From assembly GCA_030220185.1 (NCBI GenBank), contig JASPKZ010007531.1:372001-436000 (forward strand): a stretch of DNA of 64,000 nt, given 5' to 3'. Positions 1-64,000 of the stretch are shown one piece after another; the stretch's first letter is position 1, and every line of letters starts with the position of its first letter. This DNA is from Diploptera punctata. Its lineage: Eukaryota > Arthropoda > Insecta > Blattodea > Blaberidae. The notes under the pieces were generated by a model that had not been told where the DNA came from, searched no databases, and was given only the letters and a program-made list of their open reading frames with translations. A program made the translations under genes and the position numbers.

Positions 1-3000
1 AATCTAACTTCTCATTATACTATTCAACTGTTTGTGTGTAAAACAAGATAAAAGACAGTCAGAAATCTAACTTCTCATTATACTATTCAACTTATTGTGT
101 GTAAAACAAGATAAAAGACAGTCAGAAATCTAACTTCTCATTATACTATTCAACTTATTGTGTGTAAAACAAGATAAAAGACAGTCAGAAATCTAACTTC
201 TCATTATACTATTCAACTGTTTGTGTGTAAAACAAGATAAAAGACAGTCAGAAATCTAACTTCTCATTATACTATTCAACTGTTTGTGTGTAAAACAAGA
301 TAAAAGACAGTCAGAAATCTAACTTCTCATTATACTATTCAACTTATTGTGTGTAAAACCAAGATAAAAGACAGTCAGAAATCTAACTTCTCATTATACT
401 ATTCAACTGTTTGTGTGTAAAACAAGATAAAAGACAGTCAGAAATCTAACTTCTCATTATACTATTCAACTTATTGTGTGTAAAACAAGACAAAAGACAG
501 TCAGAAATCTAACTTCTCATTATACTATTCAACTTATTGTGTGTAAAACAAGATAAAAGACAGTCAGAAATCTAACTTCTCATTATACTATTCAACTGTT
601 TGTGTGTAAAACAAGATAAAAGACAGTCAGAAATCTAACTTCTCATTATACTATTCAACTTATTGTGTGTAAAACCAAGATAAAAAGACAGTCAGAAATC
701 TAACTTCTCATTATACTATTCAACTTATTGTGTGTAAAACCAAGATAAAAGACAGTCAGAAATCTAACTTCTCATTATACTATTCAACTGTTTGTGTGTA
801 AAACAAGATAAAAGACAGTCAGAAATCTAACTTCTCATTATACTATTCAACTGTTTGTGTGTAAACCAAGATAAAAGACAGTCAGAAATCTAACTTCTCA
901 TTATACTATTCAACTGTTTGTGTGTAAAACAAGATAAAAGACAGTCAGAAATCTAACTTCTCATTATACTATTCAACTTATTGTGTGTAAAACCAAGATA
1001 AAAGACAGTCAGAAATCTAACTTCTCATTATACTATTCAACTGTTTGTGTGTAAAACAAGATAAAAGACAGTCAGAAATCTAACTTCTCATTATACTATT
1101 CAACTGTTTTGTGTGTAAAACAAGATAAAAGACAGTCAGAAATCTAACTTCTCATTATACTATTCAACTGTTTGTGTGTAAACCAAGATAAAAGACAGTC
1201 AGAAATCTAACTTCTCATTATACTATTCAACTGTTTGTGTGTAAAACAAGATAAAAGACAGTCAGAAATCTAACTTCTCATTATACTATTCAACTTATTG
1301 TGTGTAAAACAAGATAAAAGACAGTCAGAAATCTAACTTCTCATTATACTATTCAACTGTTTGTGTGTAAAACAAGATAAAAGACAGTCAGAAATCTAAC
1401 TTCTCATTATACTATTCAACTTATTTGTGTGTAAAACCAAGATAAAAGACAGTCAGAAATCTAACTTCTCATTATACTATTCACACTTATTGTGTGTAAA
1501 ACCAAGATAAAAGACAGTCAGAAATCTAACTTCTCATTATACTATTCAACTGTTTGTGTGTAAAACAAGATAAAAGACAGTCAGAAATCTAACTTCTCAT
1601 TATACTATTCAACTGTTTGTGTGTAAAACAAGATAAAAGACAGTCAGAAATCTAACTTCTCATTATACTATTCAACTGTTTGTGTGTAAAACAAGATAAA
1701 AGACAGTCAGAAATCTAACTTCTCATTATACTATTCAACTGTTTGTGTGTAAAACAAGATAAAAGACAGTCAGAAATCTAACTTCTCATTATACTATTCA
1801 ACTGTTTGTGTGTAAACCAAGATAAAAGACAGTCAGAAATCTAACTTCTCATTATACTATTCAACTTATTGTGTGTAAAACAAGATAAAAGACAGTCAGA
1901 AATCTAACTTCTCATTATACTATTCAACTTATTGTGTGTAAAACAAGATAAAAGACAGTCAGAAATCTAACTTCTCATTATACTATTCAACTTATTGTGT
2001 GTAAACACAAGATAAAAGACAGTCAGAAATCTAACTTCTCATTATACTATTCAACTTATTGTGTGTAAAACAAGATAAAAGACAGTCAGAAATCTAACTT
2101 CTCATTATACTATTCAACTGTTTGTGTGTAAAACAAGATAAAAGACAGTCAGAAATCTAACTTCTCATTATACTATTCAACTGTTTGTGTGTAAAACAAG
2201 ATAAAAGACAGTCAGAAATCTAACTTCTCATTATACTATTCAACTTGTTTGTGTGTAAAACAAGATAAAAGACAGTCAGAAATCTAACTTCTCATTATAC
2301 TATTCAACTGTTTGTGTGTAAAACAAGATAAAAGACAGTCAGAAATCTAACTTCTCATTATACTATTCACTGTTTGTGTGTAAAACAAGATAAAAGACAG
2401 TCAGAAATCTAACTTCTCATTATACTATTCAACTTATTGTGTGTAAAACAAGATAAAAGACAGTCAGAAATCTAACTTCTCATTATACTATTCAACTTAT
2501 TGTGTGTAAAACAAGATAAAAGACAGTCAGAAATCTAACTTCTCATTATACTATTCAACTGTTTGTGTGTAAAACAAGATAAAAGACAGTCAGAAATCTA
2601 ACTTCTCATTATACTATTCAACTGTTTGTGTGTAAAACAAGATAAAAAGACAGTCAGAAATCTAACTTCTCATTATACTATTCAACTGTTTGTGTGTAAA
2701 ACAAGATAAAAGACAGTCAGAAATCTAACTTCTCATTATACTATTCAACTGTTTGTGTGTAAAACAAGATAAAAGACAGTCAGAAATCTAACTTCTCATT
2801 ATACTATTCAACTGTTTGTGTGTTAAAACAAGATAAAAGACAGTCAGAAATCTAACTTCTCATTATACTATTCAACTGTTTGTGTGTAAAACAAGATAAA
2901 AGACAGTCAGAAATCTAACTTCTCATTATACTATTCAACTGTTTGTGTGTAAAACAAGATAAAAGACAGTCAGAAATCTAACTTCTCATTATACTATTCA

Positions 3001-4147
3001 ACTGTTTGTGTGTAAAACCAAGATAAAAGACAGTCAGAAATCTAACTTCTCATTATACTATTCAACTGTTTGTGTGTAAAACAAGATAAAAGACAGTCAG
3101 AAATCTAACTTCTCATTATACTATTCAACTTATTGTGTGTAAAACAAGATAAAAGACAGTCAGAAATCTAACTTCTCATTATACTATTCAACTGTTTGTG
3201 TGTAAAACAAGATAAAAGACAGTCAGAAATCTAACTTCTCATTATACTATTCAACTGTTTGTGTGTAAAACAAGATAAAAGACAGTCAGAAATCTAACTT
3301 CTCATTATACTATTCAACTGTTTTGTGTGTAAAACAAGATAAAAGACAGTCAGAAATCTAACTTCTCATTATACTATTCAACTGTTTGTGTGTAAAACAA
3401 GATAAAAGACAGTCAGAAATCTAACTTCTCATTATACTATTCAACTGTTTGTGTGTAAAACAAGATAAAAGACAGTCAGAAATCTAACTTCTCATTATAC
3501 TATTCAACTGTTTGTGTGTAAAACAAGATAAAAGACAGTCAGAAATCTAACTTCTCATTATACTATTCAACTGTTTGTGTGTAAAACAAGATAAAAGACA
3601 GTCAGAAATCTAACTTCTCATTATACTATTCAACTGTTTGTGTGTAAAACAAGATAAAAGACAGTCAGAAATCTAACTTCTCATTATACTATTCAACTGT
3701 TTGTGTGTAAAACAAGATAAAAGACAGTCAGAAATCTAACTTCTCATTATACTATTCAACTGTTTGTGTGTAAAACAAGATAAATGACAGTCAGAAATCT
3801 AACTTCTCATTATACTATTCAACTGTTTGTGTGTAAAACAAGATAAAAGACAGTCAGAAATCTAACTTCTCATTATACTATTCAACTGTTTGTGTATAAA
3901 ACAAGATAAAAGTCAGTCAGAAATCTAACTTCTCATTATACTATTCAACTGTTTGTGTGTAAAACAAGATAAAAGACAGTCAGAAATCTAACTTCTCATT
4001 ATACTATTCAACTGTTTGTGTGTAAAACAAGATAAAAGACAGTCAGAAATCTAACTTCTCATTATACTATTCAACTGTTTGTGTGTAAAACAAGATAAAA
4101 GACAGTCAGAAATCTAACTTCTCATTATACTATTCAACTGTTTGTGT
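1..4147. repeat. 63-bp satellite array, homogeneous part
   Basis: A tandem array with an exact 63-bp period; the unit begins aatctaacttctcattatac. About 66 head-to-tail monomers run from the window edge, so the left end is not seen. Two monomer types of equal length alternate irregularly. Type A reads aactgtttgtgtg and type B reads aacttattgtgtg. Type B is frequent up to about 3130 and absent after that. Single-base indels cluster at two places, aaaacaag versus aaaaccaag and gtttgtg versus gttttgtg. No open reading frame crosses it. It is a satellite, not CRISPR, because there are no unique spacers. Confidence 0.97.
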
Positions 4148-4447
4148 GTAAAACAAGATAAAGATAGTCATAAGTCTAACTTTTCATTATACTATTCAAT
4201 TGTTTGTGTGTAAAACCAAGATAAAAGACAGTCAGAAGTCTAACTTCTGATTATACTATTCAATTGTATGTGTGTAAAATCAAGATAAAAGACAGTCAGA
4301 AGTGTAACTTCTCATTATACTATTCAATTGTTTGTGTGTGAAACCAAAATAAAAGACAGTCAGAAGTCTAACTTCTCATTATAGATACTATTCAACTGTT
4401 TATGTGTGAAACCAAAATAAAGACACCCAGAAGTATAATTTCTCATT
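4148..4447. repeat. Degenerate right edge of the 63-bp satellite
   Basis: About five diverged monomers, with substitutions such as aagtctaac, ttcaattg and gtgaaaccaaaataaa and a short insertion (tagata) near 4385. Array edges are usually less homogenised than the interior, and this edge shows the expected decay before the sequence becomes unrelated at about 4447. Several edge monomers carry accaag, a variant that inside the array mostly goes with type B. Confidence 0.9.
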
Positions 4448-4575
4448 AAAGCCTAGGCCTACTATGTTGCAATCTTACCTTTTAGTAGGCTACATAAAAG
4501 TCCTAGTAGCCTAATTAGTTACCAAAATTTATATTATGTACTACCAAATCCTTACATGTAGGCCTAATCACGTAT
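4448..4575. other. Spacer between satellite and first LINE
   Basis: Unique A+T-rich sequence with two exact TAGGCCTA octamers and two TAGGCTA/TAGCCTA variants in about 130 bases. No gene is seen. Confidence 0.5.
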
Positions 4576-4970
4576 CTAACTAACTCACTGGCATTAACGA
4601 ATACGTAGGTTCATGGCTGCGCGGACATAAGCTCTCCATACATCCCTATCCTGAGCTAATGTTTTTCAATAATATCCTGTATAATGTAGTTTCCTCAAAT
4701 CATGGTGAATGTTATTCTCCCACCTCTTTATTGACCTACCAACAAGGCGTTTTCCTCCTGGTTTCCCTACAAGGAGTTTCCATGTCCCTTTTTCATTCCC
4801 CATTCGTGTCATGTGTCCTGCCCATCACAATCTATGAGACATAACTGCTAGGCCTATTAGGTATACAACTGGTTTCCCATAAAGATCGTGTTACGCAGTC
4901 TTCTCCATTTGCCTGTCTGTTCATATTCCTTTGGTCCAAACATTTTTCTAAGAACTTTATTCTCAAATAT
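4576..4970 (-). mobile_element. RTE-A LINE 3' end (5' part of a split copy)
   Basis: A minus-strand copy of the commonest LINE in the window. It starts with the reversed tail (ctaactaactcactggca) and the reversed GAACC...GGTTC 3' terminus. It then runs backwards through the C-terminal coding region that elsewhere reads GRPRMRW, RRLRWAGHVARM and FGPKRDEQTGEWRRL. Reading frames are broken. The copy is interrupted at about 4970 by RTE-B and resumes at about 5351. Confidence 0.85.
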
Positions 4971-5350
4971 ATCATCACCACCATCATCATCACTCCAGGA
5001 ATTAGGCAATTGCCCGTTCCGACTTCATAATGCATCAGCCCAACGTCTTCTAGGTCTTCCAACATCACGTCTTCCTCTTGCTTGATAATTTCTTGCTAAC
5101 AATGGATATCTCTCCTTACTCATTCCATCCATGTGATCAATCCATTTCTGTCTGTAGTTCGTGACCTTATCCAATAAAGGCTGTAGGCCTACTTTCAATT
5201 CTTCTCTTATATCCTCATTTCTTATTCTATCAATTCTTGTACATCCTTTTACTTGTCTTAGGAACCTAATCTCCGCCGTCTGTATTCTATCCTTCTGTTT
5301 TTTCACTGGAGCCCAAGTTTCACATCCATACAATATATGTAGCCCTAATA
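4971..5350 (-). mobile_element. RTE-B LINE 3' fragment nested in RTE-A
   Basis: The 3' coding end of a different RTE-like retrotransposon, minus strand, open for about 110 codons. The peptide carries LYGCETWAPVKKQKDRIQ, the segment AEIRFLRQVKGCTRIDRIRN, then VGRPRRRW. This is the post-reverse-transcriptase C-terminal pattern of RTE-like elements. The reversed (ATG)n tail (catcaccaccatcatcatca) marks its 3' end at the left. RTE-A sequence lies on both sides, so RTE-B landed in an existing RTE-A copy. Exact junctions and the target duplication are uncertain. A GGCCTA insertion at 5186-5191 adds two codons relative to RTE-B2. Confidence 0.8.
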
Positions 5351-5715
5351 TATTCTCCTTCCTTAAGAGACACTGTTTCACATCCATACAGGGCCTAATA
5401 TAACTTTGAGAATAACAGTTTTATAGGCGCATATGCCTATTTCTAGCTTAACGTTACTTGAGATAAGTTGCTAGAACAAAGTCCCTCTAATGCCTAACAG
5501 CATGCATTTTGAGAGTTGAACTATTTTTAATTTCTTTGTGCACCTCATTCCTGTATGTAATATTATTGATCCTTGGTAGGACCTGGCCTATTTGAATTCA
5601 GCCATTTCTTCGAAATTTCCATCATTTGTCATTTACTATTCATTTCCACTAGTCTATAGATCCTATAATGTAGCCTATTTCTAAGTGTGATCATAACTTA
5701 GACTATATTAGTTTT
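5351..5715 (-). mobile_element. RTE-A LINE, continuation of split copy
   Basis: Continues the copy at 4576-4970 upstream through the NVKLKIYKTIILPVILYGCETW region and into the reverse transcriptase C-terminal part (reversed EFKYLGT-like segment near 5580). It is heavily diverged. Two TA-bounded micro-insertions are seen against other RTE-A copies: GCCTA at 5673-5677 and a 12-base GGC...GCC insert at 5426-5437. Confidence 0.75.
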
Positions 5716-6600
5716 TTGACAAATCAATTCATATCACTACAGTCTAAATTATCGTTAGTTCATTTATAGCCTAACTTATGAGATGTTGTGCAATTTGAAT
5801 AGCCTTGTAGATTTACTGCAAGTAAAAAATTTCAAGTCTAAAGTAAGAGGTTTTTGTGCTAAATTTGTCGTCACTTTTTCACCAACATTTGAATTGTTCT
5901 GCTAATAATTAGGGCAAGGCTTTTCATGACCTATAAACCACCGAAATATGCAAAAAAAAATGATATTTGTGACCTAAAATTTACAAAAAATATGCACTAT
6001 AACAAAAAAATACCTAATAATATAATAATTATATTAATTAATAATTTCATTTTTAAAATCAAGTAGTAAATAGGCCTAGTTTATGACAATTAACTATTTA
6101 TTTAAGAATAAAATGCAAATGTGAAGCAAACTAAAGTATGGAATTTGATATTGTTGCATGCTTTTTATTTTATTAAAATTATCAATAGCTACCTTCTTGT
6201 CGCGAGGCAATACATAGGCCTATATAGGCCTATTTGCTCAGGTATTTCATATACGTAAGGGAAAAGTCCATACTGTGCATTGAAACGAAATAGGAAAAGA
6301 AAATGGATTTTACAGAAACAAAATTCAGAGAAATTTAACAACTCAAACACTGAAGAAAGAAATCATACGATAAAAGTTCTTTACTTCGTAAAAGAGTGAA
6401 AATATGATGAATATGACCAATAAATTACTATTCTCTGACACATATAAATGTGCCAAATATGCATAGGCCTATATATGACTTAACAAAGTCTTTTAATACA
6501 ATTACTTTTTGTATAAAAATCACTTATGTATATTTAAGAAACATATCACTCTTGTCAAAAAAAATGCAATATGCCTATCAAGAAGATCCTAGCCCTACTA
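5716..6600. other. A+T-rich spacer, no gene seen
   Basis: Holds A-runs around 5945-6010 and TAGGCCTA octamers near 6073, 6217, 6225 and 6466. No repeat family or coding segment is recognised. Confidence 0.5.
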
Positions 6601-7100
6601 ATAATTTTAGTTGCTAAAGAGTATAGTTAAACTAAAAATATATAAAACTATTATTCTACCAGTTATATTATACGTATGCGAAACATGGACTCTTACTTTA
6701 ATGGAGGAAAGGAGATTACGAGTATTTGAGAAAAAAGTACTTAGGAAAATTTTTGGACCAAAGAGAGATGAACAAACAGGTGAATGGAGAAGACTTACAT
6801 AACAATGAACTACATGGTCTTTATAGGAAGCCAGATATAATAAGAACAGTTAAGTCTCGTAGACTACGAGGGCAGGACATGTTGCACGTATGGGGAATGA
6901 AAGGCTTGCATGGAAGCTTCTTGTAGGAAAGCCAGAAGGAAAACGCCCAGTTGGTAGACCAAGAATGAGGTGGGAGAATAACATTAACTATGATTTGAGG
7001 GAAGTAGATTATAGCCTACAGGGAATGATTGGAAAGCATTATCTCAGGATAGGGATGTATGGAGAGCTTGTGTCCGTGCGGCCATGAACCTACGGGTTCG

Positions 7101-7104
<4 letters not shown>
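6601..7104 (+). mobile_element. RTE-A LINE 3' end
   Basis: A 5'-truncated copy starting within the KLKIYKTIILPVILY coding region and ending at the conserved terminus (GAACC 7086-7090, GGTTC 7095-7099). The C-terminal protein is split into three frames, with a break after GEWRRL and another near 6920. The GCCTA insertion at 7014-7018 shifts the frame inside the VDYTGND segment. The usual TAAG tail is missing; (TAA)n of a LINE-T copy starts immediately after the terminus. Confidence 0.88.
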
Positions 7105-7163
<59 letters not shown>

Positions 7164-7440
7164 GCTTTATTTTACCTGGCAGAGTTAAGTCCTTAAGGCC
7201 TTCTCTACCACTCAACCAGGTTTTAAAAAAATACAAAAAAAAATAGTCTTACATCTAAATTACAATATGTTATGAATACAGTACAATTAATATTTAGGCC
7301 CTATAATGTATTTTGTTTTACTCTAAATTTAACGAATTAAATATATAATATGTACAATATATATAAAAAACGATAAAAAGATTAATGACATAATATAAAA
7401 TTAAATAAAAAAATAGAGAAAAATGAATTATTAGACAACA
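7105..7440 (-). mobile_element. LINE-T 3' UTR with (TTA)n tail
   Basis: Starts with (TAA)n at 7105-7162, which is (TTA)n on the minus strand. It then matches in reverse the 3' UTR seen at 30700-30955, including the reversed ccttaaggccttaactctgc block and the attcgttaaat segment. It is the 3' end of a TTA-tailed L2/CR1-like LINE; no coding part can be read. The stretch 7400-7440 also matches 49170-49215. Confidence 0.8.
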
Positions 7441-7949
7441 GTGGTGTCAGTGAGTAAGTAAAGAGTATAGTTAAATAAAATTGTAACTTCGAATGAAATT
7501 GAATAAAGTAACACATGTGTTGGAAGAGGATTTGCATGCAATATTTGTGTTTTGCAACAAGAGACCTTGCAGTGTATTCAGAGCAAAGTAGATAATATTG
7601 TAGAAGTGGGCCTACTGAATGTTAGATGAGGAAACGTGGTATTTGTGTTTCTTGGAAAGAGTTGTGCGTGCTGAGTTAGTCATGAAGGAGACGAGAGCAA
7701 GGATACGTCAAGGACACGCTCCGTGTCAATCACCACATCACGATCCAGGACTTGAATCCTGTCTGGGCGTCTTACATGAAAACCCTACTCCCTCGTGCAT
7801 ATGTTTACCATTCGATTAAATGTATTTCAAATCAGTATATTTACATTTTTGATCCTAGCTTATCTAATGATTCAATTCATCCTGAATTTAATATTGCATT
7901 TATTGATCGAAAAAAGGATATTGGAAGGCCAAATACGAGTTTATTGTTA
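7441..7949. other. Spacer, no gene seen
   Basis: Only short open frames without recognisable motifs, and no repeat assigned. It may contain older LINE-T sequence that I cannot align by eye. Confidence 0.4.
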
Positions 7950-8760
7950 GATAGATCATCGGTTGATTAATGTCTTTGACATCGTCCGATTCCTAATAAC
8001 CAGTTTTGTCGGTCCATCCAGTTTCCTGGTTGTAGATGTTTCTCCTTCATGTATAAACATATTCCCTGACTCCAGGAGGTTTTAGGTCTTCCTCTGCCTC
8101 GTCTTCCCTAAAGTTTCCATTCCAAAACACATTTTGGTATCCGATTTTCTTCTATTCGCTGGGCATGTCCGTACCATCTTGATTGCTGAGTTTTAATATA
8201 ATCTAATGTAGTGTCTTAAATCTTCATTTTCTCCCTTATAAGTGAGTTCCAAATTGTTTCTCTTGTTGAAATTCTTGCTGCCCTTCGTATAAAATCCATT
8301 TCCGTTGCCAAAATATATCTATTTGTTTTTGTTGTTAATGGCGAAAGTTCTGCTCCATAAGTAATGATGCTTTTAACAATTATATGATAGGCCTATATAA
8401 GTTATTCATTATATTCTTATTGGCTACTTAAATTTTTATCCCACAATATTCCATTGAGGCAAGCAATTGCAAATTTTCTTTTATTATTTATATTTCTTAT
8501 TTCCTCTTCATAACTTCCATTTTTATTTACTTTAATTCGTAAATATGTGATCTCACTACAATATTTTATTGTTTCTCCAGTCTCCAAAATTAAATTTTGT
8601 TCTGGTTCACCAATTGATAAATATTTTGTTTTTTTCATGTTCAAAATTATTCCCATTTATTAGGCTATATTCTTCTATTCATTTTCTAGTCATAGGCATA
8701 TATTCTTAATTTTCATAATCTTGTGCAATTAACAATTGATCATCAGAAAAATGTAAGTTA
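7950..8760 (-). mobile_element. RTE-C LINE fragment
   Basis: A minus-strand copy homologous to 27190-27552 and extending further 5'. The C-terminal part reads MDFIRRAARIS-like and RWYGHVQRM-like in broken frames. The open stretch 8656-8417 encodes MKKTKYLSIGEPEQN and GETIKYCSEITYLRIKV, the reverse transcriptase thumb-like region. Near 8725-8750 the catalytic box reads SDDQLLIAQDYENL, with Ser where family members have Ala (FADD). Frameshifts make it inactive. Confidence 0.8.
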
Positions 8761-9317
8761 TATAAAGTTTTATTGTTTGAAATAAGAAATATTTTATTGT
8801 TAAGAATATAAAATATTTAAACTCAGCATTATTTTACTTTGACAACTCAACAAACTAGGTAGATTCCTCAAGTTGACCGCCACCGACGTTTGAACTAAAG
8901 TTGCAGACGCTATCGCCTGAGCCTACTCCTTTGGTACGTTAATACCGTATGATCATTAAAATCTTTATATTTTATAGAGAATAAATTAATTCTTAAGGTA
9001 ATAACATATAGCGATACCTATGGGAATTTTCGCAGGTTTATCAACATATGTTGAACAGGTCTGCATGCGAATAGGGTGATGTGGGTTAAGCAAGAAAATG
9101 GGGTCATACGAAGATAAATGTATCAAAGATAATGATAATAATAAGGATATGGAAGGGAAGTGCACGTTGCCGGTAACAATGATTGATGTTTGTAGTGCAG
9201 GTCCTGTAATTACACCGATCGGTACAGGAACATCCTCCAGGCGGTCCATCACAACAGCACGTCACTTGTCATTCACTTTACACACTGATTTCTCACATTT
9301 TTAAAAAATATTAGACA

Positions 9318-9318
<1 letters not shown>
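8761..9318. other. Spacer, no gene seen
   Basis: Two overlapping open frames on opposite strands between 8986 and 9304 show no motif I recognise and are probably chance. Confidence 0.4.
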
Positions 9319-9374
<56 letters not shown>

Positions 9375-9375
9375 C
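9319..9375. repeat. (TC)n(TA)n microsatellite
   Basis: About 29 bases of CT repeat then TA repeat. It abuts the tail side of the SINE3b copy, and a similar CT/TA tract flanks the SINE3b copy at 22201. Confidence 0.9.
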
Positions 9376-9691
9376 CATAGTAATTCTGCCCGAAGGCAGG
9401 TCCTTTACTGCAATCATAGTAGTTTCATGCTATGCTTGCAGCTTTACTAGGGAATTGAAGGTGTGGTAGCTTCCCGTTGCTTTCCACACCGGTGAAAGAT
9501 GATGATAGTGATGATGATAACGATGTTGATGGCCATATGATTTCGGGGACCGTTTAGTTTTCCTGACATTTGTCTTACAGGTGAGGAAAAACCCCGATAA
9601 AAACCTCACCCAGAAAGAATGCCCCGACCGGGAATCGAACCCGGGTCCGCTCGTGACAAGGCAGCACGCTACCTCGAGACCACACCGGTGG

Positions 9692-9693
<2 letters not shown>
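9376..9693 (-). mobile_element. SINE3b, tRNA-derived
   Basis: A minus-strand SINE. The tRNA-like head at the right end has an A-box-like gaggtagcgtgctgcc and a B box gggttcgattccc. The body with gtgaggtttttatcgggg and gacaaatgtcagg follows, then the b-type tail with a reversed caccggtgtggaaagcaacg and aggcagaattac-like end. The head and body are shared with SINE3a, but the tail is different. It is pol III-type and non-coding. Confidence 0.88.
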
Positions 9694-9733
<40 letters not shown>

Positions 9734-9758
9734 ATAGGCCTATATATAGGCCTATAGG

Positions 9759-9800
<42 letters not shown>
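9694..9800. repeat. (TC)n(TA)n microsatellite broken by TAGGCCTA
   Basis: CT repeat to about 9729, then TA repeat interrupted by two TAGGCCTA and one TAGGCCCTA. Removing each GGCCTA or GGCCCTA would restore a continuous TA tract. Confidence 0.85.
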
Positions 9801-9805
<5 letters not shown>

Positions 9806-9937
9806 TAAATAGCAATACTATAAATAATAAATTCACATAGGCTATGATTTTCGTAAAATAACTTATTTACAAAGGTTTCCCTTACAATTTTGATATTAAA
9901 CAATTACTTTATGAATAATATGTGAACTTACAAGAAT

Positions 9938-10002
9938 GAGTGAAATTAAACCTGTCAAGAAATTTAGATATCTAGGATCAAAGTTAGAAGAAGGGTTATC
10001 AT
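9938..10002 (+). mobile_element. Short RTE-like coding remnant
   Basis: Reads KPVKKFRYLGSKLEEGLS, the conserved F-x-YLG segment that follows the catalytic box in RTE-like reverse transcriptases. It ends where the HP1 element begins. Confidence 0.55.
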
Positions 10003-10245
10003 GAGTAATGCCACGAGTGATTTCCAAATCATCTATAAATTTGGAAATCAGAGAGGCATTTGTTAGGACTATTTAACGAATAAAATTAAGCTGATTACTC
10101 ACAAATCATTATTTAAATATAGTTATTTTAAAATATTTATATAGGCCTATTTAATGTAAACAGCTATGTTTGAAAACAAATGAGAAACGATTGGTATGCT
10201 TCATTTGCTTCTTTTGTTCATCACTGCAACCAGATCATATTATTT
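10003..10245 (+). mobile_element. HP1 hairpin element, truncated
   Basis: Matches the first third of the HP1 copy at 19091-19850. It starts with the imperfect hairpin (tgccacgag...gaggca), here with its inner stem deleted so the loop is short. A GGCCTA insertion at 10144-10149 is absent from the 19091 copy. The rest of the element is missing after about 10245. Confidence 0.8.
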
Positions 10246-10439
10246 AAGCCTATATTTAAATGCTTCCGCTAACTGTCGTTTAGCTCAAATTGACACAGAA
10301 AAGGGGTCAGTAATTATTTTATAGAACAACTGAGCCGCACATTCTACCAGATTTCCTAAACCATGTTAATGTTAATCCTCAGCGGAGTGCAGCAAGCAAC
10401 TGCACCATGCGTATTACCATATATATGATAGGACAAAAA

Positions 10440-10913
10440 GTCAGTCAGTCAGTCACGGGACACTAGCGGGAAAAATAATAACTTTACAAGAAAATGTCTT
10501 CGATACTTTTTTGTTAGTTGTGTACCAATAACGTAGAATCCAAGAGGAAATTTGATTCCGTCAATTATTATGTTGTGTCCTCCATGGTATCTTTACCTTG
10601 TCGTGGTGGAGTGGCTTGCGTGCTTAAATGATCCTGAGAGCTATGCCGGCGGTAGCATTGCTGCCGATAGGGTTACCCATGCCGGACTGGTCGAAGGTGA
10701 TAAGCCAGACGAAAAAAGTACCTTGGGCGAAAGAGTGACGATCTTTCACCGTAAAAATACAACCGTCAAGAAATGCGGACATGGGTTCATCTGGGGTAAA
10801 ATTTTCCAATAGTCCCCCATTCGGTTCTCCGGGCGGGGACTACTTCAGGGAACCCATGCCAAAGGCTCAAACACAGTAATTTTTATACGTTTTCTGTGAC
10901 TGACTGACCATAG
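10440..10913. repeat. Inverted GTCAGTCAGTCAC flanks
   Basis: The segment gtcagtcagtcac at 10440-10460 recurs inverted as gtgactgactgac at 10898-10910, bracketing the U8 unit. The other U8 copy (56394) does not have these flanks, so they may be a separate foldback element or coincidence. Confidence 0.35.
10571..10880 (+). mobile_element. U8 unit, discrete RTE 5'-end-like repeat
   Basis: A G+C-richer unit of about 310 bases starting cctccatggtatctttacc and ending ggctcaaacaca. The minus-strand copy at 56394-56716 begins and ends at the same points. It contains gtcgtggtggagtggcttg and gccgatagggtta blocks that resemble the 5' UTR of RTE-like retrotransposons. An open frame crosses it (DPESYAGGSIAADRV, EGDKPDEKS), which is probably incidental to the shared sequence. 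Whether it is a 5'-only fragment or a non-autonomous element is unresolved. Confidence 0.65.
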
Positions 10914-11867
10914 CTAGCAGTTAACAATTATAGGACACATTTAAGGTATATAGAACATTAGAATGCAATTCATATTATTATATATACGACTAGGGAGGAC
11001 CAAAGTATGGTTTAACAAAAGAGTTTGTAAAATGAAACGAATTAATACGATCAAATCATTAAACAACAAATTGGTAAAATTTTGCTTGTTTATACAGGTT
11101 TGGAATATGACAAGTTCTACCACTAGTATTAGATTAAAATAATACACTTATGGAACATTATCTTATAGAATCAGAAAATTTGATTCTTAAAGATATATAT
11201 TACGCCTGCATCAATTTCAAAATTTTCACCTCGGTATGATATTTTCATGGAATTGCTCTTTAATAACAAGTGAATCAAATTATTTAGAATAAATAAATGA
11301 ATTCTATTTTAATTAAACATACTGGCAGCCGAATTTTATTAGGCAACTCGGCAAAAATGTATTCAGTAATTCACAATTTTATGAAAAAAAAAATGATTTT
11401 GTTCATACACTCGATGAACGTAGTAATCTCGCAGCCGGATCTTGGACTATTAGATGTTAAAGAATCTATAAATAAGAATAAAGTAAAGAAATTAGAGGCT
11501 ATTATTATGCAATCAATTACTAATTTTAAGTGAATGTGGGACAAAACATCATCTCAGTGGCCGTGACACTGATGTGGTAATGAGGGCTTAATTATAACAT
11601 TTTAGAGTTCAATGGACCATACCCACACTCTTTAAAAACAGCTGAAACTCACTACACTAGCGTGACCACATATTTTTGTTTTTTTCGTTTGTAGCACAAA
11701 CTCAGAGTAATTCAAACAAAATATTTATAGGCCTATTGTTTCAAAATTAAGCATAAAATACAACTCATAATATTTCCACGATTACGAAGCGAAGTATCGC
11801 ATTCAACTACACTTTACAGAAATAGCTACAATTTAGGTTAGGTTTTTGATTCTTTAGCGCTCTGGTC
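10886..11867. other. Spacer, no gene recognised
   Basis: A+T-rich. A 78-codon open frame at 11297-11533 is rich in Lys and Ile and has no recognisable domain, so I treat it as chance. Confidence 0.4.
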
Positions 11868-12297
11868 TCAAAATAGAGGAAGGAAAGAAGATTACGAATA
11901 TTTGAAAACAAATTTCTTGGGAAAATGTTTGGACCAAAGGGAGGTGAACAGACAGGTGAATGGAGAAGAGTACATAACAATGAACTACAGGCCTTTATAG
12001 GAAGCAAGATATAATGATAACAGTTAAGTCTCGTAGGCTGCGATGGGCAGGACATGTGGTACGAATGGGGAATGAAAGACGTGCATGGAAGCTTCTTGTA
12101 GGAAAACCTGAAGGAAAACGCCCAGTTGGTAGACCAAGAATGAGGTGGGAGAATAACATTAACTATGATTTGAGGTAAGTAGATTATACAGGGGATGATG
12201 GGAAAACATTGGCTCAGGATAGGGATATATGGAAAGCTTATGTCCGCGCGGCCATGAACCTATGGGTTCGATAGTGCCAGTGAGTTAGTTAGTTAGT
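11868..12297 (+). mobile_element. RTE-A LINE 3' end
   Basis: A 5'-truncated copy from the EERRLRIFENKFL-like region to the terminus (gaacctatgggttcg) and a gtta tail. The reading frame is broken near 11990. A 5'-truncated SINE1 begins directly after the tail. Confidence 0.87.
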
Positions 12298-12534
12298 TAA
12301 CTATGGGACCTGTGCCCACCAAGCATCGTGAGACATTTGGGTAGCTACAATAAGTAGCTCCAGGTTGAGAAAACCAGCTATAACGGCTGGGGGACCCGAC
12401 ATGCTGACCGCATGTCACCGCTACACTGGCAGCGTGATCGTTTACAACTGCGATCAATGTATGTGGATGTGAGGCCAGCAGCCGGATGGTAGGCCAAGGA
12501 CCTTCTAGGTCTGTAGCGCCATGGAGCTTATATT
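12298..12534 (+). mobile_element. SINE1, 5'-truncated
   Basis: Lacks the tRNA head. It starts at tatgggacctgtgcccacc and matches the body and tail of the SINE1 at 14131 to the gtagcgccatggag end. Confidence 0.82.
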
Positions 12535-12564
12535 AAATATACCTTAAAGTAAATATAGCCTAAA

Positions 12565-12672
12565 AGGATAGCCTTTTATATAGCCTATTTTTGCTTAACG
12601 TTTTGTGAGAAAGTTGGGACTTCTAGAAATTTATAGGCCTAAGTCTAGAGTATGCGTTTCCAGAGTTGAGAA
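12565..12672 (-). mobile_element. RTE-A LINE fragment
   Basis: A short minus-strand piece of the RTE-A NSGNACYY to NVKLKIYK region. A GCCTA insertion at 12583-12587 sits at the same RTE-A position as the 12-base insert at 5426. Confidence 0.7.
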
Positions 12673-13289
12673 TATGTCCAAGTAGCTACGTTACCTTTTG
12701 TTTTATATGCATTCTATTCGAAAGTTATTACATCATGTGTATTGGTTACATAAATAACAGGAGTGTCGTTATCTGGGCGTAGTTCAAGATGAAGTGTATC
12801 AAGAACGTATGTTAATGAAGAGAATGACCTTATTGTACAGTTCGCGTGTCTCGTTCCTTTCAGCGTGTAAACACACACATACTAAAGGTTCATACACAGA
12901 GATCTATTAGGCATAATTCCAGCACTCTATTGATTTAAGCATTAACTGCAAAATATTAGACCCGTTATAGTCTAATTAATAATTAGAATTCCGGTGGTGA
13001 ACAATAGATTATGGTTTAATGAAATTGAACGAGACATTGAAAAATATATTACTCAGAATAATAAAAGTTAAAAATTGAATTGTACCTGTTGGTAGGTGCC
13101 GTCGTGTTCAACTTTGTTAAAATATTGTAGGCCTATATGAAATTAACTGGAGCGCTTTCGGAAGTTTCAGATAACTCCAGTTAATTGTATATACAATACT
13201 AGAAGTCCCGGCCACGCGTTGCTGTGACTAAGGTATAGGCGTACGTTAAAAATTTTAATTAAGTTGCTGTCTTTCAGGCTCTGTAATCC
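12673..13289. other. Spacer with a small perfect inverted repeat
   Basis: aattaactggag at 13141-13152 and ctccagttaatt at 13176-13187 form a perfect 12-bp stem with a 23-base loop. No gene is seen. Confidence 0.5.
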
Positions 13290-13345
13290 ATGATAGCACG
13301 CATTTCCAGAATTGAGTCTATGTTTAATTTCCTTGTGGGATAAAA
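13290..13345 (-). mobile_element. RTE-A scrap, minus strand
   Basis: Matches the reversed RTE-A segment gcatttccagaattgag...tttaatttcc. It joins a plus-strand RTE-A piece at about 13346, so the two parts are in opposite orientation. Confidence 0.6.
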
Positions 13346-13450
13346 ATAATTATGTCCCATAGAATGACATGGGGAGGAAACTTTTCGTAGGAAATCTAGA
13401 GGGAAAACGTCCAGTTGGTAGACCAAGAATGAGGAGGGATGATAACAATT
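13346..13450 (+). mobile_element. RTE-A scrap, plus strand
   Basis: Encodes the region that reads KLLVGKPEGKRPVGRPRMR in better copies, here as a diverged fragment ending at about 13450. Confidence 0.65.
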
Positions 13451-14130
13451 ATTTTTATAAACATCAATTTTTTCGCCCACATTTGAATTGCTAAGTTAAT
13501 GATCTGGTTTTAAGGCCTAAAGAGAATCGCTAAATTAAATGTCTTCAGAAAACACTACGAGGTCTAACTTAAGAAGTTAATTTCGATTATAAAGATGACA
13601 AATCTCAATAGAATAGGCCATTACATTCTGAGGAAAAAAATAAGTTAAAAAACTAAACTCTGGGATATATTTAATTTAAACATATTAATAGACATTCACT
13701 ATTAGGCAGGAAAATATTCATTGAATATCAGGACTAGTGCAATCCGATAGTTTAGAGTATAGTGGAAACTAGAGCGGGTGTCCATGGTTAAAAAACTGGT
13801 CTCTAGATAATGTCATGCACAGTTTTTTTTAAATATGAATTTTAATTAAAATAATGATTATTCATGGAGATGATATCTGCTTGATTTTTAAACACGGCTA
13901 GGGTTTCAGAAGATAGCGTTAAAAAGTTCCCAGTTAAATTCTCGTATAGTTCATTTTATAACGAAACTAATTTATTTTATAACACGAAATATTTATGCTC
14001 ATTTTCGGGAAAAAATGCAGCGACTACATTTCAGATTTCAGTAGCAATAACGTATAAAAATGTATACAAACAAGTGTTCGCCAAGTGGTCGAAATTCGAC
14101 CATAAATAACACGCCACTTTATATTATATT
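13451..14130. other. Spacer, no gene seen
   Basis: No repeat family, coding motif or tandem structure recognised. Confidence 0.4.
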
Positions 14131-14480
14131 GTCCCGCGCCGTAGCTGAGTGGTTAAGGCAGGAAGCCTTGGCGCAGAGCTACGGGACTTGCGCTGGTTCG
14201 AGTCTCCATGGGGGAAGAAATTTTCTCATGGTATTTCGGCCAGTATGGGACCGGTGCCCACCCAGCATCGTGATGCATTTGGGTAGCTACAATAAGTAGC
14301 GGCTCCAGGTTGAGAAAACCAGCTATAACGGCTGGGGGACTCGACATGCTGACCACATGTCACCCCTACACTGGCTGGTCATCATCTACCTCTGTGATTG
14401 ACACATGTGGATGTGAGGCCAGCAGCCGGCTGGTAGGCTAAGGGCCTTGTAGGCCTGTCGCGCCAGGAGTTTTTTTTATT
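14131..14480 (+). mobile_element. SINE1, tRNA-derived, full length
   Basis: The tRNA-like head begins gtcccgcgccgtagctgagt. It has an A box (tagctgagtggttaagg) and a B box (ggttcgagtct) spaced as in a tRNA with a long variable arm (Leu/Ser type). The body contains ccagcatcgtgatgcatttg and gagaaaaccagctataacgg, and the tail ends tgtcgcgccaggag followed by T-rich sequence. The copy at 57222 has the same ends and a target duplication, which fixes the element limits. Confidence 0.88.
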
Positions 14481-14504
14481 ATACATCGTTAACATTCAAT
14501 TTGC

Positions 14505-14613
14505 GGAAAGCAACGGGAAGCTACTACACCTATAATTCCTTAGTAAAACTGCAAAGCATAGCATGAAAATGCTATGATTGCAGTGAAAGACCTGACTTCG
14601 GCAGAATTACTAC
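14505..14613 (+). mobile_element. SINE3b tail fragment
   Basis: Only the b-type tail is present: cggaaagcaacgggaagcta through aagcatagcatgaaaatgct to gcagaattacta. Confidence 0.8.
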
Positions 14614-14794
14614 ATAATTTAATTTTAAATTGTATTAGACCATAATCATAAAAATACAGGATGTAGTGCCTATATTTATGTTGGTGTATAACTGATGATG
14701 GGGGTATACAGCTCTCTGAATTAGCACCCAATATCGTGAAGTTAATAATTTACTCTGTATAATCTACTTTCGTCAGATCATGGTTAACTTATAC

Positions 14795-15085
14795 CTACCC
14801 GAGCTGCCATATCTTCGGCTCTGAAGTTTAGGTTATACGAGGGGTAAAGGGAGAATTCGCCCACTACTGCCAATAACGATATGATTGTGATGAGAGTAGA
14901 TGTCTGCCACAACCAATCACTGCTCTTGACGCAGCTATAGCGCGCTAGTAAGGTTTGAAATTGCTGAGATGTTGTCAGCTGTATGTCTGCTAACCGCATG
15001 CATAAAGCGGCCACTCCCACTGAATATCCGTATCGGCAACTCTGTCGTGAAGACGTCAAGGCCAGAGAATCAGTGGCTGCAGTAT
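14795..15085 (+). repeat. R9 dispersed repeat
   Basis: About 290 bases shared with 55065-55785 (split by SINE4) and, inverted, with 58843-59060. Landmarks are acaaccaatcactgctcttg, tagcgcgctagtaagg, and cactgaatatccgtatcggc. There is no clear coding content. The ends carry no convincing terminal inverted repeat, so its class is unknown. Confidence 0.75.
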
Positions 15086-15089
15086 AATA

Positions 15090-15488
15090 TCATTCGTGCC
15101 GCATGTCCTGCTCATCGCAGTCTACGAAGTTTAACTCTTCTTATTATAAATGGTTTCCCATAAAGACCATGTAGTTCACTGTTATGTAGTCTTCTTCATT
15201 CACCTGTCTGTTCATCTCTTTTTAGTCCAGAATTTTTCCTAAGAACTTTATTCTGAAATACTCGTTAATGCCTCCTCCCTTCAAGTAAGAGTCCATGTTT
15301 TTCATCGGTATAATATAACTGAAAAAATAACAGTTTTATATATTTTCAGTTTAATGTTTTTTTGAGAGAAGTTGGGACGACAAGAGTTCATGTAATGCAT
15401 GTACCTAATAGCATCGCCTACATTTCTAGAATTGAGCTTATATTTGATCTCTTTCTGTATCTCATTCCTATTTGTAATTACTGTTCCT
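15090..15488 (-). mobile_element. RTE-A LINE, first part of split copy
   Basis: A minus-strand RTE-A from the RRLRWAGH region back through the YGCETW and NSGNACYY regions. It is cut at 15488 by RTE-B2. The 13-base sequence aattactgttcct at 15476-15488 is repeated at 15885-15897. Confidence 0.88.
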
Positions 15489-15884
15489 TTTTATAAAACA
15501 TTGGCAGTTCCTGCATTACTTTATGGGAGCGAAACTTGGGTAATGACCAAAAAATTGCAAATTAGAATACAAAGCGCAGAAATGAACTTCCTTAGAAGAA
15601 CAAAAGGCTGCACAACATTGGATCGGATAAGGAATGAAGATATAAGAACAGAGTTAAATACAGTATATATCCATTTGATGAGAAAATCAGAGAATATAGA
15701 GAAAAATGGTTTACACATGTGGAAAGAATGAATGTATCAAGATTACCAAGAGCAACACTCAACTACAAGCCAAGAGGTTCAAGGAATGTAGGAAGGCCAG
15801 TGAAAAGATGGACAGAACAACTGTGAGGCGGAACAGGCAATTTGCCTAGCCCATGAAGTGAAGAAGAAGAAAAAGAAGAAGAAG
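15489..15884 (+). mobile_element. RTE-B2 LINE 3' fragment, insertion with TSD
   Basis: A 396-base 5'-truncated insertion. It encodes ALLYGSETWVMTKKLQIRIQ, then AEMNFLRRTKGCTTLDRIRN and, after a frameshift near 15720, a VGRPVKRWTEQL-like end. The 3' UTR gcggaacaggcaatttgcct is followed by an (AAG)n tail. The 13-bp target duplication aattactgttcct flanks it. The open frame from 15399 is chimeric: its first 30 or so residues are antisense RTE-A. Confidence 0.92.
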
Positions 15885-16130
15885 AATTACTGTTCCTGGG
15901 TATTTGAATTCAGCCACATTTTCAAAATTTCCCTCATTTGTCATTAACTGTCCATTTCCATTACACAACGTCCATATTTCTATGTGTGAACATAAAAGAT
16001 TTGTTGATGTTTACTTCCAGTTCCAATTTCTTAACGTTACTCAATAGAGTTTGTATATTGGCCCACTCTCTGCACGTATTCTAGAAAAAAAATCATAAAG
16101 AGCATCAAATAACTTACGTAAGCTATGCAC
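15885..16130 (-). mobile_element. RTE-A LINE, second part of split copy
   Basis: Continues the reversed RTE-A sequence after RTE-B2: the reversed EFKYLG region, the ctcatttgtcattaactgtcc block and the segment near the catalytic box (reversed gttactcaatag). Confidence 0.82.
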
Positions 16131-16189
16131 AAATTTCTTGCAAGGGAATAACAATTAGGGCCTACCTATGATTAGGCCTATATGAAAAT

Positions 16190-16771
16190 GCATTAATGTC
16201 AAAATATTATTTTCACCATAGAACACCTAAAAATACACATGTATATTCACTAAATTTTGCAGATGACCAGGTATTAATAGCACAGGACCACGATGTCATA
16301 GAATACATGGCTAAAAAACTAAAAGAAGAATATGAAAAATGGCGAATTTATATAAACATTGAGGAAACTAAATATCTGTGTATAGGAGAAGAAATGGAAA
16401 ATATACATTTCAACAATGGAGAAGAACTAAAACCTAGTATTGAATGCACTTATTTAGGGACAAAATTAGACCATTCAGACGATAACACAGTGGAAATTAA
16501 AAATAGAATCGCACAAACGAAACAAGCAATAAATGCTTTAAACTCTGTTTGGTGGAGCAAAAATATTACAAAAAATAGAAAATTACAAATATATCAAACC
16601 ATAATTCAGAGCATTTTAACATATGGTGCTGAAGTCTGGCAAATTCCTACCAGGGAAATGAAAATAATTTTAAGTACAGAAATGGATATTTTAAGAAGAT
16701 CGGCTGGAAAATCTAGAATGGATAGAATACGAAATAAAGAAGTAAGGGAAATTATGGGTGTACAAGAGGAG
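16190..16771 (+). mobile_element. RTE-D LINE, reverse transcriptase C-terminal part
   Basis: Open for about 190 codons from 16196. It contains an intact catalytic box (LNFADDQVLIAQDHD), then ETKYLCIGEEME, ECTYLGTKLD, ILTYGAEVWQIPT and LRRSAGKSRMDRIRN. This is the finger-palm end and C-terminal domain of an RTE-like reverse transcriptase. The element is interrupted at 16771 by RTE-A, and the last 20 or so residues of the open frame come from the inserted RTE-A. Confidence 0.9.
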
Positions 16772-17146
16772 TTTATGGACCAAAGAGATATGAAGAGACA
16801 GGTGAATGGAGAAGACTTCATAACATAGAGCTACATGGTCTTTATAGGAAGCCAGATATAATAAGAACAGTTAAGTCTCGTAGACTGCGATGGGCAGGAC
16901 ATGTTGCGCGTATGGGGAATGAAAGACGTGCATAGAAACTTATTGTTGGAAAGCCAGAAGGAAAACGCCCAGTTGGTAGACCAAGAATGAGGTGGGAGAA
17001 CAACATTGACCATGATTTGAGGGAAGTAGATTATACAGGGAATGATTGGAAAGCATTAGCTCAGGATAGGGATGTATGGAGAGCTTATGTCCGCCCGGCC
17101 ATGAACCTACGGGTTCGATAGTGCCAGTGAGTAAGTAAGTAAGTAA
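16772..17146 (+). mobile_element. RTE-A LINE 3' end inserted in RTE-D, with TSD
   Basis: A 375-base 5'-truncated RTE-A from FGPKRDEQ-like sequence to the GAACC...GGTTC terminus and a (TAAG)n tail. gtacaagaggag at 16760-16771 is repeated at 17147-17158. The paralogous RTE-D at 35448-35930 has the uninterrupted site (gtacaagaggagccaaacat), confirming the insertion. Confidence 0.95.
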
Positions 17147-17446
17147 GTACAAGAGGAGCCGGACATCATAGACATTATAGAAAAGACAAGATAACAGTGA
17201 TATGGTCATGTCAAAAGAATGCCAGAGCAAAGATTGCCAAAATTGTTATGGAATGGATCCCAATATAAAGGAGGAAGAGAGGAAGACCGAAGAAAACTTG
17301 GATAGAAGGGGTACAAGCAGCTATGAATATCAGAGGAATGGAAGACGATCAATGGATGGACAGAGAGGAATGGCGTTTGGTTTCCGGAAGACGGCGGCAG
17401 CTGCCATGATACCGGATGATGATGATGATGATGACGATGAGAACAC
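17147..17446 (+). mobile_element. RTE-D LINE 3' end
   Basis: Resumes RTE-D: the YGHVKRMPEQRLPKLLWNG-like region in broken frame, the ggcggcagctgccatgatac 3' UTR and an (ATG)n tail at about 17419-17446. Confidence 0.88.
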
Positions 17447-18125
17447 CTAAATAACTTACAGTACTTGGGATCTTACGACTGAAGCAATGAGAATGGATAA
17501 AGGTCGCGAGGAATGGATGATGTAGACAGAAAATGATGATGGGAGCTTAATTAAAAATCGGAGAGATAGGCCTAACTCGATCCTCCACCTCCTCCACCGC
17601 CTCAGAACATTCCAACGATTCATTAATTATTCACATCATGGCTGTGCCTTATCTTAATAAATAATAATACAAGCCAGGGATGGATGGATAAGTCTTGCAT
17701 TTGCAATAAGGTCCATTATTCAACAATGTGATTGCGCACGTCAGATTAGTAAATAAATCATCCGCTAGCTGCGCCACTGCAATACTGACACAAGAAACAA
17801 CTCCCTAATTACTCGACATTGCACATCATCTTCATTCTTCAAATGGAACTATGACAAAATGTTGTGTTCCTATATTTTTGTTGCAAAATAAGCTAATTTT
17901 TTAAAACCAAAGTTCTTCTTGGGGGTGCAAATTTTGTTGTCTTTGTGGGAGACGAAAATTGATTTGAAAAATTACAATTTTGTTTTTGTTAGGCCTATAT
18001 GATTTATCTTCTTCTCTTTGTTTTAGGTCCATGACCAGTTCCATCCAGAATTATGAGTCCCTCGATCTATTTTTTGGCCTTCAAAGAATCCTTTTCCCAT
18101 CCTCTGGTAACAAAATTGTTTACTT
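17447..18125. other. Spacer, no gene recognised
   Basis: Contains a pyrimidine tract ending in ag at 18003-18027 that resembles a splice acceptor, but the following open frame runs into RTE-A and I do not support a gene. Confidence 0.4.
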
Positions 18126-18757
18126 TTTAAAAGACAAATTGAGGCTTAAACATAGGCTCAATTCTGGAAATGCGTGCTATTATGCATTACTGAAACTCTT
18201 GACTTCCAAACTCCTTTCAAAAAACGTTAAACTGAAAATATATAAAACTATTATTCTACCAGTTATATTATGTGGATGAGAAACATGGACTCTTACTCTA
18301 AGGGAGGAAAGGAATTACAAGTAGACTATTTGAGAATAAAGTTCTTAGAAACATTTTTGGACAAAAAACAGATGAACAGATAGGTGAATGGAGAACACTA
18401 GACCTACATAAGAGTGAACTACATGGTCTATAGGCCTATAGGAAGCCAGATATAATAAGAACAGTTAAGTCTCGTAGACAGCGATGATTAGGACATGTGG
18501 CACGAATAGGGAATGAAAGACGTGCATGGAAGCTTCTTGCAGGAAAACCAGAGGGAAAACGCCAAGTTAGTAGACCAAGAATGAGGTGGGATAATAATAT
18601 TAACTATTATTTGAGGGAAGTAGATTATACAGGGGATGATTGGAAAACATTGGCTGAGGATAGGGATAGGCCTATATGGAGAGCTTACGTCCGCGCGGCC
18701 ATGAACCTACGGGTTCGATAGTGCCAGTGAGATAGTGCTAGTTAGTTAGTTAGTTAG
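18126..18757 (+). mobile_element. RTE-A LINE 3' end
   Basis: Starts in the RLNSGNACYYAL region and ends with the GAACC...GGTTC terminus and a gtta tail. Frames are broken by a stop at YGCETW (tga) and by micro-insertions: GGCCTA at 18669-18674, a six-base gain at the site near 18432-18440, and a GACTA-type gain near 18322. Confidence 0.9.
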
Positions 18758-19090
18758 GGTCATTTGTTAAATACTCTGTTTTGTTTTTGTTGATTTTCAA
18801 ACCCCAATTTTGAGCCAATTATTTAATATTAAATATTAAATTATGTAAAGTTATGTAAACATATTAAAATACGCCTACTAAATATTATGTATAAAACATT
18901 AAGTTCTGTAAAGATATCAGATATTTTTGAAATATGTAAAAATATCTACTATCTTCTGAAATATGGAAAAACAATTGTGTCTTTTAAGTCACTCCATATA
19001 CCCTAACATATAGCCTAGGCCTAACAAGAGAAAACATACCTTAATAACGAAAATTAACTATAACTAATGAAGAAAAAAATAGGCTATGCA
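18758..19090. other. A+T-rich spacer
   Basis: No gene or repeat family recognised. Confidence 0.4.
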
Positions 19091-19850
19091 TTTTCATAAG
19101 TAATGCCACGAGCGATTTCCAAATTCTCTAGATAAATTCACTCCTCACTTCGTGAGTCGTGAATTTATCGATAATTTGGAAATCAAGAGTGGCATTTGTT
19201 AGGACAATTTAACAAATAAAATTAAGCTGTTTACTCACAAATCATTATTTAACTATAGTTATTTTAAAATATTTATATATTTAATGTAAACGGTGATGTT
19301 TGAAAACAGATGAGAAACGATAGGTACGCTTCTACTGCTTCTTTTGTTTATCACTGCAACCAGATCATACTATTTATTGCCAAAGGAACGCAATATTGTA
19401 AGAATGCTCTCTAGTGGAGAAAAAATGAAACACATCAAACTGTATATTAATTCATTTCTGATGTCGTATGATGTAAATAGGCTATGACAATTATATTTTT
19501 CTGGATTATTACCTGGGGAAAAAAAAATAAGAAAGTGCAAACAGTGGTTTTTTTTTTTTTTGTGGTATAATAAATTGCTACAAATGTTTTTATATTATCT
19601 CTCGTATGCGCTACGTGTTGACATTCATGCACTATATATACAATCTGGTAGCCGTATTTCTCACAGGCTCAGTCACTGCAAAATAATGGTCAGACCTGTT
19701 CAGAATATTAAAAAGCAGGAGCCTTCTTTAATATGGTAATTATAACACTGATAAATATTTCGTGAAACACGACTCTGATTGGTTGTAAAACAGAAATCAT
19801 TGAAACGTGATTGGTCATTGAGTCCCATTTGGGGCATGAGTTAAATAGTC
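19091..19850 (+). mobile_element. HP1 hairpin element, longest copy
   Basis: About 760 bases shared with 51860-52548 and in parts with 10003-10245 and 26712-26805. It begins with a long nested hairpin at 19104-19194, with arms tgccac/gtggca, gatttccaaatt/aatttggaaatc and gataaattcac/gtgaatttatc. The far end reads aacgtgattggtcattgagt...gagttaaatagtcat in all copies. There is no coding capacity; it is probably a non-autonomous DNA element, but no clear terminal inverted repeat or target duplication is seen. Confidence 0.78.
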
Positions 19851-20235
19851 ATAGAAATCTTAGTCCTACTCATTGCCTTAATCGTTGCAGAAAAGTTTAA
19901 ATGTAATATTTAGTCTATATTAAAATCTGGATGCAGGCGCTAACTGTAAAAAGAATGGCCTACTTAGGCTTACTGGATAACTTAGATACAATGCGGACGA
20001 TGCTTAATTATTTTCAGGCTTTACAGGTAAGTTACAATATTTTAGAGGTCTCACGATCTTGTGCACAGGCCTTTTGAATGCATTTCATGATGTTCCGAGT
20101 TTGATTTCCTTTCAGACCATAGGCATTTTTCCTTAAAGGGAATTATTCCTGTGGTTCCCAAGGTCTGGAATTTAGGTTAAATTTATGTAAGGACTCTCTT
20201 GGTGCTTCATTATTATTTATCACCCATCACATATC
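19851..20235. other. Spacer, no gene seen
   Basis: Nothing recognised. Confidence 0.4.
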
Positions 20236-20345
20236 ATAACAGGGTAAGAAACCCCGTCTTCCAACGCCTAAACGTCAGAAGAGGGTTACAAATTCACCAA
20301 TGCCAGAACTGTTGTAAGACTACAGCTGACATTGAACAATAGTTA
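20236..20345 (+). mobile_element. SINE3a tail fragment
   Basis: Matches the a-type tail: accccgtcttccaacgcc, agagggttacaaattc, and gctgacattgaacaa. Confidence 0.75.
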
Positions 20346-20811
20346 TATATTTTAGACATCTAATTCAAATCATTGTAACAATTCTTTATTATTTTCTATT
20401 TTACGGGTCTTGGACTTCTCTTCTTATAGCCCTACCCCCTGTCTTGCATTGATTTAAGTTATTTTTTTGTTTCTCGCATCCATCTCAATTTTAATCCTCA
20501 ATAATATATAGGGAGGTTCGGGTAATGTGAACCCTTGTGTTTGAGTGGAACCCTGTTAATAGCATCTTTAATTTGTGCTGCCCTAGAACAGAAAATATTT
20601 TAACTTCTTCCCCTTATCTACTTTGACGGGTTCAAGGCCAGTTTCTTTTATTCTTTTTGTGAAGAAGGGTTTATTTATGAATATGGCCACTTTAAAATAT
20701 TTTCAAGCTAACAATCAATTCTTAATTTCTGCTATTGAATATTACAAATGTTGAAAAACAAATACTCCTAAATACATTATATTATAAAATAAGAAATGCG
20801 CACAACGTGCA
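20346..20811. other. Spacer, no gene seen
   Basis: A gtaatgtgaaccc phrase near 20525 loosely recurs near 21575 and 21890-21930 as gtggacc-type phrases, perhaps relics of a local repeat. Confidence 0.35.
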
Positions 20812-21175
20812 AAGAAGATTGTTCTCAGTCACTGCAGAGCTTCAACAATGATTCTGATCTCATTCTACAGTTTAACACATATTTCTCGCACTGTTCGCCA
20901 CATCTTGCACACATGCAGTATGGACTGGGCTCGTGGAATCTCTACTTGCTGCACAGCTTCTGGTGAAATCCATGCACAGCGAGTCTGGTCACTGTGTGGC
21001 GCAATTCATATCCTCCCTGAGTCCATTCACGGTTTGTCATGGCGTCAGTAATATAGAATTCTTCCCATATTTTGCCTTTCTTCTCGTGGAGTTCTTGCAG
21101 GAGGTCCTGGTAAGCTGGTGTCACTGGTAGTAGGAACTTTAGCCTCAGCTCTTCTAAGTAGAATGGCTTTCTGGA
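20812..21175 (-). pseudogene. Retroelement C-terminal, zinc-knuckle-like remnant
   Basis: The minus-strand frame reads YQDLLQELHEKKGKIWEEFY, then TNREWTQGGYELRHTVTRLA and VHGFHQKLCSK, an in-frame TAG, then PSPYCMCARCGEQCEKYVLN and a final Cys. The order (basic helix, HGF, Cys-x2-Cys spacing) resembles the C-terminal end of some non-LTR retrotransposon polyproteins. The assignment is by pattern only. The single stop at about 20940 breaks it. Confidence 0.45.
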
Positions 21176-22111
21176 GAGTTCATAAACTAATACTAAAAGT
21201 AATAATGATTAAATTAGTATATAAGGAAGGAATTAATTTATATTTTATTTGGTAAATTATTTTTAGGAATTAGGCAAAGATTTATTCGCCTGTTTATCAA
21301 AAACATCGCTAAGTCGTGAGGACGTGTATCTGGAGAGACAGAGCACCCTTTTTAGGTATGTGGCTTTTAGTTTCTCTAATTTTTCTAGGTTCGTTTTCTT
21401 TAAATGGACCCATATGTTCTCTAACCCATATGTTGCAACGGGATCAACTTTAAGTTCAAAAAGTTGTAATACATTATATTATGTAGATGATGTTTTAATA
21501 TACTGACTGGTTCAGTTTGATATTATGTGCCATGGTTGCTGTATAAAATAATTTAACATAACAAAGGAATTCGGTTAATGTTGACCCTCTGGGTCCACTT
21601 TACACGTAGGCCTATACATATGTTTTATCAATTAGGATGCTATCTGTAAAAAGCATTCACTTAATTAATTTTATTTAATATCCTTGTAATTTTACTAAAT
21701 CCAAAGACCGTCGCTTTCTGCAGTTGAATGACGTGTGAATGTTATAATCAACAATAATTTTTCAAAACATTAAATAAATATCAATGCTTTTTCATTATGA
21801 TCAGTCATAAATATTTTCGAATTAATCTGTGCCTGTCTGTATAAATTAATAGAGTAAATAAACTTAAAAATATACTAAAAGCTAAGGTGGACTCTGGGGT
21901 CCACTTTATCCGAATATGGAGGTTAAAGTGGACCTTTCTTGTAATGTAAAAAAGTTTATAAATTATGAAGATGTTTCCATATTTGAATAAAATAACAATG
22001 CTATTTCATAGTTACAACACTAATGATAATCACTGTAATTACACAACATTCAAATCCCTTAATTAAAAGAAGAAACAAATTCAAAACAGGGGTCCAAATT
22101 ACCTAAAATTC
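21176..22111. other. Spacer, no gene recognised
   Basis: A+T-rich. Short phrases around gtccactttacacg and gtggacctttc recur (21580, 21900, 21930) without clear periodicity. Confidence 0.4.
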
Positions 22112-22120
22112 CTATCTCTG

Positions 22121-22151
<31 letters not shown>

Positions 22152-22200
22152 GGCCTATATATTTATATATATAGGCCTATATATATATATATATATATAT
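22112..22200. repeat. (TC)n(TA)n microsatellite
   Basis: CT repeat to about 22143, then TA repeat interrupted by two TAGGCCTA octamers. It adjoins the tail end of SINE3b. Confidence 0.9.
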
Positions 22201-22489
22201 AGCATTTTCATGCTATGCTTATAGCTTTACTAGGGAATTGTAGGTGTGGTAGCTTCCCGTTGCTTTCCACACCGGTGAAGGATGATGATGATAATGATAA
22301 TGATGATGATGAAGATGGCCATATGATTTCGGGGACTGTTTGGGCCTTAAAGTTTTCCTGACATTTGTCTTACAGATGAGGAAAAACCCCGATAAAAACC
22401 TCACCCAGAAAAACTGTCCCGACCGGGGATCGAACCCGGGCCCGCTGCATGACAAGGCAGCACGCTACATCGAGACCACAGCGGTGGAC
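22201..22489 (-). mobile_element. SINE3b, tRNA-derived
   Basis: The same structure as the copy at 9376: head at the right with B box gggttcgatcccc, body, and b-type tail at the left starting gcattttcatgctatg. The last 25 or so tail bases are replaced by (TA)n. Confidence 0.87.
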
Positions 22490-22719
22490 ATATATATATA
22501 TAGTCGTAATCAATCGCCTATAATGTATTAATTATTTAGCTTGATAGAGTTTATAATAAATCCTACCATTTTCATGTCTTATCTTATAAAAATTGTATAA
22601 ATTTGTCTCTCCTTTAACCTATGCAGAATTCTGCCAGATGTAAGTTTGTTATTACCAGGTAAGTAATTTATAGTTATAGTTTTATTATAGGCTACCTTTT
22701 TTGTTTGCTTGTAATGCTT

Positions 22720-23162
22720 TAATTCAGATGGGGAATATCTTTGGCAACATAAGAAGAACCCTCCGAAAGACTCGAAGAGAAACTCAGCTCAGGTTTTATA
22801 AAATTATAGCCATTCCTGTTCTTTTATATGAATCTGAATATTGGGTACTTACAAAAAAAGATATCTCACACATTCAAGCCACTGAAATGAAATTTTTATG
22901 ATCCGTAAAAGATGTACTCGCATGGATAGATTACACAATGAATCAATAAGAAATTAACTGGAGATATTTTCAATACTCGATAAACTAGAAGAGCACAAAT
23001 ACCACTGGAAAGAACATTTAGACCCAAAAAGATCAACGCCTACAAACCACATGGAAAAAAGATCTTTGGGACGGTCAAGGAAACGATGGACTTGAGACCA
23101 GAACAGGTCGCATTGACCTATTCCTGGAAAGGAAGCAGAAGAAGAAGAAGAAGAAGAAGAAA
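22720..23162 (+). mobile_element. RTE-E LINE 3' end
   Basis: Encodes RRTLRKTRRETQLRFYKIIA, LLYESEYWVLTKKDISHIQA and TEMKFL, then a TGA. The rest is frameshifted (CTRMDRLHNES-like and KRSTPTNHMEK-like) and ends in an (AAG)n tail at 23134-23160. A longer minus-strand relative lies at 62975-63720. Confidence 0.87.
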
Positions 23163-23200
23163 TATCTTATACGATTTTCTTTATGTATATACTTCATAGG

Positions 23201-23516
23201 GGGGGGGGCACGCCGTAGCGTAGTGGTTAAGGCACTGAGCTACAAGCCGGAGGGTCCAGGGTTCAAGTCCCGTTGGGGTCAGGGTTTTTAAACTGACCCA
23301 AACCCTCTGGCAGCACTATGGCCCTGGTGTCGACTCAGCCTCTAACGGAAATGAGTACCATACGCTTGTTCTGGGGGTAAAGGCGGCCGTCACGCAGGGC
23401 TGACAACCCGGCTGACATAAAGTGCCGATTGTCTAGAAAAAAGTGGGAGCCTTAACCTCCTACTACCCCAAGGGCCTCCGGGTCTGTTGTGGGATCACTT
23501 TACTTTTACTTTACTT
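23201..23516 (+). mobile_element. SINE2, tRNA-derived, full length with TSD
   Basis: The tRNA-like head has an A box (tagcgtagtggttaagg) and a B box (gggttcaagtccc). The body carries ggcggccgtcacgcagggct and gacataaagtgccgattg, and the tail is (ACTTT)n-like. The 15-base tatatacttcatagg at 23186-23200 is repeated exactly at 23517-23531. The insertion is 316 bases, the same length as the other copy at 44511. Confidence 0.95.
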
Positions 23517-23967
23517 TATATACTTCATAGGATCCTTCCATCTATGTAAGCTACAATAGTAAAATAGTATTACTGGACAGAATATTTTCAATTTAACTTC
23601 AATGGTAGTTAAACCACTTTCGCATTCGATTCAAGCATAGCATATTAAAATATATTTGGCAGCTCAACCAACCAGATCGGGCGTGTCTAGATATTATATA
23701 CATGTCCAAGGTTCGATCCTAGTGAAAGTTACGATTTCTTTTCTTGTAAAGTCCTACCTTTTTTTAATTAAATTTCTACCAACCAAACAGGACTATATCT
23801 TTGATTTCGCTACATGTAAACAGTCTTCGGAGTGAAGGAATTGGATCCATTCAGGCTTACTATAGATCTTTATATTCAAACTATAATTCTAATAAAAATA
23901 TTAGGTTTTAGGAAGATGTTCCGTTACTTACATTGATAATTGAGTATCTTTTTTCTCTTTGTTTCAG
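23517..23967. other. Spacer, no gene seen
   Basis: No repeat recognised. It ends in a pyrimidine-rich tract (ttttttctctttgtttcag) at 23949-23967. Confidence 0.4.
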
Positions 23968-24044
23968 GTGATCTAACACGAATGCTGAGTGCTGGACCAC
24001 CCAGGCGGCATCTGTCTTCAGCAAAATGTGTCCCTGTAAAATAA
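23968..24044 (+). other. Candidate terminal exon of an unknown gene
   Basis: A strong-looking 3' splice acceptor (pyrimidine tract then cag at 23965-23967) is followed by a G+C-richer open segment of 25 codons, DLTRMLSAGPPRRHLSSAKC then VPVK and a TAA at 24042-24044. AATAAA signals lie at about 24040 and 24095. No upstream exon is visible and I do not recognise the peptide, so this could be chance. Confidence 0.25.
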
Positions 24045-24159
24045 ATTCCACTTTAATTTTCCATATTCCTCCATCCTACAGTCACTTCCGATTAAATAAA
24101 ATTTATAAAACTTAAGTAAACTATTTACGCCTAGAGATCTTTAACACAACTTACAGTAT

Positions 24160-24265
24160 ATTTCGATGCGAGGTTAGGCAGTGGTTTTTACAGAATCGAG
24201 GAAAATGTTTAAAAACCGAGCGATAGCGAGATTTTTAATTCTCAGATTCTGTAAAAAACTTCACA
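24160..24265. repeat. Imperfect hairpin
   Basis: ttttacagaatcgagg at about 24186-24201 pairs with ctcagattctgtaaaa at 24241-24256, with a 40-base loop containing gagcgatagcgag. The phrase gcagtggttttac recurs as a direct repeat at about 24607. Confidence 0.55.
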
Positions 24266-24274
24266 AACGTGCGT

Positions 24275-24770
24275 TGTACATTATTTTTTGCGCGATGGTG
24301 TTTTTAAAATAATAAATAATAGTAAAATAATAACATCTTTGTTGGCAATATTTGCGTTCATTATGAACAATTGACTAACGTTAACAATGTTAACAATGTG
24401 GGCAATGTTAGTTGAAACAACAGGAGGCCTTGAGAACAATTATTGATAATATGGCGGCAAGTACGTATTTATTGTTTTATATTGTTTCAAATAAAGTACA
24501 ATTCATTTAAAACGCAGTGATTTGTTTCGTATAATGTAGGCTACATTTACACTAAGTTCTGGATATTTTTGTATATAGGCCTACATTGTACGTAGAATAC
24601 ATAGAGGGCAGTGGTTTTACTTCCCGCACGTGGGTGTAAATGTAATATTACAGTATACTTAGGCCTATTTAGGTTGGCAATCTGGAAATGTAGGAAGTTG
24701 AACTTTCAATCACAGTCGCCCTTGCTGTAAGTTTTACAACAAAACGCACCATCGTTCAAAAAATATTATT
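24275..24770. repeat. Inverted-repeat-bounded segment
   Basis: attattttttgcgcgatggtg at about 24288-24308 is inverted at 24738-24765 (caccatcgttcaaaaaatatt). The 430 bases between have no coding content. It may be a foldback or MITE-like element, although no duplicated target is visible. Confidence 0.45.
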
Positions 24771-24796
24771 ATTATTATTACTGTTATTATTATTAA

Positions 24797-24830
<34 letters not shown>

Positions 24831-24835
24831 TTCAT
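24771..24835. repeat. (ATT)n microsatellite
   Basis: Imperfect ATT repeat directly upstream of the SINE3a head. Confidence 0.9.
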
Positions 24836-25229
24836 GTCCACCACTGTGGTCTAGAGGTAGCATGCTGCTTTGTCACGCAGACGGCCAGGCTTCGATCCCC
24901 GCTCGGGATAAGTTTCCTGGGTGAGGTTTTTCGGGGCTTTTCCTTACCTATAAGACAAATATCAGGATACTTTAAGGCCCAAACGGTCCCCGAACATCAT
25001 CTGGCCATCATTATCATCAATATCATATCCACCTCATTAGATTAGGCCTAATTTTAGGTTTAAGGCCTCTCCTGGTGCATCATTACCAATCGTCATCACC
25101 CATTATATCATTGGGGCAGCGTGACCCCGCCTTCGGCGCCTCAACCTAAGAAGTGGGTTACAAAACGCCAATGCTAGGAGAGAATACCAAATCTCGAATG
25201 ACAAACAGGTGACATTGAACAAAAAAAAA
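24836..25229 (+). mobile_element. SINE3a, tRNA-derived, full length
   Basis: The head gtccaccactgtggtctaga has A-box-like and B-box (ggcttcgatcccc) segments. The shared body (gtgaggtttttcgggg, gacaaatatcagg) is followed by the a-type tail (gcgtgaccccgccttcggcg, agaagtgggttac, gacattgaac) and an A-run at 25221-25229. Confidence 0.88.
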
Positions 25230-25230
25230 T

Positions 25231-25330
25231 GTTCATTATTATTATTAGGCCTATTATTATTATTATTATTATTATTAATATTATTATTATCATCATCATC
25301 ATCATCATTATTGTTATTGTTTAATATCTT
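25231..25330. repeat. (ATT)n microsatellite split by TAGGCCTA
   Basis: ATT repeats with a single GGCCTA insertion at 25248-25253. Deleting those six bases restores an unbroken TTA repeat. It is followed by a CAT repeat. Confidence 0.9.
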
Positions 25331-25334
25331 TGTG

Positions 25335-25519
25335 CATTTAATTCCTATTTGTGATTATTGTTCCTAGATATTTGAATTCAGCCAGTTCCTCAACATTTCC
25401 CTCATTTGTCATTAGCTGTCCACTTGCATTATATAGGCCTAACGTATTTCTATGTGTGACCATATATTTAGTTTTATTGATATTTACTTCCAGTCATAAT
25501 TTATTACTGTTACTCAATA
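25335..25519 (-). mobile_element. RTE-A LINE, first part of split copy
   Basis: Reversed RTE-A (EFKYLG region back to the segment before the catalytic box). A GGCCTA insertion at 25436-25441 is absent from the copy at 15885. gttactcaata at 25509-25519 recurs at 25859-25869. Confidence 0.82.
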
Positions 25520-25858
25520 TTATTATCAATAGGCCCTATATTGTATGTAGGCCTATTACTCAATATATTTTAATATCATCTTCATGGTTAGGCCGTCGCC
25601 TGTTCCGCTCTCAGAATTCATCTTCCCATCGTGTTCTAGGACATCCCACATTTCTGTAGCCTTGAAATTGGTACAACAGTGCTTGTTTTGTTAGCCTAGA
25701 AGAGTCCATTCTTAAAATATGTTCATGCCATTTTTTTTTTGTTTATTTACAACATTACATATTAATTTATTTTGGAGTACCACAAAATAGAAGAGCACAA
25801 TCAGGAATTGGAATAATTATAATAGGCCTATATCAATATAGGCCTATATATTATTAGT
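25520..25858 (-). mobile_element. RTE-F LINE fragment nested in RTE-A, with TSD
   Basis: A minus-strand insertion flanked by the 11-base duplication gttactcaata. Readable coding is a broken KWHEHILRMDSSRLTKQAL-like and GYRNVGCPRTRWEDEF-like C-terminal end of an RTE-like element. The part near 25750-25858 is A+T-rich and unassigned. Confidence 0.65.
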
Positions 25859-26058
25859 GTTACTCAATAGTATGTGCGTGTTGGCCCTTCAGTATCTCCT
25901 CGCTATCGTCCAATAGTACTACATCATCTACATAAACTAACAGCTTATTAATACCATTGAGTTGTAGGTCTTCTTTTGCATCGTCTAAAGATTTGATGGC
26001 TTGTTCTAGTATACAATTTAATATTAGAGGAGATAGTGCATCTCCTTGCTTCATTTAT
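25859..26058 (-). mobile_element. RTE-A LINE, reverse transcriptase core
   Basis: An open frame of 64 codons reads KQGDALSPLILNCILEQAIK, then NGINKLLVYVDDVVLLDDSE. These are the motif B (QGD) region and the catalytic box, here YVDD instead of the usual YADD. This is the only RTE-A copy in the window that reaches the catalytic core. Confidence 0.85.
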
Positions 26059-26711
26059 ATAAAACGAAAGGAAATATTTTATCGCTAGTCCTGCTATGAC
26101 AGAGGCGTGGTTATCGGCGATGACTGATGGACGTCAGATGACATGTCTGTTGCGGGCGTTGTTCAGGACGCCCAAACTGTTTCTCATCTTATTTATGTAT
26201 CGATATCCAACCGGACACTCCCCAAATTACCAAGTAATCCAGTGTCCCTTAGATCAGTAATTGCTGATATTACTCCATTTCTCTTCTATGAATCCCGTTC
26301 TCTTTCCACTCTTTAAAATAACATTTTAATTTAATTGATAGAAGCAAATTATTATAGGAAAATAAACCAATTATAGTTTACCATCTCTCACAATCTCTCC
26401 CCCCCTTCTATATTTCCATGTAGCCTTTCACGTTATGAGTTGTCTTGGACACAAATAATATACATATATCATAACTGTCAAGAACAAATCCGTTTATGCC
26501 ATGTGACTCGTGACGGTAAACCTAACGAAGATAGTCTTGATCTTTCTACCGATATTTTAGTCTTCTTTGGTCCCTATGTCCAGTTGGAGTATATTGGAAC
26601 GCCAATTTTAAATTATATTTATTTCCATTCTTCTCAGATGTTTTTATCCATCATTGTTGGTAGGCCTATAGGCTATCTTACTATATATTCATCTAAACTT
26701 GGTACTCCAAG
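26059..26711. other. Spacer, no gene recognised
   Basis: A G+C-richer patch at 26090-26215 (gtggttatcggcgatgactg) stands out but matches nothing else in the window. The 94-codon open frame at 26440 has no recognisable motif. Confidence 0.4.
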
Positions 26712-26805
26712 TTTTTTTCTCTGACTGTTTAACCCATGCCCCAAATAGGAGTCAATGACCAATCACATTTCATTGAATTTTGACTTACAATCAATCACAG
26801 TCGTT
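26712..26805 (-). mobile_element. HP1 element, terminal fragment
   Basis: Matches in reverse the last 90 or so bases of HP1 (caatgaccaatcacattt, aatcaatcacag). Confidence 0.7.
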
Positions 26806-27189
26806 TTTTATCTCGATTTCTTCAGTTAAATTTTATCACATTAAAATCGGTTCTGATGCTCCTGTCCATTACCTGCCAGACAATATAGGCTACTTAAATT
26901 ATTTGCAAAGCCGATCACATCGGAGGATGCAATTTAAATTTCTGACACAAGAGATTTTACCAGTGGCATGCAGAGGGTTAAAAATATTATTATCACCTCA
27001 GGATTTTTACATCCAAATTTTTTTTTATGGATCACGGATGGATTTAAATTCCAGAAACTTGCATCCTAGTATCAATTGTTTTGAATCTTTTAAAACCTAA
27101 ATTTCTGTTGGCCCATAGGCGTTTATGAAAACTAATTTTATGTCTATATTGAATAAATACCCTATATAAAGTCTACCTTTTTCATATAG
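26806..27189. other. Spacer, no gene recognised
   Basis: An open frame continues from the HP1 scrap but shows no motif. Confidence 0.4.
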
Positions 27190-27552
27190 GCTACTGGAAA
27201 TGGATTTTATACGAAGGGCAGCAAGAATTTCAAGAAGAGAAAAAATTAGGAACTCAGTTATAAGGGAGAAAATGAAGATTGAAGATACTATTTTAGATTA
27301 TATTAAAACTCAGCAATTAAGATGGTACGGACATGTCCAGCGAATGGAAGAGGATCGACTACCAAAATCTGTTTCGGAATGGAAACCCGAGGTAAGACGA
27401 GGCAGAGGAAGACCTAAAACCTCATGGAGTCAGGGAATATGTTTATAGGCCTATATGAAGGAGAAACATCTACAACCAGGAGATTAGATGGCCCGACAAA
27501 ATTGGCTGTTAGGAATCGGACGAATTCAAAGACATTAATCAACCGATGATCT
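27190..27552 (+). mobile_element. RTE-C LINE 3' end
   Basis: Open for about 80 codons: MDFIRRAARISRREKIRNSV, then LDYIKTQQLRWYGHVQRMEE, PKSVSEWKPE and RRGRGRPKTSW. This is the C-terminal domain of an RTE-like LINE. The frame ends at 27448; the 3' UTR continues to gacattaatcaaccgatgat. A reversed, longer copy lies at 7950-8760. Confidence 0.87.
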
Positions 27553-27575
27553 ATCTAGGCCTATTTATCTATAGG

Positions 27576-27588
27576 ATATATATAGGCC

Positions 27589-27631
<43 letters not shown>

Positions 27632-27632
27632 A
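27576..27632. repeat. (TA)n(TG)n microsatellite with TAGGCCTA
   Basis: TA then TG dinucleotide repeat. One TAGGCCTA lies within the TA tract. Confidence 0.9.
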
Positions 27633-28052
27633 GATCTACACTATATAATTTCGATGTAGTCCTACTGAAGAATTTATAATGTGACTGCTTTCTGTTATAA
27701 GTTAATGATGATTTTTTTATTGTTCATGCATGAGAGTAGATTGATTTATGTGTAAGAAACCCGACTTTCTGTGGAAATTATGCAGCTAAGATACAAAGAA
27801 ATTTGAAATATTGGTAATAAGATATGCAAGTAACATGCTGCACTACTTTGCCGTCAAATCTAATCACAATTTACTGCTCTTCAGATCCTTCAGTTGATTA
27901 GAATTTATATATAACGACAGCATGCATCAACTCTTATGCTAGTAGAGCGTAGTAAAACGTCAACTTACTACATTAATCTACTCTGCACTGTAAAATACTG
28001 CGTCGCTTTTAGGGGGACTTCAAGTATCTGCATCTTTTTACATTAAATCGAT
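27633..28052. other. Spacer, no gene seen
   Basis: Nothing recognised. Confidence 0.4.
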
Positions 28053-28164
28053 TATTGAAATTGTTTGTTATTCATAGATGTTCATTTAACATTAGCACCT
28101 CCAAAATACCTTAAATGGTTATTTAACATAAAATATGACATCACATAAAATCATATCGAATGAT

Positions 28165-28935
28165 ACTAAGGGCCAACATGCATATTCTATTCAGTGACAC
28201 TAAGAAATTTGAACTGGAAGTAAACATTAATAAAACTAAATATAATGGAAATGGACAGCTAATGACAAATGAGGGAAATGTTGAGGAAGTGGCTGAATTC
28301 AAATACTTAGAAACAATAATCACAAATAGGAATGAGATGCACAAAGAAATTAAACCTAGGCTCAATTCTGGAAATGCGTGCTATTATGCAATGCAGAGAC
28401 TTTTGATGTCCCAACTCCTTTCAAAAAACGTTAAACTGAAAATATATAAAACTATTAGGCCTATTCTACCAGTTATATAAGGCCTATATGGGTGCGAAAC
28501 ATGGACTCTTACTTTAAGGGAGGAAAGGAGATTACAAGTATTCGAGAATAAAGTTCTTAGGAAAATGTTTGGCCCAAAGAGAGATAAACAGACAGATGAA
28601 TGGAGAAGACTACATAACAATGTACTTCATGGTCTTTATAGGAAGCCAGATATAATAAGAACAGTTAAGTCTCGTAGACTGCGATGGGCAGGACATGTTG
28701 CGCGTATGGGGAATGAAAGACTTGCATGGAAGCTTCTTATAGGAAAGCCAGAGGGAAAGCGGCCAGTTGGTAGACCAAGAGTGAGGTGGGAGAATAATAT
28801 TAATTATGATTTGAGGGAAGTAGATTATACAGGAAATGATTGGAAATCATTAGCTCAGGATAGGGATGTATGGAGGGCTTATGTCCGCGCGGCCATGAAT
28901 CTACAGGTTCGAAAGTGTCAGTGAGTAAGTAAGCC
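28165..28935 (+). mobile_element. RTE-A LINE, first tandem copy
   Basis: One of the longest and least damaged RTE-A 3' segments. Open frames cover ANMHILFSDTKKFELEVNIN, EVAEFKYLETIITNRNEMHK, then (from 28565) FGPKRDKQTDEWRRLHNN, SRRLRWAGHVARMGNE and VGRPRVRWENNINYDL to the end. The two frames are separated by two six-base gains, GGCCTA at 28458-28463 and another at about 28478-28484, the second introducing a stop. It ends with gaatctacaggttcg and a TAAG tail. Confidence 0.9.
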
Positions 28936-29051
28936 TAAGTATTGAAATTGTTTGTTATTCATAGATGTTCATTTAACATTAGCACCTCCAAAATACCTTA
29001 AATGGTTATTTAACATAGGCTAAGATATGACATCACATAAAATCATATCGA

Positions 29052-30110
29052 GTGATAGGCCTACTAACGGCCAACGCGCACATTCTATTGAGTGACACTA
29101 AGAAGTAAACATTAATAAAACTAAATATAGGCCATATGTTCACACATATAAATACTAGGCCCTATATGGTGGAAATGGACAGCATATGACAAATGAAGGA
29201 AATTTTAAATAGGCCTAAGTGAATTCAAATATATAGGAACAAATAGGATTGCAAATAGGAATGAGATGAACAAATAATTTAAACATAGGCTCAATTCTGA
29301 AAATGGGTGCTATTATCCATTAAAGGGACTCTTGTCGTTATAACTCTTTTAAAAAAATGTTAAACAAAAAGTAGGCCTATATAAAACAGTTATTCTGCCA
29401 GTTATATTATATGGATGCGAAACAAGAACTCATACTTTATGGGAGGAAAGAAGATTACGAGTATTTCTGAATAAAATCATCATCATCATTAGGTATTTGC
29501 CTGTTCCGTTCTCACATCTGTTCAGTCCAACGCTTTATTGGTCTTCCCACCGAACTTCGTCCTACAGGATTATACATCCGGCTTACTCGTGTAAGACATT
29601 TGAGAAAGATCGTTTCACGTGGTGGGTTTCCAGCCCGACGCACAACCCCCAACCTGGAGGACCGGAAGTTTTCTATTGGGTTCCCTTTCCCTTAGATGTT
29701 TGCCTAGAATTCCAGAATAAAGTTCTTAGGAACATTTTTGGACCAAAGAGAGATGAATAGACAGGTGAATGGAGAATACTACGCAACAGTGAGATACATG
29801 GAGCTTAAAGGAAGCCAGATATGTAGGGTATTAAGAACTGTTAAGTCTTGTAGACTGCGATGGGCAGAACATGTGGCACGAATTGGGAATGCAAGCTTCT
29901 TGTAGGAAAACCAGAGGGAAAACGCCCAGTTGGTAGACTAAGAATGAGGTAGGAGAATAACATTAACCATGATTTGAGGGAAGTAGATTATACAGGGAAT
30001 GATTGGAAAACATTAGCTCAAGACAGAAATATAGGCTATTAATAGCTTATTATGTCCGTATAGCCATGAACCTATGGGATCGATAAAAATGCTAGTGAGT
30101 TAGTTAACTG
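29052..30110 (+). mobile_element. RTE-A LINE, second tandem copy
   Basis: A more decayed RTE-A, split by a 239-base RTE-delta insertion at 29476-29714. It gained GGCCTA at 29058-29063 and at 29374-29379, and a GGCTA in its duplicated flank at 29018-29022. The 3' terminus is altered (gaacctatgggatcg), followed by a gtta tail. Confidence 0.82.
29476..29714 (-). mobile_element. RTE-delta: 5' UTR joined to 3' UTR, no coding body
   Basis: On the minus strand it carries a 5' UTR-like block (ggtcctccaggttgggggtt), also recognisable in RTE-Q near 31803. This runs directly into a 3' end (gaacggaacaggcaaatacc) with an (ATG)n tail. The interior coding region is absent. gaataaa at 29469-29475 and 29715-29721 is a probable target duplication. 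It looks like an internally deleted, non-autonomous RTE derivative. Confidence 0.65.
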
Positions 30111-30309
30111 CACAAGTATATAATGTTTGCATGAAAAGAAAACAAAAATTTATCTGAACGAGATCTCTATGCATCATTTATATTGTTAGGAAATTGTTGA
30201 AAGGGAAGCAGAAATTTAATATTTTATCCTAAAATATATAAAAAAAACATCAAGTTCAAAATTGTAGGAAAAAAGTCATACGAGAAAAAATTAACATTAT
30301 GATAATATT

Positions 30310-30903
30310 TCCGAACACTTTAATAACCTCTCTTGGCTCCGTCTTACTGACAGACGTAAATTGCACTCTCTTTCACTACTTTTCAAGCTTCTGAATTCCT
30401 ACACTCCTATTCACTTGGCGTCCAGATTTGAGAAGTTATCCTCTTACCACAATATTGACACTAGATCACAAGATAACAGTCTGCTAACAATTCCTCTTCA
30501 TAGCACTTCCTCTTATTCTACTTCCTTCACAGTAGCCTCTGCCCGCTCCTGGAATTTCCTTCCTCAAGATATCAGGGGTTGCCGCACACTTGGCACCTTT
30601 AAGTCACGCTTATACAGTAGGCCTACGTTTTGTGTAATAATTATTTTTTTCTATATATTTACATTTATACATTAATAATTTTTTCTCGTTCTTTTATATA
30701 CCTTGTACATATTATATATTTAATTCGTTAAATCTAGAGTAAATCAAAATACATTATAAATATTAATTATGTTGTATTTATAACGTGTAATTGTTTATGT
30801 ATATTGTAATTTAGGAGTAAAACAATTTTTTTGCATTTTTTTTAAATCTGGTTGAATGGCAGACAAGGCCTTAAGGCCTTAACTCTGCCAGGTGAAATAA
30901 AGC

Positions 30904-30954
<51 letters not shown>

Positions 30955-30955
30955 A
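30310..30955 (+). mobile_element. LINE-T 3' end, L2/CR1-like
   Basis: An open frame (30361-30675) encodes the C-terminal end of a LINE reverse transcriptase. It reads LHSLSLLFKLLNSYTPIHLA, then IDTRSQDNSLLTIP, SFTVASARSWNFLPQDIRGC and TLGTFKSRLYS. The TRSQ and SWNxLP-x-IR order is typical of L2/CR1/Jockey-type elements and unlike the RTE-like families here. The 3' UTR has ccttaaggccttaactctgc and ends in (ATT)n at 30906-30953. Confidence 0.85.
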
Positions 30956-30984
30956 TATTCAATAATAGCCTATATTATATAAGA

Positions 30985-31275
30985 TATAAGCAAGTAAATT
31001 TATATGGGCTTGTACGCCGAATGCAAGAAGAAAAATTACCCAGAAAAAAAAGCATTGGAATGGTGTGGGCCTACTCCTCGAAGAAGAAAGAAAGAAAGGA
31101 AGGAAGACCTCGAAACTTGTGGAAACAAGAAATAAGAACTAGAATGAGAACAAGAGAACTGGCAGACAGGGACTCGATATGGAGGAGTGAAGAAGTAAAA
31201 TAAAACTTTAGGCACAGAAATAATATGTGTAAGCAATGAAAATCTGTAACTTGTATAAATAAAACAAAGAAAGAC
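30985..31275 (+). mobile_element. RTE-G LINE 3' end
   Basis: The C-terminal coding end is degenerate: MQEEKLPRKKSIGMVWAYSS, then RPRNLWKQEIRTRMRTRELA. Other copies (40641, 53000) read YGHVQRMQEERLPKKTLEW-like. The 3' UTR tttaggcacagaaa and aatctgtaa follow. Confidence 0.82.
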
Positions 31276-31320
31276 TTAACTTCTACTGCTTAAAGTGCAT
31301 AAAAACAACAATAACAATAA

Positions 31321-31323
31321 TAC

Positions 31324-31363
<40 letters not shown>

Positions 31364-31690
31364 GCTTTATTTTAGCTGGCAGAGTTAAGGCCATAAGACT
31401 TTCTCTTCCACTCAACCAGCGAATAGTAGAATTATACAAAAATTACATACATATTACAATTTTAAGTTATTATTAAAATACAGACTAAACAAAATACAAT
31501 GATGATGTGATCTAATACTAGCTAATACTAACAAAAACATAGAATATAATAAAATTAAAATATATAAAATAAAGTAAGTAGCTTCCTAGATGACTATTAA
31601 TGGAATGCTCTATATAATTGTTATGCAGTTAATGTTCTCATTGCGTCGAACTTAAGATATCAGTTAATTTGTATTTAAATAATGATAGCG
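31321..31690 (-). mobile_element. LINE-T 3' UTR and C-terminus, part of split copy
   Basis: (TAA)n at 31321-31360, then reversed 3' UTR nearly identical to 48975-49140. The last codons of its reading frame lie at 31636-31690 (reversed SLFKYKLTDILSSTQ then a stop). It is interrupted at 31703 by RTE-Q. Confidence 0.85.
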
Positions 31691-31935
31691 ATTGACAGAC
31701 CCTCCTGGTTAAAGCTAAGTGGTGCAAGGGCGAAAAGCGAGTTTCCGACGCTTGAAAATCGGGACTGGCCAACTAAGGGAGACAACCCTGACAGAAAACA
31801 TCGGTCCTCCAGGATAGCTGGGGGTTGGGCATAGGGTTGACACCCCTATACCGTTAAAACATAACTGTCCCGAAACCACAAGAACAATATGCCGGACAGA
31901 ACTTTCTACGACGACATAGCAAATACATAAAGGAT

Positions 31936-32660
31936 ATGAGAATTGGAACATGGAATGTTTTATCTTTATATAGACCTGGTGCCTTGAAGGTGCTACTGGA
32001 ACAATTAGATTTATATAAACTAGATTTACTAGCATTGCAAGAAGTGAGGTGGATAGGGAATGGGATTTTGGAAAAGAAAAGCCACACAATTTTTTATAGT
32101 TGTCACAAAAAAGACCATGCTTTTGGAACAGGATTTGTAGTTCATAAGAGGATAAAGCATCTAATAATGGATTTTAAGGCAAAGTCACCTAGAAGCTGGT
32201 GTCCTAAGGATTAAAGGACATTCTTTAACTATAGTTTTATATGTGTACATGTACCTACAAATGAGAAGAACGAAGAGGAGAAAGAAAGATTTTATGATGA
32301 GCTTGACAAAATCTATGACGGATGTCCTAAAAGAGACATTAAAATTATTCTAGGTGATTTGAATGCACAAATAGGCAAGGAAGGCATGTATAAACCTACA
32401 ATAGGAACAAATAGTCTACATGCAGTTCTAATGACAATGGCATTAGATTAATTAATTTTGCCTCATCTAGAAGTATGGTGATTGCGAGTACGGTATTTCC
32501 GCATAAGGATATCCACAAGAGAACTTGAAGTCACCCGATGGAAAAAACTTTTAATCAAATTGACCATGTAGTCATAGATACTAGACATTTTTCAAATTTT
32601 ACTGATATTAGGACCTATCGGGGGGCAAATGTGGACTCGGATCATTACTTAGTCATTGCA
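31936..32660 (+). pseudogene. RTE-Q endonuclease domain, broken
   Basis: Starts MRIGTWNVLSLYRPGALKVL. It carries the catalytic-glutamate motif LALQEVRWIGNG, then (after a frame change near 32200) IILGDLNAQIGKE. A further frame has QIDHVVIDTRHFSNFTDIRT with VDSDHYLVIACIRSR, the C-terminal SDH motif. These are the hallmark motifs of APE-type endonuclease, which nicks target DNA to prime reverse transcription. Breaks lie near 32214 and 32445-32530. Confidence 0.9.
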
Positions 32661-33520
32661 TGTATAAGAAGCCGCATCTCAAATGGAAAAAGGATCCATG
32701 GAGAACAGATGAGAAAATTTAACTGTGGAAAACTAGTAGATACCGACATTAAATCTAGATATATACAAAGAATTGATGAGAGCCTAAAGGACATCACTGA
32801 TAGTGAGAGTGTTAGTGAATGCTGGAAGGCTTTGGAAAGGATAGTAACAGAAACGGCAACTGAGTTGTTGGGCAAAGCTGAGACAATCAAATACAATCAT
32901 TGGTTTGATGCTGACTGTGAAAATGTGACTAATATTAAAAATGTGGCTTACAAGAAAATGCTGCAAAAAAGAAATACTCGCAAAGCCATTGATGAATATC
33001 GTCTTGCAAGACATGAAGAAAAAAAAGAATTCACAAGAAGAAGAAACGAGAGTTCTTTGATAAGGAATTGAAAGAGATGGAAGAGCTGCGAAATAAAAAT
33101 GAAAGCAGAGCATTTTATAGGAAACTAAATAAAAACAAGAATATCTTTCAGCCAAGATCCACACTATGTAGAGATAAAGCAGGCAATATTTTAAGTGATG
33201 ATAGAGGAATTTTAAAAAGATGGACTGAATATTTTAATGAGCTTCTGAATGAAGAAGTACCTGGCCAGTATATATCAACAATCTCTACGGCCTCTACAGC
33301 TTCAACAACTAACTGTGAAATGACCGAAATTGTAGAATATCCTCCAACTCTGGAAGAGGTTGAATATGCCATTAGTAGGTTGAAGAATAATAAAGCACCA
33401 GGAAAGGATCTGATACAGGCAGAATTGATTAAACAGTCAGGGACAAAGTATGTAGAAAAACTACATCAACTATTCGTTAAAATATGGAATGAGGAGAGTC
33501 TACAGAAGATTGGAATTTGA
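32661..33520 (+). pseudogene. RTE-Q linker and reverse transcriptase N-terminal part
   Basis: Two overlapping frames (to 33071, then 33068-33520). The linker is Lys/Arg/Glu-rich. RT motif region 0/1 reads YAISRLKNNKAPGKDLIQAE, as expected for non-LTR reverse transcriptases. The frame stops at 33518-33520. Confidence 0.85.
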
Positions 33521-34482
33521 GCATAATATGCCCTATACTGAAGAAAGGTGATATATTGACTTGTTCCAATTATAGGGGAATCAGCTTTTATGTATTGCTT
33601 ATAAAGTATTCTCGAACATCTTATTTAAAAGGCTGGTACCGTATGTAGAAAATGTGGTTGGTGATTATCAATGTGGTTTCCGGCAGGGACGGTCCACCGT
33701 GGATCAAATCCATAACCTTCGCAGAATGCTTGAAAAATGCAATGAATATGGAATAGAAACACACCACCTCTTCATAGATTTTAAGGCGGCATATGATAGT
33801 ATAGACAGGGCGCAATTATTTGCAGCAATGCAAGAATTTAAAATACCTATGAAACTTATTGCATTGGTTAAAATAACAATGAATAATACTAAATGTCAGA
33901 TTAAGATTAATAATGCATTAAACTGAGCCTATTGATACAAAAAATGGAGTACGACAAGGAGATTCTCTTGCATGTCTACTTTTTAATATTGCCCTTGAAA
34001 AAGTGGTAAGAGACGCAGGTCTTAATATAAGGGGAACCATCTTTCATAAATCTGTGCAAATTCTTGCATATGCCGACGATATAGATATAATAGGAAGAAG
34101 TCAATTAACCATGAAGGATGCATTTATTAGCCTAGAGAAGGCAGCAAAAAGAATGAATCTTAAAATTAACCAGGCCAAGACAAAATATATGCCGGTGATT
34201 AAAGGTAAATGTGAAGCGTGCCCATCTAGTTTGGAAGTTGGCACATATAAATTTGAACTGGTTCATAGCTTTATTTATCTGGGATCTGAGATAAATTGTA
34301 GAAATGATATTTCGGCTGAAATACATCTACGGATCATGGCTGCAAACAAATGCTTTTTTGGACTTAGGAAAATGTTTAGATCTCAGTTTATATCTAGAAA
34401 GACAAAAATACTCATGTATAAAGTTCTCCTTAGACCAGTGTTAACTTACGCATCAGAAAACTTGGACCATGTTGAAATCTGA
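33521..34482 (+). pseudogene. RTE-Q reverse transcriptase core
   Basis: Contains NYRGIS-like sequence near 33570 and GDYQCGFRQGRSTVDQIHNL. Motif A is intact (HLFIDFKAAYDSIDR), followed by RQGDSLACLLFN at 33950-33990. The catalytic box YADD is intact (VQILAYADDIDIIGRS, about 34055-34100), followed by LVHSFIYLGSEI. Breaks are at 33575-33650, 33926 and about 34470. Confidence 0.9.
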
Positions 34483-34876
34483 TGAGGAATTATTGGGGCG
34501 TTTTGAAAGGAAGATACTGAGATCCATTTTTGGTGCCGCGAAAGAAAATAATGCATGGAGAAAGAGATACAATAATGAATTGTATAAATTGTACAATCAG
34601 CCAGATATTTTGAATTTTGTTAAAGTTAATAGATTGGCATGGGCTGGACACATTATTCGCATGGACAACAAAAGGATAACAAAAAGAATTTACAATGAAC
34701 AACCACTATTGGCCAGAAAAGTTGGAAGACCTAAATTAAGATGGGAGGATGGTATAATTCAAGACATCAAAATTTTAAAAATAAAAAACTGGAAGAATGA
34801 AGCGCAGAACAGGGAAGTCTGGCACAGGTTTCTGAAGGCGGCCAAGGCCCACATAGGGCTGTCGAGCCAATTATGA
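34469..34876 (+). pseudogene. RTE-Q C-terminal domain
   Basis: Open for 135 codons to a natural stop at 34874-34876. It reads LLGRFERKILRSIFGAAKEN, VKVNRLAWAGHIIRMDNKRI, ARKVGRPKLRWEDGI and WHRFLKAAKAHIG. This W-x-GH-x-x-RM domain is the part most often preserved in the other RTE-like copies of the window, because 5' truncation spares it. Confidence 0.88.
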
Positions 34877-34900
34877 TGATGATGATGATTGACAGACCCT

Positions 34901-35160
34901 GACATGACTGGGAAGTGAGTTCCATGCTCTAGTCATAGATATTGTGTAAGATTCAGAGTATAGACATGTCCTGTGTTGTGGTATCAAAAGTAAAGAAGGG
35001 TGTTGTGATCTTGTTCCTAAAATGTGATGAGCCGATGAATTTTGAAAACGTGTTGTTAAATAACTTGGTAAATATGTGTAGAGAGCCTAGTAAGATCCAA
35101 GTGTTTTTATGTTGCAAGACAGTAAGTTTTAGTTTGTGATGTGAACATTAGGTTATAATT
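34901..35160 (-). mobile_element. LINE-T coding end, other part of split copy
   Basis: The minus strand reads GTRSQHPSLLLIPQHRTC, then LYSESYTISMTRAWNSLPSH and VRVCQSL, the latter crossing the RTE-Q target into 31690. It is the same protein region as 30450-30640 and shows that RTE-Q inserted into LINE-T coding sequence. A frameshift separates a preceding FSKFIGSSHF-like stretch. Confidence 0.82.
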
Positions 35161-35447
35161 TATGTTAATATGCGGGACTCTCAACCCGCATTACAATATT
35201 ACTCCATGTTTTGTGCAGAGGGTAAAAAGAAGCCAGACAAACGTACGAGTTGAAACAAAAGCGAGAGCTGCATGGAATATTGAAGTTTATATGTAAATGT
35301 AAATAGCCTGGACACACAGCCTCCAGTTTGAGGGGCAGCCGTCCATCTCCTTCTCTCTCTCCATCAGATAAACGTAACAATATTTCGTGTTAGCTGCCTG
35401 CCCACCTGTACATTCCCTGCAATAATCACCTTCACCAACATTTTGTT

Positions 35448-35930
35448 TGGTGAGCAAAAATATTACAAAAAATAGAAAATTAAAAATATATTAAACCATA
35501 GTTCAAAGCATTTTAACATATGGTGCTGAAGTTTGGCAAATTCCTACCTGGGAAATGAAAAGAATTTTAAGTACAGAAATGGATGTTTTATGAAGATCAG
35601 CTGGAAAATCCAGAATGGATAGAATACGAAATAAGAAATAAGGGAAATTATGGATGTACAAGAGGAGCCAAACATCATAGACATTATAGAAAAGAAATGT
35701 TTACAGTGGTATGGTCATGTCAAAAGAATAACAGAGCAAAGATTGCCTAAACTTCTTATGGAATGGATTCCAATGGAAAGGAGTAAAAAAGGAAGACAAA
35801 AGAAAACCTGGGTAGAAAGTGTGCAAGCTTCTATGATTTCAGAAGGTTGGAAAAATATCAATGGATGGACAGAAGACGGCGGCAGCTGTCGTGATACCTG
35901 ATGATGATGATGACGATGATGAAAATGGCA
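35448..35930 (+). mobile_element. RTE-D LINE 3' end with uninterrupted site
   Basis: Encodes SKNITKNRKL-like, TYGAEVWQIPTWEMK and RMDRIRNKK-like sequence. From 35650 it has an open frame MDVQEEPNIIDIIEKKCLQW, YGHVKRITEQRLPKLLMEWI and KKTWVESVQAS. The end is cgtgatacctgatgatgatg. At 35655-35670 it has the empty version of the site where RTE-A inserted at 16772. Confidence 0.88.
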
Positions 35931-36324
35931 GCATGTACTTTTAATCCTAAGTTTTATTTCTAACCCCGAATAATGAATTAAATAAAGAAATCATGCTAGA
36001 TAATAAATAGGGACAAGAACAGATCTGGGGATATGGGCATTAAGTCCGAGGTAATCCTAGGCGGATAGTGGTGGGACTCTTAAATAAAAAAAATAACAAC
36101 TCATACCCGGCGTGTGCTGCAGGCCTAAATAAATGTAATATGTGTTTTTATTTGTAAGTAGGCCTAAATAATTAAGCTATAAAGATTTTTTTTCAGTGGT
36201 CCATGTTCTCATTTAGACCTTTCTGGCATTTTCTCCTGGCCCTGATTCAAGAGTTACTTTTATGGTAGGCCTATAGACCTACATTGCGACGAAACAAATA
36301 TGTTCATTTTAATAATGTATATAT
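35931..36324. other. Spacer, no gene seen
   Basis: Nothing recognised beyond two TAGGCCTA-type motifs. Confidence 0.4.
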
Positions 36325-36835
36325 CCCAACTCCTTTCAAAAAACGTTAAACTGAAAATATATAAAACTATTATTCTACCAGTTACATTATATGGGTGCGA
36401 AACATGGACTCTTACTTTAAGGGAGGAAAGGAGATTACAAGTAGATTGAGAATAAAATACTTAGGAAAATTCTTGGAACAAAGAGAGATGAACAACCAGG
36501 TGCATGGAGAAGACTACATAACAATTATCTACATGGTCTTTATAGGAAGCCAGATATAATAAGAACAGTTAAGTCTCGTAGACTGCGATGGGCAGGACAT
36601 GTTGCACGTATGGGGAATGAAAGACTTGCATGGAAGCTTCTTGTAGGAAAGCCAGAGGGAAAACGCCCAGTTGGTAGACCAAGAATGAGGTGGAGGAATA
36701 ATATTAACTATGATTTGACGGAAGTAGATTATACAGGGAATGTTTAGAAAGCATTAGCTCAGGATAGGGATGTATGGAGAGCTTATGTCCGCGCGGCCAT
36801 GAACCTACGGGTTCGATAGTGCCAGTGAGTAAGTA
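36325..36835 (+). mobile_element. RTE-A LINE 3' end
   Basis: Starts at the SQLLSKNVKLKIYKT region and ends with the GAACC...GGTTC terminus and (TAAG)n. The frame is broken by an indel near 36443 and by scattered changes. Confidence 0.88.
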
Positions 36836-37319
36836 AGTAAGTGTATGTACTAAGTTTCGTTGTGAAACATCGGAACTTGCCACCGGTTTAGCGATTTAAC
36901 ATTCGTTTCAGATGAACTCCTACATCTAATGGTTTCAGAGCATAATACATATCGGCTGAACAGACGCTGTACCTAAAAATCTGCAAGTAGGTCTACAAAT
37001 TTTCATGAAGGTCCTTTGAACGGTTCAGAAATCTATAAAGGACAAACATACGCATTCGTTTTTGTATAGGCTATGCCTAGAAGTAGGGTCTATATAGGCT
37101 AGATGGAAAGTATGATACTTCGCACAAAAAAAAATATTTTTTATCAATTTGGTTGGTTCAGAAGGCATCGTTTATAAGGGTCGTATTCTAGGGATAAGCT
37201 ACGGTTGTAATCTTTTAGGTTAATCATAATCACTATCATAGTATAACCTAGTTTAGGGCCTGTAAATCCTTACCCCTCCTTCCTACGTGGAGACAAGGAT
37301 GCTCCCTAGCAGTACCATG
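36836..37319. other. Spacer, no gene seen
   Basis: Nothing recognised. A phrase near 37300-37319 may be a remnant of the next RTE-A terminus. Confidence 0.4.
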
Positions 37320-37660
37320 GTATAGGCTTCCCTGTTCGCTCTTAAAGTGATGTTTTCCAATCATCCCCTTTATAATATACTTTCCTCAAATCGTGGTTAA
37401 TGCTCTTCTCCCATTTCATTCTTGGTCTACCAACTGGGCGTTTTCCCTCCGGTTTTCCTACAAGAAGTTTCCTGCCCCTCTTTAATTTCCCATTCGTGCA
37501 CATCGCAGCCTACTTGACTGAATATTGTTCGTGCTATATAGGCCTATGTCTTCCTATAAAGATCACGTAGTTTACTATTATGTAAGTCTTCTCCATTCTG
37601 TCTGTTCATTTTTCTTTCGTCTAAAAATTTTCCTAAGAACTTTATTCTCATTTACTCCTA
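37320..37660 (-). mobile_element. RTE-A LINE fragment
   Basis: Reversed RTE-A from the DYTGND region back to FENKVLRKI. There is a small deletion near 37500 and a TAGGCCTA gain near 37543. Its 3' terminus is missing or unrecognisable. Confidence 0.8.
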
Positions 37661-37684
37661 ATCTTTTTTAGTTATCTTAATAAT

Positions 37685-37695
37685 AATAGCTTAAC

Positions 37696-37736
<41 letters not shown>

Positions 37737-37754
37737 TAATAATAATAATAAAAA
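37685..37754. repeat. (TAA)n microsatellite
   Basis: Imperfect TAA repeat, probably the reversed 3' tail of RTE-H, which begins directly after it. Confidence 0.85.
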
Positions 37755-38240
37755 TCATTTTTATTATTCCGGCTTTTACAATAAATATACATTTTTCCGG
37801 TACCCATGTTCACAGTTAACTACACATTTGTTTCAACACATTTTTCCATTCCTGTCTGTTCATCCATATATCTTCTTCTATTTCCCATTTCCTCTTAGCT
37901 TCATTGATTCCCTGAATTCACGTAATAGTTGGTCTACCCTTCTTTTTCCTTCCAATCTTCTAATGTGTCCGTACCAATTTAATTGTTTCTTCTTCATAAA
38001 ATCTAATATTGAATATTGTATCTGCATTTTTTCTTTTAGGGCCTATATATGAATTTCTGATTTTATCCTTCCTGGATATTCTTGCAGCGCGTCTCCAGTA
38101 GTTCATTTCAGTGGCGATCAATTTCTTTTTCATTTGTGCATTTAAAGCCACACATCAGCTCCATAGGTAATAATGCTTCTGTCCCATACTATTCCATTTA
38201 GTGCAGATATAGCATATTTTCCTATATTGATCTTGTTTCT

Positions 38241-38245
<5 letters not shown>
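37755..38245 (-). mobile_element. RTE-H LINE 3' end
   Basis: The minus-strand frame includes MKKKLIATEMNYWRRAARIS, then RKDKIRNSYIGP. Upstream, broken frames read CDGAELWL-like and WDRSIITYGADVWL, and downstream an LNWYGHIRRL-like segment. It is related to RTE-C and RTE-D. Confidence 0.8.
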
Positions 38246-38304
<59 letters not shown>

Positions 38305-38329
38305 TGATGATAATAATAATAATAATAAT

Positions 38330-38375
<46 letters not shown>

Positions 38376-38442
38376 CTTCTTCACTTCCTTGTTTAGGCAA
38401 CAGTTGCCTCTTCCGATAATAATGATGATAATAATAATAATA

Positions 38443-38486
<44 letters not shown>
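38246..38486. repeat. (TAA)n arrays around a short RTE 3' scrap
   Basis: Two TAA/TGA arrays separated at 38373-38418 by a fragment (cttgtttaggcaacagttgc) resembling the 3' UTR of RTE-B/RTE-O-type elements. Confidence 0.8.
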
Positions 38487-38785
38487 CAACAACAAGGATT
38501 AAGCCCAATGGCCTGTTCCGATCTCATTATAGATCGAATTGGTCCTTCCATCTCTTCAATAGTCTTCCCAACATTCTTCTCCCTTTTGGTTTATAATTAT
38601 ACATTCTTCTTGGTATGCGCTGTTCATTCATTCGTAAAACGTGCTGAAGATAAGCATTTTGTTAATAGCTATTTTATTCTTTCACAGAGATTAAATATAT
38701 TAAGTTCTGTTCTTATATCTTCGTTTTTCTTTTTATCGGTCTTTTGGTAGGCCCTATCCTGCTATTGCTCTCAACAACTTCATTT
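38487..38785 (-). mobile_element. RTE-I LINE 3' end
   Basis: Minus strand; matches 61480-61772 in reverse. Readable pieces include KKNEDIRTELNIFNL-like, YNYKPKGRRMLGRLLKRWKD-like and the 3' UTR gatcggaacaggccattggg in reverse. Confidence 0.82.
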
Positions 38786-38789
38786 CAGC

Positions 38790-38861
<72 letters not shown>
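38786..38861. repeat. (TAA)n microsatellite
   Basis: A pure TAA tract, the reversed tail of the LINE-T copy that follows. Confidence 0.92.
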
Positions 38862-38863
<2 letters not shown>

Positions 38864-38985
38864 TTTTATTTTAGCTGGCAGAGTTAAGGCCATAAGGCCT
38901 TCTCTTCCACTGAACTAAGCTTTTATAAAATGGTATAAAATGAAAACATTACAGTAGGTCGCTAGGAGTTACGTAAATTTTACAA
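38862..38985 (-). mobile_element. LINE-T 3' UTR
   Basis: gttttattttagctggcaga and aaggccataaggccttctct match the reversed LINE-T 3' end. The rest is decayed. Confidence 0.8.
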
Positions 38986-39084
38986 AAATGCAATCAACTT
39001 TCTCCAACATTGGCTATGATATCCTATAGGCTATAAACTGTATCAAACGTGGGCCTATTACTAATGACCATCCTCTAAAATTGG

Positions 39085-39510
39085 CATGATATTAGATCCC
39101 ACAATTTGTTTTGAGACTCACAGTGGCCAACCTTAGGAAGTTGACTCTGAAAAGAAAACCATATATGAGCCAACAATTGACTATTACAAAGATAAATACC
39201 AACTAGATAGTATAACTGTCACAGGATTGATGATCGGGGAAAGAGGTACTATACCAGGATTCTTAGACACATTTTGGAATTCCTTAGATTTAGACAGGTG
39301 TATCTTTCTAGAATTGCCATCGCTGCCATTAGAGGATCAATTTCAATTTTAAGAAACCATATTTACAAAATTACTTTATAGTATGTATACTTCAATTAGA
39401 CCTACAAGTTGAATTTTTTTTAAATATATTTACAAAATGTATTTCATCAATTACAAAAATTAATTGTCTGTATCACTTTGTCCTTGAGGCAATCCTCTAA
39501 TGAAGAAAGT
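39085..39510 (+). mobile_element. LINE-R 3' end
   Basis: Plus-strand copy of a repeat present in reverse at 51315-51745. A short frame reads DYYKDKYQLDSITVTGLMIG, then ERGTIPGFLDTFWNSLDLD. A GL-x-x-G-x-RGTIP motif occurs, as far as I recall, near the C-terminus of some R2/R4-like retrotransposons with restriction-like endonuclease. This assignment is tentative. A 3' UTR follows to ctttgtccttgaggcaatcc. Confidence 0.6.
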
Positions 39511-40016
39511 TTTATATAATAATATAATTAAAGATCTATAAATGATGCCATTACTACTTTGTTTCGTTCGGTCTAGGGCCTACCACAGAGTAATAAAATG
39601 AGACATACAGTTAATGTGAAATAACGAAATATAAAAGCATGATGCAATTGGAGAGAGCTTAAACTTGTGAGCATGAGTGTACGGTCTCTATGTTACAGCA
39701 TGAATTATTGTCTGAAGGTGCAGCTTCGCTTCTTATTTATGATTTTACATAAAACCCTTCCTGCGTGTATCTGCCTCAATCATTTTCTTCGTTTTTTATT
39801 CTAACCTAGCTTTTGTTTATTAATAGTAAGAGATGCCAACATTCAGAAATGAAATATTGTGCTAGCAACTACTATGCACTTACTTTACTTTTATTTTTCA
39901 TACTCACAGCTCTCTCCGCATTTTCATGTTTCAAAAATAGTAATTTGTTTCACAATTTATATTCGATAGATCAAGAGATCGAATGTCTTCCATTTATCAA
40001 TTCATAACGTTAATTA
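39511..40016. other. Spacer, no gene seen
   Basis: Nothing recognised. Confidence 0.4.
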
Positions 40017-40022
40017 ATGGTC

Positions 40023-40081
<59 letters not shown>

Positions 40082-40092
40082 TAATCATAATG

Positions 40093-40136
<44 letters not shown>

Positions 40137-40251
40137 GATAATAATAATAATAATAATAATAATAATCATAATGATGATAATGATAATAATGATGATGATA
40201 ATAATAATAATAATGATGATAATGATAATAATAATAATAATAATAATAATA

Positions 40252-40282
<31 letters not shown>

Positions 40283-40337
40283 CATCATAATGATAATAAT
40301 GATGATAATAATAATAATAATAACAATAATCATAATG

Positions 40338-40430
<93 letters not shown>

Positions 40431-40568
40431 AATAATAATGATAAATAATCATAATGATGATGATAATATAATGATAATCATAATAATAATAATGATTGAT
40501 GATAATAATAATAATAATATCATAATGATAATAATGTGATGATAATAATAATAATAATCATAATGATA

Positions 40569-40640
<72 letters not shown>
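40017..40640. repeat. Large (TAA/TGA)n microsatellite
   Basis: About 620 bases of TAA with interspersed TGA and TCA units, including runs of taatga. Open frames in it are poly-Asn/Asp or poly-Ile artefacts. It directly precedes an RTE-G copy. Confidence 0.95.
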
Positions 40641-40643
<3 letters not shown>

Positions 40644-40891
40644 GTAATTGGTATGGGCACGTACAACGAATGCAAGAAGAAAGGTTACCCAAGAAAACAT
40701 TGGAATGGTGTCCACTTGGAAGAAGAAGGAAAAGAAGACCTCGAAACTCGTGGATGCAAGAAATTAGTACTGCAATGAGAACAAGAGGACTGAAGGACAT
40801 GGAGTGGATGGATAGAGACGAGTGGAGAAGAAAAATAAAACTTTAGGCACAGAAAGATGTGTGAACATTCAAAATCTGTAGGGCTTATATA

Positions 40892-40895
<4 letters not shown>
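40641..40895 (+). mobile_element. RTE-G LINE 3' end
   Basis: Reads NWYGHVQRMQEERLPKKTLE, WCPLGRRRKRRPRNSWMQEI and DRDEWRRKIKL, a clean C-terminal domain, then the aatctgtagggcttatat 3' UTR and an (ATA)n tail. Confidence 0.88.

Positions 40896-40960
<65 letters not shown>
40896..40960. repeat. (TAA)n microsatellite
   Basis: The RTE-G tail expanded into a TAA tract, abutting the SINE3a head. Confidence 0.9.
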
Positions 40961-40961
<1 letters not shown>

Positions 40962-41338
40962 TCCACCGCTGTAGTCTCGGGGTAGCGTGCTGCCTTGTCA
41001 CGCAGCGGGCCCGGGTTCGATCCTCGGTCGGGACAGTTTTTCTGGGTGAGGTTTTTATCGGGGTTTTTCCTCACCTGTAAGACAAATGTCAGGAAAACTT
41101 TAAGGCCCAAACGATCCCCGAAATCATATGGCCATTGCAATCATCATCATTCATATTCATCTTAGGATTAGGGACTCTCCTGGCGCACCATTATCATCAT
41201 CATCACCCATCATATCATCGGGGCAACGTAACCCCGCCTTCCAGGCGCCCCAACCTCAGAAGTGGGTTACAAGTACGCCATGCCAGGAGAGAAACCAGGA
41301 ATGTCGAAAGACAAACCTGGGGCATTTGGGGAAAAAAA
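40961..41338 (+). mobile_element. SINE3a, tRNA-derived, full length
   Basis: Head gtccaccgctgtagtctcgg, B box gggttcgatcctc, shared body, and a-type tail (cgtaaccccgccttccaggc, agaagtgggttac) ending in an A-rich tract. It is the best-preserved SINE3a here. Confidence 0.9.
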
Positions 41339-41359
41339 TAATAATTTATCAACGAATCC

Positions 41360-41512
41360 TCGAGAATAACATTAAACTATGATTAGAGAGAAGTAGACTA
41401 TAGGCTATGGGGAATGATTGGAAATCAGGATACGGATATATTATGGAGAGCTTATGTCCGTGCGGCCATGAACCTACGGGTTCGACAGTGCCAGTGAGTT
41501 AGTTAATTAAGT
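41360..41512 (+). mobile_element. RTE-A LINE 3' terminus
   Basis: The last 150 or so bases of RTE-A, with GGCTA at 41403-41407 and the intact GAACC...GGTTC hairpin, ending in gtta units. Confidence 0.85.
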
Positions 41513-41800
41513 GATAATAATAATAATAATAACAATAATAATAATAATAATAATAATAGTATAATAAATTAATAATAGTTATAAAAATAAATAATAATAA
41601 TATAATAAATTAATAATTAGTTATAATAATAATAATAATAATAATAATAGTAATAGTAATAATAATAATTAAGTTATAATAAATTAATAATAGTTTTAAA
41701 AAAAATAATAATAATAATATAATAAATTAATAATAGTTATAAAAAAATAATAATAATAATATAATAAATTAATAATAGTTATTATAAAGATAATAATAAC
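41513..41800. repeat. (TAA)n-derived minisatellite
   Basis: TAA tracts separated by taataaattaataatagtta blocks that recur four or more times, giving a roughly 50-base higher-order unit. Confidence 0.85.
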
Positions 41801-41944
41801 AACACTGGTCAACAATGGTTCTGTTGCCCTTGATATAGGCCTAAGAATAATTTCAGATAGGCTATATCTATGGTCACAAATTCATGAAACTATCAATGAT
41901 TTTGGAAGATTTGCTCTGGTTTTTTAATCTTTATTTTCATTTTA

Positions 41945-42236
41945 CACTACATCAATATCATCATCTGCCTTTCAAGTTAGGCCCAGTGGCCCGTTACGGT
42001 CTCCCGCCATCTCCGAAAAGGTCGACCCACAGATCTTCTGCCTCGAGGAATGTAGTGAAGAATTTATTTTGGTATTCTGTGACGATCCATGCGCTGAATA
42101 TGGGCTAGCCAATTGTTTCTATATTCTTGGAGGTATTCAGATATAGGTACGATGTTTAACTCTCTGGCTATTGTTGAATTTCTTTGGTGGTCTAGAAGGC
42201 TATAACCTGCAGTTCGTCGCAGAAATTTCATTTTAC
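41945..42236 (-). mobile_element. RTE-P LINE 3' end
   Basis: The minus strand is nearly open for 95 codons: MKFLRRTAGYSLLDHQRNST, VPISEYLQEYRNNWLAHIQR, one stop, IPRGRRSVGRPFRRWRE. The gtaacgggccactgggcc 3' UTR and an (ATG)n-like tail follow at 41945-41960. Confidence 0.87.
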
Positions 42237-42389
42237 ACTAAAAAAATCGGAAAATATGAAAAAAATGTAACAGATATATTTATAATGTCAATTGTTTTTT
42301 TTTTTAAAAATTAGTATAGGCCTGCACTGACGTAAATACAAAGAAAAATAACGAAAACCCATGTTATACGTCAGTGAAACGCCTTTTTG

Positions 42390-42930
42390 TAAGATTTTCT
42401 TCTATAATTTTTTAGGGGAAAATCTCTTTTTAAAGACCAGCAGTAATCTGCCATCATGTGACGGTCCCATCTACCCTGATACCTTTCCTCCATTACTTTT
42501 AGATCCTAATGAAAGCATACTCCCTGTTCATCGTAATAATTTCCTAAATTATCCGGAAATATATCCAGGTGACTGTGGAGAAAGTCTAACTTATACTCAT
42601 ATTTGCTCCCAGAATCTTCAAGTTTATCAACATGTTTTGCACAATTTCATTATAATTTGGTGTTTTATAGTTATCTAGGAAATTTTCTACTACCAATACA
42701 AAACCCTTCCAAGCTTCACTTTCCGGAACAGTCTTAACTTTGATAAAATTTGCATCTTTCATCAATTGTCGAATTTGAGGACCATCAAATATTCCGCCTT
42801 TTAACTTTTACATACTGAGCTTAGGAAATTTTCTACAAATGTATTTGAAAAATTTTTCTTCCTTGTCGAACGCTTTGACGAATTATTTTATCATATCCAG
42901 ATGCACGTCGTGAGCACTTTAATTTTGTCA
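42390..42930 (-). pseudogene. Decayed conserved invertebrate repeat-borne protein
   Basis: The minus-strand frames, in order, read FVKAFDKEEKFFKYICRKFP, GGIFDGPQIRQLMKDANFIK, SEAWKGFVLVVENFLDN, LGANMSIS, FLHSHLDIFPDNLGNYYDEQ, DLKVMEERYQGRWDRHMMAD and YCWSLKRDFPL. I recall this peptide series as a protein fragment found in many copies across arthropod and cnidarian genomes, but I cannot name it. It has at least three frameshifts or stops, for example before DLKVMEER and after LSM. The long plus-strand frame at 42361 is its antisense shadow. Confidence 0.6.
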
Positions 42931-43200
42931 AATAACTGAGATCACGGCCGGTGTGCGGAGTGAGGGGTGTGAGAGTGGGGATCACGTGATGTTTGTATAT
43001 GCCTACGCGAAAAAATGTGCAGAAATCAAATCATGACTGGAAACATAAATTTTATTAGTAACAATCCGTTTACTGTTTAAGATATAAGATACGCAAAAAT
43101 CATATAAACTAGAGCACTTTCATGAATATATTCATAAACTGTGCACTTGAAAACATAGAAATTGGCTGAGATATCCAGGACAACAATTTTTTTGTAGAGC

Positions 43201-43221
43201 TGTGTAGTAGTAGTAGTAGTA

Positions 43222-43268
<47 letters not shown>
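43201..43268. repeat. (TAG)n(TAA)n microsatellite
   Basis: TAG units then TAA units, next to the 3' end of the following reversed RTE-G copy. Confidence 0.92.
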
Positions 43269-43279
43269 TCTTTATTTAT

Positions 43280-43705
43280 TTATGTAGCCTACAAATGTTC
43301 ATTGTATTCACATCTTTCTGTCCCTGAAATTGTATTTTCTTTCTCCACTCGTCCCTATCTATCCACTCCACGTTTCCAGTCCTCTTGTTCTCAATCTAGT
43401 TATTTCTCGCATCCACGAGTTTCGAGGTTTCCCTTTCTTCATTCTTCCAAGTGGACACCATTTCAATGTTTTCTGGGTAACCTTTCTTCTTGCATTCGTC
43501 GTACATGCCCATATAAATTTTATTGCTTAGGCCCTACATCTTTTATAATCTACTATTGAATATTTAATATTCACGTTTCTAATATACATACTTTTTTTTT
43601 TCTTCCCCCCAATTTTGAACATCTTGCTATTCTCCTCGAGAAATCTATTTCTATCGACATAAGTTTTTGTTCCAAGTTTCTGTTATATTTCTATAGGCCC
43701 AACTT
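43280..43705 (-). mobile_element. RTE-G LINE 3' end, longest copy
   Basis: Reversed RTE-G from the 3' UTR through the WCPLGRR region to about 43560, then upstream coding reading MSIEIDFSRRIARCSKLG near 43600-43690. There is a GGCCCTA insertion at 43530-43536 relative to 31000. Confidence 0.8.
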
Positions 43706-43709
43706 TAGC

Positions 43710-43717
<8 letters not shown>

Positions 43718-43749
<32 letters not shown>

Positions 43750-43750
43750 C
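43718..43750. repeat. (TAA)n microsatellite
   Basis: A short TAA tract between RTE-G and RTE-A. Confidence 0.9.
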
Positions 43751-43751
43751 T

Positions 43752-44137
43752 CTAATGTTATTTTTTGGACCAAAGAGAGATGAACAGACAGGTGAATGGA
43801 GAAGACTACATAACAATGAACTACATGGTCTTTATAGGAAGCCAGATATAATAAGAACAGTTAAGTCCCGTAGACTGCGATGGGGCAGGACATGTTGCGC
43901 GTATGGGGAATGAAAGACGTGCATGGAAACTTCTTGTAGGAAAGCCAGAAGGAAAACACCCAGTTGGTAGACCAAGAATGAGGTGGGAGAGCGACATTGA
44001 CTATGATTTGAGGGAAGTAGATTATACAGGGAATGATTGGAAAGCATTAGCTCAGGATAGGGATGTATGGAGAGCTTATGTCCGTGCGGCCATGAACCCT
44101 ACGGGTTCGATAGTGCCAGTGAGTAAGTAAGTAATGT
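43752..44137 (+). mobile_element. RTE-A LINE 3' end
   Basis: From FGPKRDEQTGEWRRLHNNEL to the terminus and (TAAG)n. Only a one-base gain near 43884 breaks the frame; the rest reads ERRAWKLLVGKPEGK and VGRPRMRWESDIDYD. It is among the youngest-looking copies, truncated at nearly the same point as the copy at 16772. Confidence 0.9.
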
Positions 44138-44493
44138 TTTTCCTAAATATGCAAAGTTTCGCTATTTTTAAAATTCATTAAGGAACACCGTTGAGATCGC
44201 TATGTAAAAGTTGAAAAAAAGTTTCACGGTTGTAGAACAAAACGTCCTGAGTGCGATTCCCAGCCTGTAGACCTATAGACTATGCTTTCTTTTTTTTTTA
44301 TAAAATTAATTATTCGAATTTAATTAGGAGTTGACTTAGGTGTGATTTGCTTTGTATTTAAAATGTGTATTAAATTATAGAGAAGCACCACTGATTGAAT
44401 TGCTCACAGATAGTATTGTAGGGAGTCATGAGGATAACATGATCGAACAATGCATTTTAGTTTCAGTTTTCTTAACCGGAATTAACTTTTCTC
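44138..44493. other. Spacer, no gene seen
   Basis: Nothing recognised. Confidence 0.4.
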
Positions 44494-44510
44494 ATTTATC
44501 ATCATCATAG

Positions 44511-44826
44511 GGGCACGCCGTAGCGTAGTGGTTAAGGCACTGAGCTACAAGCCGGAGGGTCGAGGGTTCAAGTCCCGTTGGGGTCAGGATTTTTAAACTG
44601 ACCAAAACCCTCTGGCGGCACTATGGCCCTGGGGTCGACTCAGCCTCTAACGGAAATGAGTACCAGACGTTTGTTCTGGGGTAAAGGCGGCCGTCACGCA
44701 GGGCTGACAACCCGGCTGACATAAAGTGCCGATTGTCTAGAAAATGTGGGAGCCTTAACCTCCTACTACCCCAAGGGCCTCCTGAGGCCTGTTGTGGGAT
44801 CACTTTACTTTACTTAGCCTACTTAT
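44511..44826 (+). mobile_element. SINE2, tRNA-derived, full length with TSD
   Basis: The same 316-base structure as at 23201: A box tagcgtagtggttaagg, B box gggttcaagtccc, and tail of ACTTT units. The 17-base atttatcatcatcatag at 44494-44510 is repeated exactly at 44827-44843. The target appears to be the reversed (ATG)n tail of RTE-M. Confidence 0.95.
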
Positions 44827-45356
44827 ATTTATCATCATCATAGTACATTCACGAATTTAGGCCATCTGTTGACCTGTTTCGGTCTCAAGAGAAAAACAAT
44901 CCAAAAGTATTTTAAGTGGACGTCCTGGTCTTCTTCTTCCTGCAGGTTGATATCTTAACATTTGTTTGAGTATCCTGTGATCTTCCATTCGATGACCATT
45001 TTGCATCTATCTTGACTTATAATCAGAAATTTTGTTTTCTAAAGGTTCCATGTGTAATTCTCTTAAGATGTCTTCATTTTTTTGTGATCTAGTAGTGTGT
45101 ATTCTGCAGTCCTCCGAAGGTATCTAATTTCAGCAGATCTAAGTCTCTATATATCCTTCTGTTTCAATGTCCATACTTCGCTACCATACAGAAGAGTTGG
45201 AAAAGCCAGTGTTTTATACACTTTTTGTCTTGAATGTTTTTGGACTAATTGTGGCTTCAAGATAGAATTTATTAACTCTAAAATCCTTTAAAAAATTGAT
45301 ATTTTTGCATTTACATCCTTTTCTTCTTCATATCATATCAGATATTGCATCCTAGA
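44827..45356 (-). mobile_element. RTE-M LINE 3' end
   Basis: Reversed RTE-like copy. Broken frames include EIRYLRRTAEYT-like, RELHMEPLENKISDY-like, and GRPGRPLKILLDCFSLETE-like segments. It meets the plus-strand RTE-L head-to-head at about 45356. Confidence 0.75.
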
Positions 45357-45865
45357 TAGCTCACAAAGGACATCAGGCAAGGTGGCTCTATAAGTCCATT
45401 CTTATTTAATATTATAATGGATAAAATTATTGAAAACATACCACCATGTTTGGGTTATAAAATGGCAAACAATAGATTTCACTTAATATGTTACGCAGAT
45501 GATGTCGTTCTCCTTTCAGAATCTGAAGACAATGAAAATCTTAAGAACTATTCAGGGGAAAACATTATTTGATAAAAAACACAACACAGAAATTAGGGAC
45601 AAATGTCATATTCAAGACATAACCAAATTTATTATAGATAAACGAAAATATTGGAAGGGTCATATAGAAAGAATGGAAGAAAACCGACTTGCAAAAAGAG
45701 CTAAATAAGATATACCAATGGACGGGAGAAGAACAAGAGGAAGACCAGCCAAGAGATGGATAGACAGTGTATGCACATCCAATATGTCTTCCTCCGAGGA
45801 GTGATTTTGGAAATAAATAGGATGAAAATCCTACAAATTATGTTTAAGAAGAAGAAGATAGGCTA
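45357..45865 (+). mobile_element. RTE-L LINE with internal deletion
   Basis: Begins in the reverse transcriptase (RQGGSISPFLFNIIMDKIIE), followed by the catalytic box CYADDVVLLSESEDN. It then jumps to the C-terminal region (DITKFIIDKRKYWKGHIERM, KRAK and stop, RTRGRPAKRWIDSV). The YLG and YG-x-E-x-W regions are missing, so several hundred bases were deleted between about 45530 and 45540. It ends with an (AAG)n-like tail. Confidence 0.82.
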
Positions 45866-46425
45866 CGTAAAATTATTCACCTGCTCCAAAATTGTATTGT
45901 TAAGTACAATTTTACTTCTGACAGGAACTACACCTTGAAATGCCATTTTTCTCATTCATACGGGTTAGAACTAATTAGCTTCTCTTGCTAGGCTAATGGA
46001 CCCTATAGCCTAGACTACAACAGAATGCTCTGACTTTAGCCAATGGTAAAATATAAAAATTAGTGAATTACTGTTATAGGCCTGGAATGAGGTTTAAAAG
46101 TTCTTTTTTCTAGGTAATTTTTCGTGTTGTAGGTCCTATCTGTTAACGTCATGGAGTGACGAGTTAGTTGTTACTTGTCAAACTGTTATCAGAGTTCCGT
46201 GTTCATGCGAGCCAAATTGTTATCTTTTCTAACTTTGCACGTTTACACTCGGACATTTACCTGCAAAACAGTTGAAACTGCAAACAATATGAAATTCTAA
46301 GATAAACGCGACACCTTCTAAACAATAAAATATGGTGTTTGAAAGTTAGTAGATAATTAACGTAAATAAGAACATTCCCATTTTCGATACTAGTAAAATT
46401 CATGATAAAATTAAGTCACAATAAT
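45866..46425. other. Spacer with the left half of an interrupted repeat
   Basis: actagtaaaattcatg at 46389-46404 recurs at 48298-48313. The segment up to gtcacaataat (46415-46425) is the left flank of the RTE-K insertion. Otherwise nothing is recognised. Confidence 0.5.
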
Positions 46426-47667
46426 CTTCTTCTTCTTCCTCTACGCATGAAAGATGGCCGCTTGTTGCGTGTTCATTACCTACAGGTCCGGGGTATGGTG
46501 ACGTCCTTCCATCGTAGTTGTGATCTTCCTAAAGGCCTTTCTTGTTGAGGTGTCCAGTCAATTACTTTCTTCACTAATCTACTGTTCTCCATTCTGTCTA
46601 TGTGATCGTTCCAATTTTGTCTTCTATCGTTTATCCAAAGGTTTATAGGTTCAATTTAACATTCTTCTATAATAACAGAGCTGCGACTTTCCTCTCTCAG
46701 CGATTTTCCTTAAAACTTTCATCTCGGTTATTTCATTGATTTGTTTTGTTTTTTGAGTTTCTGTTCGGCATTCATAACCATATGTTAGAACAGTGTCTTA
46801 TGATAAATTTGTATATTCTTACTTTTGTATCTATTCTTAAATTTTTATTTTTCCAAACAGTATTGATTAAACATCCCGATATTTTGTTTGCATTATTTGC
46901 TTGATGGAGGATTTCATCTCTTATTCTGTTGCTGCTATTAATTTCTATTCCTAAATATTTGAATTTCATGACCTGTTCTATACTTTTCCCTTCTATTTCT
47001 AATTTAACGCGTCGTGAGATCTTGGATATTGCCATTGATTTCGTTTTATTTGTTGAGATTTTCATGTTACATTTTACTGCAATTATTCTAAATTTGTGCA
47101 ATAGCATTTGTAAATCATCTTCACTTTGTGCAATTAGAACTGTGTCATCAGCTTAGTTAATTATCTTCAGCTCTTTGTTACCTATTTTAATCCCTTTTCT
47201 AACTTCAACTTTTAGTTCTTTCATGATTTCATCCATTATTAGTGTGAACAATATGGTACTTAATGAGTCTCCTTGTCGTATTCCTTGCTGGACTAAAATT
47301 TCTTTAGATTTACTATTTCCATATTTGATAGTTGTACTGTTTCCTAAATACATTTTTTTGATGATTGCTATGAGGTTTTTAGATACATTCTTGTTTTCTA
47401 AAATGTTGAGTATGTCATTTAATCTTACCCGATCAAATGCTTTCTGCAGATTCACAAAACATAGGAAGACTGGGATGTTAAATTCAATAGCTTTTTCTGT
47501 AGTCTGTTTTAATATAAAAATGGCATCTGTGCATGATCTTCCTTTTCGAAATCCTTGTTGTTCATCTAGTAGTGGTAATGTATTCGATAAATGATCTGCT
47601 ATAATTTTAGTGAAGAGTTTCAGTGTTGTGCATAATAGATTGATGCCTCTGTAGTATTCTGGTTTGT
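46426..47667 (-). mobile_element. RTE-K LINE, RT core to 3' end, with TSD
   Basis: A 1242-base minus-strand insertion flanked by gtcacaataat at 46415-46425 and 47668-47678. It carries an (AAG)n tail (reversed, 46426-46437). The coding order is YYRGINLLCTTLKLFTKIIA, EQQGFRKGRSCTDAIF, motif A FVNLQKAFDRV, RQGDSLSTILFTLIMDEIMK, a catalytic box in which the residue before ADD is a TAA stop (then TVLIAQSEDDLQ), and KFKYLGIEINSSN. Motif A has Asn where the catalytic Asp is expected. Confidence 0.9.
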
Positions 47668-47713
47668 GTCACAATAATAACAATTTTAATTTGAAATAAA
47701 ATTATAAAATAGT

Positions 47714-48110
47714 AATGGCTGTTTCTGTCTTGATGTATGGATCAGAATGTAGGACGATCACTAAAAGACAAGAACAAAGATTGGAATCAGCTGAGATGAG
47801 ATTTTTAAGAAATATAGCAGGGTATACTCTGCTGGATAAGAAAAGAAATTAAGATATAAGAAAGGAACTAAATATTTTCAAACTTACAGACCGAATAATT
47901 AAATATAGGAACGACTGGAAAGAACATAGGCCTATTGATAGAATGCCAGAAGGAAGATTTACAAAATTATTGCTAAATTATAAACCGCGCGGAAGGAGAA
48001 CTGTTGGTCGCCCACACAGAAGATGGTCTGAACAATTTTAACAATTCTAGCTTTCATGAAACCGGAACGAGCCAACAGGCTTAATCCCTGGATGACGATG
48101 ATGATGATAA
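47714..48110 (+). mobile_element. RTE-J LINE 3' end, with TSD
   Basis: A 397-base insertion flanked by tataaaatagt at 47703-47713 and 48111-48121. It reads MAVSVLMYGSECRTITKRQE, RLESAEMRFLRNIAGYTLLD, and after frame breaks PRGRRTVGRPHRRWSEQF-like. The 3' UTR aacgagccaacaggcttaat and an (ATG)n tail follow. Confidence 0.85.
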
Positions 48111-48348
48111 TATAAAATAGTCACCTTGCAGGTCTCCTCAAGTTGAGATGTTTTAAGGATTCCATCGCGGACAAACAACGTGACACGAAATTCTTATATT
48201 TAAGATAACAATTTTACTGGGTACTGGGTCTTTTCCTAGGAAATTATCTATAATTTCAAGTATTCTTGTAGATCCTATATCTTTATCGATAGGCCCTACT
48301 AGTAAAATTCATGGTAAGATTCCGTTGGGGTGTTAGTTCACAGTAATA

Positions 48349-48463
48349 TAATGTACGGTTAAAAACTATAAAATAGTTACCTTGTAGGTCCGTCTTCTCA
48401 ACTAAGTTGAAAAAGACGGACCTGCAAGGTAACTATTTTATAGTTTTTTTTTACCGTACATTA
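48349..48463. repeat. Near-perfect long hairpin (about 56-bp arms)
   Basis: taatgtacggt...actataaaatagttaccttg...ccgtctt is repeated in inverse orientation almost without a loop (centre caactaagttg near 48400). Mismatches are few, and an A/T run differs in length. The phrase ataaaatagtcaccttgcag at 48112-48131 is a diverged direct copy of the arm. It is a palindromic or foldback element. Confidence 0.9.
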
Positions 48464-48974
48464 GGCCTATGTTACTATATTTTTATGAACTCAATAGCCT
48501 ATAGCCTATCACAGTTTCCGAAAGCGTTAATTTCTTACAAACTACAGTAACATGATACATTTAAAAATGACTGCAGTAAATGAGCAAACATTTCGGATGT
48601 TTAGAGTGCATTGGTATCAATTCACAAAACGAAGCTGTCAGCGACACTCATAATCATTAGTTTTATTGTATAATAACATATATTAACAGTGGCTCATTAT
48701 CTACACAACCGATGTAATTAAATCCGAACGTGACCATTTTGCTGTCAGCCAATATCCATTAAGTTACATGTGACTTGTGATTTTATAATCGGCGTTAAAA
48801 ATCATCATTTTGTCGCATGTAAAACTATATTATATCGTTATGATCTTCATATCAAAGAAAACGAGCTCGCTCAAATACGTCGGGTTTTATATAACTTACT
48901 GGCAATCAATTCATTAAGATGATTTTTGCAACACTTTTCATAGGCCTACATTAACTTAACCTATAGGCCTAGGC
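48464..48974. other. Spacer, no gene seen
   Basis: Ends in a cluster of TAGGCCTA motifs at 48957-48979 (taggcctaggccta). Nothing else recognised. Confidence 0.4.
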
Positions 48975-49137
48975 CTATCATCATTGTATTTTGTTTAGTC
49001 TGTATTTTAATAATAGCCTATCTTAAAATTGTAATATAGGCCTATATGTAATTTTTGTATAATTCTACTATTCGCTGGTTGAGTGGAAGAGAAGGCCTTA
49101 TGGCCTTAACTCTGCCAGCTAAAATAAAGCATTAGGC

Positions 49138-49171
<34 letters not shown>

Positions 49172-49175
49172 AATT
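48975..49175 (+). mobile_element. LINE-T 3' UTR with (ATT)n tail
   Basis: Nearly identical in reverse to 31362-31510 from attgtattttgtttagtctg to the tail. The main differences are three TA-type gains: GCCTA 49016-49020, GGCCTA 49039-49044 and GGCTA 49135-49139. Confidence 0.88.
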
Positions 49176-49819
49176 TAAATAAATAGAGAAAAATTAATTA
49201 TTAGACAACAGGTAGGCCTAACTGTTGTTCCTAACAGCTGTTTCAATACACTGTATATTCATTAGACGAATGTAATAAATGTAAATAAATGTAAATAAAA
49301 TTTATTTTTGTGTGTATAGTCAAATATGTAAACAAATGTAACTAAGCAATACAATGTAAACAAAAGGTAAACAAATTATGTAGTTTTTTTTCACCCTCCT
49401 TTGGGTGTGTTAGCTCAATAATTTCTCTGTGTGTTGTTCCATTCTTAGTGCACTGTATTTTTTCATTCTTTCTGATCTTCTTTTCCTTTGTTCTTCCGAG
49501 ATAAAATGCATATGTTAGGATTTTTGCGTAGATTCATCTTGGAACCTCATGTTATCAATGTAGCTTATAAAACACATTGTATTTTATTAATCTAACAGAT
49601 GTGAATCGTTTATCTAATTGGGAATTTAACTACTTATTAGGCCTACTTGTCTTTGATGTGGCAAAGGTGACTAATCTAACTCTATTGTCGTTACTACCTT
49701 CATGAATAATGAATTTTCCTATTGTTGGCCTAAATATAGCCTACCTTCCCGTCCCACTTTTTCATTAAAATCTCCTAAGACAATTATTATAGAATGATAT
49801 CGTGAAAGGCTATCATATA
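49176..49819. other. Spacer, no gene recognised
   Basis: 49170-49215 matches 7400-7440. taaatgtaaataaatgtaaa tandem units lie near 49270-49300. Otherwise nothing. Confidence 0.4.
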
Positions 49820-50022
49820 AGCTTGGAAGCTTCTTGTAGGAAAACCAGAGGGAAAACGTCCAGTAGGGAGACCAATAATGAGGTGGGAGAATAACATCCA
49901 TGACTTGAGGGAAGTAGATTATACAGGAGATGATTGCAAAACTTTAACTTAGGATGTGGATGTATGGAGAGCTAATGACCGGTTTCGATAGAGTCAGTGA
50001 ATTAGTTAGTTAGTTAGCTATT
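49820..50022 (+). mobile_element. RTE-A LINE 3' terminus
   Basis: Encodes WKLLVGKPEGKRPVGRPI-like sequence, here in broken frame. The terminal hairpin is largely deleted (ctaatgaccggtttcgatag), followed by a gtta tail. Confidence 0.82.
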
Positions 50023-50035
50023 TAATGTTTTTATT

Positions 50036-50300
50036 TATATACAGAATTTTAATATTTACACATATTTCTGTGCCTAAAGTTTTATTATTCTTCTCCACTC
50101 GTCTCTCTCCATCCAATCTATGTCCTTCAGTCCTCTTGCTCTCATTCCAGTTCTTATTTCCTGCATCCACGAGTTTCGAGGTCTTCCTCTCCTCCTTCTT
50201 CCGGGTGGACACAATTCCAATGTTTTCCTGGGTAATCTTTCTTCTTGCATTCGTCGTACGTGCCCATACCACTTTAATTGCTTATATCATAGGCCTACCG
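50036..50300 (-). mobile_element. RTE-G LINE 3' end
   Basis: Reversed RTE-G: 3' UTR, DRDEWRRI-like, NSWMQEIRTGMRARGLKDID-like and VWARTTNARRKI. It extends to the ataagcaatt boundary at about 50285, then TAGGCCTA. Confidence 0.85.
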
Positions 50301-50308
50301 TATATAAT

Positions 50309-50339
<31 letters not shown>

Positions 50340-50620
50340 AACTTAATTTGTAGAATTTGCATCCTGTTTATTTCCAAAATCACTCCTCGGAGGAAGACGT
50401 ACTGGATGTGCATTCACTGTCTATCCATCTCTTGGCTGGTCTTCCTCTTGTTCTTCTCCCGTCCATTGGTCTATCTTCTTTAGCTCTTTTTGCAAGCCGG
50501 TTTTCTTCCAATTCTTTCTATACGACCCTTCCAATATTTTCGTCTATCTGTAATAAATTTGGTTATGTCTTGAATATGGCATTTGTCCCTAATCTACTAT
50601 TGAATAGCCAATATTCATTT
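50301..50620 (-). mobile_element. RTE-L LINE 3' end
   Basis: (CTT)n at 50302-50337 is the reversed tail. The minus strand then matches the C-terminal region of RTE-L at 45550-45865 (NENRLAKRAKEDRPMDGR-like, GRPAKRWIDSECTSSTSSS-like, KYWKGRIERIGRK-like). Confidence 0.85.
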
Positions 50621-51314
50621 TCATAGTTATTTGATTTAATTTATTTATTTCTAAAGTTTCTAAAAAATCTAGCTTTTTTTCCTTTGGTACAAATACCGGT
50701 AGCCCTATGCAAAACTCTGAACTCTTCATTAAAACGACAAAATTTAAGTAGGCCTAAGTGGGTAGCGAAGTTCGAAGTATTGAGAATTTTATTATAGGCA
50801 TATTCTCTCATAAGTTATGTTCTTTATTTAGGTCTGCGATAAACATTTATAAGCTTAAAATTAAGCGTGGATTACCAGGTAATTGAGGTAAAAGTTACTC
50901 ATCGCTAACAACGCCATGAAAGGTAATATTTTAGATTTAACTTGGGGTATGGTATTTTGTGTTTCAGGAGAGCGGATATTTCAGTTTTCCATGAAAGCAG
51001 CACATTTCTCAAGTTTCACGTGAAGTAATCGCCCTAGGGCTTTTCTCGTCTACTCCTCATGTTGTGACAGCTCCTGCAAGGTGTGGTTTCCTATCCCATC
51101 ATCAAAATTAACTTCACTATCCCACACACAAAACTAGTTATTGTAAAACTGTACAAAAGAATTAAACTTGTAATTCAACATTGTCTATCTATCAATAGGC
51201 CTATCCTTACGTACACCCTATACCTAGGCTATGTTTAAAACTTGATATCAAAAAATAATATTACTAGGCCTAGATACATCCCATTTTTTATTATTATATA
51301 GGCCTACAACTTTC
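50621..51314. other. Spacer, no gene recognised
   Basis: Several TAGGCCTA and variants (51195, 51230, 51268, 51300). Nothing coding. Confidence 0.4.
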
Positions 51315-51745
51315 CTCATTAGAGGATTGCCTCAAGGACAAAGTGATACAGACAATTAATTTTTGTAATTGATGAAATACATTTTGTAAATACATTAAAA
51401 AAATCAAATTGTAGGCTTAATTGAAGTATAAGTTACATACCATAAAGTAGACATTTTGTAAATATGGTTTGTTAAAATTGAAATTGATCCTCTAATTGCA
51501 GCGATGGCAATTTTAGAAATATACACCTGTCCAAATCTAAGGAATTCCACAATTTGGCTAAGAATCCTGGTATAGTACCTCTTGCCCCGATCATCAATCT
51601 GTGACAGTTATACTATCCAGTTGGTATTTATCTTTGTAATAGTCAATTGTTGCCTTATAGCCTATATGACTTTCTTTTCAGAGTCAACTTCCTCAGGTTG
51701 GCCACTGTGAGTCTCAAAACGAATTGTGGGATCTAATATCATACC
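51315..51745 (-). mobile_element. LINE-R 3' end
   Basis: A reversed copy of 39085-39510, with the same ends. Minus-strand coding near 51660-51540 is frameshifted around the LMIG and RGTIP region. A GCCTA insertion at 51660-51664 (GGCTA on the element strand) is absent from the other copy. Confidence 0.62.
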
Positions 51746-51859
51746 ATACAGCTACAGGCCTACTAAACCTAACTTATTTGGAATTAGGTTACACAGATAG
51801 GCAGTTTAATTTCGTTTATAGTCTATTTCTTTAATGTTTGCATACTTTATAATAAAACA

Positions 51860-52548
51860 TCACATTTTTATAAGTAATGCCACGAGTGATTAACAATTTA
51901 TCTAGAGGCCTTGGAAATCAAGAGTGGCATTTGTTAAGACTATTTAACGAATAAAATTAAACTGTTTACTAACAAATCTTTATTTAAATATAGCCTAGTT
52001 ATTTTTAAATAGGGCCTATTTATATATTCAATATAAACGGCGATGTTTGAAAAAAATTATAAATGTTAAGTTATGTTTCATTTGTTCATCCACTGCAACT
52101 AGTTCATATTATTTATTGCCAAATAGGATGACAGTATTGTAAGAATTTACCCTAGTAGACAAAAAATTAAACACTTCAAACTGTAGGCCTATATTATAAC
52201 CAACATTATAGGTTATTACATCATTTTTCGGAAACAACTCAGTATAGGCCTAATCAGTAGGCCTATTTAAAAACACAATTATTGAACACACAACTATCAA
52301 ATGTGTGGTTTGATGGAATCTGTTCATTATTTGCTATATTCGATGTATTTGTTGGAGAATCAGTCACTGCAAAATAATGCTCTGACCTGGTCAGAATATT
52401 TAAAAAAAAAGGAGGAGGTTTCTTTATTTTGGTAAAGGGAATTCGATAAATATCGAGGTGAAACACGACTCTCATTGGTTGTAAAACAAAATTAATTGAA
52501 ACGTGATTGGTCAATGACTCCCATTTGGTCCATGAGTTAAATAGTCAT
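51860..52548 (+). mobile_element. HP1 hairpin element
   Basis: About 690 bases matching 19091-19850 end to end. The initial hairpin is eroded to tgccacgagtgat...atcaagagtggca. It gained GCCTA at 51993-51997, GGGCCTA at 52012-52018 and GGCCTA at 52186-52191 relative to the other copy. Confidence 0.8.
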
Positions 52549-52607
52549 TGTAAATATATTAACTTAAATCATGACTCACATTTGTTTTCTAATTTTTTAT
52601 TTATTCA

Positions 52608-52680
52608 TTTATTTATTTTACCTGATGGAGTTAAGACCGTAAGGTCTTCTCTTCCACTTCACCAGGATTAAATTATACAC
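52608..52680 (-). mobile_element. LINE-T-like 3' UTR scrap
   Basis: attttacctgatggagttaa and aggtcttctcttccac match the reversed LINE-T 3' end. Its tail is replaced by (ATTT)n. Confidence 0.65.
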
Positions 52681-52729
52681 TTTTTTACGATTGAAAATAC
52701 TCTTCTGGTACATTATTATTATCATCATC

Positions 52730-52872
52730 ATCAACTCTCACAACATTGGGAGAGCGTACCCCGCCTCCCAGGCGCCCCAACCTCTGAAGTTGGTTACAAA
52801 TACGCTATGCCAGGAGGGAACACTAGAAATGTCGAAAATGACAACCTGTGCATTGAAAAAAAAAAAAAAACT
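52730..52872 (+). mobile_element. SINE3a tail fragment
   Basis: a-type tail only (gcgtaccccgcctcccaggc, gaagttggttacaaatac), ending in a 13-base A-run. Confidence 0.8.
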
Positions 52873-52937
52873 TACCAACAATTATAAGATCTTGAAAGAG
52901 AAAGCATAAAAAAATAATTGAGATTTTTTTATTGTTG

Positions 52938-52939
52938 TA

Positions 52940-52992
<53 letters not shown>
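52938..52992. repeat. (TTA)n microsatellite
   Basis: A pure TTA tract just upstream of RTE-G. Confidence 0.9.
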
Positions 52993-52994
52993 AT

Positions 52995-53270
52995 TATAAT
53001 ATAGGCCTATTAGAAATAAGCAATTTAATTGGTATGGGCATGTACGAAAAATGCAACAAGAAAGGTTACCCTGAAAAACATTGGAATGGTGTCCGCCTGG
53101 AAGAAGAAAGAAAGGAAGATCTCGAAACTCGTGGTTGCAAGAAATGAGAACTGGAATGAGAACAAGAGAACTGTCGGACATGGAGAGGATGGATAGAGAC
53201 GAGTGGAGAAGGAAAATAAAACTTTGGGCACAGAAAGATGTATGACATTGAAAATCTGTACAAAAATTAT
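52995..53270 (+). mobile_element. RTE-G LINE 3' end
   Basis: Reads NWYGHVRKMQQERLP, a stop, then WCPPGRRKKGRSRNSWLQEM and MDRDEWRRKIKLWAQKDV, followed by the aatctgtacaaa 3' UTR. TAGGCCTA sits at the 5' side near 53003. Confidence 0.86.
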
Positions 53271-53764
53271 TATTAGTAGTAGTAGTATTATTATTATAAC
53301 AGTAATTACAGTTATCTTTATATAAATTGCTTGGTTATTGATTATTGGGAACAAGATGGTAAGTAGAGAGTTGTGAACTAGTTAGGGACTTTATATTAAT
53401 TAGCAAGAGATTACAGCCCAAACTAATATAAAGTAAATGCTATTATAATAAAGTGTGTAACACAACTTGTTATGAACTGTGATTCAACCCATCCTGTACC
53501 TGGAATTAAAACATTACTGCGCCATGTTCATGCTACCACTCCCCCTGACCTACTGGCCACCAATAGCACGCATTGACCTGCAGCTAGTCCAGCCCAGTAC
53601 ACTGCGCACATGGGTCTCCTATCACGTGCTGCTTATAACAATGTAACACATGGTCTACTTTTTATTTTCTATTTTCTTTCATTCTCTGTTTTCTCTTAAT
53701 ATTTCGCTTCCCCCCCTTTTTTTACTTGACCTAAGATAAAGATTTAAAATTCCCTATCCCTCTC
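53271..53764. other. Spacer, no gene seen
   Basis: A G+C-richer patch at 53520-53640 (cactccccctgacctactgg) matches nothing else in the window. Confidence 0.4.
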
Positions 53765-53813
53765 ATACTGATGTCCCAACTCCTTTCAAAAATGGTTTAA
53801 CTGAAAATATATA
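53765..53813 (+). mobile_element. RTE-A LINE, first part of split copy
   Basis: gatgtcccaactcctttcaa through gaaaatatata, the SQLLSKNVKLKI region, cut at a TA by the MITE. Confidence 0.85.
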
Positions 53814-54362
53814 TTACACATCCAAGTTAACTGTTCACGGGTGGAGGGGAAGAGTTTTAGCGCTAGTGTCGCCGATCTACTGAATCTGTGGAAGGGATTA
53901 GGAGAAAACTGTACATCCGATCACGTATTGAAATTTTTCAACTTCAAATGTGGGGGGAGAATCCCTAAACACGTGTGAAAGATCGTAACATGGTTGTCAA
54001 ATTAGTCATTTAAGCACTGAATGCTCAAGCGGTCGGATCATTTAAAATCACAGTATTTTGTCTCTCCATTACCAGCCTGACAATAAATCACAAGTGGCAA
54101 CATGCAATGAGAAGGGTAAGGAAGGGACAGCTCATTCCTAGACGTAACCCGAAAAGCAACAGGGTTGTCAAGTTAGTCATTCTGCCATTGACCACGCAGA
54201 ACGACGGATCATTAAAATACATAGTATTTGTCAGCTCTCTACCCGCCAATCAAACAACATAATTCAAAGGACAGGAAGTGGCAACATAGTAAGGAATAGA
54301 AAGAGAAAGACAGTTTGTTAGTTAACATATTTTCCGCCTGCACAAAACATTTGGATGGGTAA
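53814..54362. mobile_element. MITE with TA target duplication and imperfect TIRs
   Basis: 549 bases inserted in RTE-A at a TA (53812-53813 repeated at 54363-54364); removal restores the RTE-A consensus exactly. The left end ttacacatccaagtt and the inverted right end ttacccatccaaatg form imperfect terminal inverted repeats. It has no coding capacity. The TA duplication fits the Tc1/mariner superfamily. It holds an internal direct duplication: tggttgtcaaattagtcatt near 53991 and gggttgtcaagttagtcatt near 54164, each followed by a cggatcatt...cagtatt-like block. Confidence 0.88.
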
Positions 54363-54835
54363 TAAAACTATTATTCTACCAGTTATATTATATGGGTGCG
54401 AAACGTGAACTTTTACTTTAAGGGAACAAATGAGATTACGAGTATTTGAGAATAAAGTTCTTAGGAACATTTTTGCACCAAAGAGAGATGAACAGACAGG
54501 TGAATGGAGAAGGCTACATAACAATTAACTACATGGTATTTATAGGAAGCCAGATATAATAAGAACAGTTAAGTCTCGTAGGCTGCGTTGGGCAGGACAT
54601 GTTGCGCGTATGGGGAATGAAAGACGTGCATGGAAGCTTCTTGTAGGAAAGCCAGAGGGTAGACCAAGACCAAGAATGAGGTGGGAGAACAAGATTAACT
54701 ATGATTTGAGGGAAGTAGATTATACAGGGAATGATTGGAAGGCATCTCAGGATAGGGATGTATGGAGAGCTTATGTCCGCGCGGCCATGAACCTACGGGT
54801 TCGATAGTGCCAGTGAGTAAGTAAGTAAGTAAGCT
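54363..54835 (+). mobile_element. RTE-A LINE, second part of split copy
   Basis: Continues from TIILPVILYGCE to the terminus and (TAAG)n tail, with an open segment MGNERRAWKLLVGKPEGRPR. It has a nine-base loss at GKRPVGRP and a three-base loss at the ALAQ position. Confidence 0.88.
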
Positions 54836-55064
54836 ATCCTTCCCATATTAAAACCTCGCCAATGGCACAGAAAAACTTTTGGGCCATTGAAGCTCAAATG
54901 ACTGTTAGGCCTACTGCATGCTACACTAGACCATAGGTTTATTATTATTACTTAGATTATGAACTATGTAGATTGTTATTGATTATTTTCCATACATGTT
55001 CGACTAGGGGCCTACATCTCATACTGTCAACACGTTTTCTTTCTTCTTCTGTAATATCTATAGT

Positions 55065-55204
55065 CCGCCGCTTAGTCTCCGGCCCTAATGTTTAGGCTGT
55101 AAAGGGAAAAATTCGTCCTCTGCCAATAAGGAAATAGTTGAAGTGAAAGTGGACGTCTGTCACAACCAATCACTGTCCTTGACATCGCTAATAACGTTTG
55201 AAAT
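55065..55204 (+). repeat. R9 repeat, left half
   Basis: Matches 14810-14960 (ctgccaataagg, cacaaccaatcactgtcctt). gtttgaaat at 55196-55204 recurs at 55617-55625. Confidence 0.75.
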
Positions 55205-55616
55205 TGTCTTCTTCTTGTAAGCCCATGTTTCCCTTAACAGAGATTTAGGCGCTCTCCCCTACAGCAAGAATTTGAACTATACTAATTTAGTTACACTTGT
55301 TTTCGTATAGGCCCTATATGTCATTTGAGTGGTCCGGGGTCAGCGTTCCGCCTCATACTGACATGTAGGAAACCAAGGTAGTGCTAGGACGGGAAAATTA
55401 CGTAAATTTTCTTAGAGGCTTTTAATTCAGGCTTAAGGATCTTTTACGAGCCTGAAAATCTTCAGACTCGGGACCCACGGCTTCAAGTCCCTCCCGGAGG
55501 ACTTGCTTCTTGGATTTTTCCATCCTAAAAATCCATCGACCCCGGCCGGGTTTGAACCTGCGACCCTCGGGACTAGAGGCAAGGAGCATAACCACTAGTC
55601 CACCGCGGGCGGTAGG
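55205..55616 (-). mobile_element. SINE4, tRNA-derived, inserted in R9 with TSD
   Basis: A 412-base minus-strand insertion with the nine-base target duplication gtttgaaat. The tRNA-like head at the right has an A box (tggactagtggttatgct) and a B box (ggttcaaaccc). A body shared with 62212-62432 extends to about 55400 (cttttacgagcctgaaaatc). The remaining left 190 bases and the CTT tail are not shared. Confidence 0.82.
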
Positions 55617-55785
55617 GTTTGAAATGGTTGAGAATTGAAATAAGGCGCATTACTGTTAACCTCTTGGCTTCGGTGGTAGGGCCTACATAAAGTGGCCCAT
55701 CCCACTGAATATCCATATCGGCAACTCTGTCGTGAAAACGTCAGAGCCAGAGACTTGTCGGCTGGACTATTATTGACATCGCTCT
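55617..55785 (+). repeat. R9 repeat, right half
   Basis: Resumes R9 (cccactgaatatccatatcg, caactctgtcgtgaaaacgt). A GGGCCTA-type gain may lie near 55678-55686. Confidence 0.72.
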
Positions 55786-56154
55786 CTACTAAATTTACAT
55801 CTATAAACGTTAGTTTTCTTAAACCTAGAAGTTGTTTAGAGGCAAATACCTTAAGTTAGGCCTACGTTAAGTTTCATTTAGTTAAATTTGGTTAGTTTTG
55901 GGCGTTAACAAAGTTAGCCTATGTTATGAAAGACCAACGAAATGAAGATTAGACTAATATAAGTTGGCAATTCTGTTCTGGTCATCATTCACTACTATCT
56001 ATCCAGAAACATAGGGCTTTCATCTCAAATTCTAATTATTTTTCGCTATTTTCGTAGGCCTACTTCGTTTTAGTTAAAATAGGCCTATATACGTTACGAC
56101 ATATCTTACGTACAGGGGCTTATACTAGGCTATATAGCCTATTAAGGCTATATT
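55786..56154. other. Spacer, no gene seen
   Basis: Several TAGGCCTA-type motifs, including taggctatatagccta at 56129-56144. Nothing else recognised. Confidence 0.4.
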
Positions 56155-56312
56155 ACTAACTAAATAACTGGCACTATCTAACCCGTACATTCATGGCCGC
56201 GCGGACATAAGCTCTCCAAACATCCCTATCCTGAGATAATGTTTCCAATCATTCCCTGTATATAATCTACTTCCCTCAAATCATAGTTAATGTCATTCTC
56301 CCACCTCATCCA
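56155..56312 (-). mobile_element. RTE-A LINE 3' terminus
   Basis: Reversed tail, a damaged terminal hairpin (cccgtacattcatgg) and the DYDLREVDYTGND region, truncated at about 56312. Confidence 0.82.
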
Positions 56313-56393
56313 AGGGTGATTTGTTTAACTCCCGCTTTAATACCTCTAGCGCCCCGCTATTGTATAAAGAAAGCCTACTAACGTTCTACGTTT

Positions 56394-56716
56394 CTAGGAA
56401 CATGTCATTGTGTTTGAGCCTTTAGCATGGGTTCCCCTGAAGTAGTCCCCGCCCGGAGAACCGAATGGGAGACAATTTGACATCCGAAAAATTTTACCCC
56501 AGTAAAACCCATGTCCGCATTTCTTGACGGTTGTATTTTTACGGTGAAAGATGGTCACTTTTTCGACCGAGATACTTTTTTCGTCTGGCTTATCACCTTC
56601 GACCAGTCCGGCATAGGCAGGCCTAACCCTATCGGCAGCAATGCTACCGCCGGCATAGCCCTCGGGATCATTTAAGCACCAAGCCACTCCACCACGACAA
56701 GGTAAAGATACCATGG
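56394..56716 (-). mobile_element. U8 unit, second copy
   Basis: The reverse of 10571-10880 with the same start (cctccatggtatctttacc) and end (ggctcaaacaca). It differs by a gain around 56608-56622 that includes ggcctaa. The sequence remains open on the minus strand. Confidence 0.7.
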
Positions 56717-56924
56717 AGGGTAGAGCTATAGTACGCCTAACTTTTTTTTAGTTAGACTTATAGGCGTAGGCCTTGATAACTTTTAGGTAGTATTTCAAAC
56801 AAGAACTTATAAAATTGAAATTAATTAAAAAACAGCAGGTTGGCTATAATTATTTTAATCTTAAAGTGAATAGACTCTTAACCAAAGTCCTATGTCTACA
56901 AATAGGCCTAAAGGTCTAACTTAC

Positions 56925-57221
56925 TCACTGGCACTATCAAACCCGGAGGTTTATGACCGCGCAAACATAAGCTCTCCATACATCCCTATCCTGAGCCAAT
57001 GTTTATCAATCATTCCTTGTATAATCTACTTCCTTCAAATCGTAGTTAATGTTATTCTCCCACCTCATACTTGGTCTACCAACTGGGCGTTTTCCCTCTG
57101 GTTTTCTACAAGAAGCTTGCATGCAAGTCTTTCATTCCCCATTCGTGCCACATGTCCTGCCGATCGCAGTCTACGAGACATAACTGTTCTCATTACATCT
57201 AGCTTCCTATAAAGACCATGT
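56925..57221 (-). mobile_element. RTE-A LINE, first part of split copy
   Basis: Reversed tail, terminal hairpin with a double change that keeps pairing (aaacc/ggttt), then RPRMRWE and RRLRWAGH regions, cut by SINE1 at 57221. Confidence 0.87.
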
Positions 57222-57565
57222 AAGAATTCCTGGCGCGACAGGCCTAGAAGGCCCTTAGCCTACCAGCCGGCTGCTGGCCTCACATCCACATGTGTCAATC
57301 ACAGAGGTAGGCGATCATCAGCCAGTGTAGGGGTGACATGTGCTAAGCATGTCGAGTCCCCCAGCCGTTACAGCTGGTTTTCTCAACCTGGAGCCGCTAC
57401 TTATTGTAGCTACCCAAATGCCTCACGATGCTGGGTGGGCACCGGTCCCATACTGGCCGAAATACCATGAGAAAATCTCTTCCCCCATGGAGACTCGAAC
57501 CAGCGCAAGACCCGTAGCTCTGCGCCAAGGCTTCCTGCCTTAACCACCCGGCTGCGGCGCGGGAC
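57222..57565 (-). mobile_element. SINE1, full length with TSD
   Basis: A 344-base minus-strand insertion in RTE-A. ataaagaccatgt at 57209-57221 is repeated exactly at 57566-57578. The tRNA head is at the right (B box agactcgaaccagc in reverse) and the tail at the left (aattcctggcgcgac). Confidence 0.95.
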
Positions 57566-57607
57566 ATAAAGACCATGTGGTTCACTGTTATGTAGTCTTG
57601 TGCATCC
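57566..57607 (-). mobile_element. RTE-A LINE, second part of split copy
   Basis: Continues to gtggttcactgttatgtagt and ends abruptly at about 57605. Confidence 0.82.
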
Positions 57608-57786
57608 ACAAATAATGATCTGACTTTGGTAATTTCTATAGCAAGCCTAGGCCTAGGCCTAAATCTTAGAGAAGATAATAAAAATAGTCTTAAATGTTCA
57701 TGTTCTGCTGGACTGTAACCAATCTCATTTGAAAAGTGAAAATAAATTAACACCATTTGGTTAGTGGCTTACATTGCTATTTAACA

Positions 57787-58415
57787 TACTTACTTACTTA
57801 CTCACTGGCACTATCGAACCCGTAGGTTCATGGCCGCACGGACATAAGCTCTCCATACATCCCTATCCTGAGCTAATGCTTTCCAATCATTCTCTGTATA
57901 ATCTACTTCCCTCAAATCATAGTTAATGTTATTCTCCCACCTCATTCTTGGTCTACCAACTGGGCGTTTTCCTTCTGGCTTTCCTACAAGAAGCTTCCAT
58001 GCAAGTCTTTCATTTCCCATACGTGCAACATGTCCTGCCTAACGCAGTCTACGAGACTTAACTGTTCTTATTATATCTGGCTTCCTATAAAGACCATGTA
58101 GTTCATTGTTATGTAGTCTTCTCCATTCACCTGTATGTTCATCTCTCTTTGGTCCAAAAATTTTCCTAAGTACTTTATTCTCAAATAGGCCTACTTGTAA
58201 TCTCCTTTCCTCCCTTAAAGTAAGAGTCCATGTTTCGCATCCATATAATATAACTGGTAGAATAATAGTTTTATATATTTTCAGTTTAACGTTTTTTGAA
58301 AGGAGTTGGGACATCAAGAGTCTCTGCAATGCATAATAGCATGCATTTCCAGAATTGAGCCTATGTTTAATTTCTTTGTTCATCTCATTCCTATTTGTGA
58401 TTATTGTTCCTAGGT
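57787..58415 (-). mobile_element. RTE-A LINE, longest clean 3' copy
   Basis: Two minus-strand open frames. The upstream one (58383-58039) reads HRLNSGNACYYALQRLLMSQ, LLSKNVKLKIYKTIILPVIL and YGCETWTLTLREERRLQVG. The downstream one (58020-57811) reads WKLLVGKPEGKRPVGRPRMR and AQDRDVWRAYVRAAMNLRVR. A one- or two-base change near 58030 separates them. GGCCTA at 58188-58193 adds two residues in frame. It ends in (TAAG)n at 57787-57800. Confidence 0.92.
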
Positions 58416-58842
58416 ATATTAAAACTAAATTGAACTGTTAAAGGATTGCGTAGTGATATAAGAATTTCTCATACCAAAGGGCAAAAACTGGCCTACATAT
58501 CGAATAAACAAAGGTGTGAAAGTCACGTGACCCGAGGGCTCTAGTCAAATGTTTCGATCTTCGTGTGAGGTTCAATAACAATGACCTGTACTCTTATCTT
58601 AGCTTTCACCTCGTGTAACGCAATATGGGCCAACATAGGGTCTACTAAGGTTTTGTAGTCTGTTCTCTTTACGCGTTTGCTTCTTTAAAAAGCGTAATGC
58701 TGCCCAGATCTGTAATTGTACTAATTGCGACACCAGACATGAGCTCCTGCACTTGATAATTTTTGCTTTTCATTACTATTGATATAGGCTAATCTGACCA
58801 ACGGATCTGTGCCCCCGTAAAATATACAAACTATAGGTCTAC
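58416..58842. other. Spacer, no gene seen
   Basis: Nothing recognised. Confidence 0.4.
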
Positions 58843-59060
58843 TGCAGCCTCTGATACTCGGATCTTGACGTTTTCACGACAGTGTTGCCGATATGGATAT
58901 TCAGTGGGAGTGGCCGCTTTATGTATGCGGATAGCAGACACACAGTTGACAACATCTCAGCAGTTTCAAACCTTACTAGCGCGCTATAGCTGCGTCAAGA
59001 GCAGTGATTGGTTATGGCAGACATCTACTCCCACACAATCATATCCTTATTGGCAATACA
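58843..59060 (-). repeat. R9 repeat, reversed
   Basis: The reverse of 14850-15085 (actgcagcctctgatactcg, tggatattcagtgggagtgg, tagcgcgctatagctgcgtc). Confidence 0.8.
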
Positions 59061-59297
59061 TACATACATAGTAATTCTGCCCGAGGGCAGGTCCTTCACT
59101 GCAATCATAGCATTTTCATGCTATGCTTGCAGCTTTACTAGGGAATTGTAGGTGCGGTAGCTTCCCGTTGCTTTCCACACCGGTGAAGGATGATGATGAT
59201 GATGATAAGGATGATGATGGTGATGATGGCCATATGATTTCGGGGGCCGTTTGGGCCTTAAAGTTTTCCTGACATTTGTCTTACAGGTGAGGAAAAG
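59061..59297 (-). mobile_element. SINE3b, head missing
   Basis: b-type tail and body are present (reversed tgccctcgggcagaattac; gacatttgtcttacaggtg). It stops at gaggaaaa, so the tRNA head is lost. The tail is (CATA)n. Confidence 0.83.
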
Positions 59298-59304
59298 CAC
59301 AATA

Positions 59305-59610
59305 GGCCTAAAGGAAATTATGCAAGTTGAAAAAAAATATTATAAAAAATAGAACAAATCATTCGAAATGGTATGGACACCTCATAAAAATGGAAGAAGG
59401 AAGAATGCCAAAGAAGATCCTTGATTGGAAAGCTAATGGAAGAAGTGGAAAAGACAGATCCAGACAACGTTTGATAGATGGAGTGAGAATAAGTATGGAA
59501 GCTAGAGATTTGAGGGAAGTAGATGCTCTAGACAGGAACCTCTGGCGACAAATCACTCTGAGCTGAAGGAGAAACACTGTACCATGGACTATTCCTAATA
59601 AAAAAATATA
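59305..59610 (+). mobile_element. RTE-N LINE 3' end
   Basis: Open for 79 codons: KNRTNHSKWYGHLIKMEEGR, PKKILDWKANGRSGKDRSRQ and RISMEARDLREVDALDRNLW, stopping at 59564-59566. The 3' UTR continues to about 59610. It is a distinct RTE-like lineage with no other copy seen here. Confidence 0.8.
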
Positions 59611-60117
59611 TAACTAGAGAAAGAAGCAATTCAGTAAATATTCAATTGCCTACTTCTCTTTAGGGACCAACAAAACAACATCATCCCTCGAAATTTTTCT
59701 GGCTTTTGGTTTGTCTGATATTATGGCCGGCACAAGCATATAGTCCTGACGTTTCTTTCTCCTCCATCAAGTGATTATAATCAAGATAAAGATAGACTTG
59801 CACGCAAGCGCAGTGGGAAAGTGTCAGATCACCCCCCTGAAGATTCTGATGAGGAGTGAAGTTTGGTACCACGCAATGTGCACAAAATACAGCATCGCTC
59901 TCAGGAGGAATTCAGGCTAGCTTCAAAAATGTTTTGAATTTAATTAATTATCTAATAATAGGCTATTAGGTTAAGTAAATCACATCCTTTTTAATCTGTA
60001 GTCCACGCTTCTCTCCATGATTCAGTGTCAAGTCATAGGCCTCCCTACTTTTAACGATTATTTTTGTTACTGCAAATAAAAAAAATTATAAAATACTATT
60101 AATCTGATATAAGCTCT
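59611..60117. other. Spacer, no gene recognised
   Basis: A 63-codon minus-strand frame at 59872-59681 has no recognised motif. Confidence 0.4.
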
Positions 60118-60772
60118 TCTTCTTCTTCTTCTTCTTCTTCTTCTTCACTTCTTGGTTTAGTCATTAGTTGCCTGTTCCGTCTTCACTAATAGATCTAAGA
60201 CCATCTCTTCCGAGGACGTCCGACATCTCTTCTCCCTCTCAGAAAATAATGTAAGATTTTATTTGGTGATCTGCTTTCTTCCATTCTTTCTACATGTCCT
60301 TTCCACTGAATCTTGTTGTTAAATATATTTTCTTTTATGGAATAGATCTGCAGTTCTTCACGGATATCCTCGTTTCTTATCAGTGCATCCTTTCACTCTT
60401 CTTACAAATTTCATCTCTGCTACTTGGATTTTACTTTCTTGTTTCGTAGTGATAATCCAAGATTCACTCCCATACAAAACGACAGAGACTGCCATTGTTT
60501 TATAAAATGTTAATTTTGTTTGTTTATGGGCTTTATTATTCAATGTTCTATTTATTGTGGCACAAATAGCTTGAAACTGATGAGTTTTATGTTCAATATC
60601 TTTATGATATCCATAGCTGATGTCACATCCTAAATATTTAAAGTGGGATACTTGTTCAATAATTTCGTCTCCAATTATTTTTTTTTGCACGCAGAGTGTT
60701 TCTTCCACAAGATGTCATTACCTTTGTTGTACTTACTGAAATTTTAAAATTATAATCACTAAGTTACATATT
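60118..60772 (-). mobile_element. RTE-O LINE, 3' part of split copy
   Basis: (CTT)n at 60118-60146 is the reversed tail. The minus strand reads GDEIIEQVSHFKYLGCDISY, VVLYGSESWIITTKQESKIQ and VAEMKFVRRVKG, then frameshifts. aagttacatatt at 60761-60772 recurs at 61191-61202 around the RTE-A insertion. Confidence 0.9.
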
Positions 60773-61190
60773 ACTTTAAGGGAGGAAAGGAGATTACAAG
60801 TATTTGAGAATAAAGTTCTTAGGAAAATTTTTGGACCAAAGAGAGATGAACATACAGGTGAATGGAGAAGACTATATAACAATGAACTACATGGTCTTTA
60901 TAGGAAGTCAGATATAATAAGAACAGTTAAGTCTCATAGACTGCGATGGGCAGGACATGTTGCGCGTATGGGGAATGAAAGACGTGCATGGAAACTTCTT
61001 GTAGGAAAGCCAGAGGGAAAATAGCCCAGTTGGTAGACCAAGAATGAGGTGGGAGAACAACATTAACTATGATTTGAGGGAAGTAGATTATGCAGGGAAT
61101 GATTGGAAATCATTAGCTCATGATAGGGATGTATGGAGAGCTTATGTCCACGCGGCCATGAACCTACGGGTTTGATAGTGCCAGTGAGTG
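60773..61190 (+). mobile_element. RTE-A LINE 3' end inserted in RTE-O, with TSD
   Basis: 418 bases, 5'-truncated in the TLREERRL region, ending at ccagtgagtg after the terminal hairpin (G-U-type change, gggttTg). The 12-base aagttacatatt flanks it exactly. One base gain in GKxPVG and a few substitutions are the only damage, so this is a young copy. Confidence 0.95.
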
Positions 61191-61478
61191 AAGTTACATA
61201 TTGCATTTAGTTTGTAAGCAGCCAAAACTAACAAATCTTCATCATGGTGTAGTAAGACTGAATCATCGGCGAAAATTAAGTTATTAATACTTGAGTTATT
61301 GTTCAATCTAAGGCCTTTGTCTGTTATAATTTTCCATTGTTTCATAATGTCGTCAATATATAGTCCTATATTAAAAAGTGTGGGCGATAGATTAGGCTAC
61401 ACCCTTGTCTACTCCATGATTTCTTAAAATCTCTTCTCTGACCTTTTTCCATCAGTTTTTATCACTACTTTAGTTTCT
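61191..61478 (-). mobile_element. RTE-O LINE, RT core part
   Basis: The minus strand reads NLIFADDSVLLHHDEDLLVL (intact FADD box) and ITDKGLRLNNNSSINN, with a broken LSPTLFNIGLYIDDIMKQW upstream. The open frame 61345-61142 runs on into the antisense of RTE-A. Confidence 0.87.
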
Positions 61479-61479
61479 T

Positions 61480-61772
61480 CATATATCAGGATACCAAAGG
61501 ACCGATAAAAAGAAAAAAGAAGATATAAGAACAGAACTTTATATGTTTAATCTCTGTGAAGGAATAAAATAGGCCTACTATTGAAATGCTTACCTTCAGC
61601 ACGTATTACGAATGAATGAACAGCGCATACCAAGAAGAATGTATAATTATAAACCAAAAGGGAGAAGATTGTTGGGAAGACCATTGAAGAGATGGAAGGA
61701 CCAATTCGACCTATAATGAGATCGGAAGAGGCCATTGGGCTTAATCTTTGTTGTTGATGATAATGATTTTCA
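61480..61772 (+). mobile_element. RTE-I LINE 3' end
   Basis: DKKKKEDIRTELYMFNLCEG-like coding, then RMNEQRIPRRMYNYKPKGRR, GRPLKRWKDQFDL and a stop. The 3' UTR ggaagaggccattgggctta and a TGATGA tail follow. GGCCTA lies at 61573-61578. Confidence 0.82.
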
Positions 61773-61985
61773 CTCAAGACCGCGCTGACATAGCTCTCCA
61801 CACACCCCTATCCTGAGCTAATGTTTACGATCATCACCTGTATAATCTAGTTCCCTCAAATCATGATTATTAATATTCTTCCACTTCATTATTGGTCTAC
61901 CAACTGCGCGTTTTCCTTCTTGTTTAATTTTCATGCCCCTCTTTCAATGCCCATTCATGCGACCTATCCTATTTTACCTACATTT
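61773..61985 (-). mobile_element. RTE-A LINE fragment
   Basis: Reversed AYVRAAM region back to ARMGNER, diverged. The terminal hairpin is lost at the RTE-I junction. Confidence 0.78.
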
Positions 61986-62211
61986 TTATACATAATATAT
62001 TATTTATAGGCTAATGCTATGGCTATTACCATTTATCTATCTATCTATCCATAATGGCGTGTCACATTGTTGAGCCATTGCATCTCGTTTGTAGGGAGTT
62101 TTTATTTTTAGTTACTTTATTTGCTGGTAGATGTCCTGGACGTCATGCGGTCAACACACCGACCCAATGAGACATCTATTAGACAACTAAGATGTTACTT
62201 GAACTTTGATG

Positions 62212-62432
62212 TCGATAAATTTTGCTTAGAAGCCTCTTTATTCAGGTTTTAGTATCTTTTACGAGTCTGAAAATCTTCAAACTGGGGACTCACAGCTTAG
62301 TTTCCCTACCGGAGGACTTAGATTTTTCCGTCCTAAAAAAGTCCATCGACCGCGGCCAGGTTTGAACCCGCGACTCTCGAAACCAGAGGCAAAGAGCATA
62401 GCCAATAGTCCACCGCGGCTAGGTTGTCTATT
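62212..62432 (-). mobile_element. SINE4, tRNA-derived
   Basis: The reversed head at the right (B box aggtttgaaccc in reverse, A box ccaatagtcca in reverse) and a body shared with 55400-55616 (cttttacgagtctgaaaatc). The left end diverges before 62212. Confidence 0.78.
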
Positions 62433-62974
62433 TTTATACTGATTGTGATTTTATATTTCGGACTGTTGAAATTCTAAGCTAGATTTAGAGAATTTTATTT
62501 TAGAAATGAATAGAAATGCCGCATTGCGAAATGTTTGGAGTACGAAAATGTTTGCCAAAGAGCCTGTAGTTACTTTCGTGTTGAATAATAATTGGTGTTG
62601 AGTGTTGGAAATGAAAACGTTAACAGAACTGACATGTTCTGTCCTCTTTACTTCATAATTACACTCGTGTAGTGGGAACTTTGCTCTGCTAAACTAACCT
62701 ACGTGTAATTAGCAATTTACAAAATCACACAACTCTCAAACTTACTTGAATCTATGAATCAAACTTTGTGCCACTCATTTTAATAGTGTTAACCAACTTT
62801 AACTACATACATCTCTAAATAATTTTTACGTAACTCCAAATTCCAAGACGCGACAAATCACCCAAAAAAAAATTAAAAATTAAGACAGTAACCTAACCCA
62901 TTAAATTAATAAGATTGTTAAACTGTATAGGCCTAGGATCTTGTCATCCCATAAAATCATTTATGCTTTTCTAC
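62433..62974. other. Spacer, no gene seen
   Basis: Nothing recognised. Confidence 0.4.
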
Positions 62975-63720
62975 TACTTCTTCTTCTTCTTCTTCCTTTC
63001 CAGGATTAGGTCAATGCGACCTGTTTCGGTCTCAAGTCCATCGTTTCCTTGGCCGTCCCAAAGATCTTTTTCCATGTGGTTTGTAGGCGTTGATCTTTTT
63101 TGGTAGGCTAATCTAGTATTGTCCATTCTGTCTAAATGTTCTTTCCATTGGTATTTGTGCTCGTCAAGTTTATCGAGCATTGAAAATATCTCCAGTTAAT
63201 TTCTTATTGATTCATTGTGTAATCTATCCATGCGTGTACATCCTTTTACGGATCTTAAAAATTTCATTTCAGTGGCTTGAATGTGAGAGATATCTTTTTT
63301 TGTAAGTACCCAAGATTCAGAACCATATAAAAGAACAGGAACAGCCATAATTTTATAAAACCTGAGCTGAGTTTCTCTTCGAGTCTTTTGGAGGGTTCTT
63401 CTTATGGTGCCACACATCATTTGATATCGGTTTAATTTATTGTGCATATCCCAATCATAGCTATATGTTATATCTGAACCAAGCTAGTTAAAGTGTGCTA
63501 TCTGTTCTATTAATTCATTACTGATTACTATTTTTGCTCTAACTGGCACTTTACCCTGAAAAGCCATAATTTTAGTTTTTGAAGTTGAGACTTTGAGATT
63601 ATAATAGAGTCCTAATTGATTCAACATGTAAATGGCTCTTTGTAAATCATCCTCTGACTTCTGTATAATTATGAGATCGTCTGCATACATTAAAATATTC
63701 ATATAGGCCCTACATTTCCT
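62975..63720 (-). mobile_element. RTE-E LINE, RT core to 3' end
   Basis: (CTT)n at 62981-62996 is the reversed tail. Three minus-strand frames, 5' to 3', read: MNILMYADDLIIIQKSEDDL and YYNLKVSTSKTKIMAFQGKV; RRTLQKTRRETQLRFYKIMA, LLYGSESWVLTKKDISHIQA and KFLRSVKGCTRMDRLHNES; then LDKLDEHKYQWKEHLDRMDN. The catalytic YADD is intact, and two frameshifts separate the frames. Confidence 0.9.
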
Positions 63721-63821
63721 TATTAATTTGTTTTCCTATGGGAATTGATTTTTTCATTTTATCTTTTTTACTTAATAATTAAATTCAATTAGGCCTGTAT
63801 TAAAACAAGACAGTATTACTA

Positions 63822-64000
63822 CAAGGCCCTTGGTCAACTATATCAGCTGCTAGCCTGATATCCACGTATGTTAATCACAGAGATGGGCGGTTATCCAGCC
63901 AGTGTAGGGGGACACAGGGCCTACAGTTAGCAAGTCAGTTTCCCTAGTCGTTTTAGCTGGCTTTCCCAGCCTGGAATCGGTACATAGGCCTATGTTGGTG
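63822..64000 (-). mobile_element. SINE1, diverged, runs off window
   Basis: Reversed SINE1 body (gttaatcacagagatgggcg, gtttccctagtcgttttagc), diverged. The head would lie beyond the right edge. Confidence 0.75.

Follow-up and report, generated by a model that had tools for sequence, protein, structure and literature searches.

Why does most of this 64,000-base stretch (the window, by which we mean the whole of the DNA analysed) carry so many short words in which a G/C core stands between two TA dinucleotides, and what put them there? In the 59,552 bases outside the satellite, TAGGCCTA is, as originally noted, strongly over-represented, with 74 copies where a dinucleotide model gives 0.9 (0.89 at order 1, 1.78 at order 2 and 6.89 at order 3, the last raised by the motif itself); the highest count in 200 simulated order-1 sequences was 5. 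The 11 copies reported for positions 4441-9840 are present, and the letters and left TA given for 24 individual insertions were found at all 24. Counted against a null model and against scrambled cores, five core words are in excess and the scrambles tested are not (TACCGGTA 1, TAGCGCTA 1, TACGCGTA 0, about chance level). By core, the 138 exact words divide into GGCC (74), GGC (28; TAGGCTA, 4.2 expected at order 1), GCC (22; TAGCCTA, 4.0 expected), GGCCC (9; TAGGCCCTA, 0.2 expected) and GGGCC (5; TAGGGCCTA, 0.2 expected); GG, CC and GC cores outside the satellite show no excess over chance. Exact words occupy 2.3% of the 5897 TA sites in 4449..64000, with 2.0 per kb in repeat DNA (64 sites) and a similar 2.6 per kb where no repeat matched (74 sites).

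Table 1. Positions in the window of the satellite, the hot patch, the alignment seed and individual micro-insertions, with the state of aligned copies.
Feature	Positions	Strand	Observation
63-bp satellite	1..4448	+	444 TA sites, 0 micro-insertions (~10 expected at local rate)
Hot patch, 138 exact TA-core-TA words	4449..64000	.	~10 expected by chance
LINE-family copy, alignment seed	28303..28948	+	21 fragments aligned to seed
TAGGCCTA in LINE copy	58186..58193	.	Empty in 18/21 aligned copies, 13 exactly TA
TAGGCCTA in LINE copy	28456..28463	.	Empty in 13/18 aligned copies
TAGGCCTA in LINE copy	18667..18674	.	Empty in 31/36 aligned copies, mostly TG, 4 TA
TAGGCCTA in LINE copy	18431..18438	.	Empty in 26/28 aligned copies; flanking substitution
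TAGGCCTA	29372..29379	.	Empty in 14/16 aligned copies
TAGCCTA, single-end version	7012..7018	.	Empty in 33/38 aligned copies
TAGGCTA, single-end version	41401..41407	.	TACA, core absent, in 23/30 aligned copies
TAGGGCCTA, 5-base core	52010..52018	.	Empty in 8/10 aligned copies
TA-GGCGCATATGCC-TA, 12-base insertion	5424..5439	.	TATAT in 8/11 aligned copies
TAGGCCTAGGCCTA	48964..48977	.	Second insertion at TA created by first; also 57648-57661

The polarity of these words was read from 139 sites, the 138 exact words and one 12-base insertion, using comparison copies drawn from the rest of the window and from 0.27 Mb of fetched genome pieces; a copy was called empty when what stood at the site came within one base of a single TA, with flanks at least 6/10 alike. 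An alignable copy was available for 51 sites, the other 88 being without a judgeable alignment. At least one empty copy was found at 37 of the 51, and empty copies were in the majority at 30; clean empty sites hold one TA, filled sites two. At alignable sites, the core was gained at a TA. For the 24 cases that had been listed as TA insertions, the script found an empty copy for 18, several of them resting on one or two aligned copies, and manual reading added 41403 and 5426; the remaining four were left without such support, 12583 and 48292 having no alignable copy and 25248 and 49135 lying in microsatellites with no clean alignment. The 12-base insertion begins with GGC and ends with GCC around a 6-base filler. 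The insertion at 29372..29379 occupies the same LINE position as the 12-base insertion in copy 5364-5568, one LINE TA having been used twice independently. Double insertions of the TAGGCCTAGGCCTA type number 989 in the genome.

Across 78.7 kb of hot DNA the core counts were GGCC 108, GGC 36, GCC 29, GGCCC 11 and GGGCC 10, while GG (14), CC (20) and GC (19) did not rise above chance and the full fill-in product GGCGCC did not occur. All core types have in common a palindromic target preference, A-N-R-TA-Y-N-T, and in the hot set A at -3 and A or G at -1 recur in three core-length classes (108, 65 and 21 sites); in the cold set, position -1 prefers G as much as A, and single-end cores are weakly in excess (30 against ~20-23 expected). 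Probably, the micro-insertions are end-joining scars of a locally hopping, TA-specific cut-and-paste transposon with 5'-GGC...GCC-3' ends. Each would mark one excision of a DNA transposon whose insertion, at TA, duplicates that dinucleotide; its ends are most likely those just given, and its transposase would leave the flanking DNA with 3' overhangs of three bases. Full annealing of the GGC overhangs would place a mismatch at the centre, to be repaired to GGC or GCC (TAGGCTA or TAGCCTA); annealing of the self-complementary GC alone, followed by fill-in, would give GGCC (TAGGCCTA), and GGCCC and GGGCC would arise by one-base additions. The original reading of Tc1/mariner-like insertion at TA with 3-base-overhang logic agrees with the excess of GGC, GCC and GGCC, with the lack of excess for GG, CC and GC, with the zero count of GGCGCC and with the shared palindromic target. 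Five-base cores require an added base or unequal ends, and we count them against the scar model; we do the same with some minor cores whose hot-set counts are somewhat high (GACC/GGTC 12, GGCA/TGCC 13, GGCG/CGCC 7, GCCC 4), which are perhaps products of decay or minor products of joining. The two cold-set observations above weigh against it as well.

A second kind of element, ending GGCC...GGCC, would leave 4-base self-complementary overhangs, with GGCC as the clean product and the other cores as one-base trims or additions. This is unlikely: although no other of these cores is as frequent as GGCC in the window and the hot set, GGCC stands above background in the cold set, and core lengths centre on 4, GG, CC and GC show no excess even though one-base-shorter cores make up ~30% of the hot-set excess, and the 12-base insertion reads GGC-filler-GCC. 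We regard as quite improbable a transposon-free origin, in which repair or terminal addition would supply a fixed GGCC to a break at TA, for example if GG were added to each end in a telomerase-like way. The insect telomere repeat is TTAGG, and TAGG/CCTA resembles such repeats set head to head; the lack of an element in the DNA examined would also suit this origin. One-sided addition, however, should produce GG-only scars, and neither TAGGTA (10) nor TACCTA (14) exceeds the 16-20 expected; the single products are instead GGC and GCC, and the target preference is like that of TA-specific transposases. Given the lack of excess of GG-only and CC-only cores, telomere-like addition of GG and CC was rejected as the main cause.

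Genome-wide, 317,365 copies of TAGGCCTA occur in 3.12 Gb, ~10x the order-1 expectation derived from random pieces, together with 190,876 TAGGCTA and 191,113 TAGCCTA; the near equality of the last two says little, because they are mutual reverse complements and symmetry is seen in the reversed control as well. The motif is common throughout the genome, as had been proposed, but the density in the window is not representative: inside and next to the window, 10 kb holds 12-23 TAGGCCTA, compared with ~1 in 10 kb of the 20 sampled pieces, and the window is a hot patch with ~12x the mean density of the genome. In one LINE family the 24 copies from the window hold 10 scars and 24 copies from random pieces hold none, a contrast that depends on those 10 scars; with the family scar-free in those 24 outside copies, the age of the repeat hosts is not supported as the cause of the high density. 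Divergence of the family was 0.099 in the window and 0.136 in random pieces, measured to window-derived queries, which favours the window. Pairs of TAGGCCTA spaced 10-40 bases apart number 8,298 against 1,000 expected under even scattering (reversed control, 23), and on one further contig, C2, 11 of 30 pairs fell within 100 kb, a concentration reached in 0 of 3,000 random draws. Hot domains lie near 350-450 kb on contig C6997 and near 1.03-1.10 and 1.97-2.00 Mb on C2. The scar load is concentrated in domains on a scale of ~100 kb. A contaminant contig is not supported, as window positions 5716-6625 recur on dozens of contigs at ~76-82% identity and the window LINE family is also present in random pieces; among the 50 matches to 5716-6625, none was a haplotig carrying a second genomic copy. 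If the putative transposon moved mainly over short range without gaining copies, it would leave dense local scar fields and few resident copies.

A search for such a resident, a TA-GGC...GCC-TA element with terminal inverted repeats, found none in 0.34-0.35 Mb of the 3.12 Gb, including ~80 kb of hot DNA; on this point the original Tc1/mariner-like interpretation is so far unsupported. A search for TA-GGC ends gave 10 matches, of which five were strong (L150, three nested in L134, and L137), one was L123 and four were weak; L150, the L134 trio, L137 and L123 were rejected as palindromes or a satellite-related repeat, and the symmetry of L150, L134:2023 and L137 extends beyond the TA. Among 109 TA-flanked inverted-repeat candidates, the five that start with GGC all open with the scar word, match at 15-17 of 20 bases and were set aside. 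Matching ends were found in 27 of 190 candidate insertions, none of them with GGC, and the recurrent TAGGC words inspected lie inside repeats with conserved left flanks. DDE_3 transposase is common, with 17,112 candidates at first look, of which 150 were scored; of four DDE_3 loci, two had visible ends (CAACCTTAG...) and none had GGC ends. Paired TAGGCCTA in viral contigs marked at least 120 stretches, those inspected being tandem repeats and unrelated contigs, and the LINE protein had no relative in viral contigs.

Programmed or very frequent somatic excision, in which TA-bounded germline elements would be cut from the sequenced tissue and the assembly would keep their scars, could explain why the genome holds TAGGCCTA by the hundreds of thousands while the DNA examined has no resident copy. 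We consider it very improbable: one-mismatch scar words, which we read as decayed scars, number 49 against 20.7 (order 1) or ~30 (order 2) expected and suggest germline ageing, and we know of no comparable insect excision that leaves scars. It is scarcely credible that TAGGCCTA is ancient and was preserved by selection or multiplied within repeats, with no insertion involved: two of the 51 alignable sites (14434 and 57256) hold a word common to the copies and probably ancestral, one 15-base tandem array includes TAGGCTA and 88 of 139 sites have no usable alignment, but 37 of the 51 have empty copies, many of them a lone TA, and flanks vary from site to site across the 74 TAGGCCTA contexts.

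Returning to excision by an element with GGC...GCC ends, we think it possible, though at less than even chances, that a locally hopping, non-amplifying transposon in single or low copy (or one absent from the sequenced tissue) has made its scars a leading class of short insertion in whole chromosomal domains; taking 2.3 scars per kb and a scar decay of 3-4%, we roughly estimate that the window gained one scar per 15-35 point substitutions. New here are how large the load is, how it is arranged in domains, and a source element not found in ~0.35 Mb. No account of a comparable footprint load turned up among the open-access papers listed, which were judged mostly by title and the start of the abstract. 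The TAGGCCTA string occurs in a PCR primer of a cockroach R2 study. Footprints are usually studied singly in excision assays, and a single genome holding the main scar word 317,365 times is unusual in scale; the scars could act as a fossil track of a transposon, giving its target preference, repair outcomes and hopping distance from sequence alone. If the scar reading is true, a very active transposon can escape copy-number surveys, nearly invisible except by its scars, and excision rather than insertion can be a transposon's main mutagenic effect.

Among known systems, PIF/Harbinger elements have GC-rich ends starting GGC or GGCC (those of mPing are GGCC), like the ends proposed here; they duplicate a 3-base TWA and excise mostly cleanly, whereas our empty sites hold one TA and our filled sites two. 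P elements have an 8-base target duplication, not TA, and the 8-base duplication of the hAT and P groups differs from the TA duplicated here. The likeness to local transposition of P and Ac/Ds lies in clustering, P insertions being reported as ~50-fold more frequent within 100 kb of the donor (PMC7827188). piggyBac is also a cut-and-paste element with a fixed AT target, but that target is TTAA and its excision, in the cited account, leaves no footprint (PMC8151067), unlike the TA sites and scars described above. Closest are the Tc1/mariner elements (Tc1, Tc3, Mos1, Sleeping Beauty, Minos and ZB), which duplicate TA, leave 2-4 end bases between two TA, prefer a palindromic AT-rich target and tend to hop locally. 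To our knowledge, the end bases of these members are not GGC; GGCC from offset annealing, a far larger scar count and no element in the DNA examined also set the present case apart. Tc1/mariner footprints are reported to be 2-4 bases long (PMC7913693) and to arise from 3' overhangs joined by NHEJ (PMC8151067, PMC7827188), that of Sleeping Beauty being CAG (PMC8151067); here 3- and 4-base cores dominate, with 5-base cores also present. The local-hopping range documented for Sleeping Beauty, 5-15 Mb, is much wider than the ~100-kb domains found here, which we count, with the missing GGC...GCC element, against the scar model. The target preference is close to those reported for Tc1 (CAYATATRTG; PMC9635669) and Sleeping Beauty (ANNTANNT; PMC2756404). 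By analogy, the scars appear to work like Tc1/mariner excision, and the transposon, known here from its scars alone, is a candidate member of that superfamily.

Outside the 63-base satellite that opens the window, an order-1 composition model predicts 0.9 copies of TAGGCCTA (TA-GGCC-TA) in 59,552 bases, and 74 are present, together with 28 TAGGCTA (4.2 expected), 22 TAGCCTA (4.0), 9 TAGGCCCTA and 5 TAGGGCCTA (0.2 each). All 24 sites listed in the original prediction, which had read such words as insertions at a TA, carry the stated letters. Among G/C-only cores between two TA, no other in the window is as prominent as these five: outside the satellite GG, CC and GC (10, 14 and 12) all fall below order-1 expectation and TACCGGTA and TAGCGCTA (1 each) show no comparable excess; GGCGCC has no occurrence in the window, and minor excesses were seen for GCCC (4; 0.85 expected), CGCC and GGCG (3 and 2; 0.4 each) and GCGCGC (2). 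In 78.7 kb of scar-dense ("hot") DNA, the cores number 108 (GGCC), 36 (GGC), 29 (GCC), 11 (GGCCC) and 10 (GGGCC).

When 21 fragments from a single LINE family were aligned, individual copies showed TA-GGCC-TA, TA-GCC-TA, TA-GGC-TA or a 12-base GGC...GCC insertion at places where the remaining copies have one TA. Judged by eye, some scars have since mutated (e.g., TAGACTA, TAGACCTA and TAAGCCTA), and two positions were each struck independently in two copies. Polarity was assessed by comparing 139 sites, made up of the 12-base insertion and 138 exact words, with other copies in the window and in 0.27 Mb elsewhere in the same genome; 51 had one or more alignable copies, and the remaining 88 gave no polarity call. 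An empty copy exists for 37 of the 51, and most copies are empty for 30; two sites are shared among copies and are probably ancestral. Where polarity can be judged, the micro-insertions are gains. They occur at similar rates in repeats (2.0 per kb) and in DNA without a repeat match (2.6 per kb).

Across the assembly (3.12 Gb in 10,165 contigs, the window being C6997:372001-436000), TAGGCCTA occurs 317,365 times, against 12,303 for its reversed control, a low yardstick because it contains CG, and against an order-1 expectation of 2.04 per 200 kb, or by arithmetic from random pieces ~32,000 per genome. TAGGCTA (190,876) and TAGCCTA (191,113) compare with 100,903 and 100,020 for the reversed control, and are in moderate excess over an order-1 background of ~156,000 each, calculated likewise; since GGC is the reverse complement of GCC, their equal numbers are no test. 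The predicted excess is real and on a larger scale than one stretch could reveal, but it is regional. The window does not represent the genome as a whole. Its TAGGCCTA density is 12.4 per 10 kb; on the same contig, C6997:350-360 kb has 13, C6997:440-450 kb has 23 (including a pair on the arms of a palindrome) and four places within C6997:1-310 kb have 0-3 per 10 kb, and 20 sampled 10-kb pieces of other contigs average 1.05. One LINE family carries 10 scars in 24 window copies (8,151 bases), none in 24 random-piece copies (7,548 bases), 1 in 4 copies from the cold (scar-poor) part of C6997 and 1 in 3 from the hot flanks, the queries having come from the window, so that divergences between these sets are not fairly comparable. 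Genome-wide, 8,298 TAGGCCTA pairs lie 10-40 bases apart (1,000 expected under even scatter); contig C2 has 30, mostly in a few stretches, with 11 inside 100 kb (matched by none of 3,000 random draws), and the similarly long contig C3 has 2. Within the window, the variance of counts per 4 kb is 3.2 times the mean, and 10 neighbours lie ≤30 bases apart (2.7 expected). Density, pair and neighbour counts together place the scars in domains of tens of kb to ~100 kb, with finer patches within.

Features of the window and of other fetched genome pieces (L-numbers; C-numbers are contigs)
Feature	Location	Remarks
63-base satellite	window 1-4448	opens window
Satellite unit (window 1-4490), recurrence	L123:1180-1580	inside repeat bounded by TA-GGATTTTTATGTA...TACATAAAAATCC-TA
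Cold stretch	window 30600-47900	17 kb, few TAGGCCTA, inside hot window
15-base tandem array (GTAGGCTATGTCACA)n	L150:570-790 (C6997 ~440,570-440,790)	TAGGCTA in most units
Near-perfect inverted repeats	L150 ~9090-9630; L134:1880-2404; L137:8828-8885	small or no spacer
Tc1-like element, ~1.9 kb	L152 (C380); L153 (C8349)	perfect TA-CAACCTTAGACAAA... ends
Apparent empty counterpart of Tc1-like element	L140	

The cold stretch is perhaps younger inserted DNA. Among the satellite's 444 TA sites none bears a scar (~10 expected), as if array turnover had erased them or the array were no target; it may derive from a TA-flanked MITE-like element. The 15-base array gives the impression that a single scar was amplified to form a minisatellite, and this genome may be rich in long palindromes.

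In Tc1/mariner elements the cut is described as falling a few bases in from the 5' ends, and end joining converts the resulting 3' overhangs into 2-4-base footprints (PMC8151067, PMC7827188, PMC7913693); we infer a transposon, ends and joining steps that work in this way. Ends GGC...GCC would leave a GGC overhang on each of the two opposite strands; if these annealed fully, with one central mismatch, the core would become GGC or GCC, annealing via the self-complementary GC would yield GGCC, and unannealed overhangs with filler would yield GGC-filler-GCC, as at window 5424. A possible rival has a 4-base GGCC end that is randomly trimmed; it is disfavoured because GG, CC and GC are not in excess. 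The GGC-ended model, as originally predicted, agrees with the core spectrum and with a shared target context: in hot DNA the context is symmetric and the same for three classes (GGCC, 108 sites; GGC/GCC, 65; GGCCC/GGGCC, 21), with a preference for A at -3 and for a purine (A or G) at -1, and for GGCC it persists after TA-microsatellite neighbours are removed (99 sites). A single process seems to have produced all these classes. At 28 TAGGCCTA sites in pieces L125-L148, G (0.34) is about as frequent as A (0.36) at -1, compared with 0.20 and 0.54 in the hot set, perhaps the mark of another element subfamily or of an earlier phase.

The element itself is where the prediction found no match: searches of the window and fetched pieces (~0.35 Mb) found no TA-flanked inverted-repeat element starting with GGC and ending with GCC. 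Candidates there turned out to be palindromes, repeats or chance pairs of the scar word. DDE_3 transposases gave 17,112 first-look candidates genome-wide, of which 150 were scored; four loci were read, of which one pair has the ends CAACCTTAG... in common and the other pair showed no ends by the test used. A conservative, locally hopping element would leave one scar per hop, and by our arithmetic a rate of 0.03 fixed hops per generation, sustained for ten million generations and spread over many low-copy sources, could account for ~300,000 scars; at one copy per several hundred kb, it would escape a 0.35-Mb read. One-mismatch relatives of TAGGCCTA in the window (49, against 20.7 under order 1 or ~30, our sum, under order 2) give a decay of ~3-4% per base; the scars are fairly young.

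The presumed source acts like a Tc1/mariner element with GGC ends and is a candidate member of that superfamily. Excision footprints of this kind are known; what is new is the scale of the scars, their domain structure and the missing element. The scar context fits the target consensuses given for Tc1 (CAYATATRTG; PMC9635669) and Sleeping Beauty (ANNTANNT; PMC2756404). The local range given for Sleeping Beauty, a Tc1/mariner element, is 5-15 Mb (PMC7827188 among sources), so the narrow domains here weigh against a plain Tc1/mariner analogy; P elements are reported to hop locally within ~100 kb at 50-fold over background (PMC7827188).
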